Assembly: GCA_001304875.1 (NCBI GenBank)
Contig: BBZO01000013.1
Location: forward strand, 1-64,000
DNA length: 64,000 nt
Direction of reading: 5' to 3'
Source of the DNA: Clostridia bacterium UC5.1-2E3
GTDB taxonomy: Bacteria; Bacillota; Clostridia; Lachnospirales; Lachnospiraceae
Shown here: positions 1 through 64,000 of the stretch, piece after piece
Layout: the number at the start of each line of letters is the position of its first letter
How positions within the stretch are numbered: position 1 is the first letter of the stretch
The notes under the pieces: generated by a model
Told to the model about the DNA's origin: nothing
What the model saw: the letters and a program-made list of their open reading frames with translations, nothing else
Database searches by the model: none
Program-made: the position numbers and the translations under genes

Positions 1-58
1 AAAAACACACGGCTACACATAAGGCTTGGGTTCGGTTAAAATAAGGAAAATAAGACAG

Positions 59-98
59 AGAGCGAGAAGGACGAAAATCTTTCTTGCTCTTTTTCTTT
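59..98 (+). terminator. terminator-like hairpin, one in each repeat copy
   Basis: AGAGCGAGAAGG at 59-70 pairs with CTTTCTTGCTCT at 79-90 (12 bp with two G-U pairs, 8-nt loop), followed by TTTTCTTT. The same element recurs at 559-598 and 1060-1099. It looks like an intrinsic terminator, or the 3' end of a short RNA repeated three times. No clear promoter was identified in front of it. Confidence 0.6.
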
Positions 99-1452
99 AC
101 CAGTTTTCACTCTTATTTTCCGCTTTTTCATAAGGTTTCATCCGGCTTTTGATAAGGATAAAATCATGAAAAGTAAAAATTGAAAAAATCCTTAAATCCC
201 TTGTATTTAAAAGGAAAAACGGGAAATTAGGAAGAGGGAAAAAGAAAAGAGAATGAGTTTTAAAAAGGGAAAAAAGAGCGGAAAGAGGACGAGTGAAAAA
301 TCCCAGGAAGGAAAATGGGAAAGGGAAAAGATAAGAAAATTTAGGAAGAGTGAGAAGCTAAAAAAGGGAAAACAAAGAGGAAAATTGGATTTTGAGAAAT
401 TTGGAAGATGATTGATTTGGATGGGACGGGATGGGTGGTTTGGATTGGACTTGAACAAACAATGTTCCCACCCAATTAAAACCCACCCAATTCTCCGATC
501 AAAAACACACGGCTACACATAAGGCTTGGGTTCGGTTAAAATAAGGAAAATAAAATGAAGAGCGAGAAGGACGAAAATCTTTCTTGCTCTTTTTCTTTAT
601 CAATTTTCACTCCTATTTTCCGCTTTTTATAAGGTTTCATCCGGCTTTTGATAAGGATAAAATTTTGAAAAGTAAAAATGAAAAAAATCCTTAAATCCCT
701 TGTATTTAAAGGAAAAATGGGAAATTTGGAAAAGGGAAAAGGAAATTTGGAATGGGTTTAAAAAAGGGAAAAAAGAGCGGAAACAGGACGAGTGAAACTT
801 CCAGGACGGAAAACGGGAAATGGAAAATAAAAAGGGAAATTTAGGGAGCAGAGAATTTAAGAAAACAGGAAAACAAAGAGGAAATTTGGATTTGCAGAAA
901 TTTGGAAGATGATTGATTTGGATGGGACGGGATGGGTGGTTTGGATTGGACTTGAACAAACAATGTTCTCACCCAATTAAAACCCACCCAATCCTCCGAT
1001 CAAAAACACACGGCTACACATAAGGCTTGGGTTCGGTTAAAATAAGGAAAATAAAACGAAGAGCGAGAAGGACGAAAATCTTTCTTGCTCTTTTTCTTTA
1101 CCAATTTTCACTCCTATTTTCCGCTTTTCGTAAGGTTTCATCCGGCTTTTGATAAGGATAAAATTTTGAAAAGTAAAAATTGAAAAAATCCAAAAATCCC
1201 TTGTATTTAAAGGAAAAACGGGAAAATTTGGAAACGGGAAAATGAAATTTGGAATGGGTTTTAAAAAGGGAAAAAAGAGCGGAAAGTAAACGAGTGAAAA
1301 TCCCAGGGCGGAAAACGGGAAAGGGAAAATAAAAAGGGAAATTTCGGAAGAGGGAGAAGGTAAAAAAGGGAAAACAAAGAGGAAAATTGGATTTTGAGAA
1401 ATTTTGAGAATGTTGGTTTTGGATGGGACGGGATGTGTGGTTTGGATTGGAC

Positions 1453-1471
1453 TTGAACAATAGTTGTTCAA
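1453..1471. repeat. perfect inverted repeat at repeat-array end
   Basis: TTGAACAATAGTTGTTCAA has 8-nt arms and a 3-nt centre. It replaces the GAACAAACAATGTTC of the first two copies and marks the point where the third copy leaves the repeat consensus. It resembles a widened GAAC-GTTC operator, but the half-site spacing (7 nt) is not that of a Gram-positive LexA box. Confidence 0.55.
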
Positions 1472-1491
1472 ACATAAAAACAGTGTTGCAG

Positions 1492-1545
1492 AGGACAGGC
1501 CAGTGGAAATATCATGATTTCGCTGGTCTGTTCTTTTATATAATA
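1492..1545 (+). terminator. intrinsic terminator candidate
   Basis: GACAGGCCAG near 1493-1505 pairs with CGCTGGTCTGTTC at 1521-1533, continuing through GAAAT/ATTTC, and TTTTATATAAT follows. It separates the repeat array from the SOS-type promoter downstream. Confidence 0.55.
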
Positions 1546-1571
1546 TCACAAACAAATGTTCGAAAAAAGAC

Positions 1572-1625
1572 TTGATTTTTATTTTTTGATATGCTATACT
1601 ATTCAAATAAAAAGAACATACGTTC
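1572..1625 (+). promoter_or_regulatory. sigma-A promoter with LexA (SOS) box
   Basis: TTGATT (1572-1577), 17-bp spacer, TATACT (1595-1600). GAACATACGTTC at 1614-1625 fits the Gram-positive LexA/DinR core GAACRNRYGTTC exactly and lies over the expected early transcribed region. A weaker half-matching site, AAACAAATGTTC, sits upstream at 1550-1561. The downstream pair is annotated in related genomes as DNA modification/repair, so SOS control makes sense. Confidence 0.7.
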
Positions 1626-1672
1626 TAAAATGGTGCGGGTTTAAAAGATGAACAGAATCGGAGGAAGACAGT

Positions 1673-3022
1673 ATGCTGATCCAGGAAGGGATGAGCCTCA
1701 AAGACAAGCTTAAGATATTGACTGATGCGGCAAAGTATGACGTGGCCTGCACCTCCAGCGGAGTGGAGCGCCGCGGAAAAAAAGGATATACCGGCAATGC
1801 GGCGGAGGCGGGCATCTGTCACAGTTTTTCCGCCGACGGGCGCTGTATTTCCCTTTTAAAGATTCTTTTCACGAATCAGTGCATCTACGACTGCAAATAC
1901 TGCGTGAACCGCCGCTCCAACGACGTGGTACGCACTGCCTTCACACCGGACGAGGTGTGCAGCCTCACCATGGAATTTTACAAGCGCAATTACATAGAAG
2001 GGCTGTTTCTCAGCTCCGGAGTTCTCCATTCCCCGGACTACACCATGGAGCTGATCTATCAGACGTTAAAAAAGCTGCGGCAGACGTATCGTTTCAACGG
2101 TTACATCCATGTGAAGGCCATCCCTGGAGCGGATCCGGTGCTCATAGAAAAGACGGGGTTCCTGGCCGACAGGATGAGCGTCAATCTGGAACTTCCCACC
2201 TCTGAGGGGCTCAAAAGGCTGGCTCCCGGAAAGACGCGGGAAAATATACTTAAGCCCATGCGTCAGATTCAGACAGGAATAGCGGTGGGAAAGCAGGAAA
2301 TCTCCGTATACCGCGGCCATGGGCGGCAGTTTGTGCCGGCGGGCCAGAGCACGCAGATGATTGTGGGGGCGACGCCGGAGAATGACTGGCAGATGGTGAC
2401 AGTGGCGGAGGCGCTCTATAAAAATTATGGATTGAAGCGTGTGTTTTACTCCGCGTTTGTTCCGGTGAACACGGACGCCAGCCTTCCGGCGCCTAAGGGC
2501 GGCCCGCCGCTTTTGCGGGAGCACAGACTTTACCAGGCGGACTGGCTTATGCGGTACTATGGATTTAAGGCGGGGGAGCTTCTTTCCGAGGAACGGCCGA
2601 ATTTCAATGTCCTGCTGGATCCGAAATGTGACTGGGCGCTTCGTCATCTGGAGCAGTTTCCGGTGGAAGTGAACCGTGCGTCCTATGAGACCCTGCTGCG
2701 CGTGCCTGGCATCGGCGTCAAGTCTGCCCGCCGCATTGTGGCCGCCCGCCGGAAGGGAAGTCTTGATTTCGAGGCATTGAAGAAGATTGGTGTGGTGCTT
2801 AAGCGCGCGGTGTATTTTATCACCTGCTCCGGGCGGCAGATGTATCCGGTGAAGATCGACGAGGATCATATCGCCAGCCAGATCATAGGCGTAGAGCGGC
2901 GAAACGTCTGGGAGCTGGAGAACAGCGGCATGTACCGGCAGCTGTCGCTGTTTGACGATATGAAGCTGGAGGCGGCGCCGACGGGAGAGGATATCTGCTC
3001 GGTTGTGACGGGTGTTTTGTGA
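1673..3022 (+). CDS. putative DNA modification/repair radical SAM protein
   Basis: 449 aa, intact. CxxxCxxC at C70, C74 and C77 (within QCIYDCKYC) is the radical SAM 4Fe-4S motif; the middle of the protein fits the SAM barrel. A helix-hairpin-helix near residues 343-385 (VPGIGVKSARRI) implies non-specific DNA binding. This matches the TIGR03916 type, 'putative DNA modification/repair radical SAM protein'; substrate unproven. The start is ATG 1673 because GGAGG lies 8 bp upstream; an ATG at 1691 is the alternative. The next gene (67 bp on) is the partner usually found with this family, and a LexA box lies in the promoter, so damage-inducible expression is inferred. Confidence 0.85.
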   Translation: MLIQEGMSLKDKLKILTDAAKYDVACTSSGVERRGKKGYTGNAAEAGICHSFSADGRCISLLKILFTNQCIYDCKYCVNRRSNDVVRTAFTPDEVCSLTMEFYKRNYIEGLFLSSGVLHSPDYTMELIYQTLKKLRQTYRFNGYIHVKAIPGADPVLIEKTGFLADRMSVNLELPTSEGLKRLAPGKTRENILKPMRQIQTGIAVGKQEISVYRGHGRQFVPAGQSTQMIVGATPENDWQMVTVAEALYKNYGLKRVFYSAFVPVNTDASLPAPKGGPPLLREHRLYQADWLMRYYGFKAGELLSEERPNFNVLLDPKCDWALRHLEQFPVEVNRASYETLLRVPGIGVKSARRIVAARRKGSLDFEALKKIGVVLKRAVYFITCSGRQMYPVKIDEDHIASQIIGVERRNVWELENSGMYRQLSLFDDMKLEAAPTGEDICSVVTGVL

Positions 3023-3088
3023 AAGCCTGGCGTCTGGGAAACTGGCAGCCTGCAGAGCCTGCGGATCGATGAGAGGAGGGACGGAAAG

Positions 3089-3858
3089 ATGGTAGTTTTC
3101 CTGTGCGGGGAGCAGTTTGATCATATCCTGTGTGCCGTGTACGAGGCTGGGACAGTGGTCTGGGGCACAAAAATGTAAAGCTTCAATTCAATACCTGTGG
3201 AAATCTGGAAATGTTCTGTCAGTATCGGGAAGTGCCGCTGGATGAGGAGAAGGCAAAGAAGGTTCTGCGGTCGGTGCGGTCGAAGATTTCCTGGCAGGCG
3301 GCCAGGGCTATCTACGAGACAGCCATGAGCCGCGATGAGAACCGCGCGGACTGGATATACCGTTTTCTGGTGCTGGGATTCCACTATGGGCGGGAGGCGC
3401 TTGACATGCTCCAGTATGAACCTGCATATCGGGTATTTGAGCTGAGCCGTGCGGTGAGAAATGAGGCGCATTCCTATATAGAGTTCCTCCGCTTTTCCAG
3501 AACCGCGGACGGAGTGTTTATAAGCCGTATAAAGCCGAAGAATGATATACTTGCTCTTATTGCTCCGCATTTTTCGGACCGTCTTCCTGGAGAACACTGG
3601 GTGATTTACGATGTCAGCCGGAAACGGGCCGCATTTCACCGGGCGGATACGCCGTGGTTTCTCATGGATGTGGACGGCACGGACTGGGAGGAGAGGCTTT
3701 GCCGTGACACGGACGAGAGGGAGTATGAGGGACTATGGAAGGCGTTTTTTGACAGCATCGCCATCGAGGCGAGAATCAATCCCAGGTGCCAGCGGACCCA
3801 CCTGCCGCTCAGGTACCGGGAATTTATGACAGAATTTCGGGAGGAAAGGCAAGGTTAG
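3089..3858 (+). CDS. DUF4130 partner protein of the radical SAM repair gene (frameshifted)
   Basis: About 256 aa if one lost base near 3147 is restored. The N-terminus in the ATG-3089 frame (MVVFLCGEQFDHILCAVYEA) joins the frame that continues WDSGLGHKNVKLQFN, matching the TIGR03915/DUF4130 layout ('probable DNA metabolism protein', often linked to or fused with uracil-DNA-glycosylase-like domains). Later hallmarks include IYRFLVLGF and FIEFLRF. Co-transcription with the radical SAM gene is likely. Biochemical role unknown; the family association with DNA repair is by gene linkage. The break is probably a sequence error. Confidence 0.8.
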
Positions 3859-3870
3859 TGCTTGCCTTTC
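3844..3870 (+). terminator. hairpin over the DUF4130 stop codon
   Basis: GAAAGGCAAG (3844-3853) and CTTGCCTTTC (3861-3870) form a perfect 10-bp stem around a 7-nt loop containing the TAG stop. The U tract is weak, so it may be a terminator or a 3'-end stabiliser. Confidence 0.5.
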
Positions 3871-4051
3871 CCATGATGATCGTATATGATAGTGGTATCA
3901 TTTGATTTCTATAAAATATCAGTCTGTTTATTTCTAATCAGAAGTTTGAGTTTGTGGCGCACGTCGCGCCGGAAGATCCGTTGAAAGCTTTAAAAATGAA
4001 TGAAGAGTTTTATCCGGGCTGTGGGAAGCATCCTGGGGAAAGGAGTGTTTT

Positions 4052-5574
4052 GTGATAGGAAAAATATATTGCGGAGGTGTCCTGGGCGTGAAGGGCCTCC
4101 TGGTTTCCGTGGAGGCCGATGTCAGCAGCGGGCTGCCCGGCGTGGCCATGGTCGGCTCTCTGTCGCCGGCGGTGAAGGAGGCGCAGGACCGGGTGCGCAC
4201 GGCGCTGAAAAATTCGGGGTTTCAGCTTCTGGCCAAAAAGATCACCGTGAACCTTTCGCCGGCCAACATCCGGAAGGACGGCACAGGCTATGATGTGGCC
4301 ATTGCACTGGCCATTCTCTGCGGCTATGGAGTCATAGACGGGGAGGCTCTGTCCGATACGGTATTTGTGGGGGAATTGGGGCTGGATGGGGAGATTAAGC
4401 CGGTGAACGGCGTGATGCCGATTGTGGAGTGTGCCGCAGGCGGCGGATTTAGAAGATGTTTTCTCCCGGCTGCCAATGTGAAGGAGGGAACGGCCATTCG
4501 TGGAATCCGGATCGCGGGCGTGTCAACTGCGGGAGCTGGTGGAGTGTCTGGATGGAACCAGGGAGCCGGCATACTGCGAGTGGGAGGAGGAAGTCTGGGA
4601 GGAGGAGACTTATCCGGTGGATTTCAAGGAAGTGAGCGGACAGCTTCTCTTAAGGCGCGCCACGGAGGTGGCGGTGGCCGGCATGCATAACATTCTCTAT
4701 GTGGGGGCCGCGGGGACGGGAAAGACGATGGTGGCCAGGCGGATTCCTACGATTATGCCGTCCATGACCATGGAGGAGGCGTTAGAGGTTTCGAAGATTT
4801 ACAGCATCTGCGGTCTTATTCCCAGCGGGCAGACCATGATTCACAGAAGGCCGTTTCGCAGTCCTCACCATGCGGTTACGGCGCAGGCGCTGATCGGCGG
4901 AGGGCGCATTCCCCGGCCGGGGGAGATATCCTTAAGTTCCACGGCGTGCTGTTCCTTGACGAGCTGACGGAGTTCCCTTCTCACATTCTGGACCTGATGC
5001 GGCAGCCGCTGGAGGAGAAGCGGGTGACGGTGGCCCGCGTGGGAGGTTCCTATGAGTTCCCGGCGGATTGTATGCTGGCGGCGGCGATGAACCCCTGCAA
5101 ATGCGGATTTTATCCGGATCGGACCCGGTGCCGGTGTACGGAAAGCCAGGTGCGGCAGTACCTGGGGAAGATTTCAAAGCCTTTTCTGGACCGCATCGAT
5201 ATCTGTGTGGAGGCGGCGCCTGTGACTTACACCGAGATGCAGGGGGGCGGGGAGGGCGAATCCTCGGCCAGAATCCGCGAGCGGGTGGAGAGAGCCGCGG
5301 GATTCAGCTGGAAAGGCTCCGGCCCGTTGGAAAGCATTTCAATGCACAGATGAAACGCGCGGAGATCCGGGATTGCTGTGCGCTGGGCGTCCGGGAGGAA
5401 AGCTATATGGAGCAGATCTATGAGCGGATGCATTTAAGCCCGCGAGGCTGCGAGCGGCTTTTGAAGGTGGCGCGGACGATTGCGGATCTGGAGGGAAGTA
5501 CGAAGATTAAGAAAGCTCATCTGAGTGAGGCGGCGGGATACCGCAGCCTGGAGGAAAAGCTGTGGGGGAGATGA
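4052..5574 (+). CDS. comM: YifB/ComM-type Mg-chelatase-like AAA+ ATPase (three frameshifts)
   Basis: About 507 aa when breaks near 4518, 4935 and 5270 are closed. The N-terminal domain (SGLPGVAMVGSLSPAVKEAQ) is the Lon-like ChlI fold; Walker A is GAAGTGKT; Walker B is LFLDEL; MNPCKCGF is the cysteine motif typical of YifB; the C-terminus is the Mg-chelatase C-terminal domain. ComM in Vibrio and Acinetobacter is a hexameric helicase that promotes branch migration during natural transformation. Start GTG 4052 gives the standard family N-terminus. dprA follows with overlap, as in many Clostridia. The break at 4935 fits a lost A in an AAG codon; all three look like sequence errors. Confidence 0.85.
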
Positions 5575-6749
5575 AAGGCGGAGCACGGGAGAAAAACGGA
5601 GAGCAGGAGAAAGGCGGAGAGATGGAGAGACAGGGAATACGGAGCGCAGAGGAGTTAAAGCGGGAGCGGGAGGGCCTTTACTGGCTGACGCTCACGCCGG
5701 GATGGGGCGCAGTGAAAATACGCCGTCTGGGCGAGCATATGGGGAGCTATTCGGGAATATTTAATATAGAAGAAAAGGAACTCAGGAAACTGGATTTTAT
5801 TTACCAGAAGGAGATTGAACAGTTTTCGGGACACAAAAGAAATGTGGAGGCATGTGTGAGGGAGCTGGCACGGCTGGAAACGCAGGGAATCCGTTTTGTG
5901 ACGCCGCTGGACGCTGACTACCCGCAGCGGCTCCGGCAGATCTGCGATTATCCGATGGGATTGTATGTGAAGGGGAAGCTCCCGGATGACCGGATTCCGA
6001 CGGCGGCGGTGATCGGCGCCCGGGCATGCAGCGCCTACGGGCGGGAGACCGCCAGGATGCTGGGAAGGGAACTGGCTGCGGCGGGAGTCCAGGTGGTCAG
6101 CGGCCTTGCCGCCGGGGTGGACGGAGCCGGACACCGTGGGGCGCTGGAGGCAGGAGGGGAGACCTTTGGCGTGCTGGGCTGCGGCGTGGATATCTGCTAT
6201 CCCAGGGAGAATTACGGCCTGTTTGCCGAGATGCTGTCCCACGGCGGCGTCCTATCGGAGTATGGATTGGGAGAAAAGCCGCTGCCCGGAAATTTCCCCC
6301 TGCGAAACCGGATCATCAGCGGGCTGGCCGATGTGGTGGTCGTGGTGGAGGCGAGAAAGAGGAGCGGCTCGCTGATCACCGTGGATCTGGCGCTGGAACA
6401 GGGGAAGGACGTGTTTGCGGTGCCGGGGCGGCTGACGGATCCGCTCAGCGAGGGCTGCAATCACCTGATCCAGCAGGGGGCGTATCTCTGCACATCTCCG
6501 TCAGATATATTGGAATATTTGGGGATGGATGGGTGCAAAAAACAAAGATTTCAGAAAAAAAGCGGAAAGGGACTTGCCAAGAAGGAAAAAATGTTGTATA
6601 GTTGCCTCGATTTGCAACCTAAACATTTGGAAGAGATTGCGTTGGCCTGTGCCCTGCCGGTGGGGGAGTGTCTGGACCTTTTGACAGAGCTTGAACTCAG
6701 AGGATATGTGACGGCAGAAGGAGGCCAATATTATGGAATAAAGCTTTAG
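5562..6749 (+). CDS. dprA: DNA-processing protein DprA
   Basis: Up to 395 aa, intact. Rossmann-like DprA/Smf domain with GARACSAYG near residue 151, SGLAAGVDGAGH, and the SGSLITVDLALEQGKDVFAVPG block; a C-terminal winged helix (about 330-395). DprA loads RecA onto incoming single-stranded DNA in transformation. The longest reading starts at GTG 5562, overlapping comM by 13 bp, but family N-termini begin near REREGLYWLTLTPGWG, so ATG 5622 is a realistic start. The charged 20-residue extension (KNGEQEKGGEMERQG) is not typical of the family. Confidence 0.92.
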   Translation: MGEMKGGAREKNGEQEKGGEMERQGIRSAEELKREREGLYWLTLTPGWGAVKIRRLGEHMGSYSGIFNIEEKELRKLDFIYQKEIEQFSGHKRNVEACVRELARLETQGIRFVTPLDADYPQRLRQICDYPMGLYVKGKLPDDRIPTAAVIGARACSAYGRETARMLGRELAAAGVQVVSGLAAGVDGAGHRGALEAGGETFGVLGCGVDICYPRENYGLFAEMLSHGGVLSEYGLGEKPLPGNFPLRNRIISGLADVVVVVEARKRSGSLITVDLALEQGKDVFAVPGRLTDPLSEGCNHLIQQGAYLCTSPSDILEYLGMDGCKKQRFQKKSGKGLAKKEKMLYSCLDLQPKHLEEIALACALPVGECLDLLTELELRGYVTAEGGQYYGIKL

Positions 6750-6764
6750 GATAGGAGTTTTTGT

Positions 6765-8845
6765 ATGGCGAAGTATTTGGTAATTGTGGAGTCACCTGCA
6801 AAAGTGAAGACGATAAAAAATTTCTGGGCGCCAATTACGAGGTGGACGCCTCCAACGGACATGTGAGAGATCTGCCGAAGAGCCAGCTGGGCGTTGACAT
6901 AGAAAACGACTATGAGCCGAAGTATATTACCATCCGCGGAAAGGGAGATGTGCTGGCCAAGCTTCGCAAGGAAGTGAAGAAGGCCGAGAAGATTTACCTG
7001 GCGACTGACCCGGACCGCGAGGGAGAGGCTATCGCCTGGCATCTGATGAAGGCGTTAAAGCTGGACGAGATGAAGGATAAGCAGATATACCGCATCAGTT
7101 TCAATGAGATCACGAAAAATGCGGTCAAGGCGTCCTTAAAATCACCCAGAGAGATCGATATGAACCTGGTGGACGCGCAGCAGACGCGGAGAATCCTGGA
7201 CCGGATGGTGGGCTACGGCATCAGCCCGGTACTCTGGGCCAAGGTAAAGCGGGGCTTAAGCGCCGGCCGCGTGCAGTCTGTGGCTATGCGCATGATATGT
7301 GACCGCGAGGATGAGATCAACTCATTCATTCCGGAGGAATACTGGAATCTGGATGCAGAGCTCCAGATCCCCGGCGTGAAAAAGAGCGTGCCCGCCCATT
7401 TTTACGGGGATAAAAACGGAAAGATCGCCATTCATAAGAAGGAAGAACTGGACGAGATTTTAAAGAAGCTGGAAAATGTCTCCTACCTGGTGGAGGATGT
7501 GAAGAAGGGAGAGCGCACCAAGAAGGCGCCGATCCCCTTTATTACCAGTACGCTCCAGCAGGAGGCGTCCAAGACGCTGAATTTTTCCACGCAGAAGACC
7601 ATGCGTCTGGCGCAGCAGCTCTACGAGGGCGTGGATGTCAAGGGACACGGGACCGTCGGTCTGATCACGTATCTGCGTACGGATTCCACGAGAGTCGCGG
7701 AGGAGGCGGACGTGGCGGCCAGAGCGTTCATCCGGGAGAATTACGGGGAGAACTACGTGGCAGTCGGCGAGAATGGAAAGAAGTCCAATGCCAAGATCCA
7801 GGACGCCCACGAGGCGATCCGTCCCACGAATATCAGCCTGACGCCGGCCATTGTGAAGGATTCCCTGCAGAGAGATCTGTTCCGCCTGTATCAGCTGATC
7901 TGGAAGCGCTTCACTGCCAGCCGGATGCAGCCGGCGGTCTATGAGACCACGTCTGTGAAGGTGGGAGCGGGAGAGTATGATTTTACCATGGCGTCCTCCA
8001 AGCTGTCCTTCGACGGCTTCATGTCTGTCTATGTGCAGGAGGAGGACAAGGAGGAGAGCAGCGCGCCCTTCGGAAAGCTTGAGAAGGGGATGGAGCTTGG
8101 CCTGGCCGGTCTGGTTCCCAGCCAGCATTTCACCCAGCCGCCGGCCCACTACACGGAGGCGTCCCTGGTCAAGGCGCTGGAGGAGCAGGGCATCGGACGT
8201 CCCAGTACCTACGCGCCGACCATAACCACGATTATCGCCAGGAGGTACGTGGCAAAGGAGAATAAAAATCTCTACGTGACCGAACTGGGCGAGGTGGTGA
8301 ACCGGATCATGAAGAACTCGTTTGCCAGCATCGTGGACATCAATTTCACTGCGAATCTGGAGTATCTGCTCGACAAGGTAGGAGACGGAAGCGTCCAGTG
8401 GAAGACGGTTGTGAGAAACTTCTACCCGGATCTCGAGGAGGCAGTGAAGACGGCGGAGAAGGAGCTGGAGTCCGTGACCATCGCCGACGAAGTGTCGGAT
8501 GAGATCTGCGAGAACTGCGGGCGGAACATGGTCATCAAATACGGCCCCCACGGGCGTTTCCTGGCCTGCCCCGGATTCCCGGAGTGCAAGAATACAAAGC
8601 CCTATCTGGAGAAGATCGGCGTTCCCTGCCCCAAGTGCGGCAAGGATATCGTCATAAAGAAGACCAAGAAGGGCCGAAAATATTACGGGTGTGTGGATAA
8701 CCCGGACTGCGACTTTATGTCCTGGCAGAAGCCTTCCACAAAGAAGTGCCCGGAGTGCGGCGGCATGATGGTGGAGAAGGGCAACAAATGTCTTTGCATT
8801 AATGAAAATTGTGGCTATGTCTGCGCGATTAGTGAAAACAAGTGA
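6765..8845 (+). CDS. topA: DNA topoisomerase I (one homopolymer frameshift)
   Basis: About 694 aa. ATG 6765 encodes MAKYLVIVESPAKVKTIK; one A is missing from the six-A run at 6815-6820 and the remainder (KFLGANYEVDASNGHVRDLPK onwards) is in the next frame. Toprim motif DPDREGEAIAWH, catalytic tyrosine in TYLRTDSTR (about residue 303), then three C-terminal four-cysteine zinc ribbons (CENCGRN, CPKCGKD, CPECGGM). Relaxes negative supercoils. Because topA is normally essential in these bacteria, the frameshift is the clearest sign that indels in this sequence are artefacts. Lies 15 bp after dprA. Confidence 0.95.
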
Positions 8846-8885
8846 ATAAATTATTAAAAAATTTAAAAATAAAAGTCAAAAACTC

Positions 8886-8914
8886 TTGTTATCTAATGAA
8901 AATCGTGTTACAAT
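8886..8914 (+). promoter_or_regulatory. promoter of codY
   Basis: TTGTTA (8886-8891), 17-bp spacer, TACAAT (8909-8914). A good ribosome-binding site (AAAGGAGG) precedes the codY ATG at 8975. This gives codY its own start in addition to read-through from topA. Confidence 0.6.
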
Positions 8915-8974
8915 TTATAAATAAATCTATACTTTTAGGACGTAAGCGGATTAAAACAAAGGAGGGAGCAAGAG

Positions 8975-9754
8975 ATGAGTGTTCAGTTGTTGGACAAAAC
9001 GAGAAAAATCAACAAGTTATTGCATAACAACAATTCTCACAAAGTAGTTTTCAATGATATCTGTGAAGTCCTCAGCGAGATTTTGTTGTCCAATATTTTG
9101 GTTATCAGTAAGAAGGGGAAAGTATTGGGTGTGAGTATCTGGCCTGGGGTCGATGAGATCGAGGAGTTGATCGAGGACCAGGTGGGCGGTTATGTTGACC
9201 GGATGCTGAATGAGAGATTGTTGAGTGTTTTGTCAACAAAGGAGAATGTGAACCTTGCCACTCTGGGATTTGCGGAGGAGAATGTAAAGAAATATCAGGC
9301 GATCATCACTCCCATCGACATCGCAGGCGAACGTTTAGGTACGCTTTTCATCTACAAATCAGATGCCCAGTACGACATTGACGACATTATTCTGAGTGAG
9401 TACGGAACGACAGTTGTGGGACTTGAGATGATGCGTTCGGTGAACGAGGAGAATGCGGAGGAGACGAGAAAGATCCAGATTGTGAAATCTGCGATCAGCA
9501 CCCTTTCGTTCTCGGAGCTTGAGGCGATCACACATATTTTCGACGAACTGGAGGGCAACGAGGGGATCCTGGTTGCCAGCAAGATCGCAGACCGGGTGGG
9601 AATCACCCGCTCCGTCATCGTCAACGCACTGCGCAAATTCGAGAGCGCGGGCGTGATCGAATCCCGTTCTTCCGGAATGAAGGGAACGTATATCAAGGTG
9701 CTGAACGACGTTGTGTTCGATGAACTCAAGGCGCTGAAGGGCGAGACCAAGTAA
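8975..9754 (+). CDS. codY: GTP-sensing global transcriptional repressor CodY
   Basis: 259 aa, the full family length, intact. N-terminal GAF domain (about 1-155) binds branched-chain amino acids; the C-terminal winged HTH (ADRVGITRSVIVNALRKFESAGVIESRS, about 200-235) binds DNA. CodY represses amino-acid uptake, peptide use and stationary-phase genes in nutrient-rich conditions and is confined to Firmicutes, supporting the taxon call. The gene order after topA is conserved in Lachnospiraceae. Confidence 0.96.
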   Translation: MSVQLLDKTRKINKLLHNNNSHKVVFNDICEVLSEILLSNILVISKKGKVLGVSIWPGVDEIEELIEDQVGGYVDRMLNERLLSVLSTKENVNLATLGFAEENVKKYQAIITPIDIAGERLGTLFIYKSDAQYDIDDIILSEYGTTVVGLEMMRSVNEENAEETRKIQIVKSAISTLSFSELEAITHIFDELEGNEGILVASKIADRVGITRSVIVNALRKFESAGVIESRSSGMKGTYIKVLNDVVFDELKALKGETK

Positions 9755-9784
9755 GAGTGAGAACATTAAAAAGCAGTAGACAAA

Positions 9785-9819
9785 AAGGCTGGCGGAAGAT
9801 ACTTCCTGCCAGTCTTTTT
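9785..9819 (+). terminator. terminator of the topA-codY unit
   Basis: AAGGCTGGCGGAAG pairs with CTTCCTGCCAGTCTT across a short ATA loop, followed by TTTTG. A canonical intrinsic terminator about 30 bp after codY. Confidence 0.85.
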
Positions 9820-9920
9820 GTTGGAAGTTTTATTGAAAGGACTCTTTCTTTAATAGCATTTTTTGCAGGCTTCCCGTCCCTGTGAAAGAGCTTCCCCGTA
9901 GGTGCTCTGGATGGGATTTT

Positions 9921-10370
9921 TCATTCCGCTGCAGCCTGGGTTTGAATGAATTTGGTCCCCGTGCGTGAAAGCCAGACCACAGTATTGGCCGACAACGAGT
10001 ATCCGTCGTTGCTGGAGTCATAACTATCTGTGTCGTATTCCGATTCAGTGATGTAATATTCCGGATCGTCAGTGTTTAAAAACATCTGCTGTACGACGCC
10101 GTCCACGATCCAGGCCCCGTTTCCATCTACCAGGAAACCATCCGGAGTGACCGTATCTGTCAGACAGTAGCCGTTGCCGTCAAAATAATAATTTTCTGCG
10201 ATTCCATCGCCGTTTCCATCCAGCCATTGCCAGCCGTCAGCGAGATAGGAGCCGTCATCGTTCTGCCACCAGTAACCGGTCTCATCCTTCTGCCAGGATC
10301 CGGCATAGGCGGTCAGACTCATGGCGACAGCCATCAGCATGGTTGTTATGAGTAATATTAATTTTTTCAT
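9921..10370 (-). CDS. secreted protein with glucan/choline-binding-like Trp-Gly repeats
   Basis: 149 aa, intact. A Sec signal peptide (MKKLILLITTMLMAVAMSLTAYA) is followed by aromatic/glycine repeats such as GYWWQNDDGSYLADGWQWLDGNGDG and YYFDGNGYCLTDTVTPDG, resembling cell-wall (choline) binding repeats. It probably stays at the cell surface by binding wall polymers. No catalytic domain. It stands alone between codY and a LysR gene, both outside its transcription unit. Function beyond wall association is not evident. Confidence 0.7.
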   Translation of the reverse strand: MKKLILLITTMLMAVAMSLTAYAGSWQKDETGYWWQNDDGSYLADGWQWLDGNGDGIAENYYFDGNGYCLTDTVTPDGFLVDGNGAWIVDGVVQQMFLNTDDPEYYITESEYDTDSYDSSNDGYSLSANTVVWLSRTGTKFIQTQAAAE

Positions 10371-10423
10371 CTCATTTCCCCCGATATCATAGATTTGATA
10401 TTTGTAATATCGAGGTAATTATA

Positions 10424-11319
10424 TCACTTTGCGCCGCAGGCCGCAATCTCCTCCCGCAGGTATTTCAAAAACACCTTCACCGCGGGGGAAAAGGTCTGGT
10501 AGCGCTTCGTGATCATAAAGAGATCCACCGCGATCTCCGGCTCCAGCGGGCGGAAGGCGAGACTGCGGCTCCCTTGGGTGTCCACCAGATTCCCCAGGCA
10601 GAACGCGCAGCCCATTCCCTGTTCCACCATAAAGGTGGCGTTGTAGATCAGGCTGTAGGTGCCGATGATATTTAAGGAGTTATACTGCATCTCGAACCAG
10701 CTGAGCCGCTCTTGTCCGGCGTAGGCCTGGCAGGGAAATATGATGGGGAGCTCCCGGATGTCATCCATGGTGACGGAGGACTTTTCCGCCAGCGGGTTAT
10801 CCGCGCGCATCAGAAGGCCGAAAATGTCCTTCTGCGGCAGCGGGAGATAGTTGTATTTCTCGTACCGCACGGGGCCGATGAGAAGCCCCATGTCTAAAAG
10901 CCCCTTGTCCAGTCGGTCCATGACGGCCTCCGCGTCGCCGCTGTAGATATGGTAGCGGATGCCTGGATACTGGGCCTGCACTTTCTTAAAAACTTCAGTG
11001 ACAAATCCCATGGCGGAGGTCTCCCCGCACCCCAGATAAATGTCCCCGCTTATCAGCCGCTCGCTCCCGTGGAACGCGGACTCGGTCTTTTCCATCAGCC
11101 GCATCATCTCCTGGGCGCAGCCCTGCAGGTAGGCGCCCTCCTCGGTCAGCGATATCTTTTTCTTTCCCCTCACGAAAAGCTTGCGTCCCAGCTGCTCCTC
11201 CAGCTCCATCATCTGCTTGGAGAGCGTGGCTGGGTGATATTCAGGCTTTCCGCCGCGCGTGTGATGCTCTGTTCCCGGGCGATTGCGAGAAAATAGCACA
11301 GCAGTCTCGTCTCGATCAT
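10424..11319 (-). CDS. LysR-family transcriptional regulator (frameshifted)
   Basis: About 298 aa. ATG at 11319 gives MIETRLLCYFLAIAREQSITRAAESLNITQP; one base is missing near 11228, after which TLSKQMMELEEQLGRKLFVRGKKKISL completes the winged HTH and the effector-binding domain runs to 10424. It is a close paralogue of the LysR genes at 31275-32146 and 37535-38418, sharing the AREQ-RAAESL, LTDEG/LTEEG and C-terminal KRYQTFSPA features. It faces the aldo/keto reductase operon, whose promoter carries the motif shared by five operons in this window, so it is the presumed activator there. Confidence 0.85.
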
Positions 11320-11453
11320 AATTCAGTCACCTCTGCTTTGTGGAAGATCATTTGCATAAAAATCATTCGTGTTAGCTATTATTTTACATGATATAATAGG
11401 AAATAGCAATATTTTACAACTAAAATATTCCTAAAAGTTATGTGAATATATTC

Positions 11454-11493
11454 TATATAACTATTTGCAATTTCCTTTGTGGCCGGGTAGTAT
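11454..11493 (+). promoter_or_regulatory. motif-bearing promoter of the AKR-flavodoxin unit (site E)
   Basis: TATATAACTATTTG (11454-11467) overlaps a -35 TTGCAA (11465-11470), then 17 bp and TAGTAT (11488-11493). The same sequence in the same register precedes operons at 23.3, 29.1, 32.3 and 38.5 kb. A LysR activator site overlapping the -35 would fit. Confidence 0.6.
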
Positions 11494-11533
11494 GAATGAA
11501 AGAGAGTCTGATAAAATCGGAGGAGGTTTTACC

Positions 11534-12384
11534 ATGGAAATGATTCAGTTAAATAACGGTGTCCAGATGCCGCAGCTGGGATTCGGCGTTTTTCAGGTGA
11601 CGGACGAAGCACAGTGCAGGGCGTGTGTGCTGGAGGCGCTGAAAACGGGATACCGTCTGATTGACACGGCGGCCTGTTATGGAAATGAGAGGGCCGTGGG
11701 GGCCGCGATGCGGGAAAGCGGGATTGCGAGGGAGGAAATATTCGTCTCCTCAAAGGTGTGGATCCAGGATGCGGGCTATGAGGCGACGCTGCGGTCATTT
11801 GAGAAAACGCTTGAGAATCTGCAGACGGAGTATCTGGATCTATATCTGATCCATATGCCTTACGGCGATTATCATGGGAGCTGGAGGGCCATGGAGGAGC
11901 TTTTAAGGGAGGGGAAAATACGCGCCATCGGTGTGTGCAATTTCCTGCCGGACCGCCTGGCCGATCTCATTTTGAGTCATGAGATTGTGCCGGCAGTCAA
12001 CCAGATGGAATGCCATCCGTTCTGCCAGCAGAAGGAGCTGCGCGCATTCCAGGAGCGCTATGGTATAAAAATGATGGCCTGGGCGCCGTTTGCCGAGGGC
12101 CGGGAGGGGATTTTTGTGAACCCGGTGCTGGCGGAGATTGGCGGATACTTTGGAAAAACGCCGGCGCAGGTGATTCTGCGCTGCTGCGCCAGTGCGGGAT
12201 GATTGCGATTCCCAAGTCGGTGCATGAGGAGCGGATCCGGGAGAATTTTGACATCGACGGGTTTGCGCTCTCTGATGCGCAGATGGAACGGATCGGCGCG
12301 ATGGACCGGGAAAAGAGCGTGATTCTGGATATCCCCAGCCTGGATGAGGTGTACCGGCTTCACGGGATACGGTTTGTGCAGTAG
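11534..12384 (+). CDS. aldo/keto reductase, 2,5-diketogluconate reductase type (frameshifted)
   Basis: About 283 aa. NADPH-dependent carbonyl reductase fold: catalytic tetrad visible as D in LIDTAACYGNE (with Y), K in SSKVW and H in YLIHMPYGDY; IPKSVHEERIRENFDIDGF is the C-terminal cofactor-binding segment. One base is missing near 12184, in LRW-LRQCGM, where a GG has probably become G. Start ATG 11534 has AGGAGG upstream. First gene of a unit with a cyclophilin-like lipoprotein and a flavodoxin, a grouping that suggests reductive detoxification of reactive carbonyls or quinones (inference). Confidence 0.9.
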
Positions 12385-12441
12385 GGGCTGTGAGAGGGAG
12401 ATTTAGCGGAAAAATGCAGGAAATGCGGAAAGGAGCTGCGT

Positions 12442-13050
12442 ATGAGGAGACAGGCATACCTGGCGGGAGCGCTGGCGTTCATATTTCTCCTGTGCGGCTG
12501 CGGTGGGCAGGCGGGCGCTGCGGAGAGGCAGCAGGGGACTGTGGACGCTGAAACGGAGGCGAATACGGTTGAGACGACGGTGGATGCGGCAGAATCGGCG
12601 GCGGATGCGGCAGAATTGACGATGAGTGAGGCAGAATCGGCGGCGGATGCGCTAGAATCGGCGGCGCTCACGGCAGAGATAACAGGAGGGATGCAGATGA
12701 AAATACGGGTAAAAGCGGGCGAGACCGCGATCGATTATGTGTTAAATGACAGCCAGGCGGCCAGGGATCTGTACGAACAGCTGCCGCTGACTCTGGAAGT
12801 GGAAAATTTCAGCACCAATGAGAAGGTGTTCTATCCGCCGGAAGAGCTGGATGTCAGAGATGCGCCCATGGCGGATGCGGGGCTGGGGACGCTGGCATAC
12901 TATGCGCCCTGGGGAGACGTGGTGATGTTCTATGATGCGTTTGGCAGAGGGAGCGGGCTTTACGAGCTGGGAGAGGCCGTGTCCGGGGAGGAAATGATCG
13001 AGATGCTATCCGGGACGATCGAGGTGAGCGCCGTTGAGGCAGAGGAGTAA
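12442..13050 (+). CDS. cyclophilin-like-fold lipoprotein
   Basis: 202 aa, intact. Signal peptide with lipobox LLCGC (Cys near residue 19), then an Ala/Glu/Asp-rich spacer with repeats of AESAADA, then a cyclophilin-like domain from about residue 85 (MKIRVKAGETAIDYVLNDSQAARDLYEQLPLTLEVENF... APWGDVVMFYDAFGRGSGLYELG). Resembles the Cyclophil_like family (PF18050), small beta-barrel proteins without proven isomerase activity. Relatives occur at 36999-37528 and, more divergent, at 30674-31285. Anchored outside the membrane. The link with oxidoreductases recurs in all three cases. Confidence 0.8.
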   Translation: MRRQAYLAGALAFIFLLCGCGGQAGAAERQQGTVDAETEANTVETTVDAAESAADAAELTMSEAESAADALESAALTAEITGGMQMKIRVKAGETAIDYVLNDSQAARDLYEQLPLTLEVENFSTNEKVFYPPEELDVRDAPMADAGLGTLAYYAPWGDVVMFYDAFGRGSGLYELGEAVSGEEMIEMLSGTIEVSAVEAEE

Positions 13051-13219
13051 GCGGGAAGGCAGGGAATTGAAGGCGTTCTGTGATGCATGGAATGCATGGC
13101 CGTCCACTTAATTTAGTTATTAGACAAACGTCAGAAACGGATGTATAATTTTTACAGACCATCAGACGCAGCTCCGGATGCTCAGCGGAGGGGCTGCAGG
13201 AAGGAAAGGAGATTTTGTT

Positions 13220-13699
13220 ATGAGCAAAAAACTGGTTGCATATTTTTCCGCCAGCGGGGTGACAAAAAAGGCGGCGGAGGCTCTGGCGGAGGCCGCGGGA
13301 GCCGATCTGTATGAGATTAAGCCGGAGGTTCCCTACACGAGGGCCGATCTGGATTGGATGGATAAGAAAAGCCGCAGCACCTTGGAGATGAACGACCCGG
13401 CCTCCCGCCCGGCCATTGCCGGCAAGGTGTCCGGGATGGACGCATATTCCGTCGTGTTTGTCGGATTCCCCATATGGTGGTACACGGCGCCCTCCATCAT
13501 CAAAACATTTCTGGAGAGCTATGATTTCGCCGGAAAGACGGTGATCCCGTTTGCGACCTCCGGCGGCAGCGGACTGGGAAAGACGGCCAATGATCTGCGC
13601 GCAGTCTGCCCGGCGGCTGATATTAAGGATGGAAAGCTGTTAAACGGAAGACCGAGCGCCGCGGCCCTGGGCAGCTGGGTGAAGGAGCTGGGAGTTTAG
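13220..13699 (+). CDS. flavodoxin-family protein
   Basis: 160 aa, intact. [39 protein letters not shown] is the FMN phosphate-binding start (S-A-S-G-V-T); [24 protein letters not shown] and [11 protein letters not shown] are typical of the Flavodoxin_4 group. Cytoplasmic electron carrier or NAD(P)H-dependent FMN enzyme. Start ATG 13220 has AAGGAAAGGAG upstream; an earlier in-frame start at 13178 would add a non-homologous extension. Likely co-regulated with the AKR and lipoprotein upstream. Confidence 0.9.
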
Positions 13700-13789
13700 G
13701 CGTCTGAGCTGGAAGTCTGGGAGACTGGGCTGGGACGTTTAAGTCCTGGACGGAAGATCGGAATGGAAATAAAAAATGAGATTGCAAAG

Positions 13790-13836
13790 AGCGTATGCCG
13801 ATGTACTGTGGGAGGTGCAGGGGCATACGCTTTTTT
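13790..13836 (+). terminator. terminator after flavodoxin
   Basis: AGCGTATGCC (13790-13799) and GGCATACGCT (13822-13831) form a perfect 10-bp stem with a 22-nt loop, followed by TTTTTA. The long loop is unusual but the U tract fits termination. Confidence 0.65.
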
Positions 13837-13865
13837 ATATTCCTAAGATGTCGTGGAAATAGTAC

Positions 13866-13899
13866 AAAAAACGAGGCTGACCAAATGCAGTCAGCCTCG
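13866..13899 (-). terminator. minus-strand terminator hairpin without a gene
   Basis: CGAGGCTGAC (13872-13881) and GTCAGCCTCG (13890-13899) form a perfect 10-bp stem with an 8-nt loop; six A residues on the left become a T6 tail on the minus strand. No gene reads into it: 13900-14150 has no convincing frame on either strand, so it may end a small minus-strand RNA or be a remnant. Confidence 0.5.
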
Positions 13900-14152
13900 C
13901 CGGTAGTTTCTTCGCCCGGTCAGTTTTTATTTTACCGATGTGTCAGAACCGTCACTCGTCATCGTTTAGCGAAGGAAAGAGGTCTTCTTTCACTTAGTAT
14001 TACAGATGAAGGCTCCACGATTTTATCAAGTACCTGAAAGAATAAAAAACGCTTGTCATAGAATGAAAAATTCTCTCTTTTGGTTTGTATAATCTACACA
14101 AAACACCTCGCAAAAGCACAGGGAAACTTCGTCTAAATTGTCGAAAACAGTC
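13900..14152. other. intergenic stretch without recognised gene
   Basis: About 250 bp, AT-rich at its right end. I see short inverted pieces (AGAATGAAAAATTCT near 14061) and an isolated TATAAT, but no tRNA, no riboswitch I recognise and no coding frame of quality. Confidence 0.4.
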
Positions 14153-14180
14153 TTGCTTTTTACAGGAAATAAGATATAAT
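14153..14180 (+). promoter_or_regulatory. promoter of cstA
   Basis: TTGCTT (14153-14158), 16-bp spacer, TATAAT (14175-14180), 50 bp before the cstA start; AAGGAGGG provides the ribosome-binding site. Confidence 0.6.
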
Positions 14181-14229
14181 GAAGGTATGGTGGATTATAA
14201 ATTTTTTATAAAGCAAGGAGGGAAAGAGA

Positions 14230-15675
14230 ATGATTAGTTTTTTTGTCTGTCTGGCATTACTGCTCGGCGGATACTTCGTCTATGGCAGGATTGTGGAGAA
14301 CACCTTTGCCCCGGACGACCGGGAGACACCGGCGGTGCGCATCAACGACGGCGTTGACTACGTGGTTATGCCGCAGTGGAAGCTGTTCCTGGTGCAGCTC
14401 CTCAACATCGCGGGGCTCGGCCCGATTTTCGGGGCCATGCAGGGAGCGCTCTGGGGTCCGGTTGTGTTCCTCTGGATTACCTTCGGAACCATATTTGCGG
14501 GCGGCGTCCACGACTATTTCTCCGGTATGCTTTCCGAGAGAAATGACGGCGCGTCCATCTCCGAGGTGTGCGGCATCTATCTGGGCGGCTTTATGAAGAA
14601 TGTCATGCGCATTTTCAGCGTGGTTCTTCTCGTGATGGTGGGCACCGTGTTCGCGGTGGGACCGGCCGGCCTGATCGTCACCCTGATCCAGAAGGGAGGG
14701 ATCGGCGGTATCCTGGCAAGCACGGAGTTCTGGCTGTGGATTATTCTGGCGTACTATTTTATCGCCACATTTCTTTCCATTGACAAGATCATCGGACGGG
14801 TATATCCGCTTTTTGGCATCTGTCTGATTATCATGGCACTGGGAGTGATTTTCGGTATCTTTACAAATTCCGCGTACGGAATCCCGGAGATATGGGAGCA
14901 TTTTGGGAACATGCATCCGGCGGGAACCCCGGTGTGGAGCGTTATGTTTATCACCGTGGCCTGCGGAGCGATTTCTGGTTTCCACTCCACGCAGTCGCCT
15001 CTGATGGCGCGCTGCATGAAATCGGAGAGACAGGGGCATTTCGTGTTTTACGGCGCCATGGTGGCGGAGGGCGTCATTGCCTTAATCTGGGCGGCAGCCG
15101 GCTGCTCACTCTATGAGGTGACCGGCGGGCTCAGCACGGGGCTCAGTGCAGTTCTGGGCAACGGACAGTCGGCGGCGATCTATGATGTCTGCGCCAGAAC
15201 CATGGGCGGAGTCGGCATTGCGCTTGCCATGGTCGGCGTCATCGTGTGTCCGATTACCTCCGGCGACACGGCATTCAGAAGCGCGCGGCTGGTGCTGGCG
15301 GACTGGTTCAAGATCAATCAGTCGGAATTTGGCAAGCGGCTGATGCTGTGCGTGCCGCTGCTGGGCGTGGGCGCGTTTATCGGACATCTGGATTACACGA
15401 TTATCTGGAGATACTTCAGCTGGACCAACCAGACGCTGGCCATGATCGTTCTGTGGACCGCCAGCATGTACCTGTTCAGAGAGAAGAAGAATTACTGGAT
15501 GACGGCTGTCCCGGCCACGTTTATGAGTGCGGTTTCCATGACGTATTTCTTCTATGCGGACGAGTGCCTGGGACTGGGGACAGCGGTGGCTTATCCGGCG
15601 GGCATCGTTCTTGCGGCTCTGTTCCTCGGCATTTTCTTCCATGCGACGAAAAAGCAGCCGGGGACGGAGGTGTGA
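14230..15675 (+). CDS. cstA: CstA-type carbon starvation / peptide or pyruvate transporter
   Basis: 481 aa, intact, multi-pass membrane protein. Family blocks include GPIFGAMQGALWGPVVFLWITFGTIFAGGVHDYFSGMLSERNDG and GFHSTQSPLMARC. CstA proteins import peptides, and some members pyruvate, under carbon limitation; the substrate here is not decidable. It has the shorter length common in Firmicutes. The stop codon overlaps the start of the next gene (TGATG), implying translational coupling. Confidence 0.9.
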   Translation: MISFFVCLALLLGGYFVYGRIVENTFAPDDRETPAVRINDGVDYVVMPQWKLFLVQLLNIAGLGPIFGAMQGALWGPVVFLWITFGTIFAGGVHDYFSGMLSERNDGASISEVCGIYLGGFMKNVMRIFSVVLLVMVGTVFAVGPAGLIVTLIQKGGIGGILASTEFWLWIILAYYFIATFLSIDKIIGRVYPLFGICLIIMALGVIFGIFTNSAYGIPEIWEHFGNMHPAGTPVWSVMFITVACGAISGFHSTQSPLMARCMKSERQGHFVFYGAMVAEGVIALIWAAAGCSLYEVTGGLSTGLSAVLGNGQSAAIYDVCARTMGGVGIALAMVGVIVCPITSGDTAFRSARLVLADWFKINQSEFGKRLMLCVPLLGVGAFIGHLDYTIIWRYFSWTNQTLAMIVLWTASMYLFREKKNYWMTAVPATFMSAVSMTYFFYADECLGLGTAVAYPAGIVLAALFLGIFFHATKKQPGTEV

Positions 15676-16677
15676 TGATGCGGCCCCGGCGGTTGGGAGC
15701 TACGGAACTTCCGTATGAGGAGCTCAGGGAAGATAAAAAGCGCTGCAGGAGATTTGGCCCCTGCGGCGTGGGAAAGCGCGCAATCTATGTGGGGAGCTTT
15801 TACATAGAAAGAAGATATTATGCGGCGTTTCCCGATATAGAGCGCGTGTTCAAGCGTGTTGCCATGAGCAGAGGGGGCTTTACAGGGAGGGGCGTGTTTG
15901 CGTCCCTCCCTATCTGGTGGTGGAATACGGGAACGGGCAGCAGAGGCAATGCCTGTTTAAGCACGAGGAGCAGGTGGACCGGCTGCTCGATTCCATCAGG
16001 GCAGAGCATCCGGAGCTTTCCACCTACAGCGCTGAGGCGGAGAGGAAGCTGAAGGAGAAGGAGCGCGTGATGGAGGAGAAGGCGGCGCGGATCGTCTCCG
16101 GAAAGGCCAGAAACGCTGTCGAGTCTCTGGAGCGGGCGATCCGGTATCTGGAGAAAAACGCCCCGCTTTATACGGAGCTCAGCGCCTCCGCCAGAAAGAA
16201 GCGCACCTTCGACCGGAGCAGGCCCGCGTACAAATGGGCGGCCCTGTTCATCACGCTTATGGGCCTGGCCGCATTTATTTATGGTGTCTGGGCGCTGATT
16301 ACTCATGCGGGCTTTGGGATGTATTTCCTGCTCTTCGGACTGGCTGCCATGTTCCTGTTTTCCAGTGCCAACGTGCTCCCGACGGTAAAGAATAACCGCC
16401 GGTATGTGGAACGGCGGCTGGCGGCGGCGCAGGCAGAGATGGAGCGGTATCTGGGCGCGTACCGGGATTTTCCGGTTCCGGCCTGCTACGCCCATCCCGG
16501 CGTGCTCAGACGTATGAAGGAGATTATTCTGGACGGGCGTGCGGACGGCACGGCGCAGGCGTTTGAGCTCATGAAGGAAGACTTGAAGGCGCTAAACTCC
16601 AGCGTGACGGTGGAGCAGGACGAGTACGAGGAGATCATGGCGATTAAGCCATGTTTCTCGTCATGGATTACCGGTGA
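15675..16677 (+). CDS. conserved membrane protein coupled to cstA (two frameshifts)
   Basis: About 334 aa with breaks near 15910 and 16650 closed. Start ATG 15675 (or 15678) overlaps the cstA stop. N-terminal soluble part (MMRPRRLGATELPYEELREDKKRC... IERRYYAAFPDIERVF), a charged helix with likely coiled coil (EAERKLKEKERVMEEKAARIV), two membrane segments (WAALFITLMGLAAFIYGVWALI and FLLFGLAAMFLFSSANVLP), then a cytoplasmic tail ending PMFLVMDYR. Not a family I can name. Its coupling suggests a role with CstA or simply shared expression. Confidence 0.65.
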
Positions 16678-16700
16678 GCGGGGGCTACTCAAAGAAATCC

Positions 16701-17258
16701 TTATTCGCAAATCCCCGTCACCCCGTCCACAAACTCCTTTGCCCCGTAGGGCGTCTCCGCTTCCAGGTAGCACTTGGCGGCGGAGACATAAAATTCGGCC
16801 AGGAGGTAGGTGAAGATCTCCTCCGGGATCTTTAATTTCGCCCCGTTTTTTCGCGCCTCGGTCAGCTTCTCGGTGAAAATCCGGATCAGAAATTCCCGCA
16901 TGGTCTCTATCAGGACGCCCTGGCGGTTCAGCTGATAGATTTTCACGTAATCCGCCCGGTGCTTCTCGAAATGGGCGAAGAGGATGGACAGGAACCGTTT
17001 CAGCGAGGCGATGTCGGTGGAGATGATCACGTCCGGGGTGAGCCTGGCGTCCGCGAAAAACAGCACCAGATTGTAGTGCAGCAGGTCGTATTTGTCCTCG
17101 AAATACCGGTAAAACGTGGAGCGGGGCACCATGGACCGGGTGCAGATGTCGGTGAGTGAGATCTTCTCAAAGGGCTTCTCGGTCAGAAGCTCGTAGAGCG
17201 CCTTTCTTAAAAGCACATAGGTGCGGATGGTTGAAATCTTTTCTTTCTGGTTCTTCAA
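16701..17258 (-). CDS. TetR/AcrR-family regulator
   Basis: 185 aa, intact. N-terminal HTH (LRKALYELLTEKPFEKISLTDICTRSMVPRSTFYRYFEDKYDLL, about residues 17-60) is classic TetR; the C-terminal ligand domain is of the short Firmicute type. It faces the MMPL transporter gene with 142 bp between, so it is the likely repressor of that efflux/export unit. Confidence 0.9.
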   Translation of the reverse strand: MKNQKEKISTIRTYVLLRKALYELLTEKPFEKISLTDICTRSMVPRSTFYRYFEDKYDLLHYNLVLFFADARLTPDVIISTDIASLKRFLSILFAHFEKHRADYVKIYQLNRQGVLIETMREFLIRIFTEKLTEARKNGAKLKIPEEIFTYLLAEFYVSAAKCYLEAETPYGAKEFVDGVTGICE

Positions 17259-17287
17259 TACAATTCTCCTGTTTTATTTCTGATTTG

Positions 17288-17307
17288 GACAGATTTTTAA
17301 AAGTGTC
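17288..17307. promoter_or_regulatory. candidate TetR operator
   Basis: GACAGATTTTTAAAAGTGTC is an imperfect 20-bp dyad (outer GACA/TGTC, AT-rich centre) between the divergent TetR and MMPL genes, the expected position for an autoregulated TetR operator. Assignment is by position and symmetry only. Confidence 0.4.
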
Positions 17308-17400
17308 TCATTTGGAACAAATTTCAATAATCATTTCTTGCATATTATATCACAAATGGTAAACTCGTAAAAGATTTAAAATTGCGAGAGGACTGGAAGT

Positions 17401-19726
17401 ATGGGACAATCACTGGGAACTGACGGATTGATGATGAGAATCGCGAAGTTTATCGTGAATAAGCGGAAGGCGTTTCTGGCCCTCTTTGCCCTGGCCTGCG
17501 TCTACAGCGTCATCTCCATCCCCAAGGTGGAGGTCATCGAGGACGTGACTGAGTATCTGCCGAAGACCACGGAGACCCGGCGGGGACTGGACACCATGGA
17601 GGAGGAGTTTACCACCTTCGGCTCCGGAAAGATTCTGGTGGCCAACATCACCTACGAGCAGGCGCTTAGGGTGGCAGAGGAGATGGAGCAGATCGAGGGC
17701 GTCTCCCAGGTGCAGTTCTACGACGAGAGCGATGACGCCTACGAGGACGAGGAGCTGGAGGACTACTATAAGGACGCCAGCGCCCTGTTTTCCATCACCT
17801 TCACGGACGAGGAGGACGCGGAGGTGACCCAGAGGGCCATCGTCAAGGTGCGTGAGCTGGTGTCGGGCTACAGCAGCTACGTCTACACCACCGTGGACAA
17901 GGACGACGCGGCCAGTCTGCAGAAGGACATGGGCGTGATTCTGGCCTTCGCCAGCATTGTGATCGTGAGCGTGCTGCTGTTCACATCCTTAACCTACATG
18001 GAAATTGTGATTTTCGTGCTGGTGTTCGGCGTGTCGGCACTCTTAAATATGGGCACCAACTATCTGATGGGCAGCATTTCCTTCGTGACCAACGCGGTGG
18101 GAACGGTGCTGCAGCTGGCCATGGCCATCGACTACGCCATTATTCTGTTTCACCGGTTCATGGAGGAGCGGGAACACTACGAGGCGGAGCAGGCCATCAC
18201 CGTGGCCCTGAGCAAGGCCATTCCGGAGATTTCCTCCAGCAGTCTGACCACGATCTCGGGCATGGTGGCGCTCATGTTCATGCAGTTCGGCATCGGCATG
18301 GATCTGGGGCGGGTGATGACGAAGGCCATCATTTTCAGTCTGATCACCGTGTTCCTGCTGATGCCGGCGCTGGTGATGATGTTCAACAAGGCCATCGACC
18401 GCACGAGGCACAGGAATTTCGTGCCGAAGATCAACCTCTGGGGAAAGCTGATGGTGAAGATCCGTTTTGTCACGATCCCGCTCATCGTGGTCGGGGCCGT
18501 GTTCGGCTTTATCTGGTCGGGAAAATGCCAGTTTGTCTACGACCACAGCTCCATCAATTCCCCGAAAAGAATGAGTATCTGACCTCGAAGGACCGCATCA
18601 GCGAGACCTTTGAGATGACCAACACCATGGCTGTCATCGTCCCGAAGGGGGACTATCAGAAGGAGGGCCAGCTTCTGGACGCGCTGGAGTCCATGGACAT
18701 CGTGGAATCGGCCACGGGCCTGGCCAACATCGAGGTGGGCGACGACGGGAAATACATTCTCGTGGACCGGCTGGGGCCCAGGGAATTTTCCAGCATCGCG
18801 ACGTGGATCTGGATCTGGCGCGGATGCTCTACCGCCTCTACGCCGTGAGCCGGGAGCAGTACGGCGCGCTGTTCAGAAATGTGGACGATTACAGGGTCTC
18901 CATCATCGACATGGTGGACTTTATCTACGAGCAGAAGGAGAGCGGCGCCCTGGATTTCGGGCGGGAGCAGTCGGAGGAGATCGACGACCTGCACGAGGCT
19001 GTCACCGACGCGAGAAAGCAGCTGGAGGGGGAGAATTACTCCCGGATGCTGTTTCAGCTGAAGGGCCCCGCGGAGGGCGCGGAGACCTTTGCCAACATCG
19101 ACGCGGTCCATCGGGTGGTGGAGCGGTATTACGAGTCGGCCATGGTGGTGGGCGATCCCACCAGCAACTACGATTTAAGCCGCTCCTTTGAGAAGGACAA
19201 CGTGATTATCAGTGTGCTGACGGCCCTTCTGGTGGGGATCATTCTTCTCGTCACTTTCCAGTCGGCGGGGCTGCCGTTTATGCTGGTGTTTACCATACAG
19301 AGCAGCATCTGGTTTAATTTCTCCGTGCCGTATCTGACCGGGGACACCATGTATTTCTTAAGCTATCTGGTGGTCAGCTCCATCCAGATGGGAGCCACCA
19401 TCGACTACGCCATCGTCATCACCACCAGATACGTGGAGCTCAGAAAAACCATGGACTCGCTGGAGAAGGCGGTGGTGGAGTCCCTAAACCAGGCGTTTCC
19501 CACCATTGTCACCTCGGGAAGTATTTTAACCTGCGCGGGATTTCTGATCGGGGGCATCACCTCCAACGGGGTTATCGCCTCGTTAGGAAAGACGCTGGGG
19601 CGGGGCACGCTCATTTCCATTATCATGGTCATGCTGTTTCTGCCGCAGCTTCTGATGGTGTTTGACAAACTCATCGACAAGACGGCGCTGACAAGAGGGG
19701 AGAGGAGGAGAAAGGATGAGGCGTAG
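17401..19726 (+). CDS. MMPL/RND-family exporter (two homopolymer frameshifts)
   Basis: About 775 aa. Two halves, each a membrane helix, an extracellular loop and five further helices with the MMPL signature (GTVLQLAMAIDYAIILFHRFMEER; IQMGATIDYAIVITTRYVELR). Breaks near 18560 (C run) and 18788 (T run) split it into three pieces. MMPL proteins export lipids, siderophores or drugs using the proton motive force. Both halves are complete, unlike single-domain Firmicute forms. The stop overlaps the start of the GLUG surface protein by 11 bp, so the two are made together; divergent TetR regulation is inferred. Confidence 0.85.
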
Positions 19727-22678
19727 ACATTGGAAAATGGCGAAACGGGTCTGGACTCTGGCGGCGGCCTTTGTGCTGGCGTTCCCCGGGCAGACGTGGG
19801 CGGAGGTGACGCCGGAGGGAAATGTGCGGAATGAGACGGACGTGCTGGCCATACAGACGGCAGAACAGTTTCTTAGCGCCGCTGCCCGGTGCGACAGCGA
19901 GGTGTTCACCGCCGGGAAGACCTGGCAGCTGGAATGCGACATTGACTTAAGCGGGACGGATTTCGCGCCCATGGGCATTTTTAACGGCACGCTGGAGGGG
20001 AACGGGCACACGATCTCCGGGCTTACGGTGAGCGGCGCCGGCTCCAGCCAGGGGCTGTTCCGTTTCGTGGGTGAGAGCGGTGTCGTGAGGAATTTGAACG
20101 TGGAGGGCGAAATAAGGCCCGCCGGCAGCGGAGACAACGTGGGCGGCATCGCGGGGACCAACCGCGGACTGATTGAGAACTGTACGTTCTCCGGCACGGC
20201 GGAGGGCAATGTGAAGACCGGCGGCATCGCGGGCTATAACCTGGGAACCATCCGCGGCTGCACCAACCGGGGGACATCAACACCACTGGCGAGGGCGCAG
20301 GGAGCGGGGACGGCGAGGAGTCCATCTCCATGGACAGCATGAGCTTAAAGGACATGGTGCGCACGGAGAAGATCAATGACGCCGGAGGGATTGCCGGGTG
20401 TTCGGAGGGAGTCATCGAGGACTGTGAGAACCTGGGCGAGATCGGCTGCGCCCAGACCGGCTATAACCTGGGCGGGATTGCCGGGCGGCAGAATGGAATC
20501 GTCCGGAGATGCGAGAACTACGGCACTGTGCGCGGGCGCAAGGATGTGGGCGGTATCGTGGGCAGATGGAGCCATTTCTGACGCTGCGCTACGAGGAGGA
20601 CACCGTGCAGGCTTTAGAGCGGCAGATCGACGCGCTGTCGGATCTGGCAAACGCCATCTCGGACACGGCGGACGGTACGGTGGACCGGGCGGAGACGGAT
20701 ATTGACCGCATCGGGGACAGTCTGGATGAATTTAAGTATGAGGCCCGCGGCCAGCGGGATTATTACAGGGATCAGTTCAAAGAGTGGCGGGAGGACATGG
20801 ACTCGGTGCTGGACGATCTGGAGGACATTTTGGATGGCATCGACCTGGATCCGGATTCGTCTTTAAACCGCGACGTGAAGCAGCTGAAGTCGGATATCCG
20901 CAGGCGCGGAAGCTGATGGATACGCTCAGGGAAGACCCGGCCCAGCCGGAGGTCTGGAGCGAGCTTCGCAGCTGCGCGGGCGAAATTCTCTCCGGTGCAG
21001 TTGATATCGCGGCGGAGGGGCCGGGGGTGATCCGGGGACCGGATGCGGGATCTGGCGGATGATCTGGAGAGCATGATCTGGCGGCTGGAGGATCTGATCG
21101 ACTTAAGCCGGGACGGCCTGGACGATCTGTCCGCGGACCTGGATCAGACGGAGGTGGATCTGGCGGAGAGGACGGACCAGGTGTCCGATGACATCGATGT
21201 CTTAAAACAGGGGTTAAAGGATGGGAAAAACCAGCTGAGGAGCCAGAAGGAGCAGTTAAAGGACCAGATCCGGGACATGAGAGACACGGTCTCCGACGGC
21301 ATCGACCGTCTGCAGGAGGACGAGGATCTGATCACGGATCTCTCCGGCGAGACGGACGGGGAGATCCGGTCGGCGGTGCTCCAGTGTGAGAATGCGGGCT
21401 TGGTAGAAGGTGATTTCCAGGCGGGCGGCATCGTGGGCACGCTGGGCGTGGAGCTGGAGGGAGAACCGGAGGAGGATGTGGATTCCATCGGCGACCGCTC
21501 CCTCAACATGGTGCGTGAGATGAGGGCGACCGTGGCCCTCTGTAAGAATACGTCGGACGTGCGCACCAAGGGAGACTGCGCAGGCGGCATCGTGGGCCGG
21601 GCCGTCTCTGGCGCGCTGGTGAGAAATGAAAATTATGGGGATATAAACGCCGATGAGGCGAGATGGCCGGAGGCATCGCCGGCAGCAGCACGGGAAGCCT
21701 GGATGGAAACTATGCGTTCTGCCGTGTGTACGGCGGAAATTACACCGGCGGCATCGTGGGGCAGGGGATGGATCTTTCCGGAAACTATGCCATGGTGACG
21801 CTGGATGGGGAGCCGGGACAGCGAGTGGCGCGGGAGCATCGCCGGCGATGTGGACGCGGACGGCTCCGTGAGCGGCAACGTGTATCTGGAGAACGGCGTC
21901 GGCGCCGTGGACGGAGTCACCTACATGGACCAGGCGGCGGCAGTGACCTATGAGGAGCTGCTGGCGGCGGAGGGCCTGCCGGAGGAGTTTAAAGTGATGC
22001 ATGTGACCTTCCTGGCGGACGGACAGCCAGTGAAGGTGTTAAAATGCAGCTATGGAGAGGCGGTTTCCCAGACACAGATCCCGGAGGTTCCGGAGAAGGA
22101 CGGCTTTGAGGGAAGCTGGGAGACGGCCGATTTAAGCCGCGTGACCTCCAATCTGCGGGTGCAGGCGGTCTACAGATCCTGGCGAACCACGATTGCCTCG
22201 GCGGAGGGAGAAAACCGGTTCTCCTGGCAGAGGGAAGATTTCACCCGGCGGATACGCTGACCGTGCGGGAGCTTCCCGAGGAGGAGCGGGACGCCCTGGA
22301 GGCGGAAATAGCTGCGGCCCTGGGCAGAGGGTACCGGGTCGTGACGGCCTATGAGTACCGTCTGCCGGAAGGGGCGGAGGATATGAGCCGTCTGCATTTG
22401 TGGGCCGGAGACGCGCCGAAATCGGCCCGCGTGGCCGTCGCGGACCAGGGGATCGTGCCGTCCAGCCGGGACGGAGAGTACCTGATCTTCGAGGCCGGTT
22501 CCAGGGAACCGTGGCCGTGCTTAAGAGAAGTAACTGGTGGCTGGTCTGGGTGCTGGCGGCGGCTGTTCTCGGCGGCGGTTTTGCCTGGCGGCGTGTGAGG
22601 GCCGCGGGGAAACGGAGGCGCGAGGGAGCGGCGGAAGAGGCGGAACCTGCGGAAGAAAATACAGCGGAGAAAACATGA
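19716..22678 (+). CDS. large GLUG-motif surface protein with coiled coil and C-terminal anchor (about eight frameshifts)
   Basis: Roughly 985 aa reconstructed. Signal peptide (VWTLAAAFVLAFPGQTWA), a GLUG-repeat beta-helix (NVGGIAGTNRGLIENCTFSG, TGGIAGYNLGTIRGC, NLGGIAGRQNGIVRRC), a long acidic helical stretch (about 290-540, DDLEDILDGIDL and similar) likely coiled coil, more GLUG repeats (AGGIVGTLG, AGGIAGSST, TGGIVGQGM), an InlB-like beta segment, then a membrane anchor WWLVWVLAAAVLGGGFAW and a charged tail. Breaks near 20270, 20562, 20907, 21030 (an extra G), 21660, 21812, 22245 and 22497. GLUG repeats occur in adhesins and IgA-protease-like proteins. Overlap with the MMPL gene suggests the two act as a complex or export pair (inference). 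Confidence 0.75.
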
Positions 22679-22691
22679 GGGAGGCGATTGA

Positions 22692-23078
22692 GTGACAACA
22701 GCAATCCTACTGGCAGTTCTTGTCCTGGCCTGCATATACGGCGGATACGCCTATGTGAAAAAGCTGCGGGCCGGCGGCGGATGCTGCGGCCCCCACGAGG
22801 CCGCGGAGAAGAAGATGCGGGTGGCGGACAGGGATAAAAGCCACTATCCTTACACCGCGGTGCTCCGGGTGGACGGCATGACCTGCTCAAACTGCGTGCG
22901 CCGCGTGGAGAACAGCTTAAACCGCCTGGATGGCGTCTGGGCGGAGGCGGATCTGGGGCAGGAGACCGCGCGGGTGCGCATGAAGCGGCCGCTGGAGGAC
23001 CGGGTGCTTGCGGACGCAGTGCGGGACGCGGGGTACAGAGTGCGGGAGATTAAGAGAGAGGAACAGACGAAGGCTTAG
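22692..23078 (+). CDS. membrane-anchored heavy-metal-associated (HMA) domain protein
   Basis: 128 aa, intact, GTG start 14 bp after the GLUG gene. N-terminal membrane helix (AILLAVLVLACIYGGYAYV), a CC-containing linker (GGGCCGPHEA), then an HMA ferredoxin-like domain with the metal site GMTCSNC (about residues 64-70). Such domains bind Cu(I) or similar soft metals. Finding one tethered to the membrane at the end of a TetR-MMPL-GLUG unit is unusual; no metal ATPase is adjacent. Partner unknown. Confidence 0.8.
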   Translation: MTTAILLAVLVLACIYGGYAYVKKLRAGGGCCGPHEAAEKKMRVADRDKSHYPYTAVLRVDGMTCSNCVRRVENSLNRLDGVWAEADLGQETARVRMKRPLEDRVLADAVRDAGYRVREIKREEQTKA

Positions 23079-23126
23079 AGTCCGATCGGGATAGAAAAGA
23101 ATAAAATGTGAAATAAGAATTTCCAA

Positions 23127-23169
23127 AAGGCTTTGCCGCAGATATCGAATGCGGCAGGGCCTTTTTTGT
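23127..23169 (+). terminator. terminator after HMA gene
   Basis: AGGCTTTGCCGCA and TGCGGCAGGGCCT pair around GATATCGAA, followed by a T6 run. Strong intrinsic terminator. Confidence 0.85.
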
Positions 23170-23254
23170 GTGCTGTGGCGGGCAGTTCTTCGCTTTTTTC
23201 GTTTTTCGTCTTTCGCGGGAGTCAAAATATAGAAAAAAGCATAATATAATATTT

Positions 23255-23294
23255 TCTATAAGTATTTGTTATTGAGAAAACCTGCTGATACAAT
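23255..23294 (+). promoter_or_regulatory. motif-bearing promoter of the C45-PaaK-ABC operon (site A)
   Basis: TCTATAAGTATTTGTTAT (23255-23272) contains -35 TTGTTA (23266-23271); 17 bp later is TACAAT (23289-23294). Same motif and register as sites at 11.45, 29.0, 32.2 and 38.5 kb, although no LysR gene is adjacent. Confidence 0.6.
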
Positions 23295-23325
23295 ATAGAC
23301 AGGAAAATGAGGAGGAGCAAAAGCC

Positions 23326-24451
23326 ATGAGAAGAAACTTGGTTCAGATCTGCGCAGCCTGATGGCAGCAGTGGCGGTGTTCTCCGGCTGCGGCGTGCGGA
23401 AAGCGGCCGGAAACCAGGGCGGGCCGGGCGGCGCAGGGCTTCGACCAGACGGTGCGCAGAATGAGATTACACAGGAGGAAGAGGCCTTGACATGGACAGA
23501 AAAAATTACAGAGCTGGAGACTGGTCTGTCGGCGGTACGGTACGAGGGAGACTATGGGTTTGACACGTTTTTGGAACAGGGAGGGGCAGCCTCGGATTCG
23601 GAAGTGATCCGTTTTCTGACAGCCAATGTGATTCTGGGAGCGGCGGACCTGGAGCTGGATATCCGGGGCATGGGGTGCAGCACAATATCCGCACAGACGG
23701 GGCAGGGCGGTTATCTGTTCGGACGCAATTTTGACTGGAACCGGTGCGAGGCACTGATCGTCGGCGCAGGCCGGACGGGGGATACGCCTCGATTTCCACA
23801 GTGAATGTGGATTTCATCCGGCAGGGAGGCGGCGGGCTGACCGGACTGGCGCTTAGGAATGATGGAATTTTGACCAAAGCCGCGCTCTATGCGCCTCTGG
23901 ACGGGGTGAACGAGAAGGGACTGGCAGTTTCGGTCAACATGATACAGGACTCTGCCAGAATCGACCAGGATACGGGGAAACCGGATCTGACGACGACCAC
24001 GGCGGTGCGGCTTCTGCTGGACCGGGCCGCGGACGTGGAGGAGGCTCTGGAGCTTCTGGCACAGTACGATCTGCACGGTTCCATGGGAATGATGATCCAT
24101 TTTGCGCTGGCGGACGCAGGCGGAAGGAGCGTGGCCGTGGAGTACATCGACAATGAGATGACCGTGACAGAGACGCCTGTGGTGACGAATTTTTATCTGA
24201 CAGAGGGCGAAAAGCACGGGATCGGAACCAGCCAGTCCCACGACCGCTATGAGAGTCTGATGGAGCGGCTGGAGGAAAAAGATACGTTTACCGCGGAGGA
24301 GATGCGGGACGCCCTGGAAAGCGTCAGCAAGAAAAATTTCGGAGAGTTTGAGTCCACGGAGTGGAGCGCTGTGTTCGACCAGGAAAACAGGGATGCGCGG
24401 TATTATCACAGAGAAGACTATACAAAATACTATTTCTTTGCCATGCCATAA
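23326..24451 (+). CDS. C45/choloylglycine hydrolase-like lipoprotein (two frameshifts)
   Basis: About 375 aa. ATG 23326, 10 bp after GGAGGAG, gives MRRNLVQICAA; with a base restored near 23360 it runs into LMAAVAVFSGCG, a lipobox. A second break lies near 23772. The core GCSTISAQTGQGGYLFGRNFDWNRCEAL matches linear amide C-N hydrolases (acyl-coenzyme A:6-APA acyltransferase and bile-salt hydrolase group), where the Cys becomes the N-terminal nucleophile; NVDFIRQG and GLAVSVNM follow. An N-terminal nucleophile enzyme still carrying a lipoprotein leader is noteworthy. Substrate unknown: N-acyl amides or penicillin V-like compounds are candidates. First gene of a unit with a PaaK-like ligase and an ABC exporter. 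Confidence 0.75.
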
Positions 24452-24463
24452 AAGGAGGACTTT

Positions 24464-25803
24464 ATGAGATATACTCGTCTGTTATGGAATCTGCTTGCGA
24501 TGAAGCGAAACGAAAAAAAGAGCCGGGAGCAGATGAAGGAGCTGCAGGAGCAAAAGCTGAGGAAGATGCTTGCCTTCGCCTATGAAAATTCTCCCTACTA
24601 CCGCAGGGCATTCGAGGCGGTAGGGCTCGACCGGAGGACGGTGACGACGGCGCCCTGTCATCCTTTCCGAAAATGGACAAGGCGCTTCTCATGGAACATT
24701 TTGACAGTCTGGTAACCGTGAAGGATTTAAAACAGGAGGAACTGCGGCGGTTCGATGCGGAAACATCCATTGAGGAAAAGACCTTTAAGGGAACTATCAT
24801 GTGGTACATTCCTCCGGCAGCACCGGAAAACCGGGGTATTTTATCTACGATCCATTTGCCTGGGACTTTATGATCACCGGCATGCTGCGGGCGGCCCTGT
24901 GGGGGATGTCCATGGGCGAAATCTTTCGATTTCTGGTAAAGGGGCCGAGAATCCTCTACGTTGCCGCCACAGACGGCCGCTACGGCGGGGCGATGGCCGT
25001 GGGAGACGGCATCGACGGCGTGGGTGCAAAACAGCTTTTTCTGGATGTGAAGACCCCGCTTCCGGAGTGGATCGAAAAAATCCAGGCATTTAAACCCAAT
25101 ATGGTGGTGGGCTATCCTTCCGCCATCAAGATCCTGGGTGAGCTGGAGCAGAAAGGAAGCATCCATCTGCAGGTACAGCGCATTGTCTCCTGCGGCGAAC
25201 CCCTGGGGGCCAGCCTGCGGCAGTATCTGGAGCAGACCTTTCACGCGGTGGTTCTTAATTACTACGGGGCCAGCGAGTCCCTCGCCCTCGGCGTGGAGAT
25301 GAGCGGCGAAGCGGGAATGTCGCTCTTTGACGACATGAATGTGATCGAAGCGGAGGAGGATGCCATCTATCTGACCTGCCTTTATAACTTCGCACAGCCG
25401 CTCATCCGCTACCGGATTTCAGACAGGCTCATGGTGCTGCCAGAGCAGGACGGCGGCGCCGGCCCGTTCACAAGGGTAAAAAGCATCGAGGCCGGAGTGA
25501 GGATCTTCTGTGGTTTGAAAACAGCGCTGGCGTGCGGGAATTTCTGCATCCGCTGGCGGTGGAGGGGTTCTGCGTGGAGGGGCTGATCGACTACCAGTTC
25601 CGGCAGCTTGGGGTGGACGCCTTTGAGATGCTGGCGGAGGTCTCCGGGAAAGAGAAGGAGGAACCGTAAAGCGGGAGATGGAAAAGCAGATGCGGGAGAT
25701 TCTGAGAGAAAAGCAGTTGGAATACGTAACATTTACGGTGCGCTTTGTGGAGGAAATCCAGCCGGATGTCCGCACCGGGAAAAAGAAACTGATCGCAGCT
25801 TAG
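24464..25803 (+). CDS. phenylacetate-CoA ligase-like adenylating enzyme (about four frameshifts)
   Basis: About 447 aa. LRKMLAFAYENSPYYRRAFEAVGL is the PaaK/CapK N-terminus; VHSSGSTGKPGYFIYD is the AMP-binding P-loop; VVLNYYGASESLALG and PLIRYRISDRLMVLP are later core motifs; the C-terminal lid ends QPDVRTGKKKLIAA with the conserved lysine. Breaks near 24650, 24800, 25490 and 25665. These enzymes activate aryl or fatty acids as adenylates or CoA thioesters. With an amide hydrolase before and an exporter after, it may process an N-acylated or aromatic metabolite (inference). Confidence 0.8.
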
Positions 25804-25815
25804 GGAGAGAATGTC

Positions 25816-26572
25816 ATGAAAAAGGTGTTGCTTTTTGCCGACGGCGTATGCAAAGCATTTGGAGCCGGGAAAAAGGGCCTGGTTTTAAACCACGTCAGCA
25901 CGGATATTTATGAGGGAGATTTTACGGTTATCATGGGCGCCTCCGGGGCGGGGAAATCCACGCTCCTGTACGCGCTGAGCGGCATGGACCGCATCACGGG
26001 CGGCAGGGTGTTCTATAAGGAGAGAGAAATCAGCCGTATGAAGGAGCGGGAGATGGCGGCGCTCAGAGCCGCGGAATTTGGCTTTGTGTTCCAGCAGACC
26101 CACCTGGTCAGCAATCTGACGCTGTTTGAAAATGTGAAGATGGCGGGATTTCTGGGAAATGCGGGCAGACGGCTGCAGTGGAGCGGCGGGCCGCGGAGCT
26201 TTTGAGGCGGGTGCATGTGGAAGGGGCGAAAGATCGCCTTCCCGCTGAGGTTTCCGGCGGAGAGGCCCAGCGGGCGGCGATTGCGCGGGCGGTCATCAAC
26301 CAGCCGGGAATCCTGTTTGCGGACGAGCCACGGGGGCGCTGAACAAGAGAAATTCCACAGAGGTGCTGGAGCTTCTGACGGAGTTAAACCGCGGCGGACA
26401 GAGCATTCTGATGGTTACCCACGATTTAAAAGCGGCGCTTCGGGGAAACCGGATCCTCTATCTGGAGGACGGGGAGATTCTGGACGAGATGGAGCTTGCG
26501 CCCTTCGGGGAGCAGAATCTGCGGGAGCGGGAAACGGATGTGAACCGGTGGCTCGCGTCCCTGGAATGGTAA
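25816..26572 (+). CDS. ABC transporter ATP-binding protein, MacB/LolD type (two frameshifts)
   Basis: About 252 aa. Walker [11 protein letters not shown]-loop [18 protein letters not shown], signature [14 protein letters not shown], Walker B ILFADEPTGALN, H-loop VTHD. Breaks near 26165 and 26330 (a C lost in CCC before ACGGGG). The subfamily pairs with FtsX-like permeases and exports or extracts lipids and peptides. GGGAGA lies just upstream of ATG 25816; the permease gene follows within 10 bp. Confidence 0.88.
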
Positions 26573-26579
26573 GGAGGCG

Positions 26580-28927
26580 GTGTTTGTGAGGCGGATTCTT
26601 TTAAAAGCCAGTATGAAGCGCCACAGAGGCAGCCTGTCTGGAATCTTCTTTCTGATCAGTCTGTCAGCGCTGTTTCTGACGGCGGTGCTGATCGTGGGAT
26701 ACAGCGCCGGGCGCTTTGAGAAACGGGAGCTTGCGCGGCTGGGATATGGGGACATGACGGCGTGGGTGTCGGGGGATGCAGCGGTGCTGGCCGGGCTTTC
26801 CGGGGAGCTGAGGGCACAGGAAGCGGTGGAAGCTGTGAGCGTCCAGCCGCTGATTTTCTCTGACTATGAGATAAACGGACAGGATTCAGACAGCGAAGGG
26901 CAGCTTATCCTGTATGAACCGTCCCGGGTGGCCTACCGCTTTTTTGACGGGGACATGTCCGGATATGGGGAAGCGCCTAAGCAGGTCCGGAGCGGGGAGG
27001 TCTATCTGCCGGCCTCCCTGGTCTCCATGTACGGGGCCGCCGTCGGCGACGAGATCCGCTTTTTTCTCGCAAGGCAGGGCGGGGAGCTTGCGCTGACGGT
27101 CGCCGGATTTTTGAAGATCCGTTTATGGGAAGCTCCATGATCGGCATGAAGGGCTTTCTCGTATCGGAGGAAACCTTTGAAACGGCGCGGGAAATGATCG
27201 GCGGGGCCGGAATCGACGGGCTGGCGAGAGAGGGTGGCATGGTACATATCGCCGCCGCGGATTCCTCGATGACAGCGGCGGACTTAAACCGGATTCTCTA
27301 TGAAAATACCAGTCTGGCCGCATACACAGACTTTTTATACAGTGCAGAGACCATTTCCGGCTTTATGATGACGCTGCAGAACGTATTTACCGGATTCCTG
27401 CTTGCCTTCGCGGCGATTCTGCTGGCGGTGGCCTGGTGGTCATCGGGTACAGCCTGGGAAGCGGCATCGGGCGGGATACGAAAAATATGGGAATTTTAAA
27501 GACCATGGGCATGACCGGCAGGGGACTTAAGGCGCTCTGGCTGGCGCAGTATTTCATTCCGGTGCTGGCCGGGCTGGCGGCGGGGAGCGCGGCGGCGGTT
27601 CCTCTGTCCCGTCTGGCGGGGAGAATGATGGTGACGGCAACGGGCGTTCTGATAGAGATGGATATGCCGCTGGCTCTCTGGGCGGGGGCCGTCCTGGTGA
27701 TTCTTCTGCTCACAGGCGGTTTTATCTGTCTTCAGACGGGGCGGATCGGCAGGATCACGCCGATGGAGGCTATCCGCTCCCGGGCGGCGGCCGCAGCTGG
27801 AAAAGGCTTCCGTTTTCCGTTAAAAAGGAGCAGCTGGAGCTCCGGCTGGCCCTGCGGCAGCTCCTGGACGGGAAACGGCGGTATCTGAGCGTCTGTCTGA
27901 CGGCCCTGCTGCTGGTGTTTTTGCATCCATGGCCGGCCGGCTTGACGCATGGCTGGGGCCGGAGGGACGGGGGCTTATGGACGCCTTCAATCCGGCGGAC
28001 CTGGATCTGGCGGTGCAGCCGGTCAACGACGTGGACATGGAGGCCGTGGAGCGGCTGATCTCGCAGTATACAGAGATCACAGACCGGTACAGTCTGGCGA
28101 TGCCGGATGTGGCGGTGGAGGGAATCGGCTGTACGGCCAACGTGATCACGGAGCCGGAGCGGTTTCATATGCTTTCCGGAAGGACGGCCGGGGGCGGACG
28201 ATGAAATCGTGGTAACTGAGTTTGTGGCGGCGGATATGGGAATAGGCCCCGGAGATACGGTGTCCGTCGCTTACCAGGGCAGGGAGGCGGCGTTTACGGT
28301 GACAGGGATTTACCAGTGCGCCAATGAGATGGGAGCCAATATCGGCATGAGCCGGGCGGGATTTTTGCGGATCGGCGCAGAGACGGCCAACATGTGGTGC
28401 AGCCACTATTTCCTGCGGGACGTTTCCCGGAAACCGGAAATCATGGCGGCGCTGGAGGAAGCCTGGGGGAGCGCCCTGTATATCCATGAAAATTCCTGGC
28501 CCGGGCTGGCGGGAATCCTGGCGGCCATGGATCTGCTGCTTACGGCGCTCTACGTGACCGCGGCGCTCTTTGTGCTGACCGTGACGGTGCTGACGGGAAG
28601 CCGTCTGCTGGCGGCGGAGCAGAGAGAGCTGGGGATTTACCGGAGCCTGGGATTTTCCAGCGAAGGGCTGCGAAGGAGCTTTGCGGCGCGGTTCGGGATC
28701 GCGGCTCTTCTGGGGGCTGCGGGCGGCCTCTTCCTCGGGGCGCTGTTTATCGATCCCCTGGTGGGAGCGGTGCTTAGGGGCAACGGGATCAGTAACTTCC
28801 ACTCGCAGCCGGGGGTCCTGGCCCTGTTTTTTCCAGCCGCAGTGATTCCCCTGCTGTTCTGGGGCTTTGCCTGGATGTACGCAGGAAGATAAAACGGGTG
28901 CCGCTGACCATATTGGCGGCGGATTGA
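26580..28927 (+). CDS. FtsX-family ABC transporter permease (about six frameshifts)
   Basis: About 780 aa. N-terminal membrane helix (SGIFFLISLSALFLTAVLIVGYSAG), extracellular MacB-like domain, three helices, a second extracellular domain (MAGRLDAWLGPEGRG...), then three C-terminal helices. GRDTKNMGILKTMGMTGRGLK and QRELGIYRSLGFSSEGLRR are the paired FtsX signatures, one per half. Breaks near 27112, 27432, 27788, 27925, 28195 and 28880; closing the last moves the stop from 28892 to 28927 and adds a charged tail. GTG start at 26580 or 26586 behind AAGGAGG. Partner of the preceding ATPase. Confidence 0.82.
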
Positions 28928-29002
28928 CCGCGGAGGGACTGGCGGCTGACGGTTGGCGGTTGATACCTATAAATTATGCTTAATAGACATAGATAACTAT
29001 TA

Positions 29003-29042
29003 TATATAAGTATTTGATATAGAAAGAAATCTGCTATATAAT
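29003..29042 (+). promoter_or_regulatory. motif-bearing promoter of the DUF3737 unit (site B)
   Basis: TATATAAGTATTTGATAT (29003-29020) with -35 TTGATA (29014-29019), 17 bp, TATAAT (29037-29042). This is the best match of the five shared promoters and comes close to a perfect sigma-A promoter. Confidence 0.7.
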
Positions 29043-29104
29043 CAAGGCATAGAAACAAACGGAAAGTAAAAACAGAAAACGAGAACAGAAAAGGAGACAG
29101 AGCC

Positions 29105-29982
29105 ATGATGATGAACGCGAAAGAAATCAGAGAGCAGAGACTGACCGGGGAGAGAGCCTTGTTTGGCGGGGAGAACTTAAACATTTACGATACCATCTTT
29201 GCAGATGGGGAATCCCCTCTGAAAGAGAGCCGGAACATTGCGCTCTACGGGAGCATGTTCCAGTGGAAATATCCGCTGTGGTATGCGAAACACATCTACG
29301 CGAAGGAATGTTCCTGGGCCGAGATGGGGCGCGCCGGCGTCTGGTACACGGACGACATCACGGTAGAGCATTCCCTGATCGAGGCGCCGAAGAATTTCCG
29401 CCGCTGCCACGGCGTGAAGCTGTTCCATGTGGATTTTCCCAACGCGGCGGAGACGCTCTGGAGCTGCGACGGCGTGGTGCTGGAGGACGTGATGGCAAAG
29501 GGCGATTATTTCGCCATGAACAGCCAGAACATGGTCATCCGCAATTTCCGCCTGTCCGGCAACTATTCCTTCGACGGCGTGAAAAATGTGGAAATCCACA
29601 ACGCGAGAATGATGACGAAGGACGCCTTCTGGAACAGCGAGAATGTGACCGTGTACGATTCCTACATCTGCGGCGAGTATCTGGGCTGGAACGCGAAGAA
29701 TCTGACGCTCATTAACTGCACCATCGAGAGCCTGCAGGGAATGTGCTACATCGACAATCTGGTGATGAAAACTGCCGGCTGTTAAATACGACCCTGGCTT
29801 TTGAGTATTCCTCCGTGGACGCGGAGATCTTAAGCGGCATTGAGAGTGTGATGAATCCCACCTCCGGCACCATCTGCGCGGAGCATATCGGGGAGCTGAT
29901 CATGGAGCCGGATAAGGTGGATGTGAGCCGCACGAAAATCATCTGCCGGGACGAGGACATGGAGCTGAGACAGGCGGTGTAA
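29105..29982 (+). CDS. DUF3737 family beta-helix protein (one homopolymer frameshift)
   Basis: About 292 aa. Repeating short strands (NIYDTIFADGESPLKESRNI, SMFQWKYPLWYAKHI, GVWYTDDITVEHSLIEAPKNFRRC, NAKNLTLINCTI) are characteristic of DUF3737, a right-handed beta-helix family of unknown function. At about 29770 the run of four A should be five, restoring MKNCRLLNTTLAFEYSSVD. No signal peptide, so cytoplasmic. In Firmicutes it is frequently near LysR, AKR and cyclophilin-like genes, as here. Confidence 0.85.
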
Positions 29983-30008
29983 ATGAGACAGGAAAGAGGG
30001 ACCCATTC

Positions 30009-30659
30009 ATGGGCGGGGATATGTATCTGATCCGGGGGATTGTGATCGGCGTTATCTTTGGCGTGCCGGCGGGAGTAATCGGGATCATGACGGTGCAGCG
30101 CACGCTGGAGCATGGATTTGCGGCGGGAATTGCCACCGGCTTCGGTTCCACGGCGGCGGACCTGCTATATGGCTGTATCGGAGTCTGCGGGCTGACCGCC
30201 GTGTCCGACCGGCTGATGTCCTGGGAGTGGCTCATACGCCTTCTGGGCGGCGCACTGATTGCGGTCTTCGGAGTGAGGACGCTCCGGGCAGGGACGCTCC
30301 GGGCTGCGGCCATGGAGCAGAATGCAGACTCCTCTGAGACGGAGGTTTCTGGCAGGAGGCGGTCCCTTTTCCTGTTTGGGTCTTCCTTTCTGGTCGCGCT
30401 CACGAACCCGGCCACCATCCTGGCGTTTCTTACCGCCTTCGCCTCCTCTGGCCTCCTGGGCGGCGTGACGGCCGGGCAGGGAGCCTGCCTTTTAGGCGGG
30501 CTGGCGCTGGGAACCGGAGGCTGGTGGATCTTTCTGGCGGGGATCACGTGTGTCCTTCGCAGAAAGATAAACGGCGGGCTCTTTGGAACGCTGAATAAGG
30601 TTCTGGGCGGGCTTATGGTGGCGTTCGGAATCGGGGCAGCCGCCGGAGGAATTTTATGA
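30009..30659 (+). CDS. LysE-family exporter
   Basis: 216 aa, intact, about six membrane helices. GVPAGVIGIMTVQRTLEHGFAAGIATGFGSTAADLLYG matches the LysE/RhtB N-terminus and FLVALTNPATILAFLTAFAS the central NP motif. The family exports amino acids and related metabolites. ATG 30009 sits after AAAGAGGG. It ends in ATGA overlap with the region of the next gene, indicating one transcript with DUF3737. Confidence 0.88.
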   Translation: MGGDMYLIRGIVIGVIFGVPAGVIGIMTVQRTLEHGFAAGIATGFGSTAADLLYGCIGVCGLTAVSDRLMSWEWLIRLLGGALIAVFGVRTLRAGTLRAAAMEQNADSSETEVSGRRRSLFLFGSSFLVALTNPATILAFLTAFASSGLLGGVTAGQGACLLGGLALGTGGWWIFLAGITCVLRRKINGGLFGTLNKVLGGLMVAFGIGAAAGGIL

Positions 30660-30673
30660 AGGAGAAAATAATC

Positions 30674-31285
30674 ATGAAGAGACAGAACAGATGGATTTGT
30701 TTAGGACTGACAGCGCTAACCGCGGCCGCATTTCTGGCCGGCTGCGGCGCCCCGGCCAGTTCCTCCGGCGGAACTTCCGCAGGAAATACAGGCCCGGACA
30801 CAAGCACAGCTTTAGCCGGAAATACGGCTGCAGATGGCGGTGCGGGCACAGCGGCGGAAGATGCCGCCAATATGGAAAAAATCACGGAGCTGACCGTGTA
30901 TTTCGGGGACGACGGCGCGCCGTTTCCCATGCATCTGTATGACAACGATACGGCGGCGGCCATCGCGAGGTATGTGGGGCAGAGCTCCTGGAGGCTGCCG
31001 ATCTATCATTATGACGACTACGAAAACTGGGAGGTCATGCAGTATTACGATATCCCGGGCAGGTATGAGATTCCCGAAAACCCGGAGGAAGTGACTTCCG
31101 TGGAGGCGGGCAGCGTCTACTATTCGGAGCCGAACCGCATCCTCCTGTTTTTCCACGACGCGGAGATCTCCGCGGAGTACACGCCGGTGGGATATTTTGA
31201 GGCCACAGACGAGTTTGTGGAGGCGGTGGAGGAAAATCCGGTGCTGGAGGGCTGGGGCAACAAGATTGTCCGGATCAGGCAGTGA
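30674..31285 (+). CDS. lipoprotein, divergent cyclophilin-like fold
   Basis: 203 aa, intact. Lipobox LAGC at about residue 22, a low-complexity Gly/Ser/Ala/Thr linker, then a domain from about residue 75 (KITELTVYFGDDGAPFPMHLYDNDTAAAIARYVGQ... SEPNRILLFFHDAEISAEYTPVGYFE) that seems a divergent relative of the cyclophilin-like lipoproteins in this window. AAGGAG suits ATG 30674; an in-frame ATG at 30656 overlapping the LysE stop is possible. Third gene of the DUF3737-LysE unit. Its 3' end overlaps the opposing LysR gene by 11 bp. Confidence 0.65.
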   Translation: MKRQNRWICLGLTALTAAAFLAGCGAPASSSGGTSAGNTGPDTSTALAGNTAADGGAGTAAEDAANMEKITELTVYFGDDGAPFPMHLYDNDTAAAIARYVGQSSWRLPIYHYDDYENWEVMQYYDIPGRYEIPENPEEVTSVEAGSVYYSEPNRILLFFHDAEISAEYTPVGYFEATDEFVEAVEENPVLEGWGNKIVRIRQ

Positions 31286-32146
31286 GCTCCTGGAGCTTGA
31301 TCAGAAATTTCTCCGCCGGCTTGGAAAAGATCTGGTATTTTTCCAGACGATGCTCATGCCTACATTCAGGGGCGGCGAAAGCGGCTTAAAACAGAGTTCA
31401 GAATCTACCGTGTTGATAAGCCCCGCCAGGCAAGGGCATAGCCCAGCCCGTCTTTAACCATGAGAGAGCCGTTGAACAGAAGGTTGTAGGTGCGGCGCTG
31501 TGGAGCTGGCCAGGATCACGTCTAAGCCACGCAGCCAGCGGGCTGTCGTCCCTGGTGTTCCGGTTCCAGATCAGCGGTTTGTCCCACAGGTCCTCGGGGG
31601 TGATCGCATCCTTCGAGGCAAGCTCAGAGTCCCGGCGCATGAGAACCCCGTAGCTGTCCTGGAAGGGGAGTCTCAGATACTCATAGCGGGATTTGTCGAC
31701 GGGGTCAAACAGCAGGCCGAAGTCGATCAGCCCCTTATCCAGGTCGTCGGTCACGTCCGTGGTGTCGCCGCTGGCAATGTGAAAGCGGACGTCCGGGTGC
31801 TCCTGCTGGAGAAGCCGGGCCGCCTTCGTGAGGAAATGGACGCCTCCGTCTCCCCGGCTCCGATATAGACGTCCCCGGAGATGCTGCTGTCGGTAACGGC
31901 AATTTCCGTCTCGGTCTTTTTCACCAGATCCAGAATTTCCTCCGCCCGTTTCCGGAGAATCATGCCCTCATCCGTCAGCGTAATCCGCCGGGAACCACGG
32001 ATAAAAAGCTGTTTCCCCAGTTCCTCCTCCATGTCGCGCAGCTGCCTGGAGAGGGTGGGCTGGGAGAGGTGCAGGGATTCGGCGGCGCGGGAGACGTTCT
32101 GCTCGCGGGCAACCGCCAGGAAATATTGAAGTACGCGAAGTTCCAT
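31275..32146 (-). CDS. LysR-family regulator (about four frameshifts)
   Basis: About 291 aa. Intact winged HTH (MELRVLQYFLAVAREQNVSRAAESLHLSQPTLSRQLRDMEEELG), then effector domain in several frames: breaks near 31865, 31505, 31440 and 31335. Restored text includes DLDKGLIDFGLLFDPVDKSRYEYLRLP and the C-terminus WKKYQIFSKPAEKFLIKLQELTA. Divergent from the MalY-type operon, whose promoter holds the shared motif. Very similar to the LysR at 37535-38418. Confidence 0.85.
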
Positions 32147-32240
32147 GTGGATGACTCCTTTCTTTCATCAGTGGGAAACGTTTCCTGTCAGTATCATTTT
32201 ATCATTTTAATCTATGTTTGTAAAGCATAGTAATTTATTA

Positions 32241-32280
32241 TATATAAGTATTGGATATAAATTAAAGGACGCAGTACAAT
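32241..32280 (+). promoter_or_regulatory. motif-bearing promoter of the MalY-hydrolase-ADH unit (site C)
   Basis: TATATAAGTATTGGATAT (32241-32258), -35 TGGATA (32252-32257), 17 bp, TACAAT (32275-32280). Lies between the divergent LysR and the aminotransferase gene. Confidence 0.65.
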
Positions 32281-32313
32281 AAAGGAAAATCAGAAAAAGG
32301 AGAGAAAGAGGTC

Positions 32314-33499
32314 ATGCCGGAATACAATTTCGACCAGGTAATCGACAGAAGAAACAGCAATTCCTTAAAATGGGACGTGGAGGAGGGCCAGCTGCCCATG
32401 TGGGTGGCGGACATGGATTTCCAGACAGCTCCGGAAATCCGGCAGGCCATCGCCCGGCGGGCGGAGCACGGGATTTTCGGTTATTCCATCGTCCCCGGCC
32501 AGTGGTATCTGGCGTACCAGGCTGGTGGGAAAAACGCCATCATTTTCACATGGAAAAGCACTGGCTGATGTTCGTGACGGGCGTGGTTCCGGCCATCTCC
32601 AGCGCCGTGAGAAAGCTGACGACGCCGGGGGAAAACGTGCTGATACAGACGCCGGTCTATAATATCTTTTTTAATTCCATTGTCAATAACGGCCGGAACG
32701 TGCTGGAAAGCCCCTTAAAATACAGGGACGGCGCCTACGAAATTGATTTTGGCGATCTGGAAGAGAAACTGGCGGATCCGCAGACTACCATGATGATTCT
32801 CTGCAACCCGCAGAATCCAGTAGGTAAGATCTGGGACAGAGAAACGTTGGCAAGGATCGGGGCGCTGTGCCGGAAACACCACGTGATCGTCCTGTCGGAC
32901 GAGATCCACTGCGATCTGACCGCGCCGGGAAGAGAATACATCCCGTTCGCCTCGGTTTCGGAGGACTGCCGGGAGAACAGCGTGACCTGCCTGGCTCCGA
33001 CCAAGGCGTTTAACCTGGCGGGGCTCCAGACGGCGGCGATTATGGTTCCCAATGAGGCGCTGCGCAATAAGATGCACCGCGCCATCAACACCGACGAGGT
33101 GGCGGAGCCCAACGCATTTGCGGTGGAGGCGGCGGTCGCGGCGTTCACGAAAGGAGAGGCGTGGCTGGATGCGCTGCGGGCCTACATCGAGGAAAACCGC
33201 CGGCTGGCAAAGCGCTGGCTGGCGGAGCGGATCCCGAAGCTCTGGCCGGTGGATGGGGAGGCGACCTATCTGCTCTGGCTGGGACTGCCGGGAGGGTTCT
33301 GGGGGACGCGACGGAGCTTGCCGGATATCTGCGGAAAACCACCGGGCTGTATGTGTCGGAGGGCGCACAGTACGGGAGATGCGGCGCGGCGTTCCTGCGC
33401 CTCAATATCGCCTGCCCCAGAGAGACGCTGGAGGACGGGCTGCGGCGGCTGGAAACCGGGGTGCCGATGTATGAGGAGTGGGCGGTAAGCCATTGTTAA
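32314..33499 (+). CDS. MalY/PatB-type aminotransferase or C-S lyase (two frameshifts)
   Basis: About 396 aa, fold-type I PLP enzyme. FDQVIDRRNSNSLKWD and LPMWVADMDFQTAPEI are the MalY/PatB start; NPQNPVGKIW, LSDEIHCDL and PTKAFNLAGLQTA follow, the Lys of PTKAFNL being the PLP anchor. Breaks near 32520 (YQAWWEKRHHF) and 33292. PatB-like members cleave cystathionine or cysteine conjugates, so it could release thiols from conjugated electrophiles. First gene of the LysR-facing operon that continues with hydrolase, small protein, dehydrogenase, SDR and lipoprotein. Confidence 0.88.
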
Positions 33500-33535
33500 A
33501 AAAGATCGGGTCATCTCAGAAGGAGGAACAGTGAA

Positions 33536-34707
33536 ATGAAACGAAACAGACATATTTTGGGCGGGATGCTGATTCTGGCCATGCTGGTCAGTGCCGGTTG
33601 TTCGACGCAGGGAGGAGGCGGGACTGCATCCGTCGCTGAAACGACAGCGGAAACGCAGGAAACCATGCAGAGTGCAGGAGAAGGAAGCGAAATGATGGAA
33701 AATACAGTACAAAATATCGAAGCCACAGAAAATCCGAATCTTGCGGTGCGGGTAGCGCCGGAGGAGGAGCATTATATTTTTGAACTCAGCGACCAGGTGA
33801 CAAGAACCCATGTCTATTATCAGAACCGCTTTGGAATTGAGCTGGCGGGTGATCTGTACGTGGCAAAGGATGCAGACCTGGAGACGCAGCATCCGGCGCT
33901 GGTAATCGGGCCTCCCTTCGGCGGAGTGAAGGAGCAGGGACCTGGCGTCTATGCCAACGAGCTGGCGCAGCGGGGGTTTGTTGTGCTCACCTTTGACCCG
34001 TCCTATCATGGATACAGCGGCGGTCAGCCGCGGATGGTGGGCTCCACGGATATCTATGCGGAGGATTTCAGCGCCGGCGTGGATTATCTGGCAGTCTGGA
34101 CTATGTGAACCGGGAGCAGATCGGCGCCATTGGCATATGCGGCAGCGGAGGCTTTGCACTCTCGGCGGCAGCCATGGATTCCAGAATCAAAGCCATCGCC
34201 ACCAGCGTGATGTACGATATCAGCAGTATCGGAAACAGTACCACCGGGGAGGAGCGGCAGGCGACCTTGGAGGGGCTGAGCCAGCAGCGCTGGGCAGATT
34301 TTGAGAACGGGGAGCCGGCGTTCCAGACCTCCTATCCGGATGCTCCGACGGAGGAAATTCCAGAAGGGCTGGATCCGGTGACGGAGGAATTTTACAGCTT
34401 TTATGGCACGGAGAGGGGATGGCATCCCAATGCACTGGGAAATGTGACCACGACCTCCATGCTGTCTCTGATGAATTTCCCGTCCCTGGCCCATATCAGC
34501 GAGATTGCGCCCCGTCCCATTCTGTTTATCGTGGGGGAAAATGCGCATTCCGTGGGATTCAGCGAGACGGCGTATGCCAATGCGGCAGAGCCAAAGGAGC
34601 TGTATGTGGTTCCGCAGGCAAACCACGTGGATCTGTATGATCAGGTGGATAAGATTCCGTTTGACAAGCTGGAAACCTTTTTCGGGGAAGCGTTCGGGCT
34701 GGAGTAG
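33536..34707 (+). CDS. alpha/beta-hydrolase lipoprotein (one frameshift)
   Basis: About 390 aa. Lipobox VSAGC (about residue 22), linker rich in Thr/Glu, then a YcjY-like alpha/beta hydrolase: GPPFGGVKEQGPGVYANELAQRGFVVLTFDPSYHGYSGG, the nucleophile elbow IGICGSGGFALSAAAMD, and late NHVDLYD providing the histidine. The elbow reads C-G-S-G-G rather than GxSxG. One base is missing near 34092. A cytoplasmic paralogue without lipoprotein leader is at 38812-39752. Probable acyl-ester or dienelactone-like hydrolase; substrate unknown. Confidence 0.8.
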
Positions 34708-34746
34708 TCCGCGCAGCTTGCAGAAGCGGACTGGTAAGGGGGAAAA

Positions 34747-34989
34747 ATGAGACAGAAGCCGATGGCGGCCGCTCCGGTTTCCCTGGTGCAGAACTTAGAA
34801 GATGCCGGCTGCGGGCCGGAGCTTGTGAAAGAGTTTCTTGCACTGAAGGAGACCGGGGATGTAAACGGCCAGATGAGATTATTAAGAATCCACAGGCAGT
34901 GCCTGCTGGATGAAGTGCACACAGGCGAAAAGCGGATCGATTGCCTGGATTATCTGGTATATCAGATGGAAAAAGAGAACGCTGTGTGA
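34747..34989 (+). CDS. small CLDYL-motif protein (MerR C-terminal-like)
   Basis: 80 aa, intact, ATG after AAGGGGG. Helical, with LEDAGC, a central CLLDEVHTGEKRIDCLDYLVYQMEKEN. The last segment resembles C-terminal coiled-coil ends of MerR-family regulators, but the DNA-binding HTH is absent. A paralogue at 38555-38790 shares LLDAGC and the IDCLDYLVYQ block; each lies beside one of the two paralogous alpha/beta hydrolases. Three cysteines could serve redox or metal sensing. Function unknown. Confidence 0.75.
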   Translation: MRQKPMAAAPVSLVQNLEDAGCGPELVKEFLALKETGDVNGQMRLLRIHRQCLLDEVHTGEKRIDCLDYLVYQMEKENAV

Positions 34990-35006
34990 AGAAGGAGGAC
35001 AACCAG

Positions 35007-36175
35007 ATGTTAGGAAATTTTGAATATGCAAATCCCACAAGATTATATTTCGGGGAGGATTCCCTGGGCTATCTGAATGTGGAGCTGCCGAAGTTCGGGC
35101 AGACAATCATGCTGACCTATGGCGGCGGTTCCATTAAGAAAAATGGGATCTATGATCAGGTTGTGGAGATTCTGAGAGCGAACGGCAAGACAGTGGTGGA
35201 AGATCCCGGCGTGATGCCGAATCCCACAGTTGAGAAGCTGTATGAGGGATGCCGGATTGCGAGAGAGAACCAGGTGGATCTGATTCTGGCTGTGGGCGGC
35301 GGTTCGGTCTGCGATTATGCGAAGGCCGTCTCTGTTTCCGCGTACTGCGAGGAGGACCCGTGGGAGAAATATTATCTCCGCATGGAGGATGTGGACAATC
35401 CGGTCATTCCCGTGGGCTGTGTTCTGACGATGGTGGGAACCGGTTCTGAGATGAACGGCGGCGCTGTAATAACCAATCATGAAAGCAGGCTGAAAATCGG
35501 CCATGTATTTGGGGACAACGTATTCCCGAAGTTTTCGATCCTGAATCCAGTATTTACCTATACGCTGCCGGAGTATCAGATGGTTGCGGGCATCTATGAT
35601 ATTTTCAACCACATCTGTGAGCAGTATTTTTCCGGGGAAGACGACAATACCAGCGATTATATCAGCGAGGGGCTGATGCGCTCTCTGATCCGCGCCAGCC
35701 GCATCGCAATTCAGAATCCTGCGGATTATGAGGCCAGGAGCAATATCATGTGGACGGCGACCTGGGCGTTAAATACGCTGATTGCCAAAGGGAAGACGAC
35801 GGACTGGATGGTACACATGATCGGACAGTCCGTGGGAGCCTATACGGATGCCACCCACGGCATGACCCTGGCGGCGGTGTCCATGGCCTATTACCGTCAT
35901 ATCATGCCCTGCGGCCTGGCGAAATTTCGCCGTTTTGCCGTGAATGTCTGGGATGTCAGTCCGGAAGGAAAGAGCGACGAGACGATCGCAGCGGAAGGCC
36001 TTGGCCGGATGGAGGCTTATATGAAGGAACTGGGGCTGGTGATGAATCTGAGAGACCTGGGCGTGACAGAGGATATGCTGGAGGGCATCGCGGACGGCGT
36101 TCTGCCATGAACGGGGGCTATAAGGTGCTGACGAGGGAGGAAATCTCCGCTGTCTTACGAGAGAGCATGAAATAA
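35007..36175 (+). CDS. iron-containing alcohol dehydrogenase, YqhD/BdhA type (frameshift near 3' end)
   Basis: About 389 aa. MLGNFEYANPTRLYFGEDSL is the NADPH-dependent butanol dehydrogenase-like start; AVGGGSVCDYAKAVS is the GGGS nucleotide motif; metal ligands are supplied by the D/H residues around IYDIFNHICEQYF and DATHGMTLAAVSMAYY. The frame breaks near 36107; restoring it replaces an early stop with MNGGYKVLTREEISAVLRESMK, the normal C-terminus. Reduces aldehydes, including reactive short-chain ones, using NADPH. AAGGAGG lies 8 bp before ATG 35007. Confidence 0.92.
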
Positions 36176-36194
36176 GAGAAAAGAGGTATTTGAG

Positions 36195-36965
36195 ATGGAA
36201 AGACAGATGCTGAAAGACAAAGTCGCTATTATCACAGGCGCCAGCTACGGCATGGGCCAGACCATGGCGGAGCTGTTCGCGGAGGAAGGCGCCGCGGTGG
36301 TCATCACTGCGCGGGGAAAGGAAAAGCTGGATGCAGTGGTGCAGGGAATCCGCCAAAAAGGCGGAAAGGCGGTCGGCGTTGTGGCCGACGTGTGCTCCAC
36401 AGAGGATACCCGTCGGGTATTTGAAACGGCGGTAAAGGAATTTGGCGATGTGGACATTCTCATCAATAATGCCGGCATCGGCGAGCAGAAAATGATCGAT
36501 GAGACGGATGACGAGTGGATGAGATTCGTCATGGACACGAACCTGGGCGGGCCGATGCGGTATATCCGCGAGGCTTTAAAAATCTTTCTGCCGAAAAATG
36601 ACGGCGTGATCATCAACATTTCCTCGGTCAACGGGGAGCGCCCGTTCTGCGGAGCCACCTACACCTCCACGAAGGGAGCGCTAAACACGCTGACGAAGAA
36701 CGTGGCGATGCGTTTGATCGACACCAATATCCGCTGCAATGCGGTGGCGCCCGGCTCCACCATAACGCCGGCGCACCTGGCCAATAAAGCCGGTGAACAG
36801 CCGGGCGGGGCGAAGATGCACCAGTACAGCGGGCACTTTGTCTATTTCCCCGGCCCGGAATGCGATCCCATGGACCAGGCCTATGCCTGCCTGTATCTGG
36901 CCAGCAAGATGGGGTGTCACGTGAAGGGGCAGGTCATCCAGGTGTGCAACGGGGCGTTTCTGTAA
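36195..36965 (+). CDS. short-chain dehydrogenase/reductase
   Basis: 256 aa, intact. Cofactor motif TGASYGMG, NNAG at about residue 90, catalytic ISS, YTSTK (Tyr and Lys) and NAVAPGSTITPAH. Classical SDR of unknown substrate. The C-terminus (GHFVYFPGPECDPMDQAYACLYLASKMGCHVKGQVIQVCNGAF) is normal. Fifth gene of the motif-C operon, 19 bp after the dehydrogenase. Confidence 0.92.
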   Translation: MERQMLKDKVAIITGASYGMGQTMAELFAEEGAAVVITARGKEKLDAVVQGIRQKGGKAVGVVADVCSTEDTRRVFETAVKEFGDVDILINNAGIGEQKMIDETDDEWMRFVMDTNLGGPMRYIREALKIFLPKNDGVIINISSVNGERPFCGATYTSTKGALNTLTKNVAMRLIDTNIRCNAVAPGSTITPAHLANKAGEQPGGAKMHQYSGHFVYFPGPECDPMDQAYACLYLASKMGCHVKGQVIQVCNGAFL

Positions 36966-36998
36966 ATCGTCCCATTATACAGAAAAGAGGTAAATCGG

Positions 36999-37528
36999 AT
37001 GAAAAAAAGACGTTCAGTTTTAATGACTGTTTTCCTTCTGTTTGCCCTGCTGCTGATCGCGTGCGGAAGCCGTCAGCAGGCGTTTGCGGAAACCGCGCAG
37101 ACGGTCGTTTCCCCAGAAGAGAAACCGGCGCAGCCGGAGGAAGTGGAAACCGGAGAGGAGGACGAACCTGTGAAGATGGAGGTAACGGTGGGTGAGACCG
37201 GGTTTACAGCGACGCTGGCGGACAATGAAGCAGTGGACGCCTGGTGGAAATGATGGAGAGCGGTCCGGTCGTGCTCCAGATGCGGGATTACGCCGGCTTT
37301 GAAAAGGTGGGGCCGCTGGGAAAAAGCCTTCCCGCCAGCAACCGCCAGATGACAACACAGGCCGGAGACATTGTTCTGTACCAGGGCGATCAGATCGTGA
37401 TGTTTTACGGCACAAACTCCTGGAGCTATACGAGGATCGGGCACATTGACGATCTGACCGGCTGGGAGGACGCACTGGGAGACGGGGATGTGACTGTGAC
37501 ATTTTCCATGGACAATCAGGCAGGATAA
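36999..37528 (+). CDS. cyclophilin-like lipoprotein (one frameshift)
   Basis: About 176 aa. Lipobox LLIAC (residue about 22), Glu/Pro linker, then a textbook Cyclophil_like (PF18050) domain: MEVTVGETGFTATLADNEAVDAL, then VEMMESGPVVLQMRDYAGFEKVGPLGKSLPASNRQMTTQAGDIVLYQGDQIVMFYGTNSWSYTRIGHI. One base is missing near 37238. Ends the operon; the opposing LysR begins 7 bp on. Confidence 0.88.
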
Positions 37529-37534
37529 CCTGCT

Positions 37535-38418
37535 CTAGAGAGGCCGGTGAAATGCTTCCTCCAGCCGCTTCACCAGAAGCTCCGCAATCGGCGTGAACAC
37601 CTGGTATTTCTTCCAGATCACATACATTTTATTTTCCAGCACCGGCGACAGCGGGCGGAAACAGAGACTGCTCTCCGGGCTGGTGTCGGCCAGGCGGGCG
37701 AAGGTGAGCATACATCCGAGCCCCTCCTTCACGAACACGGATCCATTGTAAAACAGGTTCACGGTCCCCGTAAACCGGAGCGTGTCTGCCTTCTGCCCGC
37801 ACCAGCGGGGAATGTCTGCCTTCATGGACTGCTCTGAGCAGATGAGGTCGATGCCGGCCAGGTCGTCGCAGGTGATGGACTCGAGGGCCGCCAGCGGGTG
37901 GTCCCGACGCATGAGAACACCCCAGGTATCCACGCCGGGGATTTCGATGTAGTTGTAGTGGGAGAGGGACGGCGGCTCCACGATGAACGCGAAGTCCAGA
38001 AGGCCCCGGTCCAGCCGCTCCGTCACCTGCTCCGTGCCGCCGCTGTAGAGGTGGTAGCGGAGCCTCGGATAGTCTTCCCTGACGCCCGGATCACCTGTGC
38101 CAGATGGCTGACCAGGTGGGATTCCGCGCAGCCGATGCGCACGTCTCCGCCGGTGATATCTCCCAGCGCTTTGAACTCGTCTGTGGTTTTCTCCACCATT
38201 TCCAGGATTTCCTCCGCCCGTTTCCGGAGAAGCATCCCCTCGTCGGTCAGCTTAATGCTGTAGTTGCTGCGCACGAACAGCTTTTTTCCCAGCTCTTGTT
38301 CCAGATCCTTGAGCTGTTTCGACAGCGATGGCTGCGAGATGTGCAGCGCCGCCGCGGCCCGGGTGACGCTTCCCTCCCTGGCGGTCTCAAGAAAATATTT
38401 CAGCACGCGAATTTCCAT
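37535..38418 (-). CDS. LysR-family regulator (one frameshift)
   Basis: About 294 aa. HTH in MEIRVLKYFLETAREGSVTRAAAALHISQPSLSKQLKDLEQELG; effector domain continues after a lost base near 38092 (VREDYPRLRYHLYSGGTEQVTERLDRGLLDFAFIVEPPS). Sister of the LysR at 31275-32146. Divergent from the small protein-hydrolase-AKR unit carrying promoter site D, which it presumably controls. Confidence 0.87.
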
Positions 38419-38494
38419 CGGTCTTACCCCCTGTCATCTGATTTTCCCCATTATACACCGTATAGATATTCATTACAAGAATAACTAATTATAG

Positions 38495-38534
38495 AAACTA
38501 AATATTTGATATTATTGTGCACCTCCCCTATAAT
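38495..38534 (+). promoter_or_regulatory. motif-bearing promoter of the hydrolase-AKR unit (site D)
   Basis: AAACTAAATATTTGATAT (38495-38512), -35 TTGATA (38506-38511), 17 bp, TATAAT (38529-38534). The least conserved upstream half of the five, but the -35/-10 part is exact. Confidence 0.6.
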
Positions 38535-38554
38535 GATTGCAGGAGGAAAACGAA

Positions 38555-38790
38555 ATGGCGGAGGCATCCAACAAACAGGAATGTTTAAGGCAGAACCTGC
38601 TGGACGCTGGCTGCGACCGGGCGACGCTGGAACCTGCATTGCGCTGGCCGGGGAGTGCCGGACGGCCGAGCTGCTGCGGCTTCTGGGCACGCAGAAGCGG
38701 GCGCTTTTAAAGACCGTGCACGAGAGTCAGAAATGCATCGACTGTCTGGATTATCTGGTCTACCAGATCGAGCGGGGAAATATGATCTAA
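38555..38790 (+). CDS. small CLDYL-motif protein, second copy (frameshifted)
   Basis: About 78 aa. ATG 38555 behind AGGAGG reads MAEASNKQECLRQNLLDAGCDRATLE; a base is missing near 38633, then ACIALAGECRTAELLRLLGTQKRALL and SQKCIDCLDYLVYQIERGN. Paralogue of 34747-34989. It lies immediately before the second alpha/beta hydrolase, whereas the first copy lies immediately after the first hydrolase. Confidence 0.75.
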
Positions 38791-38811
38791 AATGAAATGG
38801 AGGAATGTAAA

Positions 38812-39752
38812 ATGGCAGGATATATCTGTAATTTAAGTGAGAATGTGACGAGGGAGCACGTGCGTTACCAGAACCGCTACGGTCTGGCCATCGCCGGCGA
38901 CCTCTATACGGCGAAGGGGATGAACCGGGAGGAGAAGCACCCGGCCCTCATCGTGGGCGCGCCCTACGGCGGCGTCAAGGAGCAGGGCCCCTCGGTCTAC
39001 GCCAATGAGCTGGCGAAACGTGGCTTCGTGGTGCTGACCTTCGACCCGTGCTACATGGGAGAGTCCGGCGGCGAGCCGAGACATGTGTCCTCGCCGGATC
39101 TGTTTACGGAGAATTTCAGCGCCGGGGTGGATTTCCTGGGGCTTCAGACATTCGTGGACCGGGAGAAAATCGGCGCCATCGGCATCTGCGGTTCCGGCGG
39201 TTTTGCCCTCTCCGCGGCAGCCATGGATGTGCGGATCAGGCCGTTGCCACTGCGTCCATGTACGATATGACTGTGGCGGCCAGACTGGGACTTGAGACGA
39301 AGGAGGATGTGTTAAGGGCAAAGAAGGCTCTCTGCGAGCAGCGGTGGAAGGATGCCGAAAATGGCCTCCCGCAGTATGTGCCCTACTTCCCGGAGGAGCC
39401 GCTGGACGAGGTTCCAGCTGAGCTGGAGGAGCCGACGGCCGAGTGGTTCCGCTTCTACGCGGTGCGCCGGGGCTTTCATCCCAACGCCCGCGGCGGTTTT
39501 ACCACCACCAGCGATCTGGCCTTTATGAATTACAATCTCCTGGATCACATCGACGAGATTTCGCCGAGACCCATTTTGTTCGTCATGGGCGACCGGGCCC
39601 ATTCCCGGTTTTTCAGCGACGCCTACGCGGCGGCGCAGGAGCCGAAGGAGATTTACAACGTGAAGGACGCGGAGCACATCGACCTCTACGACCGTGTGGA
39701 CCGCATTCCGTTTGACAAGCTGGAGCGCTTTTTTAAGGAGAATTTAAAGTGA
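38812..39752 (+). CDS. alpha/beta hydrolase, cytoplasmic paralogue (one frameshift)
   Basis: About 313 aa. Clear paralogue of the lipoprotein hydrolase at 33536-34707 (RYGLAIAGDLYTAKGM, GAPYGGVKEQGPSVYANELAKRGFVVLTFDPCYMGESGG, IGICGSGGFALSAAAMD, SMYDM, HIDLYD) but with no signal sequence. One A is missing near 39239 (RIKAVATASMYDM). GGAGG is 8 bp upstream of ATG 38812. The elbow again reads CGSGG. The stop overlaps the next gene's GTG. Confidence 0.85.
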
Positions 39753-40855
39753 GAAACAACATGGAGTACAGAGTGAATAAGAGAACCGGGGACCGCATAA
39801 GCGTCCTCGGTTTCGGCACCTCCTACATCGCGGAGGCGAAGGAGAGGGACGGCGTGGAGACCATACGCCGGGCCTATGAGAGCGGCATCAATTACTTTGA
39901 CCTGGCCACGGCGGAGGGAAGGACCTTCCCGTATTTCGGTGAGGCCCTGTACGACGTGCGGAAGGAGGTCCTGTACCAGATACATTTCGGCGCCGATTAC
40001 AGCGCCGGGACCTACGGCTGGACCACCGACGGGGAGGCGGTGCGAAGAAGCGTTGACTGGCAGCTTAAAAATCTTAAGACAGACTATATCGATTACGGCT
40101 TCATCACTGCCTGGATGAAATTTCCGACTGGGAGGACTACAAAAAGAGCGGAGCCCTCGGCTGCCTCATGGAGATGAAGGAGCAGGGCGTAGTGCGCCAT
40201 CTGGGGCTCTCGTCCCACACGCCGAAAGCCATTAACCGGGTGCTCGACGAGGTGGCGGTGGATATGCTGATGTTCTCGGTCAATCCGGCCTACGATTACC
40301 AGCAGGGCGAGTTCGGCATCGGCTCCGTGGACGAGCGGGCGGGCGTGTACCGACGCTGTGAGGCGGGGAACATCGGAATTTCCGTGATGAAGCCCTTTGC
40401 CGGCGGCCAGCTTCTGGACGGGGCCATCTCGCCCTTCGGTCAGGCGCTGACCATTTATCAGTGCATGCAGTATGCGCTGGACCGCCCCGGCGTCCTGACC
40501 GTGCTTCCGGGGATGGGGCTCGGTGGAGCAGCTGGAGACTCTTCTTAAGTTTTTTGATCTTCCAGAGGCGGAGCGGGATTACTCGGTGATCGGCTCCTTC
40601 AAGCCGGCGGATGCGGTGGGAAAATGCGTCTACTGCAACCACTGCAAGCCCTGCCCGAAGGGAATCGACATCGGAGTGGTGAATAAATACTACGACCTGG
40701 CGAGAAACGGCGACGCCATGGCAAAGGAGCATTATCTCAATCTGGAGCTGCACGCCGCAGACTGCATCCGGTGCGGACACTGCAGCCGGCGATGTCCGTT
40801 CGGGGTGGACCAGATGGGGCGGATGGAGGAGATTGCGGGGTATTTTGGGAGGTAA
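39749..40855 (+). CDS. aldo/keto reductase with C-terminal 2[4Fe-4S] ferredoxin-like domain (two frameshifts)
   Basis: About 369 aa. AKR barrel (SVLGFGTSYIAEAKERDGVETIRRAYESGINYFDLATAEG; GVVRHLGLSSHTPKAI; ISVMKPFAGGQLL) followed by CVYCNHCKPCPKGIDI and CIRCGHCSRRCPFGV, two four-cysteine clusters. The AKR tetrad tyrosine is not obvious in NYFDLATAEG, so flavin- or ferredoxin-coupled chemistry is possible. Breaks near 40110 and 40515. GTG start is preferred because AAGGAG lies 8 bp before; the overlap with the hydrolase stop implies coupling. Confidence 0.87.
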
Positions 40856-40884
40856 AATCCATCTGTTTTATATGAGAAATTGGC

Positions 40885-40917
40885 AGGCGATTGCGGTCGC
40901 CTGCTTTTTGTGAGAAA
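40885..40917 (+). terminator. terminator after the AKR-ferredoxin gene
   Basis: GCAGGCG and CGCCTGC pair across ATTGCGGT, followed by TTTTTG. Nearly the same 25-nt element recurs at 41642-41667. Confidence 0.8.
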
Positions 40918-41047
40918 AAAGAAGATGCTTGAGAAAATATCTATTGCCTTTTTATGATCCATACTTTATACTGTAGTCATCAATTCTTGTTTATAGAATC
41001 TATCAGTCAAAATATTTAATAATTTTCCCACAAAATCAAGATAAAGA

Positions 41048-41497
41048 TGATCACAGTTAAAGAATTAAGAGCGGATATCTTTGAAGAAAAGATTTCATTT
41101 GTTTTCTTTAGGACGTCTGTCTCCCCGCATGGTAGAATTTATCATAAGTAAGAGGCCAGATTTGAAAGAAATACTTTCCCCAGATAGAGATATTTTGTTT
41201 TGGAAAGACAGGATTTCACATACAGAACGACATAAGAAGGATTTTATTTCCGAAAATGAATTTATGCGATGTTTTAAAGAAATCCCTAAAATTATTCATT
41301 GCCCAGATTATATTAGTGTACACCCCAAAGATAACAGTATTTCGTTTATAAAAGATCTTTCGATGCATGTTTCTGTCGCTGTTAAAATTTCTTCAGATGG
41401 AAAAATGTCATATCGTACCATGTATCCGCTGATGGATGCTCAGCTGAGTCATTATATTGATTTAGGGCATGCGTGGAAATATGATAAAAGCGATTGA
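41048..41497 (+). CDS. PBECR-like (Barnase/EndoU/RelE-like) nuclease-domain protein, AT-rich
   Basis: About 149 aa. ATG 41048 (MITVKELRADIF) probably continues, through one lost base near 41080, into KKRFHLFSLGRLSPRMVEFIISKRPDLKEILSPDRDILFWKDRISHTERHKKDF... CPDYISVHPKDNSISFIKDLSMHVSVAVKISSDGKMSYRTMYPL. The overall pattern resembles PBECR3-type phage-associated RNase domains; this is recognition by eye, not a search. Base and codon use are distinctly AT-richer than neighbours, suggesting recent transfer. A structured RNA cassette and a Fic gene follow directly. Confidence 0.5.
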
Positions 41498-41682
41498 CAA
41501 AATGCCGGGATACGGTATAATGAGAATACATAATTACTAAACTATATTGAATGAAATCTGAGGACGGAACAGGCAGCCGTCACGCCCTGGTGGTCTTAAA
41601 AGAGATGTGGGAGGGTCACCCCACCTGTTTCATTCAAGCGGTTGGCAGGCGATTTCGGTCGCCTGCTTTATTTTTGTTTTTA
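41494..41682 (+). ncRNA. candidate structured small RNA with own promoter and terminator
   Basis: Consensus promoter TTGACA (41494-41499), 16 bp, TATAAT (41516-41521). The RNA would start near 41528. TTGAATGAAA (41547-41556) pairs perfectly with TTTCATTCAA (41628-41637), enclosing about 71 nt with inner hairpins (GACGG/CCGTC; GTGGG/CCCAC). A terminator GCAGGCG/CGCCTGC (41645-41666) with a T-rich tail ends it. No coding frame inside. It could be a free sRNA or an attenuator leader for the Fic gene 70 bp further on. I do not recognise it as a known riboswitch. Confidence 0.6.
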
Positions 41683-41748
41683 TTTATGATAGAATACAGA
41701 TTAAATACGATAATTGGCGTTAAGGATGGCCGGGAAAGGGGGCAGAAT

Positions 41749-42492
41749 ATGGATTACGGAACGATACTGGAAAAGCGCGACCGTTTAAAAGCGCTGCGGT
41801 CGTTCATTCCGGAATACACTCTGCTTACATTTGAGAATGCATTTGAGATTGAATACACACAACTCCACTGCCATCGAAGGAAACACGCTGACACTGATGG
41901 AGACGAAGGTTCTTCTGGAGGATGGTATTTCTATCGGCGGAAAACACATGCGGAGATTTATGAGGTTGTGAATCATCAGAACGCTTACCGTTATGTGAAA
42001 GAATGCATAGAAAAAAAAGATGCCTCTGGACGAAAAAATTGTAAAAGATATTCATGCGATGTTGATGGAGCATATTTTTACGGGCGGGATTTATCGAAAT
42101 ATAGAAGTTTATATCTCTGGCGCGCAGCATACGCCCCCGCCGCCGAATGAGATGGATCGCCAGGTGAAAAATTTCTATGCAGATCTTGCGTGGAAAAGGA
42201 TCAGTTAAATCTGATTGAACTGGCGGCGTGGACGCACGCCGAGTTTGTACGCATTCATCCGTTCCCGGATGGAAACGGAAGAACTTCCCGGCTGATTATG
42301 AACTACCAGCTCCTTTTGAATGATTTCCCGGCGGTTTCTATTCGTAAGGAAGACAGGCTGGCGTATTTTGACGCGTTGGAGAAATACGCAGTAAACGGCG
42401 ACCTGACGATGTTTGCAGATCTGGTTGCCACGCTGGTGGAGACCCGGTTGAACCGCTATCTGTCCATGACAGCGGCGTCAGAATCGCCTTGA
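41749..42492 (+). CDS. Fic-domain protein, class II with N-terminal inhibitory motif (about four frameshifts)
   Basis: About 249 aa. Restored N-terminus EIEYTHNSTAIEGNTLTLMET holds the inhibitory motif (S/T)xxxE(G/N) as STAIEGN; the Fic active site is HPFPDGNGRTSR (about residue 170) with the catalytic His. Flap-like segment near HTPPPPNEMDRQ. Breaks near 41863, 41950, 42018 and 42192. Fic proteins AMPylate or otherwise modify targets, and the inhibitory helix keeps this type off until displaced. Base composition is nearer the genome norm toward its 3' end. Neighbouring candidate nuclease and RNA hint at an accessory island. Confidence 0.85.
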
Positions 42493-42541
42493 CATTCCGG
42501 CGTGACTTCGTGATAATACAATATATACCCCCACAGGTATA
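42489..42541 (+). promoter_or_regulatory. csoR promoter and CsoR operator
   Basis: TTGACA (42489-42494), 17 bp, GATAAT (42512-42517), then TATACC-N6-GGTATA at 42524-42541 over the start region. The same dyad with the same N6 spacing is at 43668-43685 before the P-type ATPase. Position and sequence suit a CsoR operator. Confidence 0.65.
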
Positions 42542-42555
42542 GGAGGTGATTTCCC

Positions 42556-42831
42556 ATGAGACAATGTATGGATTCAGAAAACCTGCACCGTCGTTTGAAA
42601 AAGATCATCGGCCAGGTCCAGGCCATCGACCGGATGATAGATGAGGATATTCCCTGCGAGGACATTTTATCCCAGCTGAACGCCGCCAAATCCGCCCTCC
42701 ACAAATGCGGCCAGGTAGTGCTGGAAGGACACATAAAACACTGCGTCCGCGACGGCATAGAACACGGCGACCCCGACCAGACCATAGCCAGCTTCACCAA
42801 AGCCGTAGAGAGGTTTTCAAACATGGGTTGA
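42556..42831 (+). CDS. csoR: CsoR/RcnR-family metal-sensing repressor
   Basis: 91 aa, intact, all-helical DUF156 protein. RRLKKIIGQVQAIDRMIDEDIPCEDILSQLNAAKSALHKCGQVVLEGHIKHCV provides the family Cys (C34) and H-xxx-C ligands of the Cu(I)-type site. Binds DNA without metal and releases it when Cu(I) binds. Operators before its own gene and the downstream ATPase indicate control of a metal-efflux system; Cu(I) is likely but not proved. Confidence 0.9.
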   Translation: MRQCMDSENLHRRLKKIIGQVQAIDRMIDEDIPCEDILSQLNAAKSALHKCGQVVLEGHIKHCVRDGIEHGDPDQTIASFTKAVERFSNMG

Positions 42832-43049
42832 AGCTCTGACATGCAAAAATAAAGGTTTTCGTATTCCGTGCAAGTTTACTTGCAAAGGGATGTGCGGCGT
42901 TTTTATTTTTATAGGGCGGAGCCCGTACAGCGAACGGCCCCCGGCCGTAAGCTGTGCCTCCCCTTCACTTTTCCGTAAACAATTCTTCAAACAATCGCAA
43001 AGCCCCTCCGCCCATCCCCATGCTATAATATAAAAAACGGAGGTGAGCC

Positions 43050-43529
43050 ATGAAAAAGAGAGCCTTAAAGCTGTGCGCCGCAGCCCTGCTGATCCTGCTT
43101 GTAATTTATGCGCTGATCGGCAATCCCATCGTATTCTGGCACAACCGCGCCCTGGAGCATTCGCTCTGTTCCCTCGAGGACGGAATCACCGTCACGCTGA
43201 ACGAGACGGTTCCCTTCGAGTGGGAGGCCGTATACACCTTCGATCCCTATACCAGCAAATCAGAGATGGAACGCATCATTGGCATCAGCAGCTCTTCCAT
43301 CCGGGAGACGGTGAGCGAGGGGATGGTGCAGCTGATTTTTGTAAACAGAGGCCGTGTGACCGCCAGCGTATGCGGTTACGCCTCCAATCTGGGCTACGAT
43401 GTATACCTGGGAAGGAGCGGCCGTCCTCTGACCATCGGGGAGGAGATGAAATTTAGCGTCGCCCGGGGGGATGGGATTGTCCGGCTGGCTCCCCTGTCCC
43501 TGTCATACGGGCATGAAGATGTGAAATAA
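43050..43529 (+). CDS. unknown membrane-anchored small protein
   Basis: 159 aa, intact. One N-terminal membrane helix (LKLCAAALLILLVIYALIGNPIVFW), then an extracellular beta-rich domain (ITVTLNETVPFEWEAVYTFDPYTSKSEMERIIG... VTASVCGYASNLGYDVYLG). CGGAGG lies before ATG 43050 and a TATAAT at 43023. No family recognised. It sits between csoR and the ATPase but has its own terminator. Confidence 0.7.
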   Translation: MKKRALKLCAAALLILLVIYALIGNPIVFWHNRALEHSLCSLEDGITVTLNETVPFEWEAVYTFDPYTSKSEMERIIGISSSSIRETVSEGMVQLIFVNRGRVTASVCGYASNLGYDVYLGRSGRPLTIGEEMKFSVARGDGIVRLAPLSLSYGHEDVK

Positions 43530-43556
43530 GAGAATAACCGCATATAGAAAAGCCGG

Positions 43557-43600
43557 AGGCCGCCTCAAAATACAATCAGAGGAAGGCCTCTTTTTGTGAT
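43557..43600 (+). terminator. terminator
   Basis: GAGGCC pairs with GGCCTC (outer stem) across a 25-nt loop with further GCCTC/GAGG pairing; TTTTTG follows. Confidence 0.65.
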
Positions 43601-43633
43601 GTCAGAACAGGGAAAACCATACCGTCGCATCTA

Positions 43634-43685
43634 TTGACAACCTATACCCCTATATGTATAATAAACCTATACCAGGTGGGGTATA
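43634..43685 (+). promoter_or_regulatory. CsoR-controlled promoter of the P-type ATPase
   Basis: Perfect TTGACA (43634-43639), 17 bp, TATAAT (43657-43662). CTATACCCC lies in the spacer and TATACC-N6-GGTATA at 43668-43685, matching the dyad before csoR. Repressor binding would block a strong promoter. Confidence 0.7.
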
Positions 43686-43752
43686 AACTGTTCTCGCAAA
43701 AAATATCCCCCCATCAATCATACACATCCCGGACAAGGAGGCACAAATCCCC

Positions 43753-45606
43753 ATGAAATTGTTAGAGACTATTTTAGATTATGGCGGCACCAGGAGGGAC
43801 ATCGCTTTTCTCATTCTCAGCGGCGCGGCCCTTCTGTGCAGCATGTTTCATCTGCCGTTCCCCGCCGGCATCGATCCCGCGTGGGTGGCCATTCTCCTGT
43901 GCGGAGTGCCCATCATTCTGGAGGCCGTCATCGGGCTGGTCACCGCATTTGACATCAAGGCTGACGTGCTGGTGTCCATCGCGCTCATCGCGTCGGTCAT
44001 CATCGGCGAGGATTTTGCGGCGGGTGAGGTGGCGTTCATCATGCAGCTGGGCGGCCTTCTGGAAGAGCTGACGGTGGCCAGGGCCCGCGCTGGCATCGAG
44101 AGACTGGTGCATCTGACGCCGCGCACGGCCCGCGTGATTGACGGCGGCGCAGAAAAATCATTCCCGCCGGGGAGGTGAAGGTCGGCGAGCGGCTCCGCGT
44201 TCTCCCCGGGGAGACCGTGCCGGTGGACGGGCGGGTGGTGTCCGGGCAGACCTCCGTCAACCAGGCCGTGATGACCGGGGAATCCCTTCCTGTGGATAAG
44301 GGACCCGGCGATGAGGTGTCCAGCGGAACCGTGAACCAGTTCGGCTCCTTTGACATGGAGGCGACGAGGGTGGGAGAGGACAGCTCCATCCAGCGGCTGA
44401 TCCGTCTGGTTCAGTCCGCCGACGCGGGAAAGGCAAAGATCGGTGGGTCTGGCAGACCGGTGGGCCACCTGGATCGTGGTCATTGCGCTGGCCGCTGCGG
44501 CGATTACCTGGCTGTTTACCGGAGAGATCATCCGCTCCGTCACCATTCTCGTGGTGTTCTGTCCCTGCGCCCTGGTGCTGGCTACGCCGACGGCCATCAT
44601 GGCGGCCATCGGGAACGCCACGAGGCACGGGTTCCTGGTTCGCGAGGGCGACGCACTGGAGCGGCTGGCCGCAGTCGGTCGGGTGGTTTTTGACAAGACT
44701 GGAACGCTGACCTGCGGGACGCCGGAGGTGGTCGCCGTTGTGAGCCTTTCTGATGCCGTGAGCCGGGAATCCCTTTTCCGCCGGGTGGCCTGCGCGGAGC
44801 TTAAGTCCGAACATCCGCTGGGAAGGGCGGTGATTCGCGGCTATGGAAAAGGGTCTGAGCTCCCCCCGCCGGAGCCGCAGCAGTTTCTCATGCTTCCGGG
44901 CCGCGGCGTGCAGGTCAGTCTGGACGGGGAGCAGATTCTGGCGGGAAATCTGGAGCTTTTAAGGGAAAATGCCATCGACTGCGGGAAGGCGTCTGCCGCC
45001 GGCCGTTATCTGGAGCAGGGATGCACGGTCATCTATCTGGCCGCCGGCGGGGAGCTGGCGGGTTTCCTGGCGCTCTCGGATACGCTGCGCGCCGATGCCG
45101 CCGATATGATCGTGAGAGCGAGACAGACCGGGGTCACTCCAGTGCTTCTGACCGGAGATCACGAGAATGCCGCCCGGCATATGGCAGAGAAACTGGGAAT
45201 CACCCAGTGGAAGGCGGGATGTCTCCCAGAGGATAAGCTGGTCTATATCGAGGAGTCGCAGAAAAACGGCTGTATGGTCTGCATGATCGGAGACGGCATC
45301 AACGACGCCCCGGCGCTTAAGAAGGCGCATGTGGGCATCGCCATGGGCGGTGTGGGGAGCGACATCGCCGTGGACGCGGCGGACATTGCGCTGGTGAATG
45401 ATGATATAAAAGAGCTTCCCCATCTTCTGTGGCTGTCCCGCCGGATGATGCGAACCATCAAATACAATCTGGCGTTTTCCATGACGTTAAACTTCGCTGC
45501 GATCCTCCTGGCCATCACCGGTATCTTAAATCCTGTGGTCGGCGCGCTGGTGCACAACGCGGGTTCCGTGTTCGTCATTGTCCACTCGGCGCTGCTGCTG
45601 AAATGA
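43753..45606 (+). CDS. heavy-metal P1B-type ATPase, CsoR-linked (two frameshifts)
   Basis: About 618 aa. No N-terminal HMA domain. TGES, CPC ion motif in VVFCPCALVLATPTAI, phosphorylation site DKTGTLT, HPLG, GDGINDAP. Breaks near 44155 (run of five A) and 44443. The last helix segment reads VHNAGSVFVIVHSALLL, unlike CopA (MxxSS) or ZntA (DxG), so ion choice is uncertain despite the Cu-type CsoR operators; Cu(I), Zn or Mn remain possible. Exports metal from the cytoplasm. Confidence 0.87.
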
Positions 45607-45620
45607 AGGAATAAATCTGA

Positions 45621-45668
45621 TGAGTAGCAAAGAACTGCGTAAATCCAGTCAGTTCTCTGCTGCTCATT
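45621..45668 (+). terminator. terminator after the ATPase
   Basis: GAGTAGCAAAGAACTG pairs with CAGTTCTCTGCTGCTC with few mismatches, followed by ATTTTTATTTG. Confidence 0.75.
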
Positions 45669-45760
45669 TTTATTTGAAGAAAGGAATATTCTGAAGGACA
45701 GTAAATTACCTTGTAATGCGAGGTACTTTGTGATATGATGAACCCAGAGAGGTGATGCCC

Positions 45761-46084
45761 GTGAAAATTACATCGGATATGATTTACGGATACACAGACG
45801 GAATTATCCTGCGGATCCTGGCGGACGGCGACAGCTATGGGTACGACCTGAATGCGGCGGTTCTTGAAAAGTCCGGCATGCAGTATGAGTTTAAGGAGGC
45901 GACTCTTTATACCGCGGTGCGCAGGCTGGAGAAGCAGGGCGACGTGACTTCCTACTGGGGGGAGCAGAGCGCCGGCGCGAGGCGGCGTTACTATTCCATC
46001 ACGGAACAGGGAAGGGAGCATCTGAGACGGATTATCAGCGAGTGGAAGACCATGAAGGGGCTTCTGGATCGGCTGTTTGACTGA
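45761..46084 (+). CDS. PadR-family transcriptional regulator
   Basis: 107 aa from GTG 45761 (MKITSDMIYGYTDGIILRILADGDSYGYDL...), chosen because AGAGAGG lies 8 bp before it; upstream GTG 45752 and ATG 45755 would clash with the ribosome-binding site. Winged HTH with EATLYTAVRRLEKQGDVTSYW and GARRRYYSITEQGREHL. An inverted repeat TACCT-N9-AGGTA around 45709-45727 could be its operator. Autoregulated repressor of the following two genes (inference). Confidence 0.88.
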   Translation: MKITSDMIYGYTDGIILRILADGDSYGYDLNAAVLEKSGMQYEFKEATLYTAVRRLEKQGDVTSYWGEQSAGARRRYYSITEQGREHLRRIISEWKTMKGLLDRLFD

Positions 46085-46099
46085 CAGGAGGCGGGAGCG

Positions 46100-46816
46100 A
46101 TGAGTGGAGAGGAAAGGATTCGCCGCTATGTGGAGCGGGCATTTTACGGAACCCGGCAGAGTGCCGAGGTTCAGGCGGAAAAGGAGGCCCTCTGCGGGGA
46201 GCTTATAAAGAAATACCGGGATCTTCTGGCGGAGGAGTATTCGCCCGAGACCGCGTACCAGTCCGTGATCGGCGGGATCGGGGATATCTTCGAGCTGGTG
46301 GACGAGATCGCGGGAGCACCCGGGGATGCCCCGTCATCCGGCGGGAATGCGGGGACAGACGGCCAGGATTCACGCAGGGAGACTGAGCAGAGCGGCACAC
46401 CGGAGGAAGCTTCTCCGGCCTGGCTGCGGGCGGCTCCCTGGATCGCTGCGGGAGTGTTTCTTCTTGCCTGGGGCGGAAACCGTTTGCTGCATCCAGGCCC
46501 CAGGGGAGGACATTTCTTCCCGGTTCTGGTTCTGGCTGCAGCAGTGGCCGCGGCCGTGTGGCTGATCCGCCGGGGGAAAGGCGGCGGGGCCGCAAAGCGC
46601 AGGATGGACGATGTGCTGGCGGGAAAATGGACGGCAAAAGATATTGCGGAGACGGTGATCTGGTGCGTGGCTGCCGTCTGGTTTCTCCTGGCGCTTCATA
46701 AGCCCCACCTGGAGCGGACGGCGTGGCTGATCCCGTTCGGAGCGCTGGCGGCACATGAGCTGGCCGCCGCCTGGTTTTCATATATGGAAGAGAGAGGTAG
46801 ATCGGATGAGAAGTAA
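46100..46816 (+). CDS. membrane protein of the PadR-linked type
   Basis: 238 aa, intact. N-terminal cytoplasmic helical region (EERIRRYVERAFYGTRQSAEVQAEKEALCGELIKKYRDLLAEEYSPETAYQSVIGGIGDIFELVDEI), the kind found in proteins encoded beside PadR regulators (DUF1700/permease-prefix-like), then about four membrane helices (PWIAAGVFLLAWGG, FFPVLVLAAAVAAAVWLI, AETVIWCVAAVWFLLAL, LIPFGALAAHELAAAWF). Role unknown, possibly envelope stress or signalling. Confidence 0.7.
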   Translation: MSGEERIRRYVERAFYGTRQSAEVQAEKEALCGELIKKYRDLLAEEYSPETAYQSVIGGIGDIFELVDEIAGAPGDAPSSGGNAGTDGQDSRRETEQSGTPEEASPAWLRAAPWIAAGVFLLAWGGNRLLHPGPRGGHFFPVLVLAAAVAAAVWLIRRGKGGGAAKRRMDDVLAGKWTAKDIAETVIWCVAAVWFLLALHKPHLERTAWLIPFGALAAHELAAAWFSYMEERGRSDEK

Positions 46817-47432
46817 GAAGCCTGTTTATAGAATGGTATTCTGGGGAATCGTGTTGGCATCGGTGATTGTGCTTGGACTCTGGCTGACAGGGCGGGAAGA
46901 CGCAAAACCGGCGGCAGGACCGGCGGCTGTGGGCCCCGCGGCGGCGGGGCCTAAAGAGAGCGGGAAGGAGGAACCGGCAGAGAAGCCAGGTCCGGATAAA
47001 GGGCCGAAGGCCGCCGCGCCTACGTCGGAGGGCGCGGAGCCAGCTATCACGAAGGAGCCCGCCAAAGCAGCGCCCGCGCCTGCGCCTGCGCCTGCGGAAA
47101 AACCGGGGCCTGCGAACACCGTAAAGCCAGCTCCTGCAAAGGAGGCGAAGCCGGTCCCCGCGAAAAAGGAAAAGCCGGAACCAGCCAGGGAGGCAAAGCC
47201 CGCGCCTGCGCCTGCGAAGGAGGAAAAACCGATCCCTGCGAAGGAAACGAAGCCGACCCCTGCGAAAGCGGAGAAACCGGCCCCCGTCGGAGAGAAAGAA
47301 AAACCGGCCCCCGCGAAGGGGCCGGGAGACGTAAAAACCAAACCGAAACCGGACAAAGCAAAGAAGGGCCCGGGAGTGCCGAAGCTGGCCCCCGCAGCCC
47401 TTCCGGAGGAGAAGCCGTCGCCAGTGGTGTGA
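46806..47432 (+). CDS. membrane-anchored Pro/Ala/Lys-rich repeat protein
   Basis: 208 aa, intact, overlapping the previous gene by 11 bp. One N-terminal helix (MVFWGIVLASVIVLGLWL), then almost entirely Pro-Ala-Lys-Glu repeats such as KPAPAKEAKPVPAKKEKPEP. No folded domain. The rigid, positively charged, TonB- or wall-spanning-like sequence suggests a spacer through peptidoglycan or an interaction arm. The opposite strand also stays open over the repeats because of their codon bias, but has no gene features. Confidence 0.75.
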   Translation: MRSKKPVYRMVFWGIVLASVIVLGLWLTGREDAKPAAGPAAVGPAAAGPKESGKEEPAEKPGPDKGPKAAAPTSEGAEPAITKEPAKAAPAPAPAPAEKPGPANTVKPAPAKEAKPVPAKKEKPEPAREAKPAPAPAKEEKPIPAKETKPTPAKAEKPAPVGEKEKPAPAKGPGDVKTKPKPDKAKKGPGVPKLAPAALPEEKPSPVV

Positions 47433-47492
47433 CGGCTTTTCTGCGTTCTGGCAATGGTTCTGTGGTATTCCCTGTTGACAGCGGCGCGGGAA

Positions 47493-48800
47493 TTACATAC
47501 GCACGCCGTCCCCGTCAGCCACAATATCCATCTCATAAAACTTTGTCAGAGCCTGTATCATATACAGCGTATCCATGACGCCTGCCGTCTCGTAGGAGGA
47601 GTGCATGGCAAGCTGCGGGATGCCGATATCCACGGTGTGCAGGGACACCTTCTGGGAGGAGAGGTTTCCGAGAGTGCTGCCGCCCGCCATGTCGCTGCGG
47701 TTGGCGAAAACCTGGTACGGCACGCCGGCCCGCTCGCAGACCGCCTTGAACACGGCGGCGCTGATGCCGTCGGTGGTGTACTTCTGGTTGGCGGCGTACT
47801 TAATCACAATGCCCTTGTTTAAATAGGTGCAGTTGGTCTCGTCCGTCTTCTCCGGATGATTGGGATGCACCGCGTGGGCGTTGTCGCAGGAGACCATGAA
47901 GCTCTTCGCCACGGCCCGGCAGTAGTCCTCGCCGGAAAAGCCCAGGCCGTCGTTGATGCGCGTCAGCACGTCCCGGAGGAACGTGGAGCAGGCGCCCTGC
48001 TTTGTGCCGGAGCCCACCTCCTCGTTGTCGAAGCAGGCGAACACATTGACGCTGTGGGCATTCTCGGCGGCGATCATGGCCTTCGCGAGGTGAAGGCGCA
48101 CTGTAAGTCGTCCAGTCTGGCGGAGGAGATGAACTCCTCTTTTGCGCCCCAGACGGACGGGGCCGTGCGGCTGTAAAGCCCCAGGTCGCAGCCTAAAATG
48201 TCCCCGGCGTTCACGCCCAGCTCCCCGGCGACCAGCTCCCGGAAAGAGCCTTCCCCGCACGCACCGGCGGAGAACAGGGGCAGCATGTCCACCTGGTTGT
48301 TGAAAGCGACGCCCTCGTTGACGGAGCGGTTCATGTGGATGGCCAGGCTGGGAATGAGCACCAGATCCCGGTCAAACGCCACCAGGCGGTTCTCAATTCC
48401 CTCCGCGGTTTTTACAAGCACCCGTCCGGCCAGGGAGAGCGGGCGGTCCAGCCAGGTGGAACAGATCATTCCGCCGTAGCCCTCGGTGTTGAGCTTTAAA
48501 TAGCCGCCCTTTCCCTTTAACTCCGCCGCCTCCTTGACGCGGAAGGTGGGAGAGTCGCTGTGGGAGGAGGTGAGCTGGAAATGGTAGTCCGCAAGCTCTC
48601 CGCCGATGGCGAAGGCGATGATGGAGGAGCCGTTGCGGGTAGTGAAATATTTTCCTCCCTTTTTCAGGCCAGGCGTCGCACTCGGCAAGCTCCTCATAGC
48701 CGGCGTGCAGGAAAAGCTCCGCCAGCGTGCGGACCGCGTGAAACGGGCTCGGGCTCTTTTCAATGAGTGTCAGAATTTCTCTCGAAGCTTCTTTATACAT
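47493..48800 (-). CDS. M18-family aminopeptidase (two frameshifts)
   Basis: About 435 aa. SPSPFHAVRTLAELFLHAGYEEL is the family start; metal and active-site motifs HSDSPTFRVK, DNEEVGSGTKQGA, NAHAVHPNH and the late MHSSYETAG with the final histidine are present. Breaks near 48668 and 48095. Cytoplasmic zinc aminopeptidase related to yeast Ape1/ApeB that removes acidic or neutral N-terminal residues. Start ATG at 48800 overlaps the permease stop, so peptides taken up or amino acids released are handled by one transcript. Confidence 0.9.
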
Positions 48801-50224
48801 GGCTGTTTACTTCCCTTCTCTTGATAATCGGCAGGATCAGACCCAGCGCGGTGAGCACAAACGGTGTGATCACGTTTAACAGGGTGGAGGCCAGATCGCC
48901 CTCCACGTACATGCCCAGGATGCAGCAGGCGGCGGTGACGATGAAGCACCAGACGCCGGCGGTGAGGGCCAGGCCGTTGTTTTTCGTGAACTGATACTCC
49001 GGGTTAAACCGGTCTAAGGAGCGGCGCAGCGCCAGGTAGGCGGCAAACACCCAGAGATACCGCAGCGGCATGGTCACGGAATTTAACTTGTTGAGCTGGG
49101 CCAGCACGCTGGCAGCACCCGGAACCAGGGACTGTATTAAAATAATGCTGCCGGACAGGATGACCACCATCCAGATGCCGTTGATATAGGCGTCGTACTT
49201 GTTTTTCTTTAAGAGCTTCGTCGGGATGAACTGTCTCGCATCCTCGTTGTCCAAAAGCATCCGCAGCGGCGCGTCGATGCTTAAGACCAGGGTGGAGAAC
49301 TGTCCGATGGCGTTGCAGGCCGCGTAGATAATCATGAGAAGATTGCCCACACCGTAGTATTCGCCCAGTCTCTCGAAGGCCCAGTAGCTTCCGTTGGAGA
49401 CGTAGGAGTTGAAGCTCTCGCCGCTCTCATTGATGAGCGCCGGGTCAAACATCATGCTCATGGCTATGGTACCCAGAATCGCGCAGACCATAACCATGAC
49501 AGCCAGCGTGATCATGCCCTTCGGAAAGCCGCGGGACGGATCCTTGACCTTGTTTACATAGGGAGAAATCTTCTCGCAGCCGCCCACCGCAAAGACCAGG
49601 ATGGACAGGGAGGTGAAATATCCCACGTTGAATTTCGGGATCAGGTTCCCGATGCTGAAATCTGCGGTGACATAGCCGCCGCCCGGATTGATGACAGGCG
49701 CCGCAAACATCATTAAGATATACAGGATGGACATGACAAACATGCTGGTTCCCGCGATGGTCGCCAGCTTTTTGAGGGGATTTAAGCCCCGGCTGGCCAC
49801 CCAGCAGAAGAACAGGAGCACCAGGAGCGTCGCCAGCTGCACCCAGAGCGTGGGGAACGTGTCGTAGGTGGTTCCGTCCTGGAAAATCATCCAGCTTAAG
49901 GCCTTTAAGCCGCCGCTGCCCTTGCTTGCGATGTAGGTCACGTGGCAGGCCCAGTAGGTCCAGCTGCGTAATATGCAAACTTCGGCTGATGGTCTCGTGG
50001 ATCCAGGAGCTGACGCCGCCGCCGGAGTGCTTGAAGGCGGAGCCCAGCTCGCCGACCATTAAAGCATAGGGCACGAAGTAGAGCGCAAACATCAGAATCC
50101 AGCTGAAAATGACCTGTATACCGTTAAAGTATACGAAGCCGTTTAAGACGTTTCCGAACCCCCACACCGTGGAGAATGCCATGAAGGCAAGGGTGTATCA
50201 GTTAATTTTTTTTGTGTTTTCCAT
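48793..50224 (-). CDS. APC-superfamily amino-acid permease (about three frameshifts)
   Basis: About 477 aa, some twelve membrane helices. MENTKKLTDTPLAFMAFSTVWGFGNVLNGF at the N-terminus needs one fewer A in the run at 50205-50212 and one more base near 50190; a further break lies near 49972 (AYYAAWTYWACHVTYIASKGSGG). Later text (GGCEKISPYVNKVKDPSRGFPKG) matches glutamate/GABA-antiporter-like APC transporters. Substrate not determinable. The A run is one of the few apparent insertions. Confidence 0.85.
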
Positions 50225-50255
50225 TCTTTACCTTCCTTTTCTGTGAATTGGTTCC

Positions 50256-51030
50256 TTAAAAACGAACCTGTGTATTATAGCATAGAGTTTCAGATAAGGA
50301 AAGGTCTTCCTGGAGAAATTGCGCTTTATTTTTGAGGGCAGCCCAGAAAAACAGCCCGGCTCCCGCCAATGCCAGCGCGCACTGCATGACGATGGTTTCC
50401 GGCGAAAGGGAGAACGCAGGATCCAGAGAGGGAAGGAGCAGGGGGCGTGTGGAGAAAAGTTTCCCGTTCCACAGTCCCAGCGCCTCCGGCAGGGGGAGCG
50501 CCGCGGAAAGGAAGGGAAAAAGCGCCCATGGGACCAGGAGCCAGACACGCATATACCCGATGAGCCATCCGCCGCCTGCGGCGAAAAGGAGGGCCGGCGC
50601 CAGGGTGACGAGGGCAGGAAGAACGAGCGTGCCCCAGTCATGCCAGCGGAACATCCGGGCGTAAAAGCACACCGCTGTAAACACCGCCGCCAGGGAGAGA
50701 AGCGCGGAGGCGGTGAGGACACAGAGAAAGCGCGCCAGGCGGTAGACAGCCGGATGCATGGGGGCAGCCTGGGGTCAGCATGGCGGCCCGGCGTTCCGCC
50801 CCGTTTGTGTAAACGCTCACAGAGAAAAGGGTCCCCAGCCACAGGAGAGGCAGCAGGCGGCTTAAGTAGTCGCCGAAGCTCCAGGGGGAGAAGGAGGCCG
50901 TGTGGGCGATGCCCAGGATCGTCACGTGTTCAAGCACCTGCCAGCCGTAAAAGCAGGTGACGGCCGCAAGGCCAAAGAAAAATTTGCTTAACAGAAGCCG
51001 TCTGCACTCATATCTGAATATTTTACTCAA
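50256..51030 (-). CDS. ABC-2-like membrane permease subunit (one frameshift)
   Basis: About 258 aa. MSKIFRYECRRLLLSKFFFGLAAVTCFYGWQVLEHVTILG starts with the amphipathic RxECRRLL segment common in ABC-2 permeases; about six membrane helices. Break near 50765. It overlaps the end of the M1-fusion gene by 8 bp and completes the ABC transporter encoded upstream. Confidence 0.7.
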
Positions 51031-53212
51031 GGTTTAAATCCTCCTCGTTCAGTCCGCAGGCATCCAGAAATTCCTGGAAGGTCAGGAAGGGAGACTGGGG
51101 ATCCAGTTCCCGGTTAAACAGATCGGAGAGAATCTGGTCCATGGCCGCCTCGCCGCCCACCAGCTTCTCCGCCTTCAGAATTTTTAAAGGCATCTCACAG
51201 TATTGCCGCACGTAGGACAGGCGGTTGGAGATCTCAAGCCGCTGTTTCCCGGGCAGGGCCGATAAATACTCCGGGCGGCGGACATAGAAATTCAGCCGGT
51301 AGTCGTCCACCTCGCTCTGCCATCGGTCTGTATAGTGCTCTCTGGCATAATCCTCACCGTACAGCTCCTTCACGATGCGGTAGGTGGTGTAGACCGTCAG
51401 TCCCTCTGCCGACCAGGCGTCTGCGGGGTTGGAGGTATCGAACATATTTCCCAGACCCCACCACTGGTGCACCAGCTCGTGGATCATGACCTCCCCGGCG
51501 CCGGCTCCCTTGCTGCCGTCCTCAAGATTGGCGGCGGTGAAATCCGTCTCGTCTAAAAGGCTGGCCCCTTCTGTGGCGTAGCCTCCGCCGGTGACGCGGC
51601 TCTGGATCAGCTTCAGCGTGCCGCCGGAGCCAAAGGACAGGGGGCCGTAGTGTGCCGTGCAGTAGTCGGCTACGGCCTTCACGGCGTTCGCGGCCCCGGC
51701 GGATTCCATGACGGCCTGGTGCCGGCGTCCGTAGTAAAGCTCGATGCCGATGCCGCCGGCCGTTATGTCCTCCCGGATATAGTCGCCGGCGTAGAGAATG
51801 CCGCCGGTGCCGTCCGCCTCATAGCGCCAGGTGGCGGTGCCGTCCGCGTGGGAGGCAATGACCCGGGCGTCGCTGTCTCCGAAGGGGATGACAGTCATGG
51901 AGGCGGGGAGCGTGATCTCAATGGAGGCGGGGGATGCAGTCCCGCCGGGGAGCACATTTATGAGGCGGGGCGACAGAGCGCCGTGCTCCAGACAAATGTA
52001 TTCGCTGCTGATCTCCAGTCTGCCCTGCATGACGGAGGTATTGCGGTTTTCCCTGGGAAATCCGCCGTATTCCACAGTCAGCAGAATCGTTTCGTCAGGC
52101 GGCAGCAGAACCGAGAGCAGGGCCTCGTTAAACTCCTCGTAGCTGCTCACGGAATAGGAAACCTCCGCTCCGTTTGCCCGGACGGAGGTAACCCGGTAGC
52201 CGGGATTGATGCCGAAGGCCGCCGTCCGGGCCTGCCCGGAAATGTTCTCAAACCGAAACGAGGCGGTTCCATTCACGGAGCCGGAGGAGGTGTCCGGGAA
52301 CACCTGGACCTGCCGGCTGGTGCAGGTCACGCCGTCCAGCCAGGGAAGTCCGGAAAACGCCATCACTGTCTGATCGGGATTGCTGCGGTCCACCATAGGC
52401 TGCGCGGCATAGGCTGTGCCGGACAGGAGAAGCAGAAGGAGGACGGCGGCAGGGTAACGCCGGATCCGGATGCTTCGCGCAAGAGAGCCGGAAAGCCCTT
52501 TTCCGTACTGCCGGATACAGAGCCAGGACAAAAGCCAGACCCCGGAGAGAAAAAGCAGCCAGTTAAACCGCATATAGGCCACGGAGCGGAACATGCGCCC
52601 GTTGGAGAAATCGTCGGACAGCGCCCAGACGCACGGATTGAGCCAGCAGAGCTGCCAGCGGTCCGCCCATACGGTGAGGCTCAGCCCGGCGAAGGCCGCA
52701 AAGAGAACCAGGCTTAAGTCGGCGCGCCCGCTAAACTGCCAGAAGGCGGCAGCCGCCAGGATCGCCAGGAGGAGGGCAGGCCCCATAAAGAGCAGGTAGG
52801 CCAGGGCGAAATCCTCTATGTCAAAGACGGAGCCGATAAGTGCCCGGCTTACAGGGAGCCAGACTGCCATGGTCAGACACAGAGCGAGAAGCGCAGCAGC
52901 TGACAGCGCCCACAGATGAATCAGAGCCATCCGGGGAGCTGGAATTACCGCGTCGGTCAGAAGATTCACGCGGCTTCTGACGCTCCGGTCAAGTTCGTAA
53001 ACCGTGAAAAGCCCAAAGAGAATGCCGCCCGCCGCCCCGCCGACGATGGCCGGATTTGCCAGATACATGGACAGCATGGTGCCGGCGGACGCCGGGCGGA
53101 AGAACCAGAGTCCGGACAGCGGGGAGAGCAGTGTGAGAGCGATGACCAGCCAGGTGAGCCGGCACGCGAGGAGACGGCAAAGCTCCAGGAAGCACAGACG
53201 CAGCGTGTTCAT
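51023..53212 (-). CDS. ABC-2-type permease fused to an extracellular M1-like metallopeptidase
   Basis: 729 aa, intact. Residues 1 to about 275 hold some seven membrane helices of the ABC-2 type (MNTLRLCFLELCRLLACRLTWLVIALTLL...); about 300-729 is an M1 gluzincin with HELVHQWWG (about residue 577) and the glutamate in WSAEGLTVYTTY, with 20 residues between the second His and that Glu instead of the usual 18. The peptidase should face outward. Such fusions are known but poorly characterised. It is between the ATPase and the second permease, suggesting a peptide exporter or detoxification pump that trims its substrate. Confidence 0.85.
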   Translation of the reverse strand: MNTLRLCFLELCRLLACRLTWLVIALTLLSPLSGLWFFRPASAGTMLSMYLANPAIVGGAAGGILFGLFTVYELDRSVRSRVNLLTDAVIPAPRMALIHLWALSAAALLALCLTMAVWLPVSRALIGSVFDIEDFALAYLLFMGPALLLAILAAAAFWQFSGRADLSLVLFAAFAGLSLTVWADRWQLCWLNPCVWALSDDFSNGRMFRSVAYMRFNWLLFLSGVWLLSWLCIRQYGKGLSGSLARSIRIRRYPAAVLLLLLLSGTAYAAQPMVDRSNPDQTVMAFSGLPWLDGVTCTSRQVQVFPDTSSGSVNGTASFRFENISGQARTAAFGINPGYRVTSVRANGAEVSYSVSSYEEFNEALLSVLLPPDETILLTVEYGGFPRENRNTSVMQGRLEISSEYICLEHGALSPRLINVLPGGTASPASIEITLPASMTVIPFGDSDARVIASHADGTATWRYEADGTGGILYAGDYIREDITAGGIGIELYYGRRHQAVMESAGAANAVKAVADYCTAHYGPLSFGSGGTLKLIQSRVTGGGYATEGASLLDETDFTAANLEDGSKGAGAGEVMIHELVHQWWGLGNMFDTSNPADAWSAEGLTVYTTYRIVKELYGEDYAREHYTDRWQSEVDDYRLNFYVRRPEYLSALPGKQRLEISNRLSYVRQYCEMPLKILKAEKLVGGEAAMDQILSDLFNRELDPQSPFLTFQEFLDACGLNEEDLNLE

Positions 53213-53943
53213 TTGTCCACCTCCCGGGAGATGAGACAGAGGTAGGCGTCCTCCAGCGTGGACGCCCCGGCGGTCTGCATCAGCTGCTCCGGGGTGCCGG
53301 AAAACCGTACGGCCCCGCCGCCAAGGACGACGACCCGGTCACACACCGACTGCACGTCCTCGATGATGTGGGAGGAGAGAAGCACCAGGCGGTCCCGGGC
53401 CGCGCGGGAAAACAGGCTGCGAAAATGCAGCCGCTCCTCCGGATCCAGCCCCACCGTAGGCTCGTCGAGGATCAGAAGCTGCGGATCGCCGAGAAACGCC
53501 TGGGCGATTCCCACCCGCTGGCGCTGGCCGCCGGAGAGGGTGCGGATCCTGGCCCCCGCCTTTTCCTCCAGGCGGACCTCCTGGATGACCTGGCGGATGG
53601 CGCTCTTCGGACGGCGGATTCCCTTTAACGCCGCCATGTAGTCCAGAAACTGGTACACTGTGAGCTCGTCAAACAGGCCGAAATCCTGCGGAAGATAGCC
53701 GAGCTTTGCTTTCAGCATCCGCTCCGCCGCCGGAGACCCGCAAAAGGGACGTCCGTCCGCCAGAATCTGGCCGGAGGTGGGCAGAAGGGAGGACACGAGA
53801 AGCTTCATGAGCGTGGATTTCCCCGCGCCGTTGGGGCCTAAGAGCCCGACAAGGCTGGGAGAGCTGAGTGCGAGGTTTATGTCCTTTAGCGCCTTTTTTC
53901 CGTCTGAATAAGTCATGTTTAGCTGGTCGAATCTGATATGCAT
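53209..53943 (-). CDS. ABC transporter ATP-binding protein
   Basis: 244 aa, intact. Walker A GPNGAGKST, Q-loop YLPQDFGLFDELTV, signature LSGGQRQRVGIAQA, Walker B LLILDEPTVGLD, H-loop SSHIIED. CcmA/DrrA-like exporter ATPase partnered with the two permeases. Its ribosome-binding site (AAAGGA) lies inside a perfect 16-bp hairpin, so translation may be switched. The stop overlaps the M1-fusion start. Confidence 0.92.
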   Translation of the reverse strand: MHIRFDQLNMTYSDGKKALKDINLALSSPSLVGLLGPNGAGKSTLMKLLVSSLLPTSGQILADGRPFCGSPAAERMLKAKLGYLPQDFGLFDELTVYQFLDYMAALKGIRRPKSAIRQVIQEVRLEEKAGARIRTLSGGQRQRVGIAQAFLGDPQLLILDEPTVGLDPEERLHFRSLFSRAARDRLVLLSSHIIEDVQSVCDRVVVLGGGAVRFSGTPEQLMQTAGASTLEDAYLCLISREVDK

Positions 53944-53947
53944 AGAA

Positions 53948-53987
53948 CCGGTATCCTTTCTGTCGTCATTTACAGAAAGGATACCGG
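53948..53987 (-). promoter_or_regulatory. perfect 16-bp inverted repeat sequestering the ABC ribosome-binding site
   Basis: CCGGTATCCTTTCTGT at 53948-53963 and its exact complement at 53972-53987 with an 8-nt loop. On the minus-strand mRNA the second-read arm contains AAAGGA, 10 nt before the ABC ATPase ATG (53943). Without a U tract it is not a standard terminator. It could be an RNA switch, an RNase site, or an operator for the upstream response regulator. Confidence 0.7.
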
Positions 53988-54048
53988 CTGGATGTGTAGG
54001 AAATCTGGAGAGAATGTGTGTTTTTCGTGGAGAAACAAAAGGCAGAGG

Positions 54049-55510
54049 TCAGACGGGCGGCTGGCACTCAAAGAGCACCGTCGCCTTCACTCCGTCGTCC
54101 GTGTTCTCAATCATACAGCGGGCGCCGTGCCGTTTAAAGATTATCTGCGCCAGATAGAGTCCCAGGCCGCTTCCGCCCATGCTGCGGCTGCGGGAGCTCT
54201 CCTCCCGGTAGAAAGCCTCAAAAAGATGAGCCAGAGCCTCCTCGCGGATATGGGCCCCTGTGTTTTCGACGCTGAACGCAGGCGCTTCTTCAAGTCTGCC
54301 GCACCAGACGCGGATTCTGGCCCCTTCCGGGGAGTGGAGGGAGGCGTTGGAGAGCAGGTTCCCCACGGCCTTTTTTAACAGGGCCGCATCGCCGGTCACG
54401 GTGATTCCCGGTGCGAGGGAGACGGCGGGCATCTGCCTGCGCTGTTCAAGGAGCTCGCGGTACCCGTCCAGCTGACGGGCCAGCAGGCCGGACAGATCGA
54501 CGGGCTCCATCCGGACGGATTCTTTGCCGGATTCCATGTGCGAGATGGACAGCATCTCCTGGATCAGATGCTCCATCCGTTCTGTGACGGCCAGGGAGCG
54601 GAGCAGGTATTTGTCCCGGTCCCGGTACACGTCCACGCCATCGATCATCCCGGAAAGCTGCCCTTTCAGGATGGTGACGGGCGTTTTCAGCTCGTGGGAG
54701 CAGCGGAGAAAAAGGCCGTCCGCTGACGTTCCCGCTCCCGTTCCCGCTCCATCTCGCCCTGCAGCGCTTCATTGGCGGATGTGAGCTCCTCTAGCGTTTC
54801 GGACAGGCGGCGGGCCATCCGTTCCAGGCTCCGCCCGAGGGCGCCGATCTCATCCCGGCGCGCCTCGCCGCACTCCCAGCCAAAGTCCAGATTTTCCATC
54901 TGTTCTGCAATTCTGCTGAGGCGGACGATGGGGCGCGAGATGCAGCGGGAGTAGACAAAGGCGCACAGCAGGGAGAACAGGAAAAGCACGGCAGCCAGCA
55001 GGGGGCCGTGCGGAGCAGCGCCTGCACCGCCGGATGTTCCTCGCGGATCCGGGGAACGGCGGTGAGAGTAAAGTCATCTGTCCCGCCGGCAAAATGCACC
55101 TGGCGGGCGATGGCCCCCGACCGGGAGGCGGTGACCGTGACGGCGCTGTCTGTGCCGTGCGGGCCGGCGGTATAGGTCAGTGTATCGCCTGTCATCTGCA
55201 TCGGCCGCGCGGCCAGAAGCGAGCCGGTGTCAACCGGCGTCCCGCCGGAGTCTGAAAGGATGATGTCGGCCCCGGAGGAGCGGATAAATTCGTCCAGAAC
55301 CGGCCCGCAGTCCTCCAGACGGGTGACTTCCAGCTGATCCGCCAGAAGCTCCATCTGTCTCGCGAGATCATCGGCGATCACCGCCGTGTAGGTGCGCGGC
55401 GTGGCCCAGGCGATGCAGCCGAAGGTGACGCCGCCGGCGAAGAGGAGAATGAGCGCGGTGGCGAGAAAAATGCGCGCGTTTAGGCTCTCAGCCAGTTTCT
55501 TTCGCAGCAC
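54049..55510 (-). CDS. sensor histidine kinase (two frameshifts)
   Basis: About 487 aa. N-terminal helix (IFLATALILLFAGGVTFGCIAWA), extracytoplasmic sensor of about 150 aa, second helix, HAMP (SRCISRPIVRLSRIAEQMENLDF), H-box SHELKTPVT, N-box NLLSNA, G-box GGSGLGLYLAQ. Breaks near 54985 and 54690. GTG 55510 overlaps the regulator gene. Sits beside an ABC exporter; sensing of a membrane-active peptide or cell-envelope damage is plausible. Confidence 0.88.
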
Positions 55511-56166
55511 GGTAGCCCACCCCCTCACAGTCTCGATGTAATCCTGCCCCAGCTTACGGCGGAGATTCTTAATGTGGGTGTCGACCACCCGCCCGTCCCC
55601 GTAGAAATCATAACCCCACAGCCGGGCCAGCAGCATTTCCCTGGTAAAAACCCGCCCCGGCGCCTCGAGAAAGGTGCGCAGCAGGTCAAATTCCCGGGCC
55701 GTTAAGTCCAGCAGCCGGCCGCCTGCGAACGCCTCCCGGGTGTCCGGCAGAGCGTCAGATCCCGGCAGCGCAGGCAGTTTTCCGCCTTCTTTTTCCATCC
55801 ATCCCGTCGCTCCGGCGCAGAATGACCCGGATCTTCTCCAGGAGAACAGGCATGGAAAAGGGCTTGGTCACATAGTCGTCGATGTCCAGCTTAAAGCCCC
55901 TAAGCTGCGTCTCCTCCCCGTCCAGCGCCGTCAGCATCAGGATGGGAACCTGGGAGCGCTGCCGGATCAGCTCGCAGACCCCGAAGCCGTCCATCCGCGG
56001 CAGCATAAGATCCAGGAGAACCAGGTCGAAGGTCTCTGACTGAAAGAGCCGCATGGCCTCCACGCCGTCCCCGGCCAGAGCCACCTCATACCCGGCGTCC
56101 CGCAGGTAGGCCGCCAGCAGCTCCTCGATATCCAGTTCGTCTTCCACAATCAAATCCGTTTCATTT
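55488..56166 (-). CDS. OmpR/PhoB-type response regulator (two frameshifts)
   Basis: About 226 aa. Receiver: IVEDELDIEELL, phospho-acceptor LLDLMLPRMDGFG, TALDGEE and the Lys of YVTKPFS. C-terminal winged HTH: LTAREFDLLRTFLEAPGRVFTREMLLARLWGYD... GRVVDTHIKNLRRKLG. ATG 56166 (MKRI) needs one base near 56152, and RGVGYRAAKETG at the end needs a G in a five-G run near 55525; a third break between the domains near 55790 is likely. Follows the AraC gene by 2 bp and overlaps the kinase gene. Confidence 0.88.
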
Positions 56167-56168
56167 TA

Positions 56169-57236
56169 TCACCTGCCATGGCCGTTCCTTCCCGCCCGTG
56201 TGCCCGCCGCGTCCCGTTTGTGCTGCCGGCGGTATTCCGTGGGGAGCATCTGGTAAAATTCCTTGAATGCCGTGGTGAATTTGCTTTGGCTCTCGTAGCC
56301 CACGGCTCTGGCAATCTGGGCCATGCTGTCGCCGGTCTCCAGAAGAAGCTCGGCGGCCCGTTCCATCCGGTGCTCCTTCACGTGGGCCGCCAGGGAGGTG
56401 CCGTAGACGGATTTGAACATGGCCTTTAAGGTCGTCGGATTCATCAGATACTGCCGGGACAGGTCCTCGATGGTGATGCGGCGGTCCAGGTTGTGTATGA
56501 GCTCGTCGTGAATCTGGCGCACCAGCCGGATCTGCTCCGGCGGATAGGCGCCCGCCTCCCGGTGTCCGCAGTCCGGCGTCCCCGTCCGGGCGAAAAACCG
56601 GGAGAGAAACAGAAAAAGCTCCAGGGCCTTCAAGCGGCAGCAGGCCGTGTAAAACGGTTCCTCATGCCCGTAGAACCCGGAAAAAATATGGTCGCTCTCC
56701 TCCGGTTCCTGGAAAATCACCGGGGCGAGGGAGAGCGGTTTTTCCGCCCCGCGCTTTGCCAAAATCTCTGAAACCGCCGGGAGAAACCTGTTAAACACAG
56801 GCGTGTCCGCCAGAAGCGCCGGCGGATTGTCCGCCAGAGCACCCAGATCCGCCAGAAGGCGGAACCCCTGGAAACCGCCGCCTGCCTGGAAACCGCTGTC
56901 TGTCTGGATGCCTCTGTCTGCTCCGACATTGTCTTTTGTGGTATCCGCCGCATCCAGCAGACGCAGGGAGAAGGCGCCGGGGGAGAGGATGCAGGCGGCG
57001 TCCGGCTGTGCCTCTTCGCGTTTTCCGGTTTCGCCATCCCCATGCCAGACGGCCATGCCGCTCTGACAGTGCAGGATCTCCAGAACGGGCCCCCTTGACG
57101 GCAGGGAAGTGAGAGGGCGGGGAGTCTCCAGCGGAATCGTACCGCTTCCTACATTATAAAAAGTAATTCCGGCGCCGGGAAACAGAAATAGAAATGTGTT
57201 CCCGGTCTGCCGGGCCGTGCAGTGACAGCAGTTCAT
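56169..57236 (-). CDS. AraC-family transcriptional regulator
   Basis: 355 aa, intact. Cys-rich start (MNCCHCTARQ), an N-terminal sensor-like domain of unknown ligand, and a double-HTH AraC domain at the C-terminus (ITIEDLSRQYLMNPTTLKAMFKSVYGTSLAAHVKEHRMERAAELL and SMAQIARAVGYESQSKFTTAFKEFYQMLPTEYR). Start ATG 57236 has AGGAGG, overlapping the ArsR stop region; a GTG at 57245 is less likely. The C-H-C cluster could bind metal, in keeping with the ArsR gene upstream. Confidence 0.9.
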   Translation of the reverse strand: MNCCHCTARQTGNTFLFLFPGAGITFYNVGSGTIPLETPRPLTSLPSRGPVLEILHCQSGMAVWHGDGETGKREEAQPDAACILSPGAFSLRLLDAADTTKDNVGADRGIQTDSGFQAGGGFQGFRLLADLGALADNPPALLADTPVFNRFLPAVSEILAKRGAEKPLSLAPVIFQEPEESDHIFSGFYGHEEPFYTACCRLKALELFLFLSRFFARTGTPDCGHREAGAYPPEQIRLVRQIHDELIHNLDRRITIEDLSRQYLMNPTTLKAMFKSVYGTSLAAHVKEHRMERAAELLLETGDSMAQIARAVGYESQSKFTTAFKEFYQMLPTEYRRQHKRDAAGTRAGRNGHGR

Positions 57237-57248
57237 GTGTTCCACCTC

Positions 57249-57617
57249 CTATCTGTCCGGACAGCTGATTTCCATGACCTGCTCGATCATCTGGTGCAGC
57301 AGGTGGCTCTGTTCGGTGTCCGCCGCCCTGTAGTAGACCTCCTTGCCCACCCGGCGGCTCACGATGAGCCCGCGGTTTCTGAGCGGCCGCAGGTGGTGGG
57401 AGACCGCGGGGCTGGACATCTCCATCATGGCGGAAATGTTGATGACACACTCCTCGCAGTGGCATAAAAGCCAGAAAATCCGTACCCGTGTGGTGTCGCC
57501 CAGCTGTTTGAAGATCTCCGCCACCGTCTGGAACTCGTCGATTTTCGAGAGCTGTTCTCCTAAATATTCCGGACTCTGTCCCTCTGTATGATGGTGCGGC
57601 AACGTTATCTTATGCAT
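57249..57617 (-). CDS. ArsR/SmtB-family metal-responsive repressor
   Basis: 122 aa from ATG 57617 (MHKITLPHHHTEG), behind GGAGCG; the longer upstream reading lacks homology and a ribosome-binding site. Winged HTH with TVAEIFKQLGDTTRVRIFWLLCHCEECVINISAMMEMSSPAVSHHLRPLRNRGLIVSRRVGKEVYYRA. CHCEEC and the His-rich N-terminus are likely metal ligands, as in CadC/CzrA types. Divergent from the HMA-ATPase unit; an operator lies in between. Confidence 0.9.
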   Translation of the reverse strand: MHKITLPHHHTEGQSPEYLGEQLSKIDEFQTVAEIFKQLGDTTRVRIFWLLCHCEECVINISAMMEMSSPAVSHHLRPLRNRGLIVSRRVGKEVYYRAADTEQSHLLHQMIEQVMEISCPDR

Positions 57618-57685
57618 GTAAATACGCTCCTTTGCTCCATTTGGAAATGATTTTGCCCCGTTTGGCAGTGAATGCCCCGGATGCA

Positions 57686-57749
57686 TTGACTTTTGGCTTC
57701 TGCCCGTATTATACTATGGCCATAATAATTAAACAAGTGCTTAATCATT
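57686..57749 (+). promoter_or_regulatory. promoter and ArsR operator of the zinc/cadmium unit
   Basis: TTGACT (57686-57691), 18 bp, TATACT (57710-57715); a 26-bp dyad at 57724-57749 with core TTAAACAAGTGCTTAA lies just past the start site. Symmetry and position suit ArsR/SmtB repression. Confidence 0.6.
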
Positions 57750-57785
57750 GAAATATAAGCATGAGGAAAACAGGAGGACTTAGCG

Positions 57786-58004
57786 ATGAAGAAGACCTAC
57801 AAGATCGAAGTGGACTGCGCAAACTGTGCGAATCTGATGGAGGAGGCGGCGAAGAAGACCGCCGGCGTACAGAATGCGGTGGTAAACTTCATGACCCAGA
57901 AGATGATCGTCGAGTTTGAGGACGGCAGCGAGCCGAAGCAGGTGATGCAGAGTGTGCTGAAGGCCTGCCGCAAGGTGGAGCCGGACTGCGAGATCGAGCT
58001 GTAA
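57786..58004 (+). CDS. small HMA-domain metal-binding protein
   Basis: 72 aa, intact. Ferredoxin-like HMA fold with VDCANCANLME (CxxC) near residues 11-14, then VQNAVVNFMTQKMIVEFED. Free-standing version of the N-terminal domain of CadA/ZntA pumps; likely passes Zn or Cd to the ATPase 100 bp downstream. The spacer has a GC-rich hairpin near 58020-58051. Confidence 0.9.
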   Translation: MKKTYKIEVDCANCANLMEEAAKKTAGVQNAVVNFMTQKMIVEFEDGSEPKQVMQSVLKACRKVEPDCEIEL

Positions 58005-58105
58005 GCCGGAAACTGTCAGCGCCCCCGGCATCCCGCGTCGAAGGGGCGCCGATTTAAAGAAAACATATGAACGAATAATCATATGATAAATTTAAGGAGG
58101 TAACT

Positions 58106-59990
58106 ATGAACCGGAAGCAGAAGAAGATGCTGGCCCGCATTATCGTCGCGGCCGTCATGCTCATCGCTCTTAATTTCATCCCGGTCACCGGAGTTTTGCA
58201 GTTTGCGCTCTATTTTGCCGCCTACCTGGTGATCGGTTACGATATCTTAAAGAAGGCCGGAAGGGGAATCATAAACCGGCAGGTGTTTGACGAAAATTTC
58301 CTGATGGCCGTGGCGACGGTGGGGGCCTTTGCCATCGCCGTCTATGACCGCAGCGGAGATTACAACGAGGCCATCGCCGTCATGCTGTTCTACCAGATCG
58401 GAGAGCTGTTCCAGAGCTACGCCGTCGGAAAGAGCCGCAAAAACATCACGGCGCTCATGGACATCCGCCCGGACTACGCCAACATCGAGTGTGACGGCCG
58501 CCTGGAGCAGGTGGACCCGGACGAGGTGGAGATCGGAACCGTCATCGTGGTGCAGCCCGGCGAGAAGGTGCCCATCGACGGCGTGATCATCGAGGGCGAG
58601 TCCACGCTCAACACCAGCGCGCTGACCGGAGAGAGCCTTCCCCGCGACGCGAAGGCGGGCGACGAGATCATCAGCGGCTGCGTCAATATGACCGGCGTGT
58701 TAAAGGTGCGCACCACCAAGGAGTTCGGCGAGTCCACCGTGTCCAAAATTCTGGAGCTGGTGGAAAATTCCAGCTCCCGCAAATCCCGCTCCGAGGCGTT
58801 CATCTCCCGGTTTGCGAGAGTTTACACCCCGGCAGTGTGTTACGGCGCGCTGGCGCTGGCGTTTCTGCCGCCCATCGCGCGCATCCTTTTCCTGGGACTT
58901 CCGGGGCAGTGGGAGCAGTGGATTTACAGGGCCCTCACCTTCCTGGTCATCAGCTGCCCCTGCGCGCTGGTGATCAGCATTCCCTTAAGCTTTTTCGCCG
59001 GCATCGGCGGGGCCAGCAAGGAGGGCATTCTGATCAAGGGCTCCAACTATCTTGAGACCATGGCCCAGACGAAATATGTGGTGTTTGACAAGACGGGAAC
59101 CCTGACCCAGGGCGTGTTCGAGGTGAGCGCGGTTCATCACAACCAGATGGACGAGGAGAAGCTTTTAGAGTACGCGGCCCTCGCCGAGTGCGCCTCCTCC
59201 CATCCCATCAGCCGTAGTCTCCAGAGGGCTTACGGAAAGGAAATCGACCGCAGCCGCGTGACGGACATCGAGGAGATCAGCGGCTACGGCATCACGGCGA
59301 AGGTGGACGGCATCCCCGTGGCCGCCGGCAACGGCAGACTGATGGAACAGCTGAAGATAGAATATAAGGAGTGCCGCAGCGTGGGAACCATCATCACATG
59401 GCCGTGGCCGGCGAGTACGCGGGACACATCGTGATCTCCGATATCGTGAAGCCGCACGCGAAGGAGGCAGTCGCCGGGCTCAGAAGGCAGGCGTGAGCCG
59501 GACCGTGATGCTCACCGGCGACACGGCGAAGGTGGCTGGCCAGGTGGCGGCCGAGCTGGGAATCGACGAGGTGCACAGCGATCTGCTGCCCGGCGATAAG
59601 GTGGAGCAGGTGGAGGCCCTGTTAAACGAGAAACCCCAGAAGGCGAAGCTGGCGTTCGTGGGCGACGGCATCAACGACGCTCCGGTGCTGTCCCGCGCCG
59701 ACATCGGCATCGCCATGGGAGCCATGGGCTCCGACGCGGCCATTGAGGCGGCGGACGTGGTACTGATGGACGACGACCCGAGGCAGATCGCCAAAGCCAT
59801 CCGCATTTCCCGCAAATGCATCGGCATCGTCTACCAGAACATCGTCTTTGCCCTGGCAATCAAATTCGCCTGCCTGGCCCTGGGCGCCGTGGGAATTGCC
59901 AACATGTGGTTCGCCATCTTCGCCGACGTGGGCGTCATGGTGCTGGCTGTGCTGAACGCCATCCGCGCGCTGCGGGTGCATAACCTGTGA
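58106..59990 (+). CDS. Zn/Cd/Pb-transporting P1B-type ATPase (two frameshifts)
   Basis: About 629 aa. TGES, ion motif SCPCALVISIPLS, DKTGTLT, SHPI, GDGINDAP; last helix FAIFADVGVMVLAVLNAIRALR with the Asp of the DxG signature that defines Zn/Cd-type pumps. No fused HMA domain; the preceding small gene supplies it. Breaks near 59393 and 59492. Exports divalent soft metals and is repressed by ArsR proteins on both sides. Confidence 0.9.
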
Positions 59991-60012
59991 AACCGGTAAG
60001 GGGTGAAGCATT

Positions 60013-60303
60013 GTGGAAATGAACGATCGGGAGCTTATAAGACTTACAGACTTTTTTAAAGCGCTCGGCGATCCGGCCCGTGTGCGCATCCTCTGCCTCC
60101 TGTTAGAGGGCGAGGAGTGCGTCGGCGGCCTGGCAGACCGCCTTCAGATGACCCAGTCCGCCGTGTCCCATCAGCTGACCGTTTTGAAAAACCATCGTCT
60201 GGTGGGCAGCCGGCGGGAGGGGAAACAGGTGTACTACGCGCTGGCGGATGAGCATGTGCGGATGGTGATCGGGATGGGGATGGAGCATGTGATGGAAGGG
60301 TAA
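60013..60303 (+). CDS. second ArsR-family regulator
   Basis: 96 aa, intact. FFKALGDPARVRILCLLLEGEECVGGLADRLQMTQSAVSHQLTVLKNHRLVGSRREGKQVYYALADEHV is a standard ArsR HTH; EGEECVG holds one of the usual cysteines. GTG 60013 or ATG 60019. Last gene of the ATPase unit, so the pump is bracketed by two ArsR genes with probably different sensitivities. Confidence 0.88.
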   Translation: MEMNDRELIRLTDFFKALGDPARVRILCLLLEGEECVGGLADRLQMTQSAVSHQLTVLKNHRLVGSRREGKQVYYALADEHVRMVIGMGMEHVMEG

Positions 60304-60315
60304 AGGTTCCATACG

Positions 60316-60775
60316 CTAAATATTACGATTTTTTGCCGGTGTCAGCCGATTATATAAAATGGAGCTGATACCGGTATTTTTGTTTGTTTTTTCTTTTTTG
60401 AGCAATGTATAAATGGCTTGTCCTTTCGTGTAGTCGATATCAGATTTTGGAAATTTGTAGAGTCGTTATCGAAAAAGTTTCAATATGCGGAAACGCTTCC
60501 AGGCGTCCTTGAATCGAGGAAAAGTATCGGCTTTTTTTAAGAAAATCAAATGGGATATTTCCAGATCGAATTTGTTGATAGATCTTAGATCGGTCTCCTC
60601 TGAATATCCGCAGATCCCGCAGCTTATGCAGGCCTGTCAGATGATGAAATTGCGATGAGTCAAAAGAAATTTCCAGTTCGAAGATTTTTCCCTTTCGGCC
60701 TATAACAAAGCGGTAACGGGTATCCAGCAAATGTTCATAGGCCATGGCACAGGCAAGAAGTTTGTCCATCTGCAC
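60316..60775 (-). CDS. PBECR4-like nuclease-domain protein (frameshifted)
   Basis: About 153 aa. MQMDKLLACAMAYEHLLDTRYRFVIGRKGKIFELEISFDSSQFHHLTGLHKLRDLRIFRG matches my memory of the PBECR4 (phage Barnase-EndoU-ColicinE5/D-RelE-like) signature with the FHHLTGLHKL core. After a break near 60450 the frame RLYKFPKSDIDYTKGQAIYTLLKKEKTNKNTGISSILYNRL continues to a TAG at 60316. AT-rich relative to neighbours. AAGGAGG precedes ATG 60775. A structured leader with its own promoter lies upstream. Probable mobile or host-defence-type RNase; not verified by search. Confidence 0.55.
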
Positions 60776-60784
60776 CTCCTTCTT

Positions 60785-60997
60785 ATAAAGAAGACCGCCC
60801 CGCGAAAGCAGGACGGTTTTCTGAGCATTTTCTTTCGGTGTTTACCTACTCCGGTTTGAGGTTTCACTGCACAACCCCTCTCGTGAGCTCCGCATAACAA
60901 GGCAATCCGGTACGCTGTTATGTTTCTGCGCCTAAGACAGACACACGCTGTTGCCTGTCGGTGTATTCATTTTATACGATGTGGTTGGTGGTGTCAA
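60785..60997 (-). ncRNA. structured leader or small RNA upstream of the PBECR4-like gene
   Basis: Minus-strand promoter TTGACA (60992-60997), 15-16 bp, TATAAA (60971-60976). The roughly 175-nt RNA contains CATAACA/TGTTATG (7 bp), GACAG/CTGTC and GGGGTT/AACCTC pairings, and ends in ACCGTCCTGC-TTTC-GCGGGGCGGT (60817-60794) with CTTCTTTAT. CTTCTT-TAT-AAGAAG then covers the start of the Shine-Dalgarno of the gene. Attenuator, antisense partner or sRNA are all possible. Not a riboswitch I know. Confidence 0.5.
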
Positions 60998-61008
60998 GCG
61001 CTCCGCAC

Positions 61009-61970
61009 TCAAAAATAAATATTAATCGACCGTGAATAATTCTTAAGCACCATCTGCGTATCCTCAATAAAATCCATGGCGTAGCGGGGCAGCGGATAAT
61101 CGTCCCTGTAGACCATGTAGAGGACATTCTCCGGTATGTCATTCAGCACAGGAAAGACATGAAAATCGGGATATTTCTCCGGTTCCCGGTGGTAGAGGTA
61201 GCACATGACCGGGGAGAGCAGGCCGGCGCCGTTTCCCTGGCGGGCAGTCTCGTAGATCAGCCGCTGTTCATCGCACTCCAGCACGTAGTTGGGCTTGGCG
61301 TGGCGGGAGAAAAAGCGGTCGATGCTTCTGCGAAGCTGGTTTCCGCTTCGCATGGTGATAAACGGCAGGTTTAAGATCTGTGTGAGATCCGCGCCGCCGC
61401 GCGCCTGAAAGCCGTCTAAAATATCCTGCCAGCAGTCGGGTAGTATTGTTTTAAAAGCCCGCTGGAGAAGCAGCAGAGCGTTTTTTCGCTGGTGAGCGCG
61501 ATCTGCTTTTCGTTGGGATTTGACGGTACGTTGATGCCCACGTAGAAAGAAATGCGCCCGGCCTGCAGATGCTCGTCCAGGGCCACGCTGTTTCCGTTGA
61601 CCAGCTCCACGGAGATATTGGGGTGGGAGGGCTGGTAAAATTTCCAGATCAGCGGGAAGAACACGGTTCCACGAAGCCGGGAGAAGCCGACCCGCAGCGT
61701 GGCGCGGCAGTTTTTGCTGATGTCCGAGAAGGCCGCCTGCATCTTGGCTTCGGCCTCCAGAATCTGCCGCCCGTAGAACACCATCTGCTCGCCCTCGGGG
61801 GTCAAGTGGAAGGTGGGACGCCGCTCAAAAAGCTGGACCCGGTACTCGTCCTCCAGCCGCTTGATGTGGCTGGACAGTGCCTGCTGACTGATGAAAAGCC
61901 GCTCCGCCGCCCGCGTCACGTTCATCTCCTCCACGGTTATGAGAAAGTATTCGATGCTCTTTAAATTCAT
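61009..61970 (-). CDS. LysR-family regulator (one frameshift)
   Basis: About 321 aa. MNLKSIEYFLITVEEMNVTRAAERLFISQQALSSHIKRLEDEYRVQLFERRPTFHL is the HTH; the effector domain passes through a break near 61430 and ends with NVLYMVYRDDYPLPRYAMDFIEDTQMVLKNY. Belongs to a different LysR branch from the other three. Start ATG 61970; 146 bp separate it from the divergent aldolase gene, which it likely regulates. Confidence 0.87.
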
Positions 61971-62115
61971 TTTCACACCCCTATTCACAATCATTTCGTT
62001 GTTGATTTTCCGGATAATATACTGTTAGACATTGTTATAAGTAGATGATACCATAAAATCATCAAGAAAAAAAGAGAAGATGCTGCAAATTTGCCGTATT
62101 TCAGGAGGAGAGAAA

Positions 62116-63155
62116 ATGAGCAAGGTGAAATTGATGGACTGCACGCTCCGCGACGGCGGAAATGTGATGGGAAAAGGCTTTGACGCTGAGATTACCGACA
62201 TGGTGCTGGACGGCCTGACCGCCTGCGGCGTTCCGATCATCGAGTTTGGAAATGCCGGCGGAATCGGGGCCTACGAGGTGGCGGGCTTCACCCAGGCGCT
62301 GACGGACCAGGAGTATCTTGATATAGGTAAAAAATATCTGGGCCGCGGCTCGGAGCTGGGAATGTTTTTAAACGCCAGGCGCTACCGCGAGAAGAACGTG
62401 GATATCGCAAAGGAAAACGGGCTTTCCTTTCTGAGAATCGGCGCAGACGCCGGGGACGGGGACATCGCCCTCACCCAGATTGCCGATATCAAAAAGAGGG
62501 GAATGAAGGCGTATTACTCCTTGATGAAAGCCTATATCCTGTCGCCGCAGGAACTGGCCGAGGAGGCGAAGAAGCTGGAAGCTGCCGGGCTTGACGAGGT
62601 GACGATCATGGACTCCGCGGGCACCATGCTCCCGGAGCAGACCGCCGTATATGTGGAGACGCTCAAGAAGGCCGTCTCCATCCCGGTGGCATTTCACGGC
62701 CACAATAACCTGGGCATGTCCGCCGCCAACGCGCTGGCGGCCTATGAGAGCGGCGCTGACATTCTGGACTGCGGCCTCATGGGCATGGCGCGCAGTGCGG
62801 GAAACCTGGCCACCGAGATGTGCGTCGCATGATGCGGCGGAAAGGGGAGATGGAGGACATCGATCTGTACGGGATGCTGGATTTTATTGAAACCCGCCTG
62901 CAGCCCGCCATGGCGGCCCACGACTATCACAACCCGGTGACGCCCCTGGATCTGACGCTGGGCCTCTCGGGCTGTCATTCCAGTTTTGTGAAGCTGTTCC
63001 GGCAGGTGGCGAAGGAGGAGCAGGTGAATCTGTTTAAGCTGATCGCCGAGGTATCGGCCATCGATCAGAAGAGCCCGAGGGAAGAGCTGATCCGGGAGAT
63101 TGCGGGACAGCTCCGCCGGCAGGATACAGAGCGGATATGCGGGAAAACCGCTTAG
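62116..63155 (+). CDS. HMGL-type aldolase, 4-hydroxy-2-oxovalerate aldolase-like (one frameshift)
   Basis: About 347 aa. LMDCTLRDGGNVMGKGFDAE is the metal-binding DRE-TIM start (D-x-T-L-R-D-G-G), VTIMDSAGTMLPEQ and FHGHNNLGMSAANALAAYESGADILDCGLMGMARSAGN give the HGHNN metal site and the product-binding loop. The frame breaks near 62827. ATG 62116 lies after AGGAGGAG. Cleaves or forms a 2-oxo-4-hydroxy acid, giving pyruvate and an aldehyde; exact substrate unknown. Paired with a hydroxyacid dehydrogenase. Confidence 0.87.
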
Positions 63156-63219
63156 GCAGAGATGGCAAAAGCGGGGATATCGGAGGTGGGAACACCGGGA
63201 AGCAGGAAGGAGAGTAAAG

Positions 63220-64000
63220 ATGAAGGTTGTACTGGCGGGCAAATATCCGGCCCGCACATTCGAGACGTTAAGGGAGCTTCTGCCGGAGAGCCAGTTTGAG
63301 CTGGAGGCCGTGGACACGCCGGAGGCCTATGACGCTATGACCGACGCGGAGATCATGATTTTGCGGATCTTCAAGGCGCCGGCGGAGGTGATAGAGAGAA
63401 ATAAAAATCTGAAGATGATTCTCCGCTGGGGTGCAGGCTACGACTCTGTGGACATCCAGGCAGCGGGCGAGAGAGGCATTCTGGTGACCAACACGCCGGG
63501 AGCCAACGCGGGAGCCGTGGCGGAGCTGGCGGTGATGCTGATGCTGGCCGTGGGCCGGAAGCTTCTCTGCCATCACGAATCCCTGCGGCAGGGCGAGTGG
63601 AGCAAAAATACGTTTTTAAACAGCTCCTATAGCTTAAACAACAAGATCGTGGGAATCATTGGCGCCGGGAACATCGGCCGCCAGGTGGCAAAGCGGGTGC
63701 AGGCCTTTGGGGCAAAGACCCAGTATTACGACGAGTTTAAACTGACGCCGGCGATGGAAACGGAGTTTTCCCTGCCCTATGTAACATTCGAGGAGCTCAT
63801 AAAGACCTCCGACATCATCACGCTGCACATTCCGCTGACGGATCAGACGAAGCATATCATAGGCGCGAAGGAGCTCGAACGCATGAAGCCCGGCGCCATC
63901 GTCATCAATACGGCCCGCGGCGGCCTGGTGGATGACTGCGCGCTGGCCGCCGCGGTACGGGACGGAAGGCTTCGCGGCGCGGGCCTGGACGGCGTGGAGA
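63220..64000 (+). CDS. D-isomer-specific 2-hydroxyacid dehydrogenase, 3' end beyond window
   Basis: At least 260 aa, intact up to the window end. ILRWGAGYDSVDIQAAGERGILVTNTPGANAGAVAELAVMLML, then the NAD site VGIIGAGNIGRQVAKRV, and INTARGGLVDD with the catalytic Arg; the Glu and His of the active site should be beyond 64000. SerA/PGDH-like. With the aldolase it likely handles 2-oxo/2-hydroxy acids. Start ATG 63220 follows AAGGAGAG. Confidence 0.9.
   Translation, partial: MKVVLAGKYPARTFETLRELLPESQFELEAVDTPEAYDAMTDAEIMILRIFKAPAEVIERNKNLKMILRWGAGYDSVDIQAAGERGILVTNTPGANAGAVAELAVMLMLAVGRKLLCHHESLRQGEWSKNTFLNSSYSLNNKIVGIIGAGNIGRQVAKRVQAFGAKTQYYDEFKLTPAMETEFSLPYVTFEELIKTSDIITLHIPLTDQTKHIIGAKELERMKPGAIVINTARGGLVDDCALAAAVRDGRLRGAGLDGVE

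Follow-up and report, generated by a model that had tools for sequence, protein, structure and literature searches.

Results

Layout of the window

The window analysed here, a 64,000-nucleotide stretch from Clostridia bacterium UC5.1-2E3, holds five plus-strand promoters with a common motif, the genes downstream of them and three LysR genes. As originally predicted, LysR genes lie opposite three of the promoters, all on the minus strand, and the promoters at 23.3 and 29.0 kb have no adjacent LysR gene. The LysR genes read in pieces because their frames are broken. The operator-promoters listed are predicted.

10424..11319, minus: LysR1; frame broken near 11230; Pfam LysR_substrate and HTH_1, HTH in two pieces; subfamily member
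11427..11493, plus: LysR operator-promoter 1; upstream box 11427-11441, downstream boxes 11450-11471 over the -35, -10 at 11488-11493
11534..12384, plus: aldo/keto reductase 1; frame broken; best NCBIfam model DkgA, below cut-off
12442..13050, plus: cyclophilin-like lipoprotein; Cyclophil_like2; lipoprotein by reading
13083..13149, plus: candidate sixth site, degenerate, ahead of the flavodoxin gene; upstream box 13083-13097, -10 at 13144-13149
13178..13699, plus: flavodoxin; Flavodoxin_4 (8.3e-78); NCBIfam PRK07116 above cut-off
23228..23294, plus: operator-promoter 2, no adjacent LysR; weak upstream box 23228-23242, downstream boxes 23251-23272, -10 at 23289-23294
23307..24451, plus: C45-type acyltransferase/amide hydrolase; frame broken; AAT and CBAH in second piece, none in first
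24801..25586, plus: PaaK-like AMP-binding ligase fragment; AMP-binding; PaaK by reading
25816..28892, plus: ABC ATPase and FtsX-type permease; several broken frames; ABC_tran (25816-26202), FtsX (28209-28889), frames between them named by reading only
28976..29042, plus: operator-promoter 3, no adjacent LysR; upstream box 28976-28990, downstream boxes 28999-29020, -10 at 29037-29042
29105..29785, plus: DUF3737 protein; PF12541 (4.1e-103)
30009..31285, plus: LysE-type exporter and cyclophilin-like lipoprotein 2
31281..32146, minus: LysR2, in pieces; HTH_1; LysR model matches 31281-31883 and 31841-32146
32214..32280, plus: operator-promoter 4, opposite LysR2; upstream box 32214-32228, downstream boxes 32237-32258, -10 at 32275-32280
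32370..33488, plus: PatB-like C-S lyase/aminotransferase; Aminotran_1_2; NCBIfam PatB 282.5 bits, cut-off 340
33536..34707, plus: alpha/beta hydrolase 1, a lipoprotein in two frames; Hydrolase_4 in the first piece (7.4e-4, below cut-off), no family in the second
34941..36110, plus: YqhD-like iron-type alcohol dehydrogenase; Fe-ADH; best NCBIfam model PRK15138
36195..36965, plus: short-chain dehydrogenase; adh_short
37535..38418, minus: LysR3, in two pieces; HTH_1; LysR model match
38468..38534, plus: operator-promoter 5, opposite LysR3; upstream box 38468-38482, downstream boxes 38491-38512, -10 at 38529-38534
38797..40548, plus: alpha/beta hydrolase 2 and aldo/keto reductase 2; broken frames; named by reading translations

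The five promoters share a box and a register

With a site model derived from other genomes alone, the five promoters ranked first among 127,858 window positions, which bears out the common motif. Their scores range from 21 to 44, and the next-best position, the degenerate site (13113), scores 2.2, far below them; the flavodoxin gene at 13178 may thus have a degenerate site of its own. Operator-promoter 4 has the window maximum (43.6), followed by operator-promoters 3 (42.9), 5 (36.8), 2 (26.9) and 1 (21.3, fifth). A shifted register at 28963 was rejected. Matches to the 18-mer motif had 0 mismatches at 29003, 1 at 32241, 2 at 23255 and 3 at 11454, with 0.01 matches at 0-3 mismatches expected in shuffles of the window; the site at 38495 has 4 mismatches, yet ranks third with the model. 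At all five sites a -35-like hexamer lies inside the box with a 17-bp spacer, as predicted, and the -10 hexamer begins 16 nt after the box. The 11.5 kb promoter has a poor -10 (TAGTAT), and the -35 of the 32.2 kb promoter reads TGGATA in the 17-bp register.

Analysis of the relatives revealed that the original motif is only the promoter-proximal half of a longer, classical LysR operator. A second box, AT-N11-AT, which was not in the search pattern, lies 30 bp upstream of the motif in 79/106 relative sites, with the unsearched AT at -30, -17 and -7 present in 82, 82 and 92 of the 106, respectively; a clean upstream box is missing in 27. Spacer sequences vary while the positions of the boxes stay conserved. 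In the window, a T-N11-A box near -65 together with a second binding region at -35 is clear at four of five sites, with start positions taken from the predicted -10. The two-box pattern matches operator-promoter 3 with 0 mismatches, operator-promoter 1 with 1 and operator-promoter 2, whose upstream box is poor (-3.7), with 3. The register of the -10 was also seen at seven sites in other genomes of the phylum, which had been found with no -10 in the search pattern: in 7/7 the hexamer at 16 nt matches TATAAT in 4-6 of 6 positions, although at 3/7 another position matches equally well.

Genes served by the promoters

The description of the targets as five redox operons does not hold for the 23.3 kb promoter (C45, AMP-ligase, ABC/FtsX) or the 29.0 kb promoter (DUF3737, LysE, cyclophilin-like), and the first gene after the 32.2 kb promoter is the PatB-like gene, below its cut-off. 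Several assignments are distant. Aldo/keto reductase 1 scored 210 bits with the DkgA model (cut-off 425), the scanned piece being a fragment (11465-12199); the YqhD-like dehydrogenase scored 269 bits with PRK15138 (cut-off 645), and in the PDB it matched YqhD (1oj7) at 8.8e-71, ranked after 7w9x and 1vlj. The C45-type gene reached 79.3 bits with NCBIfam C45 (cut-off 85). Alpha/beta hydrolase 1 was named mainly by reading and has paralogues at 38797-39752 and on contig C16; family scans of 39048-39749, within alpha/beta hydrolase 2, found no family. No PDB relative of the DUF3737 protein was found by sequence at E 0.01.

Sites elsewhere in the genome and in relatives

In this genome the loose 18-mer at 3 mismatches gave 5 matches versus 3 for the reversed control, while the refined pattern gave 9 versus 0 and the two-box pattern at 3 mismatches 11 versus 3. 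At least three further contigs carry sites of this type: the C4 site precedes flavodoxin-AKR genes, the C38 sites precede AKR-FMN reductase genes and a MerR-like/flavin reductase/AKR group, and the C16 site precedes a third alpha/beta hydrolase. Two of the nine refined-pattern matches, the gapA promoter on C3 (score 1.0) and a coding-region match on C2 (score -7.9), were rejected because of these scores and the absence of the second box. Two-box matches at 3 mismatches on C26 and C34 were also rejected (best scores -19.2 and -7.2).

In relatives, the strict form (the longer pattern including the -10, at 1 mismatch) occurs in 76/397 family genomes, with three control matches, and is absent from the other 321; at this stringency signal separates from control. 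The longer pattern at 3 mismatches matched in 290/397 genomes, a figure without summed controls. The 18-mer at 2 mismatches was present in 64/98 relatives with control counts of similar size, and a hand count over 60 family rows gave about 69 matches versus 55 in the control. Given such controls, here and in this genome, the 18-mer alone is too weak a test.

Sites in relatives are linked to LysR genes. At 57/105 and 70/114 sites the neighbouring gene upstream encodes a LysR, compared with 1/29 control promoters (Fisher 2.6e-7 and 5.2e-9). The control was drawn from 30 loci, one per genome, in a search of 60 genomes; since 10/30 loci fall inside reading frames and one contains a box scoring 26.8, it is not position-matched and not clear of true sites. 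The LysR gene is divergent at 41/105 and 68/114 sites, and at 3/5 in the window; divergence from the target is thus a frequent trait of the family that is absent at some sites. First genes are diverse (79 and 56 Pfam families among 98 and 100 proteins). The most frequent target family is DUF3737; C45/choloylglycine-hydrolase-like and MatE proteins account for 17 and 13 of 198 first genes, and AMP-binding for 11/126 next genes. In other genomes, an adjacent LysR gene accompanies 14/18 C45-first, 17/30 DUF3737-first and 1/16 cyclophilin-like-first sites.

The linked regulators form one LysR subfamily

The linked regulators contain helix-turn-helix and substrate-binding domains of the LysR type. 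In a FastTree phylogeny with midpoint root, one split (support 0.84) holds 119/120 motif-linked LysRs and only 1/25 other LysRs of this genome; linked LysRs were included from a length of 270 aa upwards, the 25 others were LysR pieces of this genome no shorter than 100 aa, and the frame-broken C16 LysR was omitted. A LysR model (E 1e-40) was found in 10/11 motif-bearing genomes versus 24/49 others. The subfamily has six members in this genome, with similar DNA-binding domains and divergent sensor domains (33% mean identity). A clear site lies beside five; the C42 LysR has a weak site only (12.8) and no obvious target gene. We considered a conserved sensor-domain Cys, found at position 250 in 95/121 subfamily members, as a general thiol switch, and rejected it as a general mechanism because this residue is Arg in the C38 LysR and, by eye, Ala in LysR1.

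LysR2 is the nearest own LysR to the C45-linked (14/14) and DUF3737-linked (17/17) LysRs. It is also nearest to 69 of the 95 other linked LysRs, so the association may partly reflect a central sequence. LysR2, at 31-32 kb, is the likely regulator in trans of the two orphan promoters (sites 2 and 3).

Among the regulators, the NCBIfam comparison covered the C38 LysR. CidR, CynR and AlsR were among the best-scoring named LysR models for this protein, the best being CidR at 123 bits, well short of its equivalog cut-off of 415; it also falls far below the CynR (277) and AlsR (430) cut-offs.

Discussion

The five sites are very probably operator-promoters of a single LysR-type regulon. The dispersed regulon of the original prediction stands strongly, on the strong sites concentrated ahead of related genes of this genome, their recurrence in relatives next to LysR genes and similar target families, the second box and the single LysR clade. 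These features and the gene linkage were computed directly, and from them we infer binding and activation. One dimer of a LysR tetramer would be anchored on the upstream AT-N11-AT box, centred at about -66, and the other would occupy the downstream boxes overlapping the -35, which offer two T-N11-A registers centred at about -43 and -36. An effector would probably shift the second of these dimers and thereby allow RNA polymerase to start, as in the classical sliding-dimer scheme. Control of the two orphan promoters would most likely come from LysR2 in trans.

It is hardly conceivable that the five sites are chance AT-rich promoters. The looser forms of the motif are indeed unspecific, as the 18-mer controls make clear, but the near-zero expectation in shuffles, the clean control of the refined pattern, the 76 genomes against three control matches and the top five ranks all speak otherwise, and the LysR linkage and the unsearched second box already contradict it. 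Local duplication of a LysR-promoter cassette, with no common regulation now, could explain why the sites cluster within 27 kb of a window in which three LysRs belong to one subfamily and two hydrolases resemble each other. This is very improbable: such sites are also found beyond this contig and across many genera, the targets are for the most part unrelated genes, and the spacers differ while box positions are conserved.

Less remote, though still unlikely, is that each LysR serves its own adjacent operon only, the shared sequence reflecting what the clade needs and the orphan promoters being leftovers of lost LysRs. The orphans in the window could have lost a LysR, since C45-first and DUF3737-first sites elsewhere are often flanked by one, and the divergence of sensor domains points the same way. 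However, the upstream box is about as common without a LysR neighbour (38/49 relative sites) as with one (41/57), so orphan sites seem to be maintained, and cyclophilin-like-first sites rarely have a LysR at all. We favour the common regulon.

Its physiological role is a separate matter, on which the predicted stress function follows from enzyme families alone. Judged by its targets, the regulon may serve to detoxify reactive carbonyls, electrophiles or xenobiotics, and the YqhD-like and DkgA-like reductases, flavodoxins and hydrolases make an electrophile or carbonyl role plausible; taken by itself, we put detoxification at somewhat under an even chance. A smaller but appreciable chance attaches to the regulon handling one class of metabolite as substrate, such as aromatic or amide compounds from diet or host, rather than general carbonyl stress. 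The alpha/beta hydrolases among the targets, and the C45/choloylglycine-hydrolase-like, MatE and AMP-binding genes in relatives, would suit such a role, while the YqhD-like and DkgA-like enzymes and the flavodoxins fit electrophile reduction (PMC5297802).

Operators of LysR type with two or three inverted repeats have been described for OccR, PcaQ and CatR (PMC5002191). The resemblance extends to T-N11-A boxes of the form ATA-N9-TAT, a distal box near -64 to -66, a proximal box near -33 to -36 and an often divergent regulator gene. The present case differs in that the same box precedes many unlinked operons of one genome, beside several regulators of one subfamily. The pairing of a YqhD-like dehydrogenase and a DkgA-like aldo/keto reductase with a local regulator recalls the Escherichia coli YqhC regulon (yqhD, yqhE/dkgA; PMC5297802), but YqhC is of AraC/XylS type, and here there are more target operons and both enzymes score below the NCBIfam equivalog cut-offs. 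Because the adjacent regulators are LysR proteins, the system does not qualify as a YqhC regulon, although its workings may be similar. No characterised member of this operator-regulator group was found in the literature searched, and the open-licence PMC papers searched yielded neither a description of this regulon nor a mention of DUF3737.

More tentatively, a single operator grammar, in which AT-N11-AT is followed over the -35 by two T-N11-A boxes interleaved at a 7-bp offset, might be the common output of paralogous LysR sensors in gut Bacillota. Through it divergent sensors would bring different signals to one detoxification programme, and DUF3737, perhaps a beta-helix-like protein, might act in the response. 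The regulon would give DUF3737, a family with no assigned function, a first functional context. Poorly annotated genes of gut Clostridia (DUF3737, cyclophilin-like lipoproteins, C45 hydrolases, reductases) are brought together in a regulon that can be tested, since its operator is defined and candidate regulators are named. Should the role be confirmed, this regulon would stand as the Gram-positive equivalent of the YqhC/YqhD response to aldehydes and would bear on how gut bacteria meet reactive or foreign compounds.

A common box and register at the five promoters

The original prediction held that five plus-strand promoters of the window share one motif, with the -35 hexamer inside it and a constant 17-bp spacing to the -10. 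The 18-mer TATATAAGTATTTGATAT, here called the downstream box, was matched with 0-3 mismatches by four of the five within the window (0.01 matches expected from shuffles), and promoter 38495 differed from it at 4 positions. All five carried a -35-like hexamer inside the box with a 17-bp spacer, and in all five the -10 hexamer started 16 nt past the box. The promoter observation is real.

A weight matrix trained on 104 non-redundant sites, all from other genomes, ranked the window sites first to fifth of 127,858 positions; the sixth-ranked position, immediately before the flavodoxin gene at 13178, scored 2.2.

Window sites, their weight-matrix scores and adjoining LysR genes
32244 (+), score 43.6, opposite LysR2 (31281-32146, -)
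29006 (+), score 42.9, orphan, no adjoining LysR gene
38498 (+), score 36.8, opposite LysR3 (37535-38418, -)
23258 (+), score 26.9, orphan, no adjoining LysR gene
11457 (+), score 21.3, opposite LysR1 (10424-11319, -)

At site 23258 the score comes from the downstream half, the upstream box being poor (-3.7). A small heavy-metal-binding protein (CopZ-like, by reading) is encoded at 22692-23078, just upstream of this promoter.

Occurrence in the genome and in relatives

Random occurrence across the genome, named as what would count against a regulon, was checked with a loose and a refined form of the motif. In the 3.46-Mb draft (86.7% complete; the window lies on its contig C13), the bare 18-mer at ≤3 mismatches was poorly specific, with 5 matches against 3 for the reversed control (the motif read backwards), a count that proves little; four of these matches are window sites, and the remaining one, on contig C38, has an aldo/keto reductase gene ~90 bp downstream. 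The refined pattern including the -10 was specific, with 9 sites against 0; the window had four of these, C38 two, and contigs C4, C3 and C2 one apiece. Matrix scores were 28.4 and 26.9 for the C38 sites and 24.7 for the C4 site. The C3 match is the gapA promoter (score 1.0) and the C2 match lies inside a coding region (-7.9); both were rejected. Downstream of the C4 site lie a flavodoxin lipoprotein and an aldo/keto reductase; one C38 site precedes an aldo/keto reductase and an FMN reductase, and the other a MerR-like/flavin reductase/aldo-keto reductase group with a LysR gene alongside, the gene names on these contigs coming from reading of translations, with BLAST for one reductase, rather than from family scans. 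C38 holds a second island (2553-11792 of its stretch) that carries two sites of this predicted regulon; its genes, named by reading, comprise flavodoxins, flavin reductase, aldo/keto reductases, a MerR-like gene and one for a LysR.

Among relatives, 76 of 397 family genomes carried the strict form (box plus -10, ≤1 mismatch), with 3 reversed-control matches overall. Outside this genome 107 sites were listed, spanned by 99 stretches; the 106 with full flanks were aligned. The alignment revealed a second conserved element, unused in the search: A-T at -30/-29 and at -17/-16 (counted from the downstream box), forming AT-N11-AT, with an additional conserved A-T at -7/-6. AT-N11-AT stood at the exact offset in 79/106 sites (next best offset, 18). 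Paired with T-A-T at 5-7, the A-T at -7 gives another T-N11-A register, shifted upstream by seven bases relative to the first. If the start site is assumed to lie 7 nt past the -10, the centre of the upstream box falls near -66 and that of the downstream box, ATA-N9-TAT, near -36, a layout close to that of OccR (boxes at -64 and -33) and PcaQ (-65.5), as described in PMC5002191.

Searched without the -10 at ≤3 mismatches, the two-box pattern gave 11 matches in this genome against 3 for the control; the seven at 0-2 mismatches were four window sites, both C38 sites and the C4 site. Across 398 genomes of the phylum, the same pattern, again carrying no -10 requirement, matched exactly at 8 sites spread over 6 genomes; its control matched nowhere. 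Sixteen nt past the box, all seven phylum sites outside this genome matched TATAAT at 4-6 of 6 bases, with an equally good match at another position in three of the seven. Exact operator-pattern matches also occurred in two draft bins labelled Treponema brennaborense and Gastranaerophilales (L258 and L296), reflecting either horizontal transfer or mixed bins.

Linkage to one LysR subfamily

A LysR gene was the upstream neighbour at 57/105 family sites and, when named genomes were scanned separately (118 stretches), at 70/114 sites among the matches listed, compared with 1/29 control promoters that had the same -35, spacing and -10 and were picked without the box (Fisher, 2.6e-7 and 5.2e-9, respectively). 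Pfam LysR_substrate was found at 56/105 family sites, agreeing with the neighbour count. Of 11 genomes bearing a strict site, 10 had a hit to the LysR model (E 1e-40), versus 24 of 49 that lacked such a site (p=0.016).

When 120 motif-linked LysRs were placed in a tree with 25 others of this genome, the broken-frame C16 LysR and some further own LysRs being left out, one split (support 0.84) united 119 of the 120 with a single other LysR of this genome, on contig C42. By HMM score the subfamily has six members here (the three window LysRs and those of C38, C42 and C16; 184-346 bits), and all others scored ≤157. Site scoring around 30 LysR genes, LysR1's own locus left out, gave best scores near subfamily genes of 43.6, 36.8, 26.9, 19.7 (C16) and 12.8 (C42), against 7.2 at most for the remaining LysRs. 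Five own members averaged 59% identity in the DNA-binding region and 33% in the sensor domain. Position 250 (C38 LysR numbering) is Cys in 95/121 subfamily members and Arg in the C38 LysR; this Cys is a possible partial redox sensor.

The C16 site stands before a third alpha/beta hydrolase. This third LysR/hydrolase pair (L392, 1-4708) has a gene read as serine-recombinase-like close by and may therefore travel on mobile DNA. The C16 LysR gene is split over at least two frames, as are many genes of the window region (10424-11319, 11534-12384, 23307-28892, 31281-32146, 37535-38418 and 38797-40548); the pattern suggests sequencing or assembly error, with true decay as the alternative.

Orphan promoters

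The upstream box was equally frequent without a LysR neighbour (38/49) and with one (41/57). In other genomes, 14/18 C45-first and 17/30 DUF3737-first sites have an adjoining LysR. Because these C45- and DUF3737-linked LysRs were nearest to LysR2 in 31 of 31 cases, versus 69/95 of other linked LysRs (Fisher ~5e-4), we propose that the 23.3 and 29.0 kb promoters may be controlled by LysR2 in trans.

Target genes and possible role

The first gene resembled a window protein at 45/98 sites and, among the matches listed, at 50/100, versus 1/18 controls. Among the matches listed, the 198 first genes scanned included DUF3737 (30), cyclophilin-like (23), C45/choloylglycine hydrolase-like (17), MatE (13), hexapeptide transferase (11), aldo/keto reductase (10) and many other families; the 126 next genes scanned (at least 130 aa) included DUF3737 (33), cyclophilin-like (18), Flavodoxin_2 (12), AMP-binding (11) and FMN reductase (9). 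DUF3737 (29105-29785 in the window and many relative loci) was thus the commonest target family among the listed genes scanned; no mention of it was found in the open-licence literature searched.

The sites are best read as those of a predicted LysR regulon that is conserved and follows the textbook operator layout; no description of it was found in the papers searched. That part of the original prediction is supported; the proposed role in carbonyl or electrophile stress, or in handling a specific metabolite, is less firm. The closest NCBIfam models to the window iron-type dehydrogenase and aldo/keto reductase 1 are YqhD and DkgA, both below cut-off, and in E. coli, according to PMC5297802, YqhC activates yqhD (on glyoxal and furfural) and yqhE, which is dkgA (on furfural). 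By this analogy a carbonyl/electrophile role is plausible. The hydrolases, ligases and DUF3737 among the targets may equally point to the handling of a class of foreign compounds.

What the first reader, a model, noticed from the sequence alone, without database searches (positions are those of the whole stretch)
60316..60997. PBECR4-like gene behind a structured, terminated leader
The gene has its own minus-strand promoter, a 175-nt leader with several stems, a terminator-like hairpin just before the start, and a small stem over the ribosome-binding site. Together with the candidate at 41 kb, the window holds two PBECR-like genes each adjoining a structured RNA. This could be an RNA-regulated toxin or phage-derived immunity gene.
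Basis: inference. Interest (0 to 1): 0.62.

Follow-up and report, generated by a model that had tools for sequence, protein, structure and literature searches.

The report
drum RNA paired with PBECR4 toxin
The leader is a known but unexplained bacterial RNA ("drum") that, across gut bacteria, spirochaetes, plasmids and phages, sits with its own promoter and terminator just before a predicted RNA-cutting toxin gene (PBECR4), which makes it a strong candidate for the RNA antidote of that toxin; in this window the toxin is already broken and the RNA is still intact.

Summary
The leader (60820-60933, minus) is Rfam RF02958 'drum' RNA, 77 bits, a family without known function. The gene is PBECR4 (PF18813, 3e-21), but here a pseudogene: about 54 internal codons are lost. 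Of 80 PBECR4 loci fetched by protein alone (Clostridia, Treponema), 79 carry drum on the same strand, 78 ending 29-118 nt before the gene; 72 of these 78 have a strong intrinsic terminator in between (0.7 expected); 80 of 82 drums tested have a sigma-70-like promoter (5 expected). Covariation supports three helices, one a pseudoknot. Loci that lost the toxin often keep RNA, promoter and terminator; the drum-clade genes found without drum are all truncated, broken or degenerate. Other PBECR4 clades have other structured leaders, several of them two-copy tandem repeats, and RNA class follows protein clade. Drum shows no locus-specific pairing with terminator or ribosome-binding site, which argues against an attenuator. 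Best reading: a type III-like toxin-antitoxin family with a BECR-type RNase, drum being its RNA antitoxin. Inhibition itself is inferred, not shown. The 41-kb pair (PBECR3 + skipping-rope RNA) is also general: 15 of 16 PBECR2/3 loci carry that RNA just downstream.

The parts
60969..60997 (-). sigma-70-like promoter of the drum transcript (TTGACA, 17 nt, TAAAAT)
   Evidence: 11 of 12 consensus matches; a similar promoter precedes 80 of 82 drums of relatives
60936..60959 (-). 5' hairpin GACAGGCAACAGCGTGTGTCTGTC, outside the Rfam model; a GGCAAC-type motif is found upstream of 77 of 101 drums
   Evidence: sequence
60820..60933 (-). drum RNA (Rfam RF02958): k-turn stem P1, long hairpin P2, pseudoknot PK1 (P2 loop CCGG 60910-60907 with CCGG 60854-60851), 3' end that can pair with the GGUU..AACC loop (PK2)
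   Evidence: 77.3 bits; covariation in relatives; the k-turn of drum was shown to fold in PMC8191799
60794..60817 (-). intrinsic terminator between RNA and gene
   Evidence: an equivalent in 72 of 78 relatives against 0.7 expected
60775..60780 (-). Shine-Dalgarno AGGAGG, 5 nt before ATG at 60769
   Evidence: sequence
60443..60769 (-). N-terminal part of a PBECR4 gene (pseudogene), 109 aa from ATG, with the HL.G motif (predicted active-site His)
   Evidence: PF18813 E 3e-21; aligned to aa 1-98 of relatives
60337..60453 (-). C-terminal remnant of the same gene in another frame (DIDYTKGQAIYTLLKKEK...); about 54 codons including the CRSFF motif lost in between
41081..41497 (+). companion pair: PBECR3/PBECR2 gene, 138 aa
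   Evidence: PF18812 57.4 bits, PF18810 31.1 bits
41553..41631 (+). companion pair: skipping-rope RNA (RF02924)
   Evidence: 55.3 bits; near-obligate partner of PBECR2/3 in 120 genomes
41645..41666 (+). companion pair: terminator-like hairpin followed by TTTATTTTTG
   Evidence: sequence

Best explanation
drum RNA and PBECR4 form a type III-like toxin-antitoxin module. A promoter makes the drum RNA in excess, because most transcripts stop at the intrinsic terminator; occasional read-through makes the PBECR4 endoribonuclease. The folded RNA (k-turn, pseudoknots) binds the protein and blocks its active site; when transcription is shut down (for example by a phage) or the locus is lost, the RNA decays first and the nuclease is freed. 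SHOWN here: near-obligate pairing, order, promoter, terminator, conserved pseudoknotted structure, RNA class following protein clade, and RNA outliving the toxin. INFERRED: RNase activity, direct binding, inhibition, biological trigger. In this window the toxin is dead and the intact RNA is a leftover or a solitary antitoxin.
For: 79 of 80 PBECR4 loci fetched by protein alone carry drum on the same strand; 78 end 29-118 nt before the gene, median 52; 72 of 78 have a terminator in between, 0.7 expected; the 79th is separated by an IS3-type insertion. RNA-first: 26 of 41 drum hits in 541 genome draws have PBECR4 directly downstream and 5 more a remnant; chance per pair per genome about 3e-5. Promoters 80 of 82, 5.3 expected. 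Covariation 90.2% paired against 68% shuffled and 33-42% slid; all 6 PK1 pairs change on both sides. Asymmetry: drums stay above Rfam's cut-off where the toxin is broken or gone (own genome 3 of 3), L095 has two extra drums with promoter and terminator but no toxin; the drum-clade genes seen without drum (L043, L047, L112, L190) are truncated or broken. Other PBECR4 clades have other leaders plus terminator, several with two tandem copies; RNA class needs 3 changes on the protein tree, the minimum. Also on Enterococcus/Streptococcus plasmids and two viral contigs.
Against: No experiment; no RNA-seq. The fold search gives no confident match (Foldseek best E 0.19; VIA Z at most 4.1, with RelE-type toxins mixed with unrelated proteins). 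No sequence relation to ToxN or CptN was found. Drum is one unit, not tandem repeats. Ten drums have no PBECR4 remnant at all, five of them in two related genomes in a shared phage-like context, so drum may have a further role. One plasmid PBECR4 (L. salivarius) has neither leader nor terminator. The window sits in a draft assembly with several single-base frameshifts in neighbouring genes; these cannot explain the internal deletion, but frame errors elsewhere are possible.
Confidence: 0.72

Rival explanations
1. drum is a cis-acting leader (riboswitch or attenuator) that controls read-through into PBECR4 in response to a ligand or to PBECR4 itself.
For: It lies between promoter and gene, with a terminator before the gene; pseudoknots and k-turns are common in riboswitches; in the window a small stem overlaps the ribosome-binding site.
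Against: No locus-specific complementarity of drum to the terminator arms or ribosome-binding site: own against swapped z -0.13, -0.07, -0.02. Drums with promoter and terminator but no gene exist, including arrays. The terminator lies outside the conserved fold and its sequence varies freely.
Confidence: 0.13
2. drum is a cofactor or substrate: PBECR4 processes drum, or drum guides the nuclease, rather than inhibiting it.
For: Same obligate pairing; type III toxins do cleave their own antitoxin RNA (PMC5086642).
Against: RNA kept where the toxin is dead or absent; no variable guide-like segment was apparent in the alignment of 70 drums.
Confidence: 0.1
3. drum is an independent sRNA with another function that merely travels with PBECR4.
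For: Ten solitary copies without any remnant; Rfam types it as sRNA gene.
Against: Fixed order and spacing in 78 of 80 loci from Lachnospiraceae to Treponema, with drums also at plasmid loci of Enterococcus; other PBECR4 clades have their own RNA in the same place, which hitch-hiking does not explain.
Confidence: 0.05

Closest known systems
Type III toxin-antitoxin systems (ToxIN, CptIN, TenpIN; AvcID)
   Same: RNA gene before the toxin gene, one promoter, intrinsic terminator between them, pseudoknotted RNA, predicted endoribonuclease; found on chromosomes and plasmids (PMC5086642).
   Different: PBECR4 gives no Pfam match to a known type III toxin and no match to their solved sequences; the weak fold matches point to RelE/BECR toxins instead; drum is one unit of about 110 nt rather than tandem repeats of about 35-45 nt. 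A sister PBECR4 clade does have two tandem copies of about 50 nt.
drum RNA, Rfam RF02958
   Same: Full-length match; the k-turn of the family folds with Mg2+ (PMC8191799).
   Different: No function or linked gene was found in the papers read; the PBECR4 link and the PK1 covariation are reported here.
PBECR domains of polyvalent proteins (Iyer et al. 2017, PMC5512222)
   Same: Predicted metal-independent RNase with an N-terminal-helix His and C-terminal Ser/Thr, in phages and mobile elements, also as solo genes.
   Different: That paper does not mention an RNA antitoxin ('RNA antitoxin' 0 occurrences).
pseudo-ToxI of phage TE
   Same: A phage-borne copy of an antitoxin RNA without toxin suppresses the toxin (PMC5086642); solitary drums in phage-like context in G165 and G387 resemble this.
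   Different: Only position and sequence are known here.

Membership tests
drum RNA RF02958 | covariance-model score above the gathering cut-off | tested here: met
   77.3 bits against 43, full length
PBECR4 PF18813 | profile score above cut-off | tested here: met
   77 bits against 27, first half of the profile only, gene broken
Type III toxin-antitoxin system | RNA gene upstream of the toxin on the same strand, own promoter | tested here: met
   78 of 80 loci; promoters 80 of 82
Type III toxin-antitoxin system | Rho-independent terminator between RNA and toxin | tested here: met
   72 of 78, 0.7 expected
Type III toxin-antitoxin system | antitoxin RNA is a pseudoknot | tested here: met
   PK1: 6 of 6 pairs compensatory, 91.6% paired
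Type III toxin-antitoxin system | antitoxin made of tandem repeats | tested here: not met
   drum is a single unit; two-copy repeats only in a sister PBECR4 clade
Type III toxin-antitoxin system | RNA binds and inhibits the toxin protein | not testable with these tools
   needs experiment
ToxIN / CptIN families | toxin related to ToxN or CptN by sequence | tested here: not met
   No Pfam match other than PBECR4 above cut-off; profiles A1 and A2 match no type III toxin chain in the PDB at E up to 5
ToxIN / CptIN families | ToxN-like fold | tested here: inconclusive
   not among the listed matches; all matches weak
TenpIN family | toxin related to TenpN by sequence | tested here: inconclusive
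   no NCBIfam hit above cut-off, but whether that library holds a TenpN model was not checked
BECR-fold RNases | BECR fold of the protein | tested here: inconclusive
   model of pLDDT 91; about a third of 39 listed rows are RelE-type or BECR toxins (BrnT Z 4.0, HigB1 3.2, RelE1 3.1, RegB 2.9), all weak and mixed with unrelated proteins

The most novel reading that the evidence does not exclude
RNA antidotes are the rule for the PBECR RNase clan: two orphan Rfam RNAs (drum for PBECR4, skipping-rope for PBECR2/3) and several undescribed leader RNAs are antitoxins or immunity RNAs. Some protect against phage MuF-PBECR fusion proteins that may be delivered by virions, and phages carry solitary drums as decoys against the host module.
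Probability: 0.4. Interest if true: 0.88.

Novelty: new variant of a known kind. Interest (0 to 1): 0.75.

Why it matters
It would give a function to an orphan structured RNA family (and suggest one for a second), add a new toxin family and RNA architecture to the type III toxin-antitoxin class, and supply many ready modules in gut bacteria, Treponema and enterococcal plasmids for testing as plasmid-addiction or anti-phage systems. It makes a question open for years, what drum RNA does, answerable by one two-plasmid experiment.

Tried and rejected
Viral-contig pattern scans for drum: of the 16 hits only L208 and L209 were inspected; they look like chance matches inside another gene; the 14 hits of the second scan were not checked. 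Foldseek against PDB: no usable match; ToxN, CptN and other type III toxins were not listed, which proves nothing. PADLOC and NCBIfam: no meaningful match. Phage collection by drum-clade protein: none. Weinberg et al. 2017, thought to describe both RNAs, is not held. P1 and lower P5 were not supported in my first count; for P1 the column choice was wrong and the repeat count on A3 gave 91.4% paired. L236 (33.8 bits, below cut-off, no PBECR4 behind it) was discarded as a false drum hit. Attenuation by terminator or ribosome-binding-site pairing: tested, not supported.

Full report
What is there. On the minus strand, a good sigma-70-like promoter (60997-60969) is followed by a 24-nt hairpin, then by a full-length match to Rfam RF02958, drum RNA (60820-60933, 77.3 bits against a cut-off of 43), then by an intrinsic terminator (60817-60794), a Shine-Dalgarno sequence and an ATG at 60769. 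The gene is PBECR4 (PF18813, 3e-21). It is broken: relatives align to residues 1-98 and then, in another frame, to residues 153-191, so that about 54 codons, including the conserved CRSFF motif, have been lost. Nearby genes also show single-base frameshifts (for example the LysR gene 61994-61009), so assembly errors are possible, but they cannot account for the deletion.

The link is general. In the window's own genome there are three drum hits and two lie directly before a PBECR4 remnant. In 150 genomes of the family 15 of 19 drum hits have a PBECR4 hit directly downstream on the same strand. In a class-wide draw of 391 genomes 11 of 22 further drums do, and others have N- or C-terminal PBECR4 remnants. 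Together: 41 drums, 26 with PBECR4, 5 with a remnant only, 10 solitary. Starting from the protein instead, 80 loci were fetched from named genomes (Lachnospiraceae, other Clostridia, Treponema); 79 carry an Rfam drum hit, all on the same strand. In 78 the RNA ends 29-118 nt (median 52) before the gene, and in 72 of these a strong terminator-like hairpin lies in between, against 0.7 in shuffled sequence. In the 79th an IS3-type transposase pair sits between RNA and gene; in the 80th (L112) the 5' end of the gene is itself degenerate. Promoter-like sites precede 80 of 82 drums (5.3 in shuffles). Drums are also found at PBECR4 loci of Enterococcus and Streptococcus suis plasmids, on two viral contigs and in a genome of another class of the phylum.

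The RNA is a conserved structure. On 32 diverse drums, three helices (P1, P2 and the pseudoknot PK1 between the P2 loop and a downstream segment) give 90.2% standard pairs against 68% in shuffles and 33-42% when slid, with 19 of 21 pairs changing on both sides. On a separate alignment of 70 drums the four core PK1 pairs are standard in all 70 sequences, with two to five pair types each, and a second pseudoknot, between the GGU..ACC loop and the 3' end, has 83% standard pairs against 60% in shuffles. These shuffles do not preserve relatedness; the slid control does. The k-turn of drum has been shown to fold (PMC8191799).

RNA without toxin, not the reverse. Drums remain above the Rfam cut-off where the toxin is broken or absent: all three in the window's genome (the C32 copy has lost its N-terminal region and has frameshifts; the C19 drum is followed by a resolvase), several in relatives, and two extra drums in L095, each with promoter and terminator. 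Five solitary drums in two related genomes (G165 and G387) share a conserved upstream segment that in G165 is the end of a phage-type endolysin gene; one G387 copy also has a MuF-like head gene nearby. The drum-clade PBECR4 genes without drum are truncated, frameshifted or degenerate (L043, L047, L112, L190). This is the asymmetry expected of an antitoxin and its toxin.

Other PBECR4 clades. Genes of other PBECR4 clades have, in the same place, other structured leaders followed by a terminator: a two-copy repeat RNA with a GTTGGCAGACAAC-like motif (including an Avibacterium plasmid with two near-perfect copies), a GGTCGG two-copy class, and others. The script found a strong terminator in 24 of 36; several of the rest have, by eye, a longer interrupted hairpin that the script does not score. 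RNA class follows protein clade: three changes on the tree, the minimum possible, against 17 in shuffles. One PBECR4 gene (Ligilactobacillus salivarius plasmid) has no such leader.

How it probably works. The layout, promoter, pseudoknotted RNA, terminator, RNase-like gene, is that of type III toxin-antitoxin systems, in which the RNA made in excess binds and blocks the toxin (PMC5086642). A cis-acting attenuator was tested: drum pairs no better with its own terminator arms or ribosome-binding site than with those of other loci. RNase activity is inferred from the family (PMC5512222); the predicted structure (pLDDT 91) gives only weak matches, many to RelE-type toxins. Binding and inhibition are not shown.

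Relation to the known. PBECR4 is not a ToxN or CptN by sequence, and drum is not a tandem repeat; it works like a type III system but is not a member of those families. No paper found in the library searched links drum or PBECR4 to toxin-antitoxin function; the original description of drum could not be read, so priority is uncertain.

The 41-kb pair. In the same 120 genomes 15 of 16 PBECR2/3 loci have a skipping-rope RNA 40-109 nt downstream on the same strand, including phage-like fusion proteins. Order is reversed relative to drum. This is a second, independent pairing of an orphan Rfam RNA with a PBECR nuclease, and deserves its own study.

Noticed in passing
window 41081-41680: PBECR3 gene followed by skipping-rope RNA (RF02924) and a terminator; in 120 related genomes 15 of 16 PBECR2/3 loci have this RNA 40-109 nt downstream, some as phage MuF/portal-type fusion proteins.
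   Followed up: partly
window 41731-42500: A Fic-type gene (HPFPDGNGR motif) behind the skipping-rope terminator, broken by several frame changes.
   Followed up: no
window 58106-59990 and 61009-61994: A P-type metal ATPase and a LysR regulator are each split by a frame change; either real decay or single-base errors of a draft assembly.
   Followed up: no
L095 2775-2886 and 3155-3267: Two solitary drum RNAs with near-identical consensus promoters and terminators in a row behind a drum-PBECR4 pair.
   Followed up: partly
L174, L176-L179: Solitary drums in two related genomes (G165, G387) share an upstream segment that in L174 is the end of a phage-type endolysin gene; possible phage decoys of the antitoxin.
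   Followed up: partly
L005, L026, L027, L030, L035, L182, L187, L189, L193, L234: Undescribed two-copy tandem-repeat RNA (GTTGGCAGACAAC-like motif, unit about 50 nt) before PBECR4; no Rfam family matched the loci scanned.
   Followed up: partly
L198-L201, L237: Another PBECR4 leader class (TTTGCTTTGTCAGGTAG...CTCCTGAATAGG), perhaps a distant drum relative (L198 34 bits in Rfam scan, L237 18 bits with model R1).
   Followed up: no
L231: On an Enterococcus faecalis plasmid the drum-PBECR4 pair stands next to an AbiH-family gene, an anti-phage context.
   Followed up: no
L151 2795-2845: A DUF3800-XI RNA (RF02975) lies downstream of a drum-PBECR4 locus in a Treponema genome.
   Followed up: no
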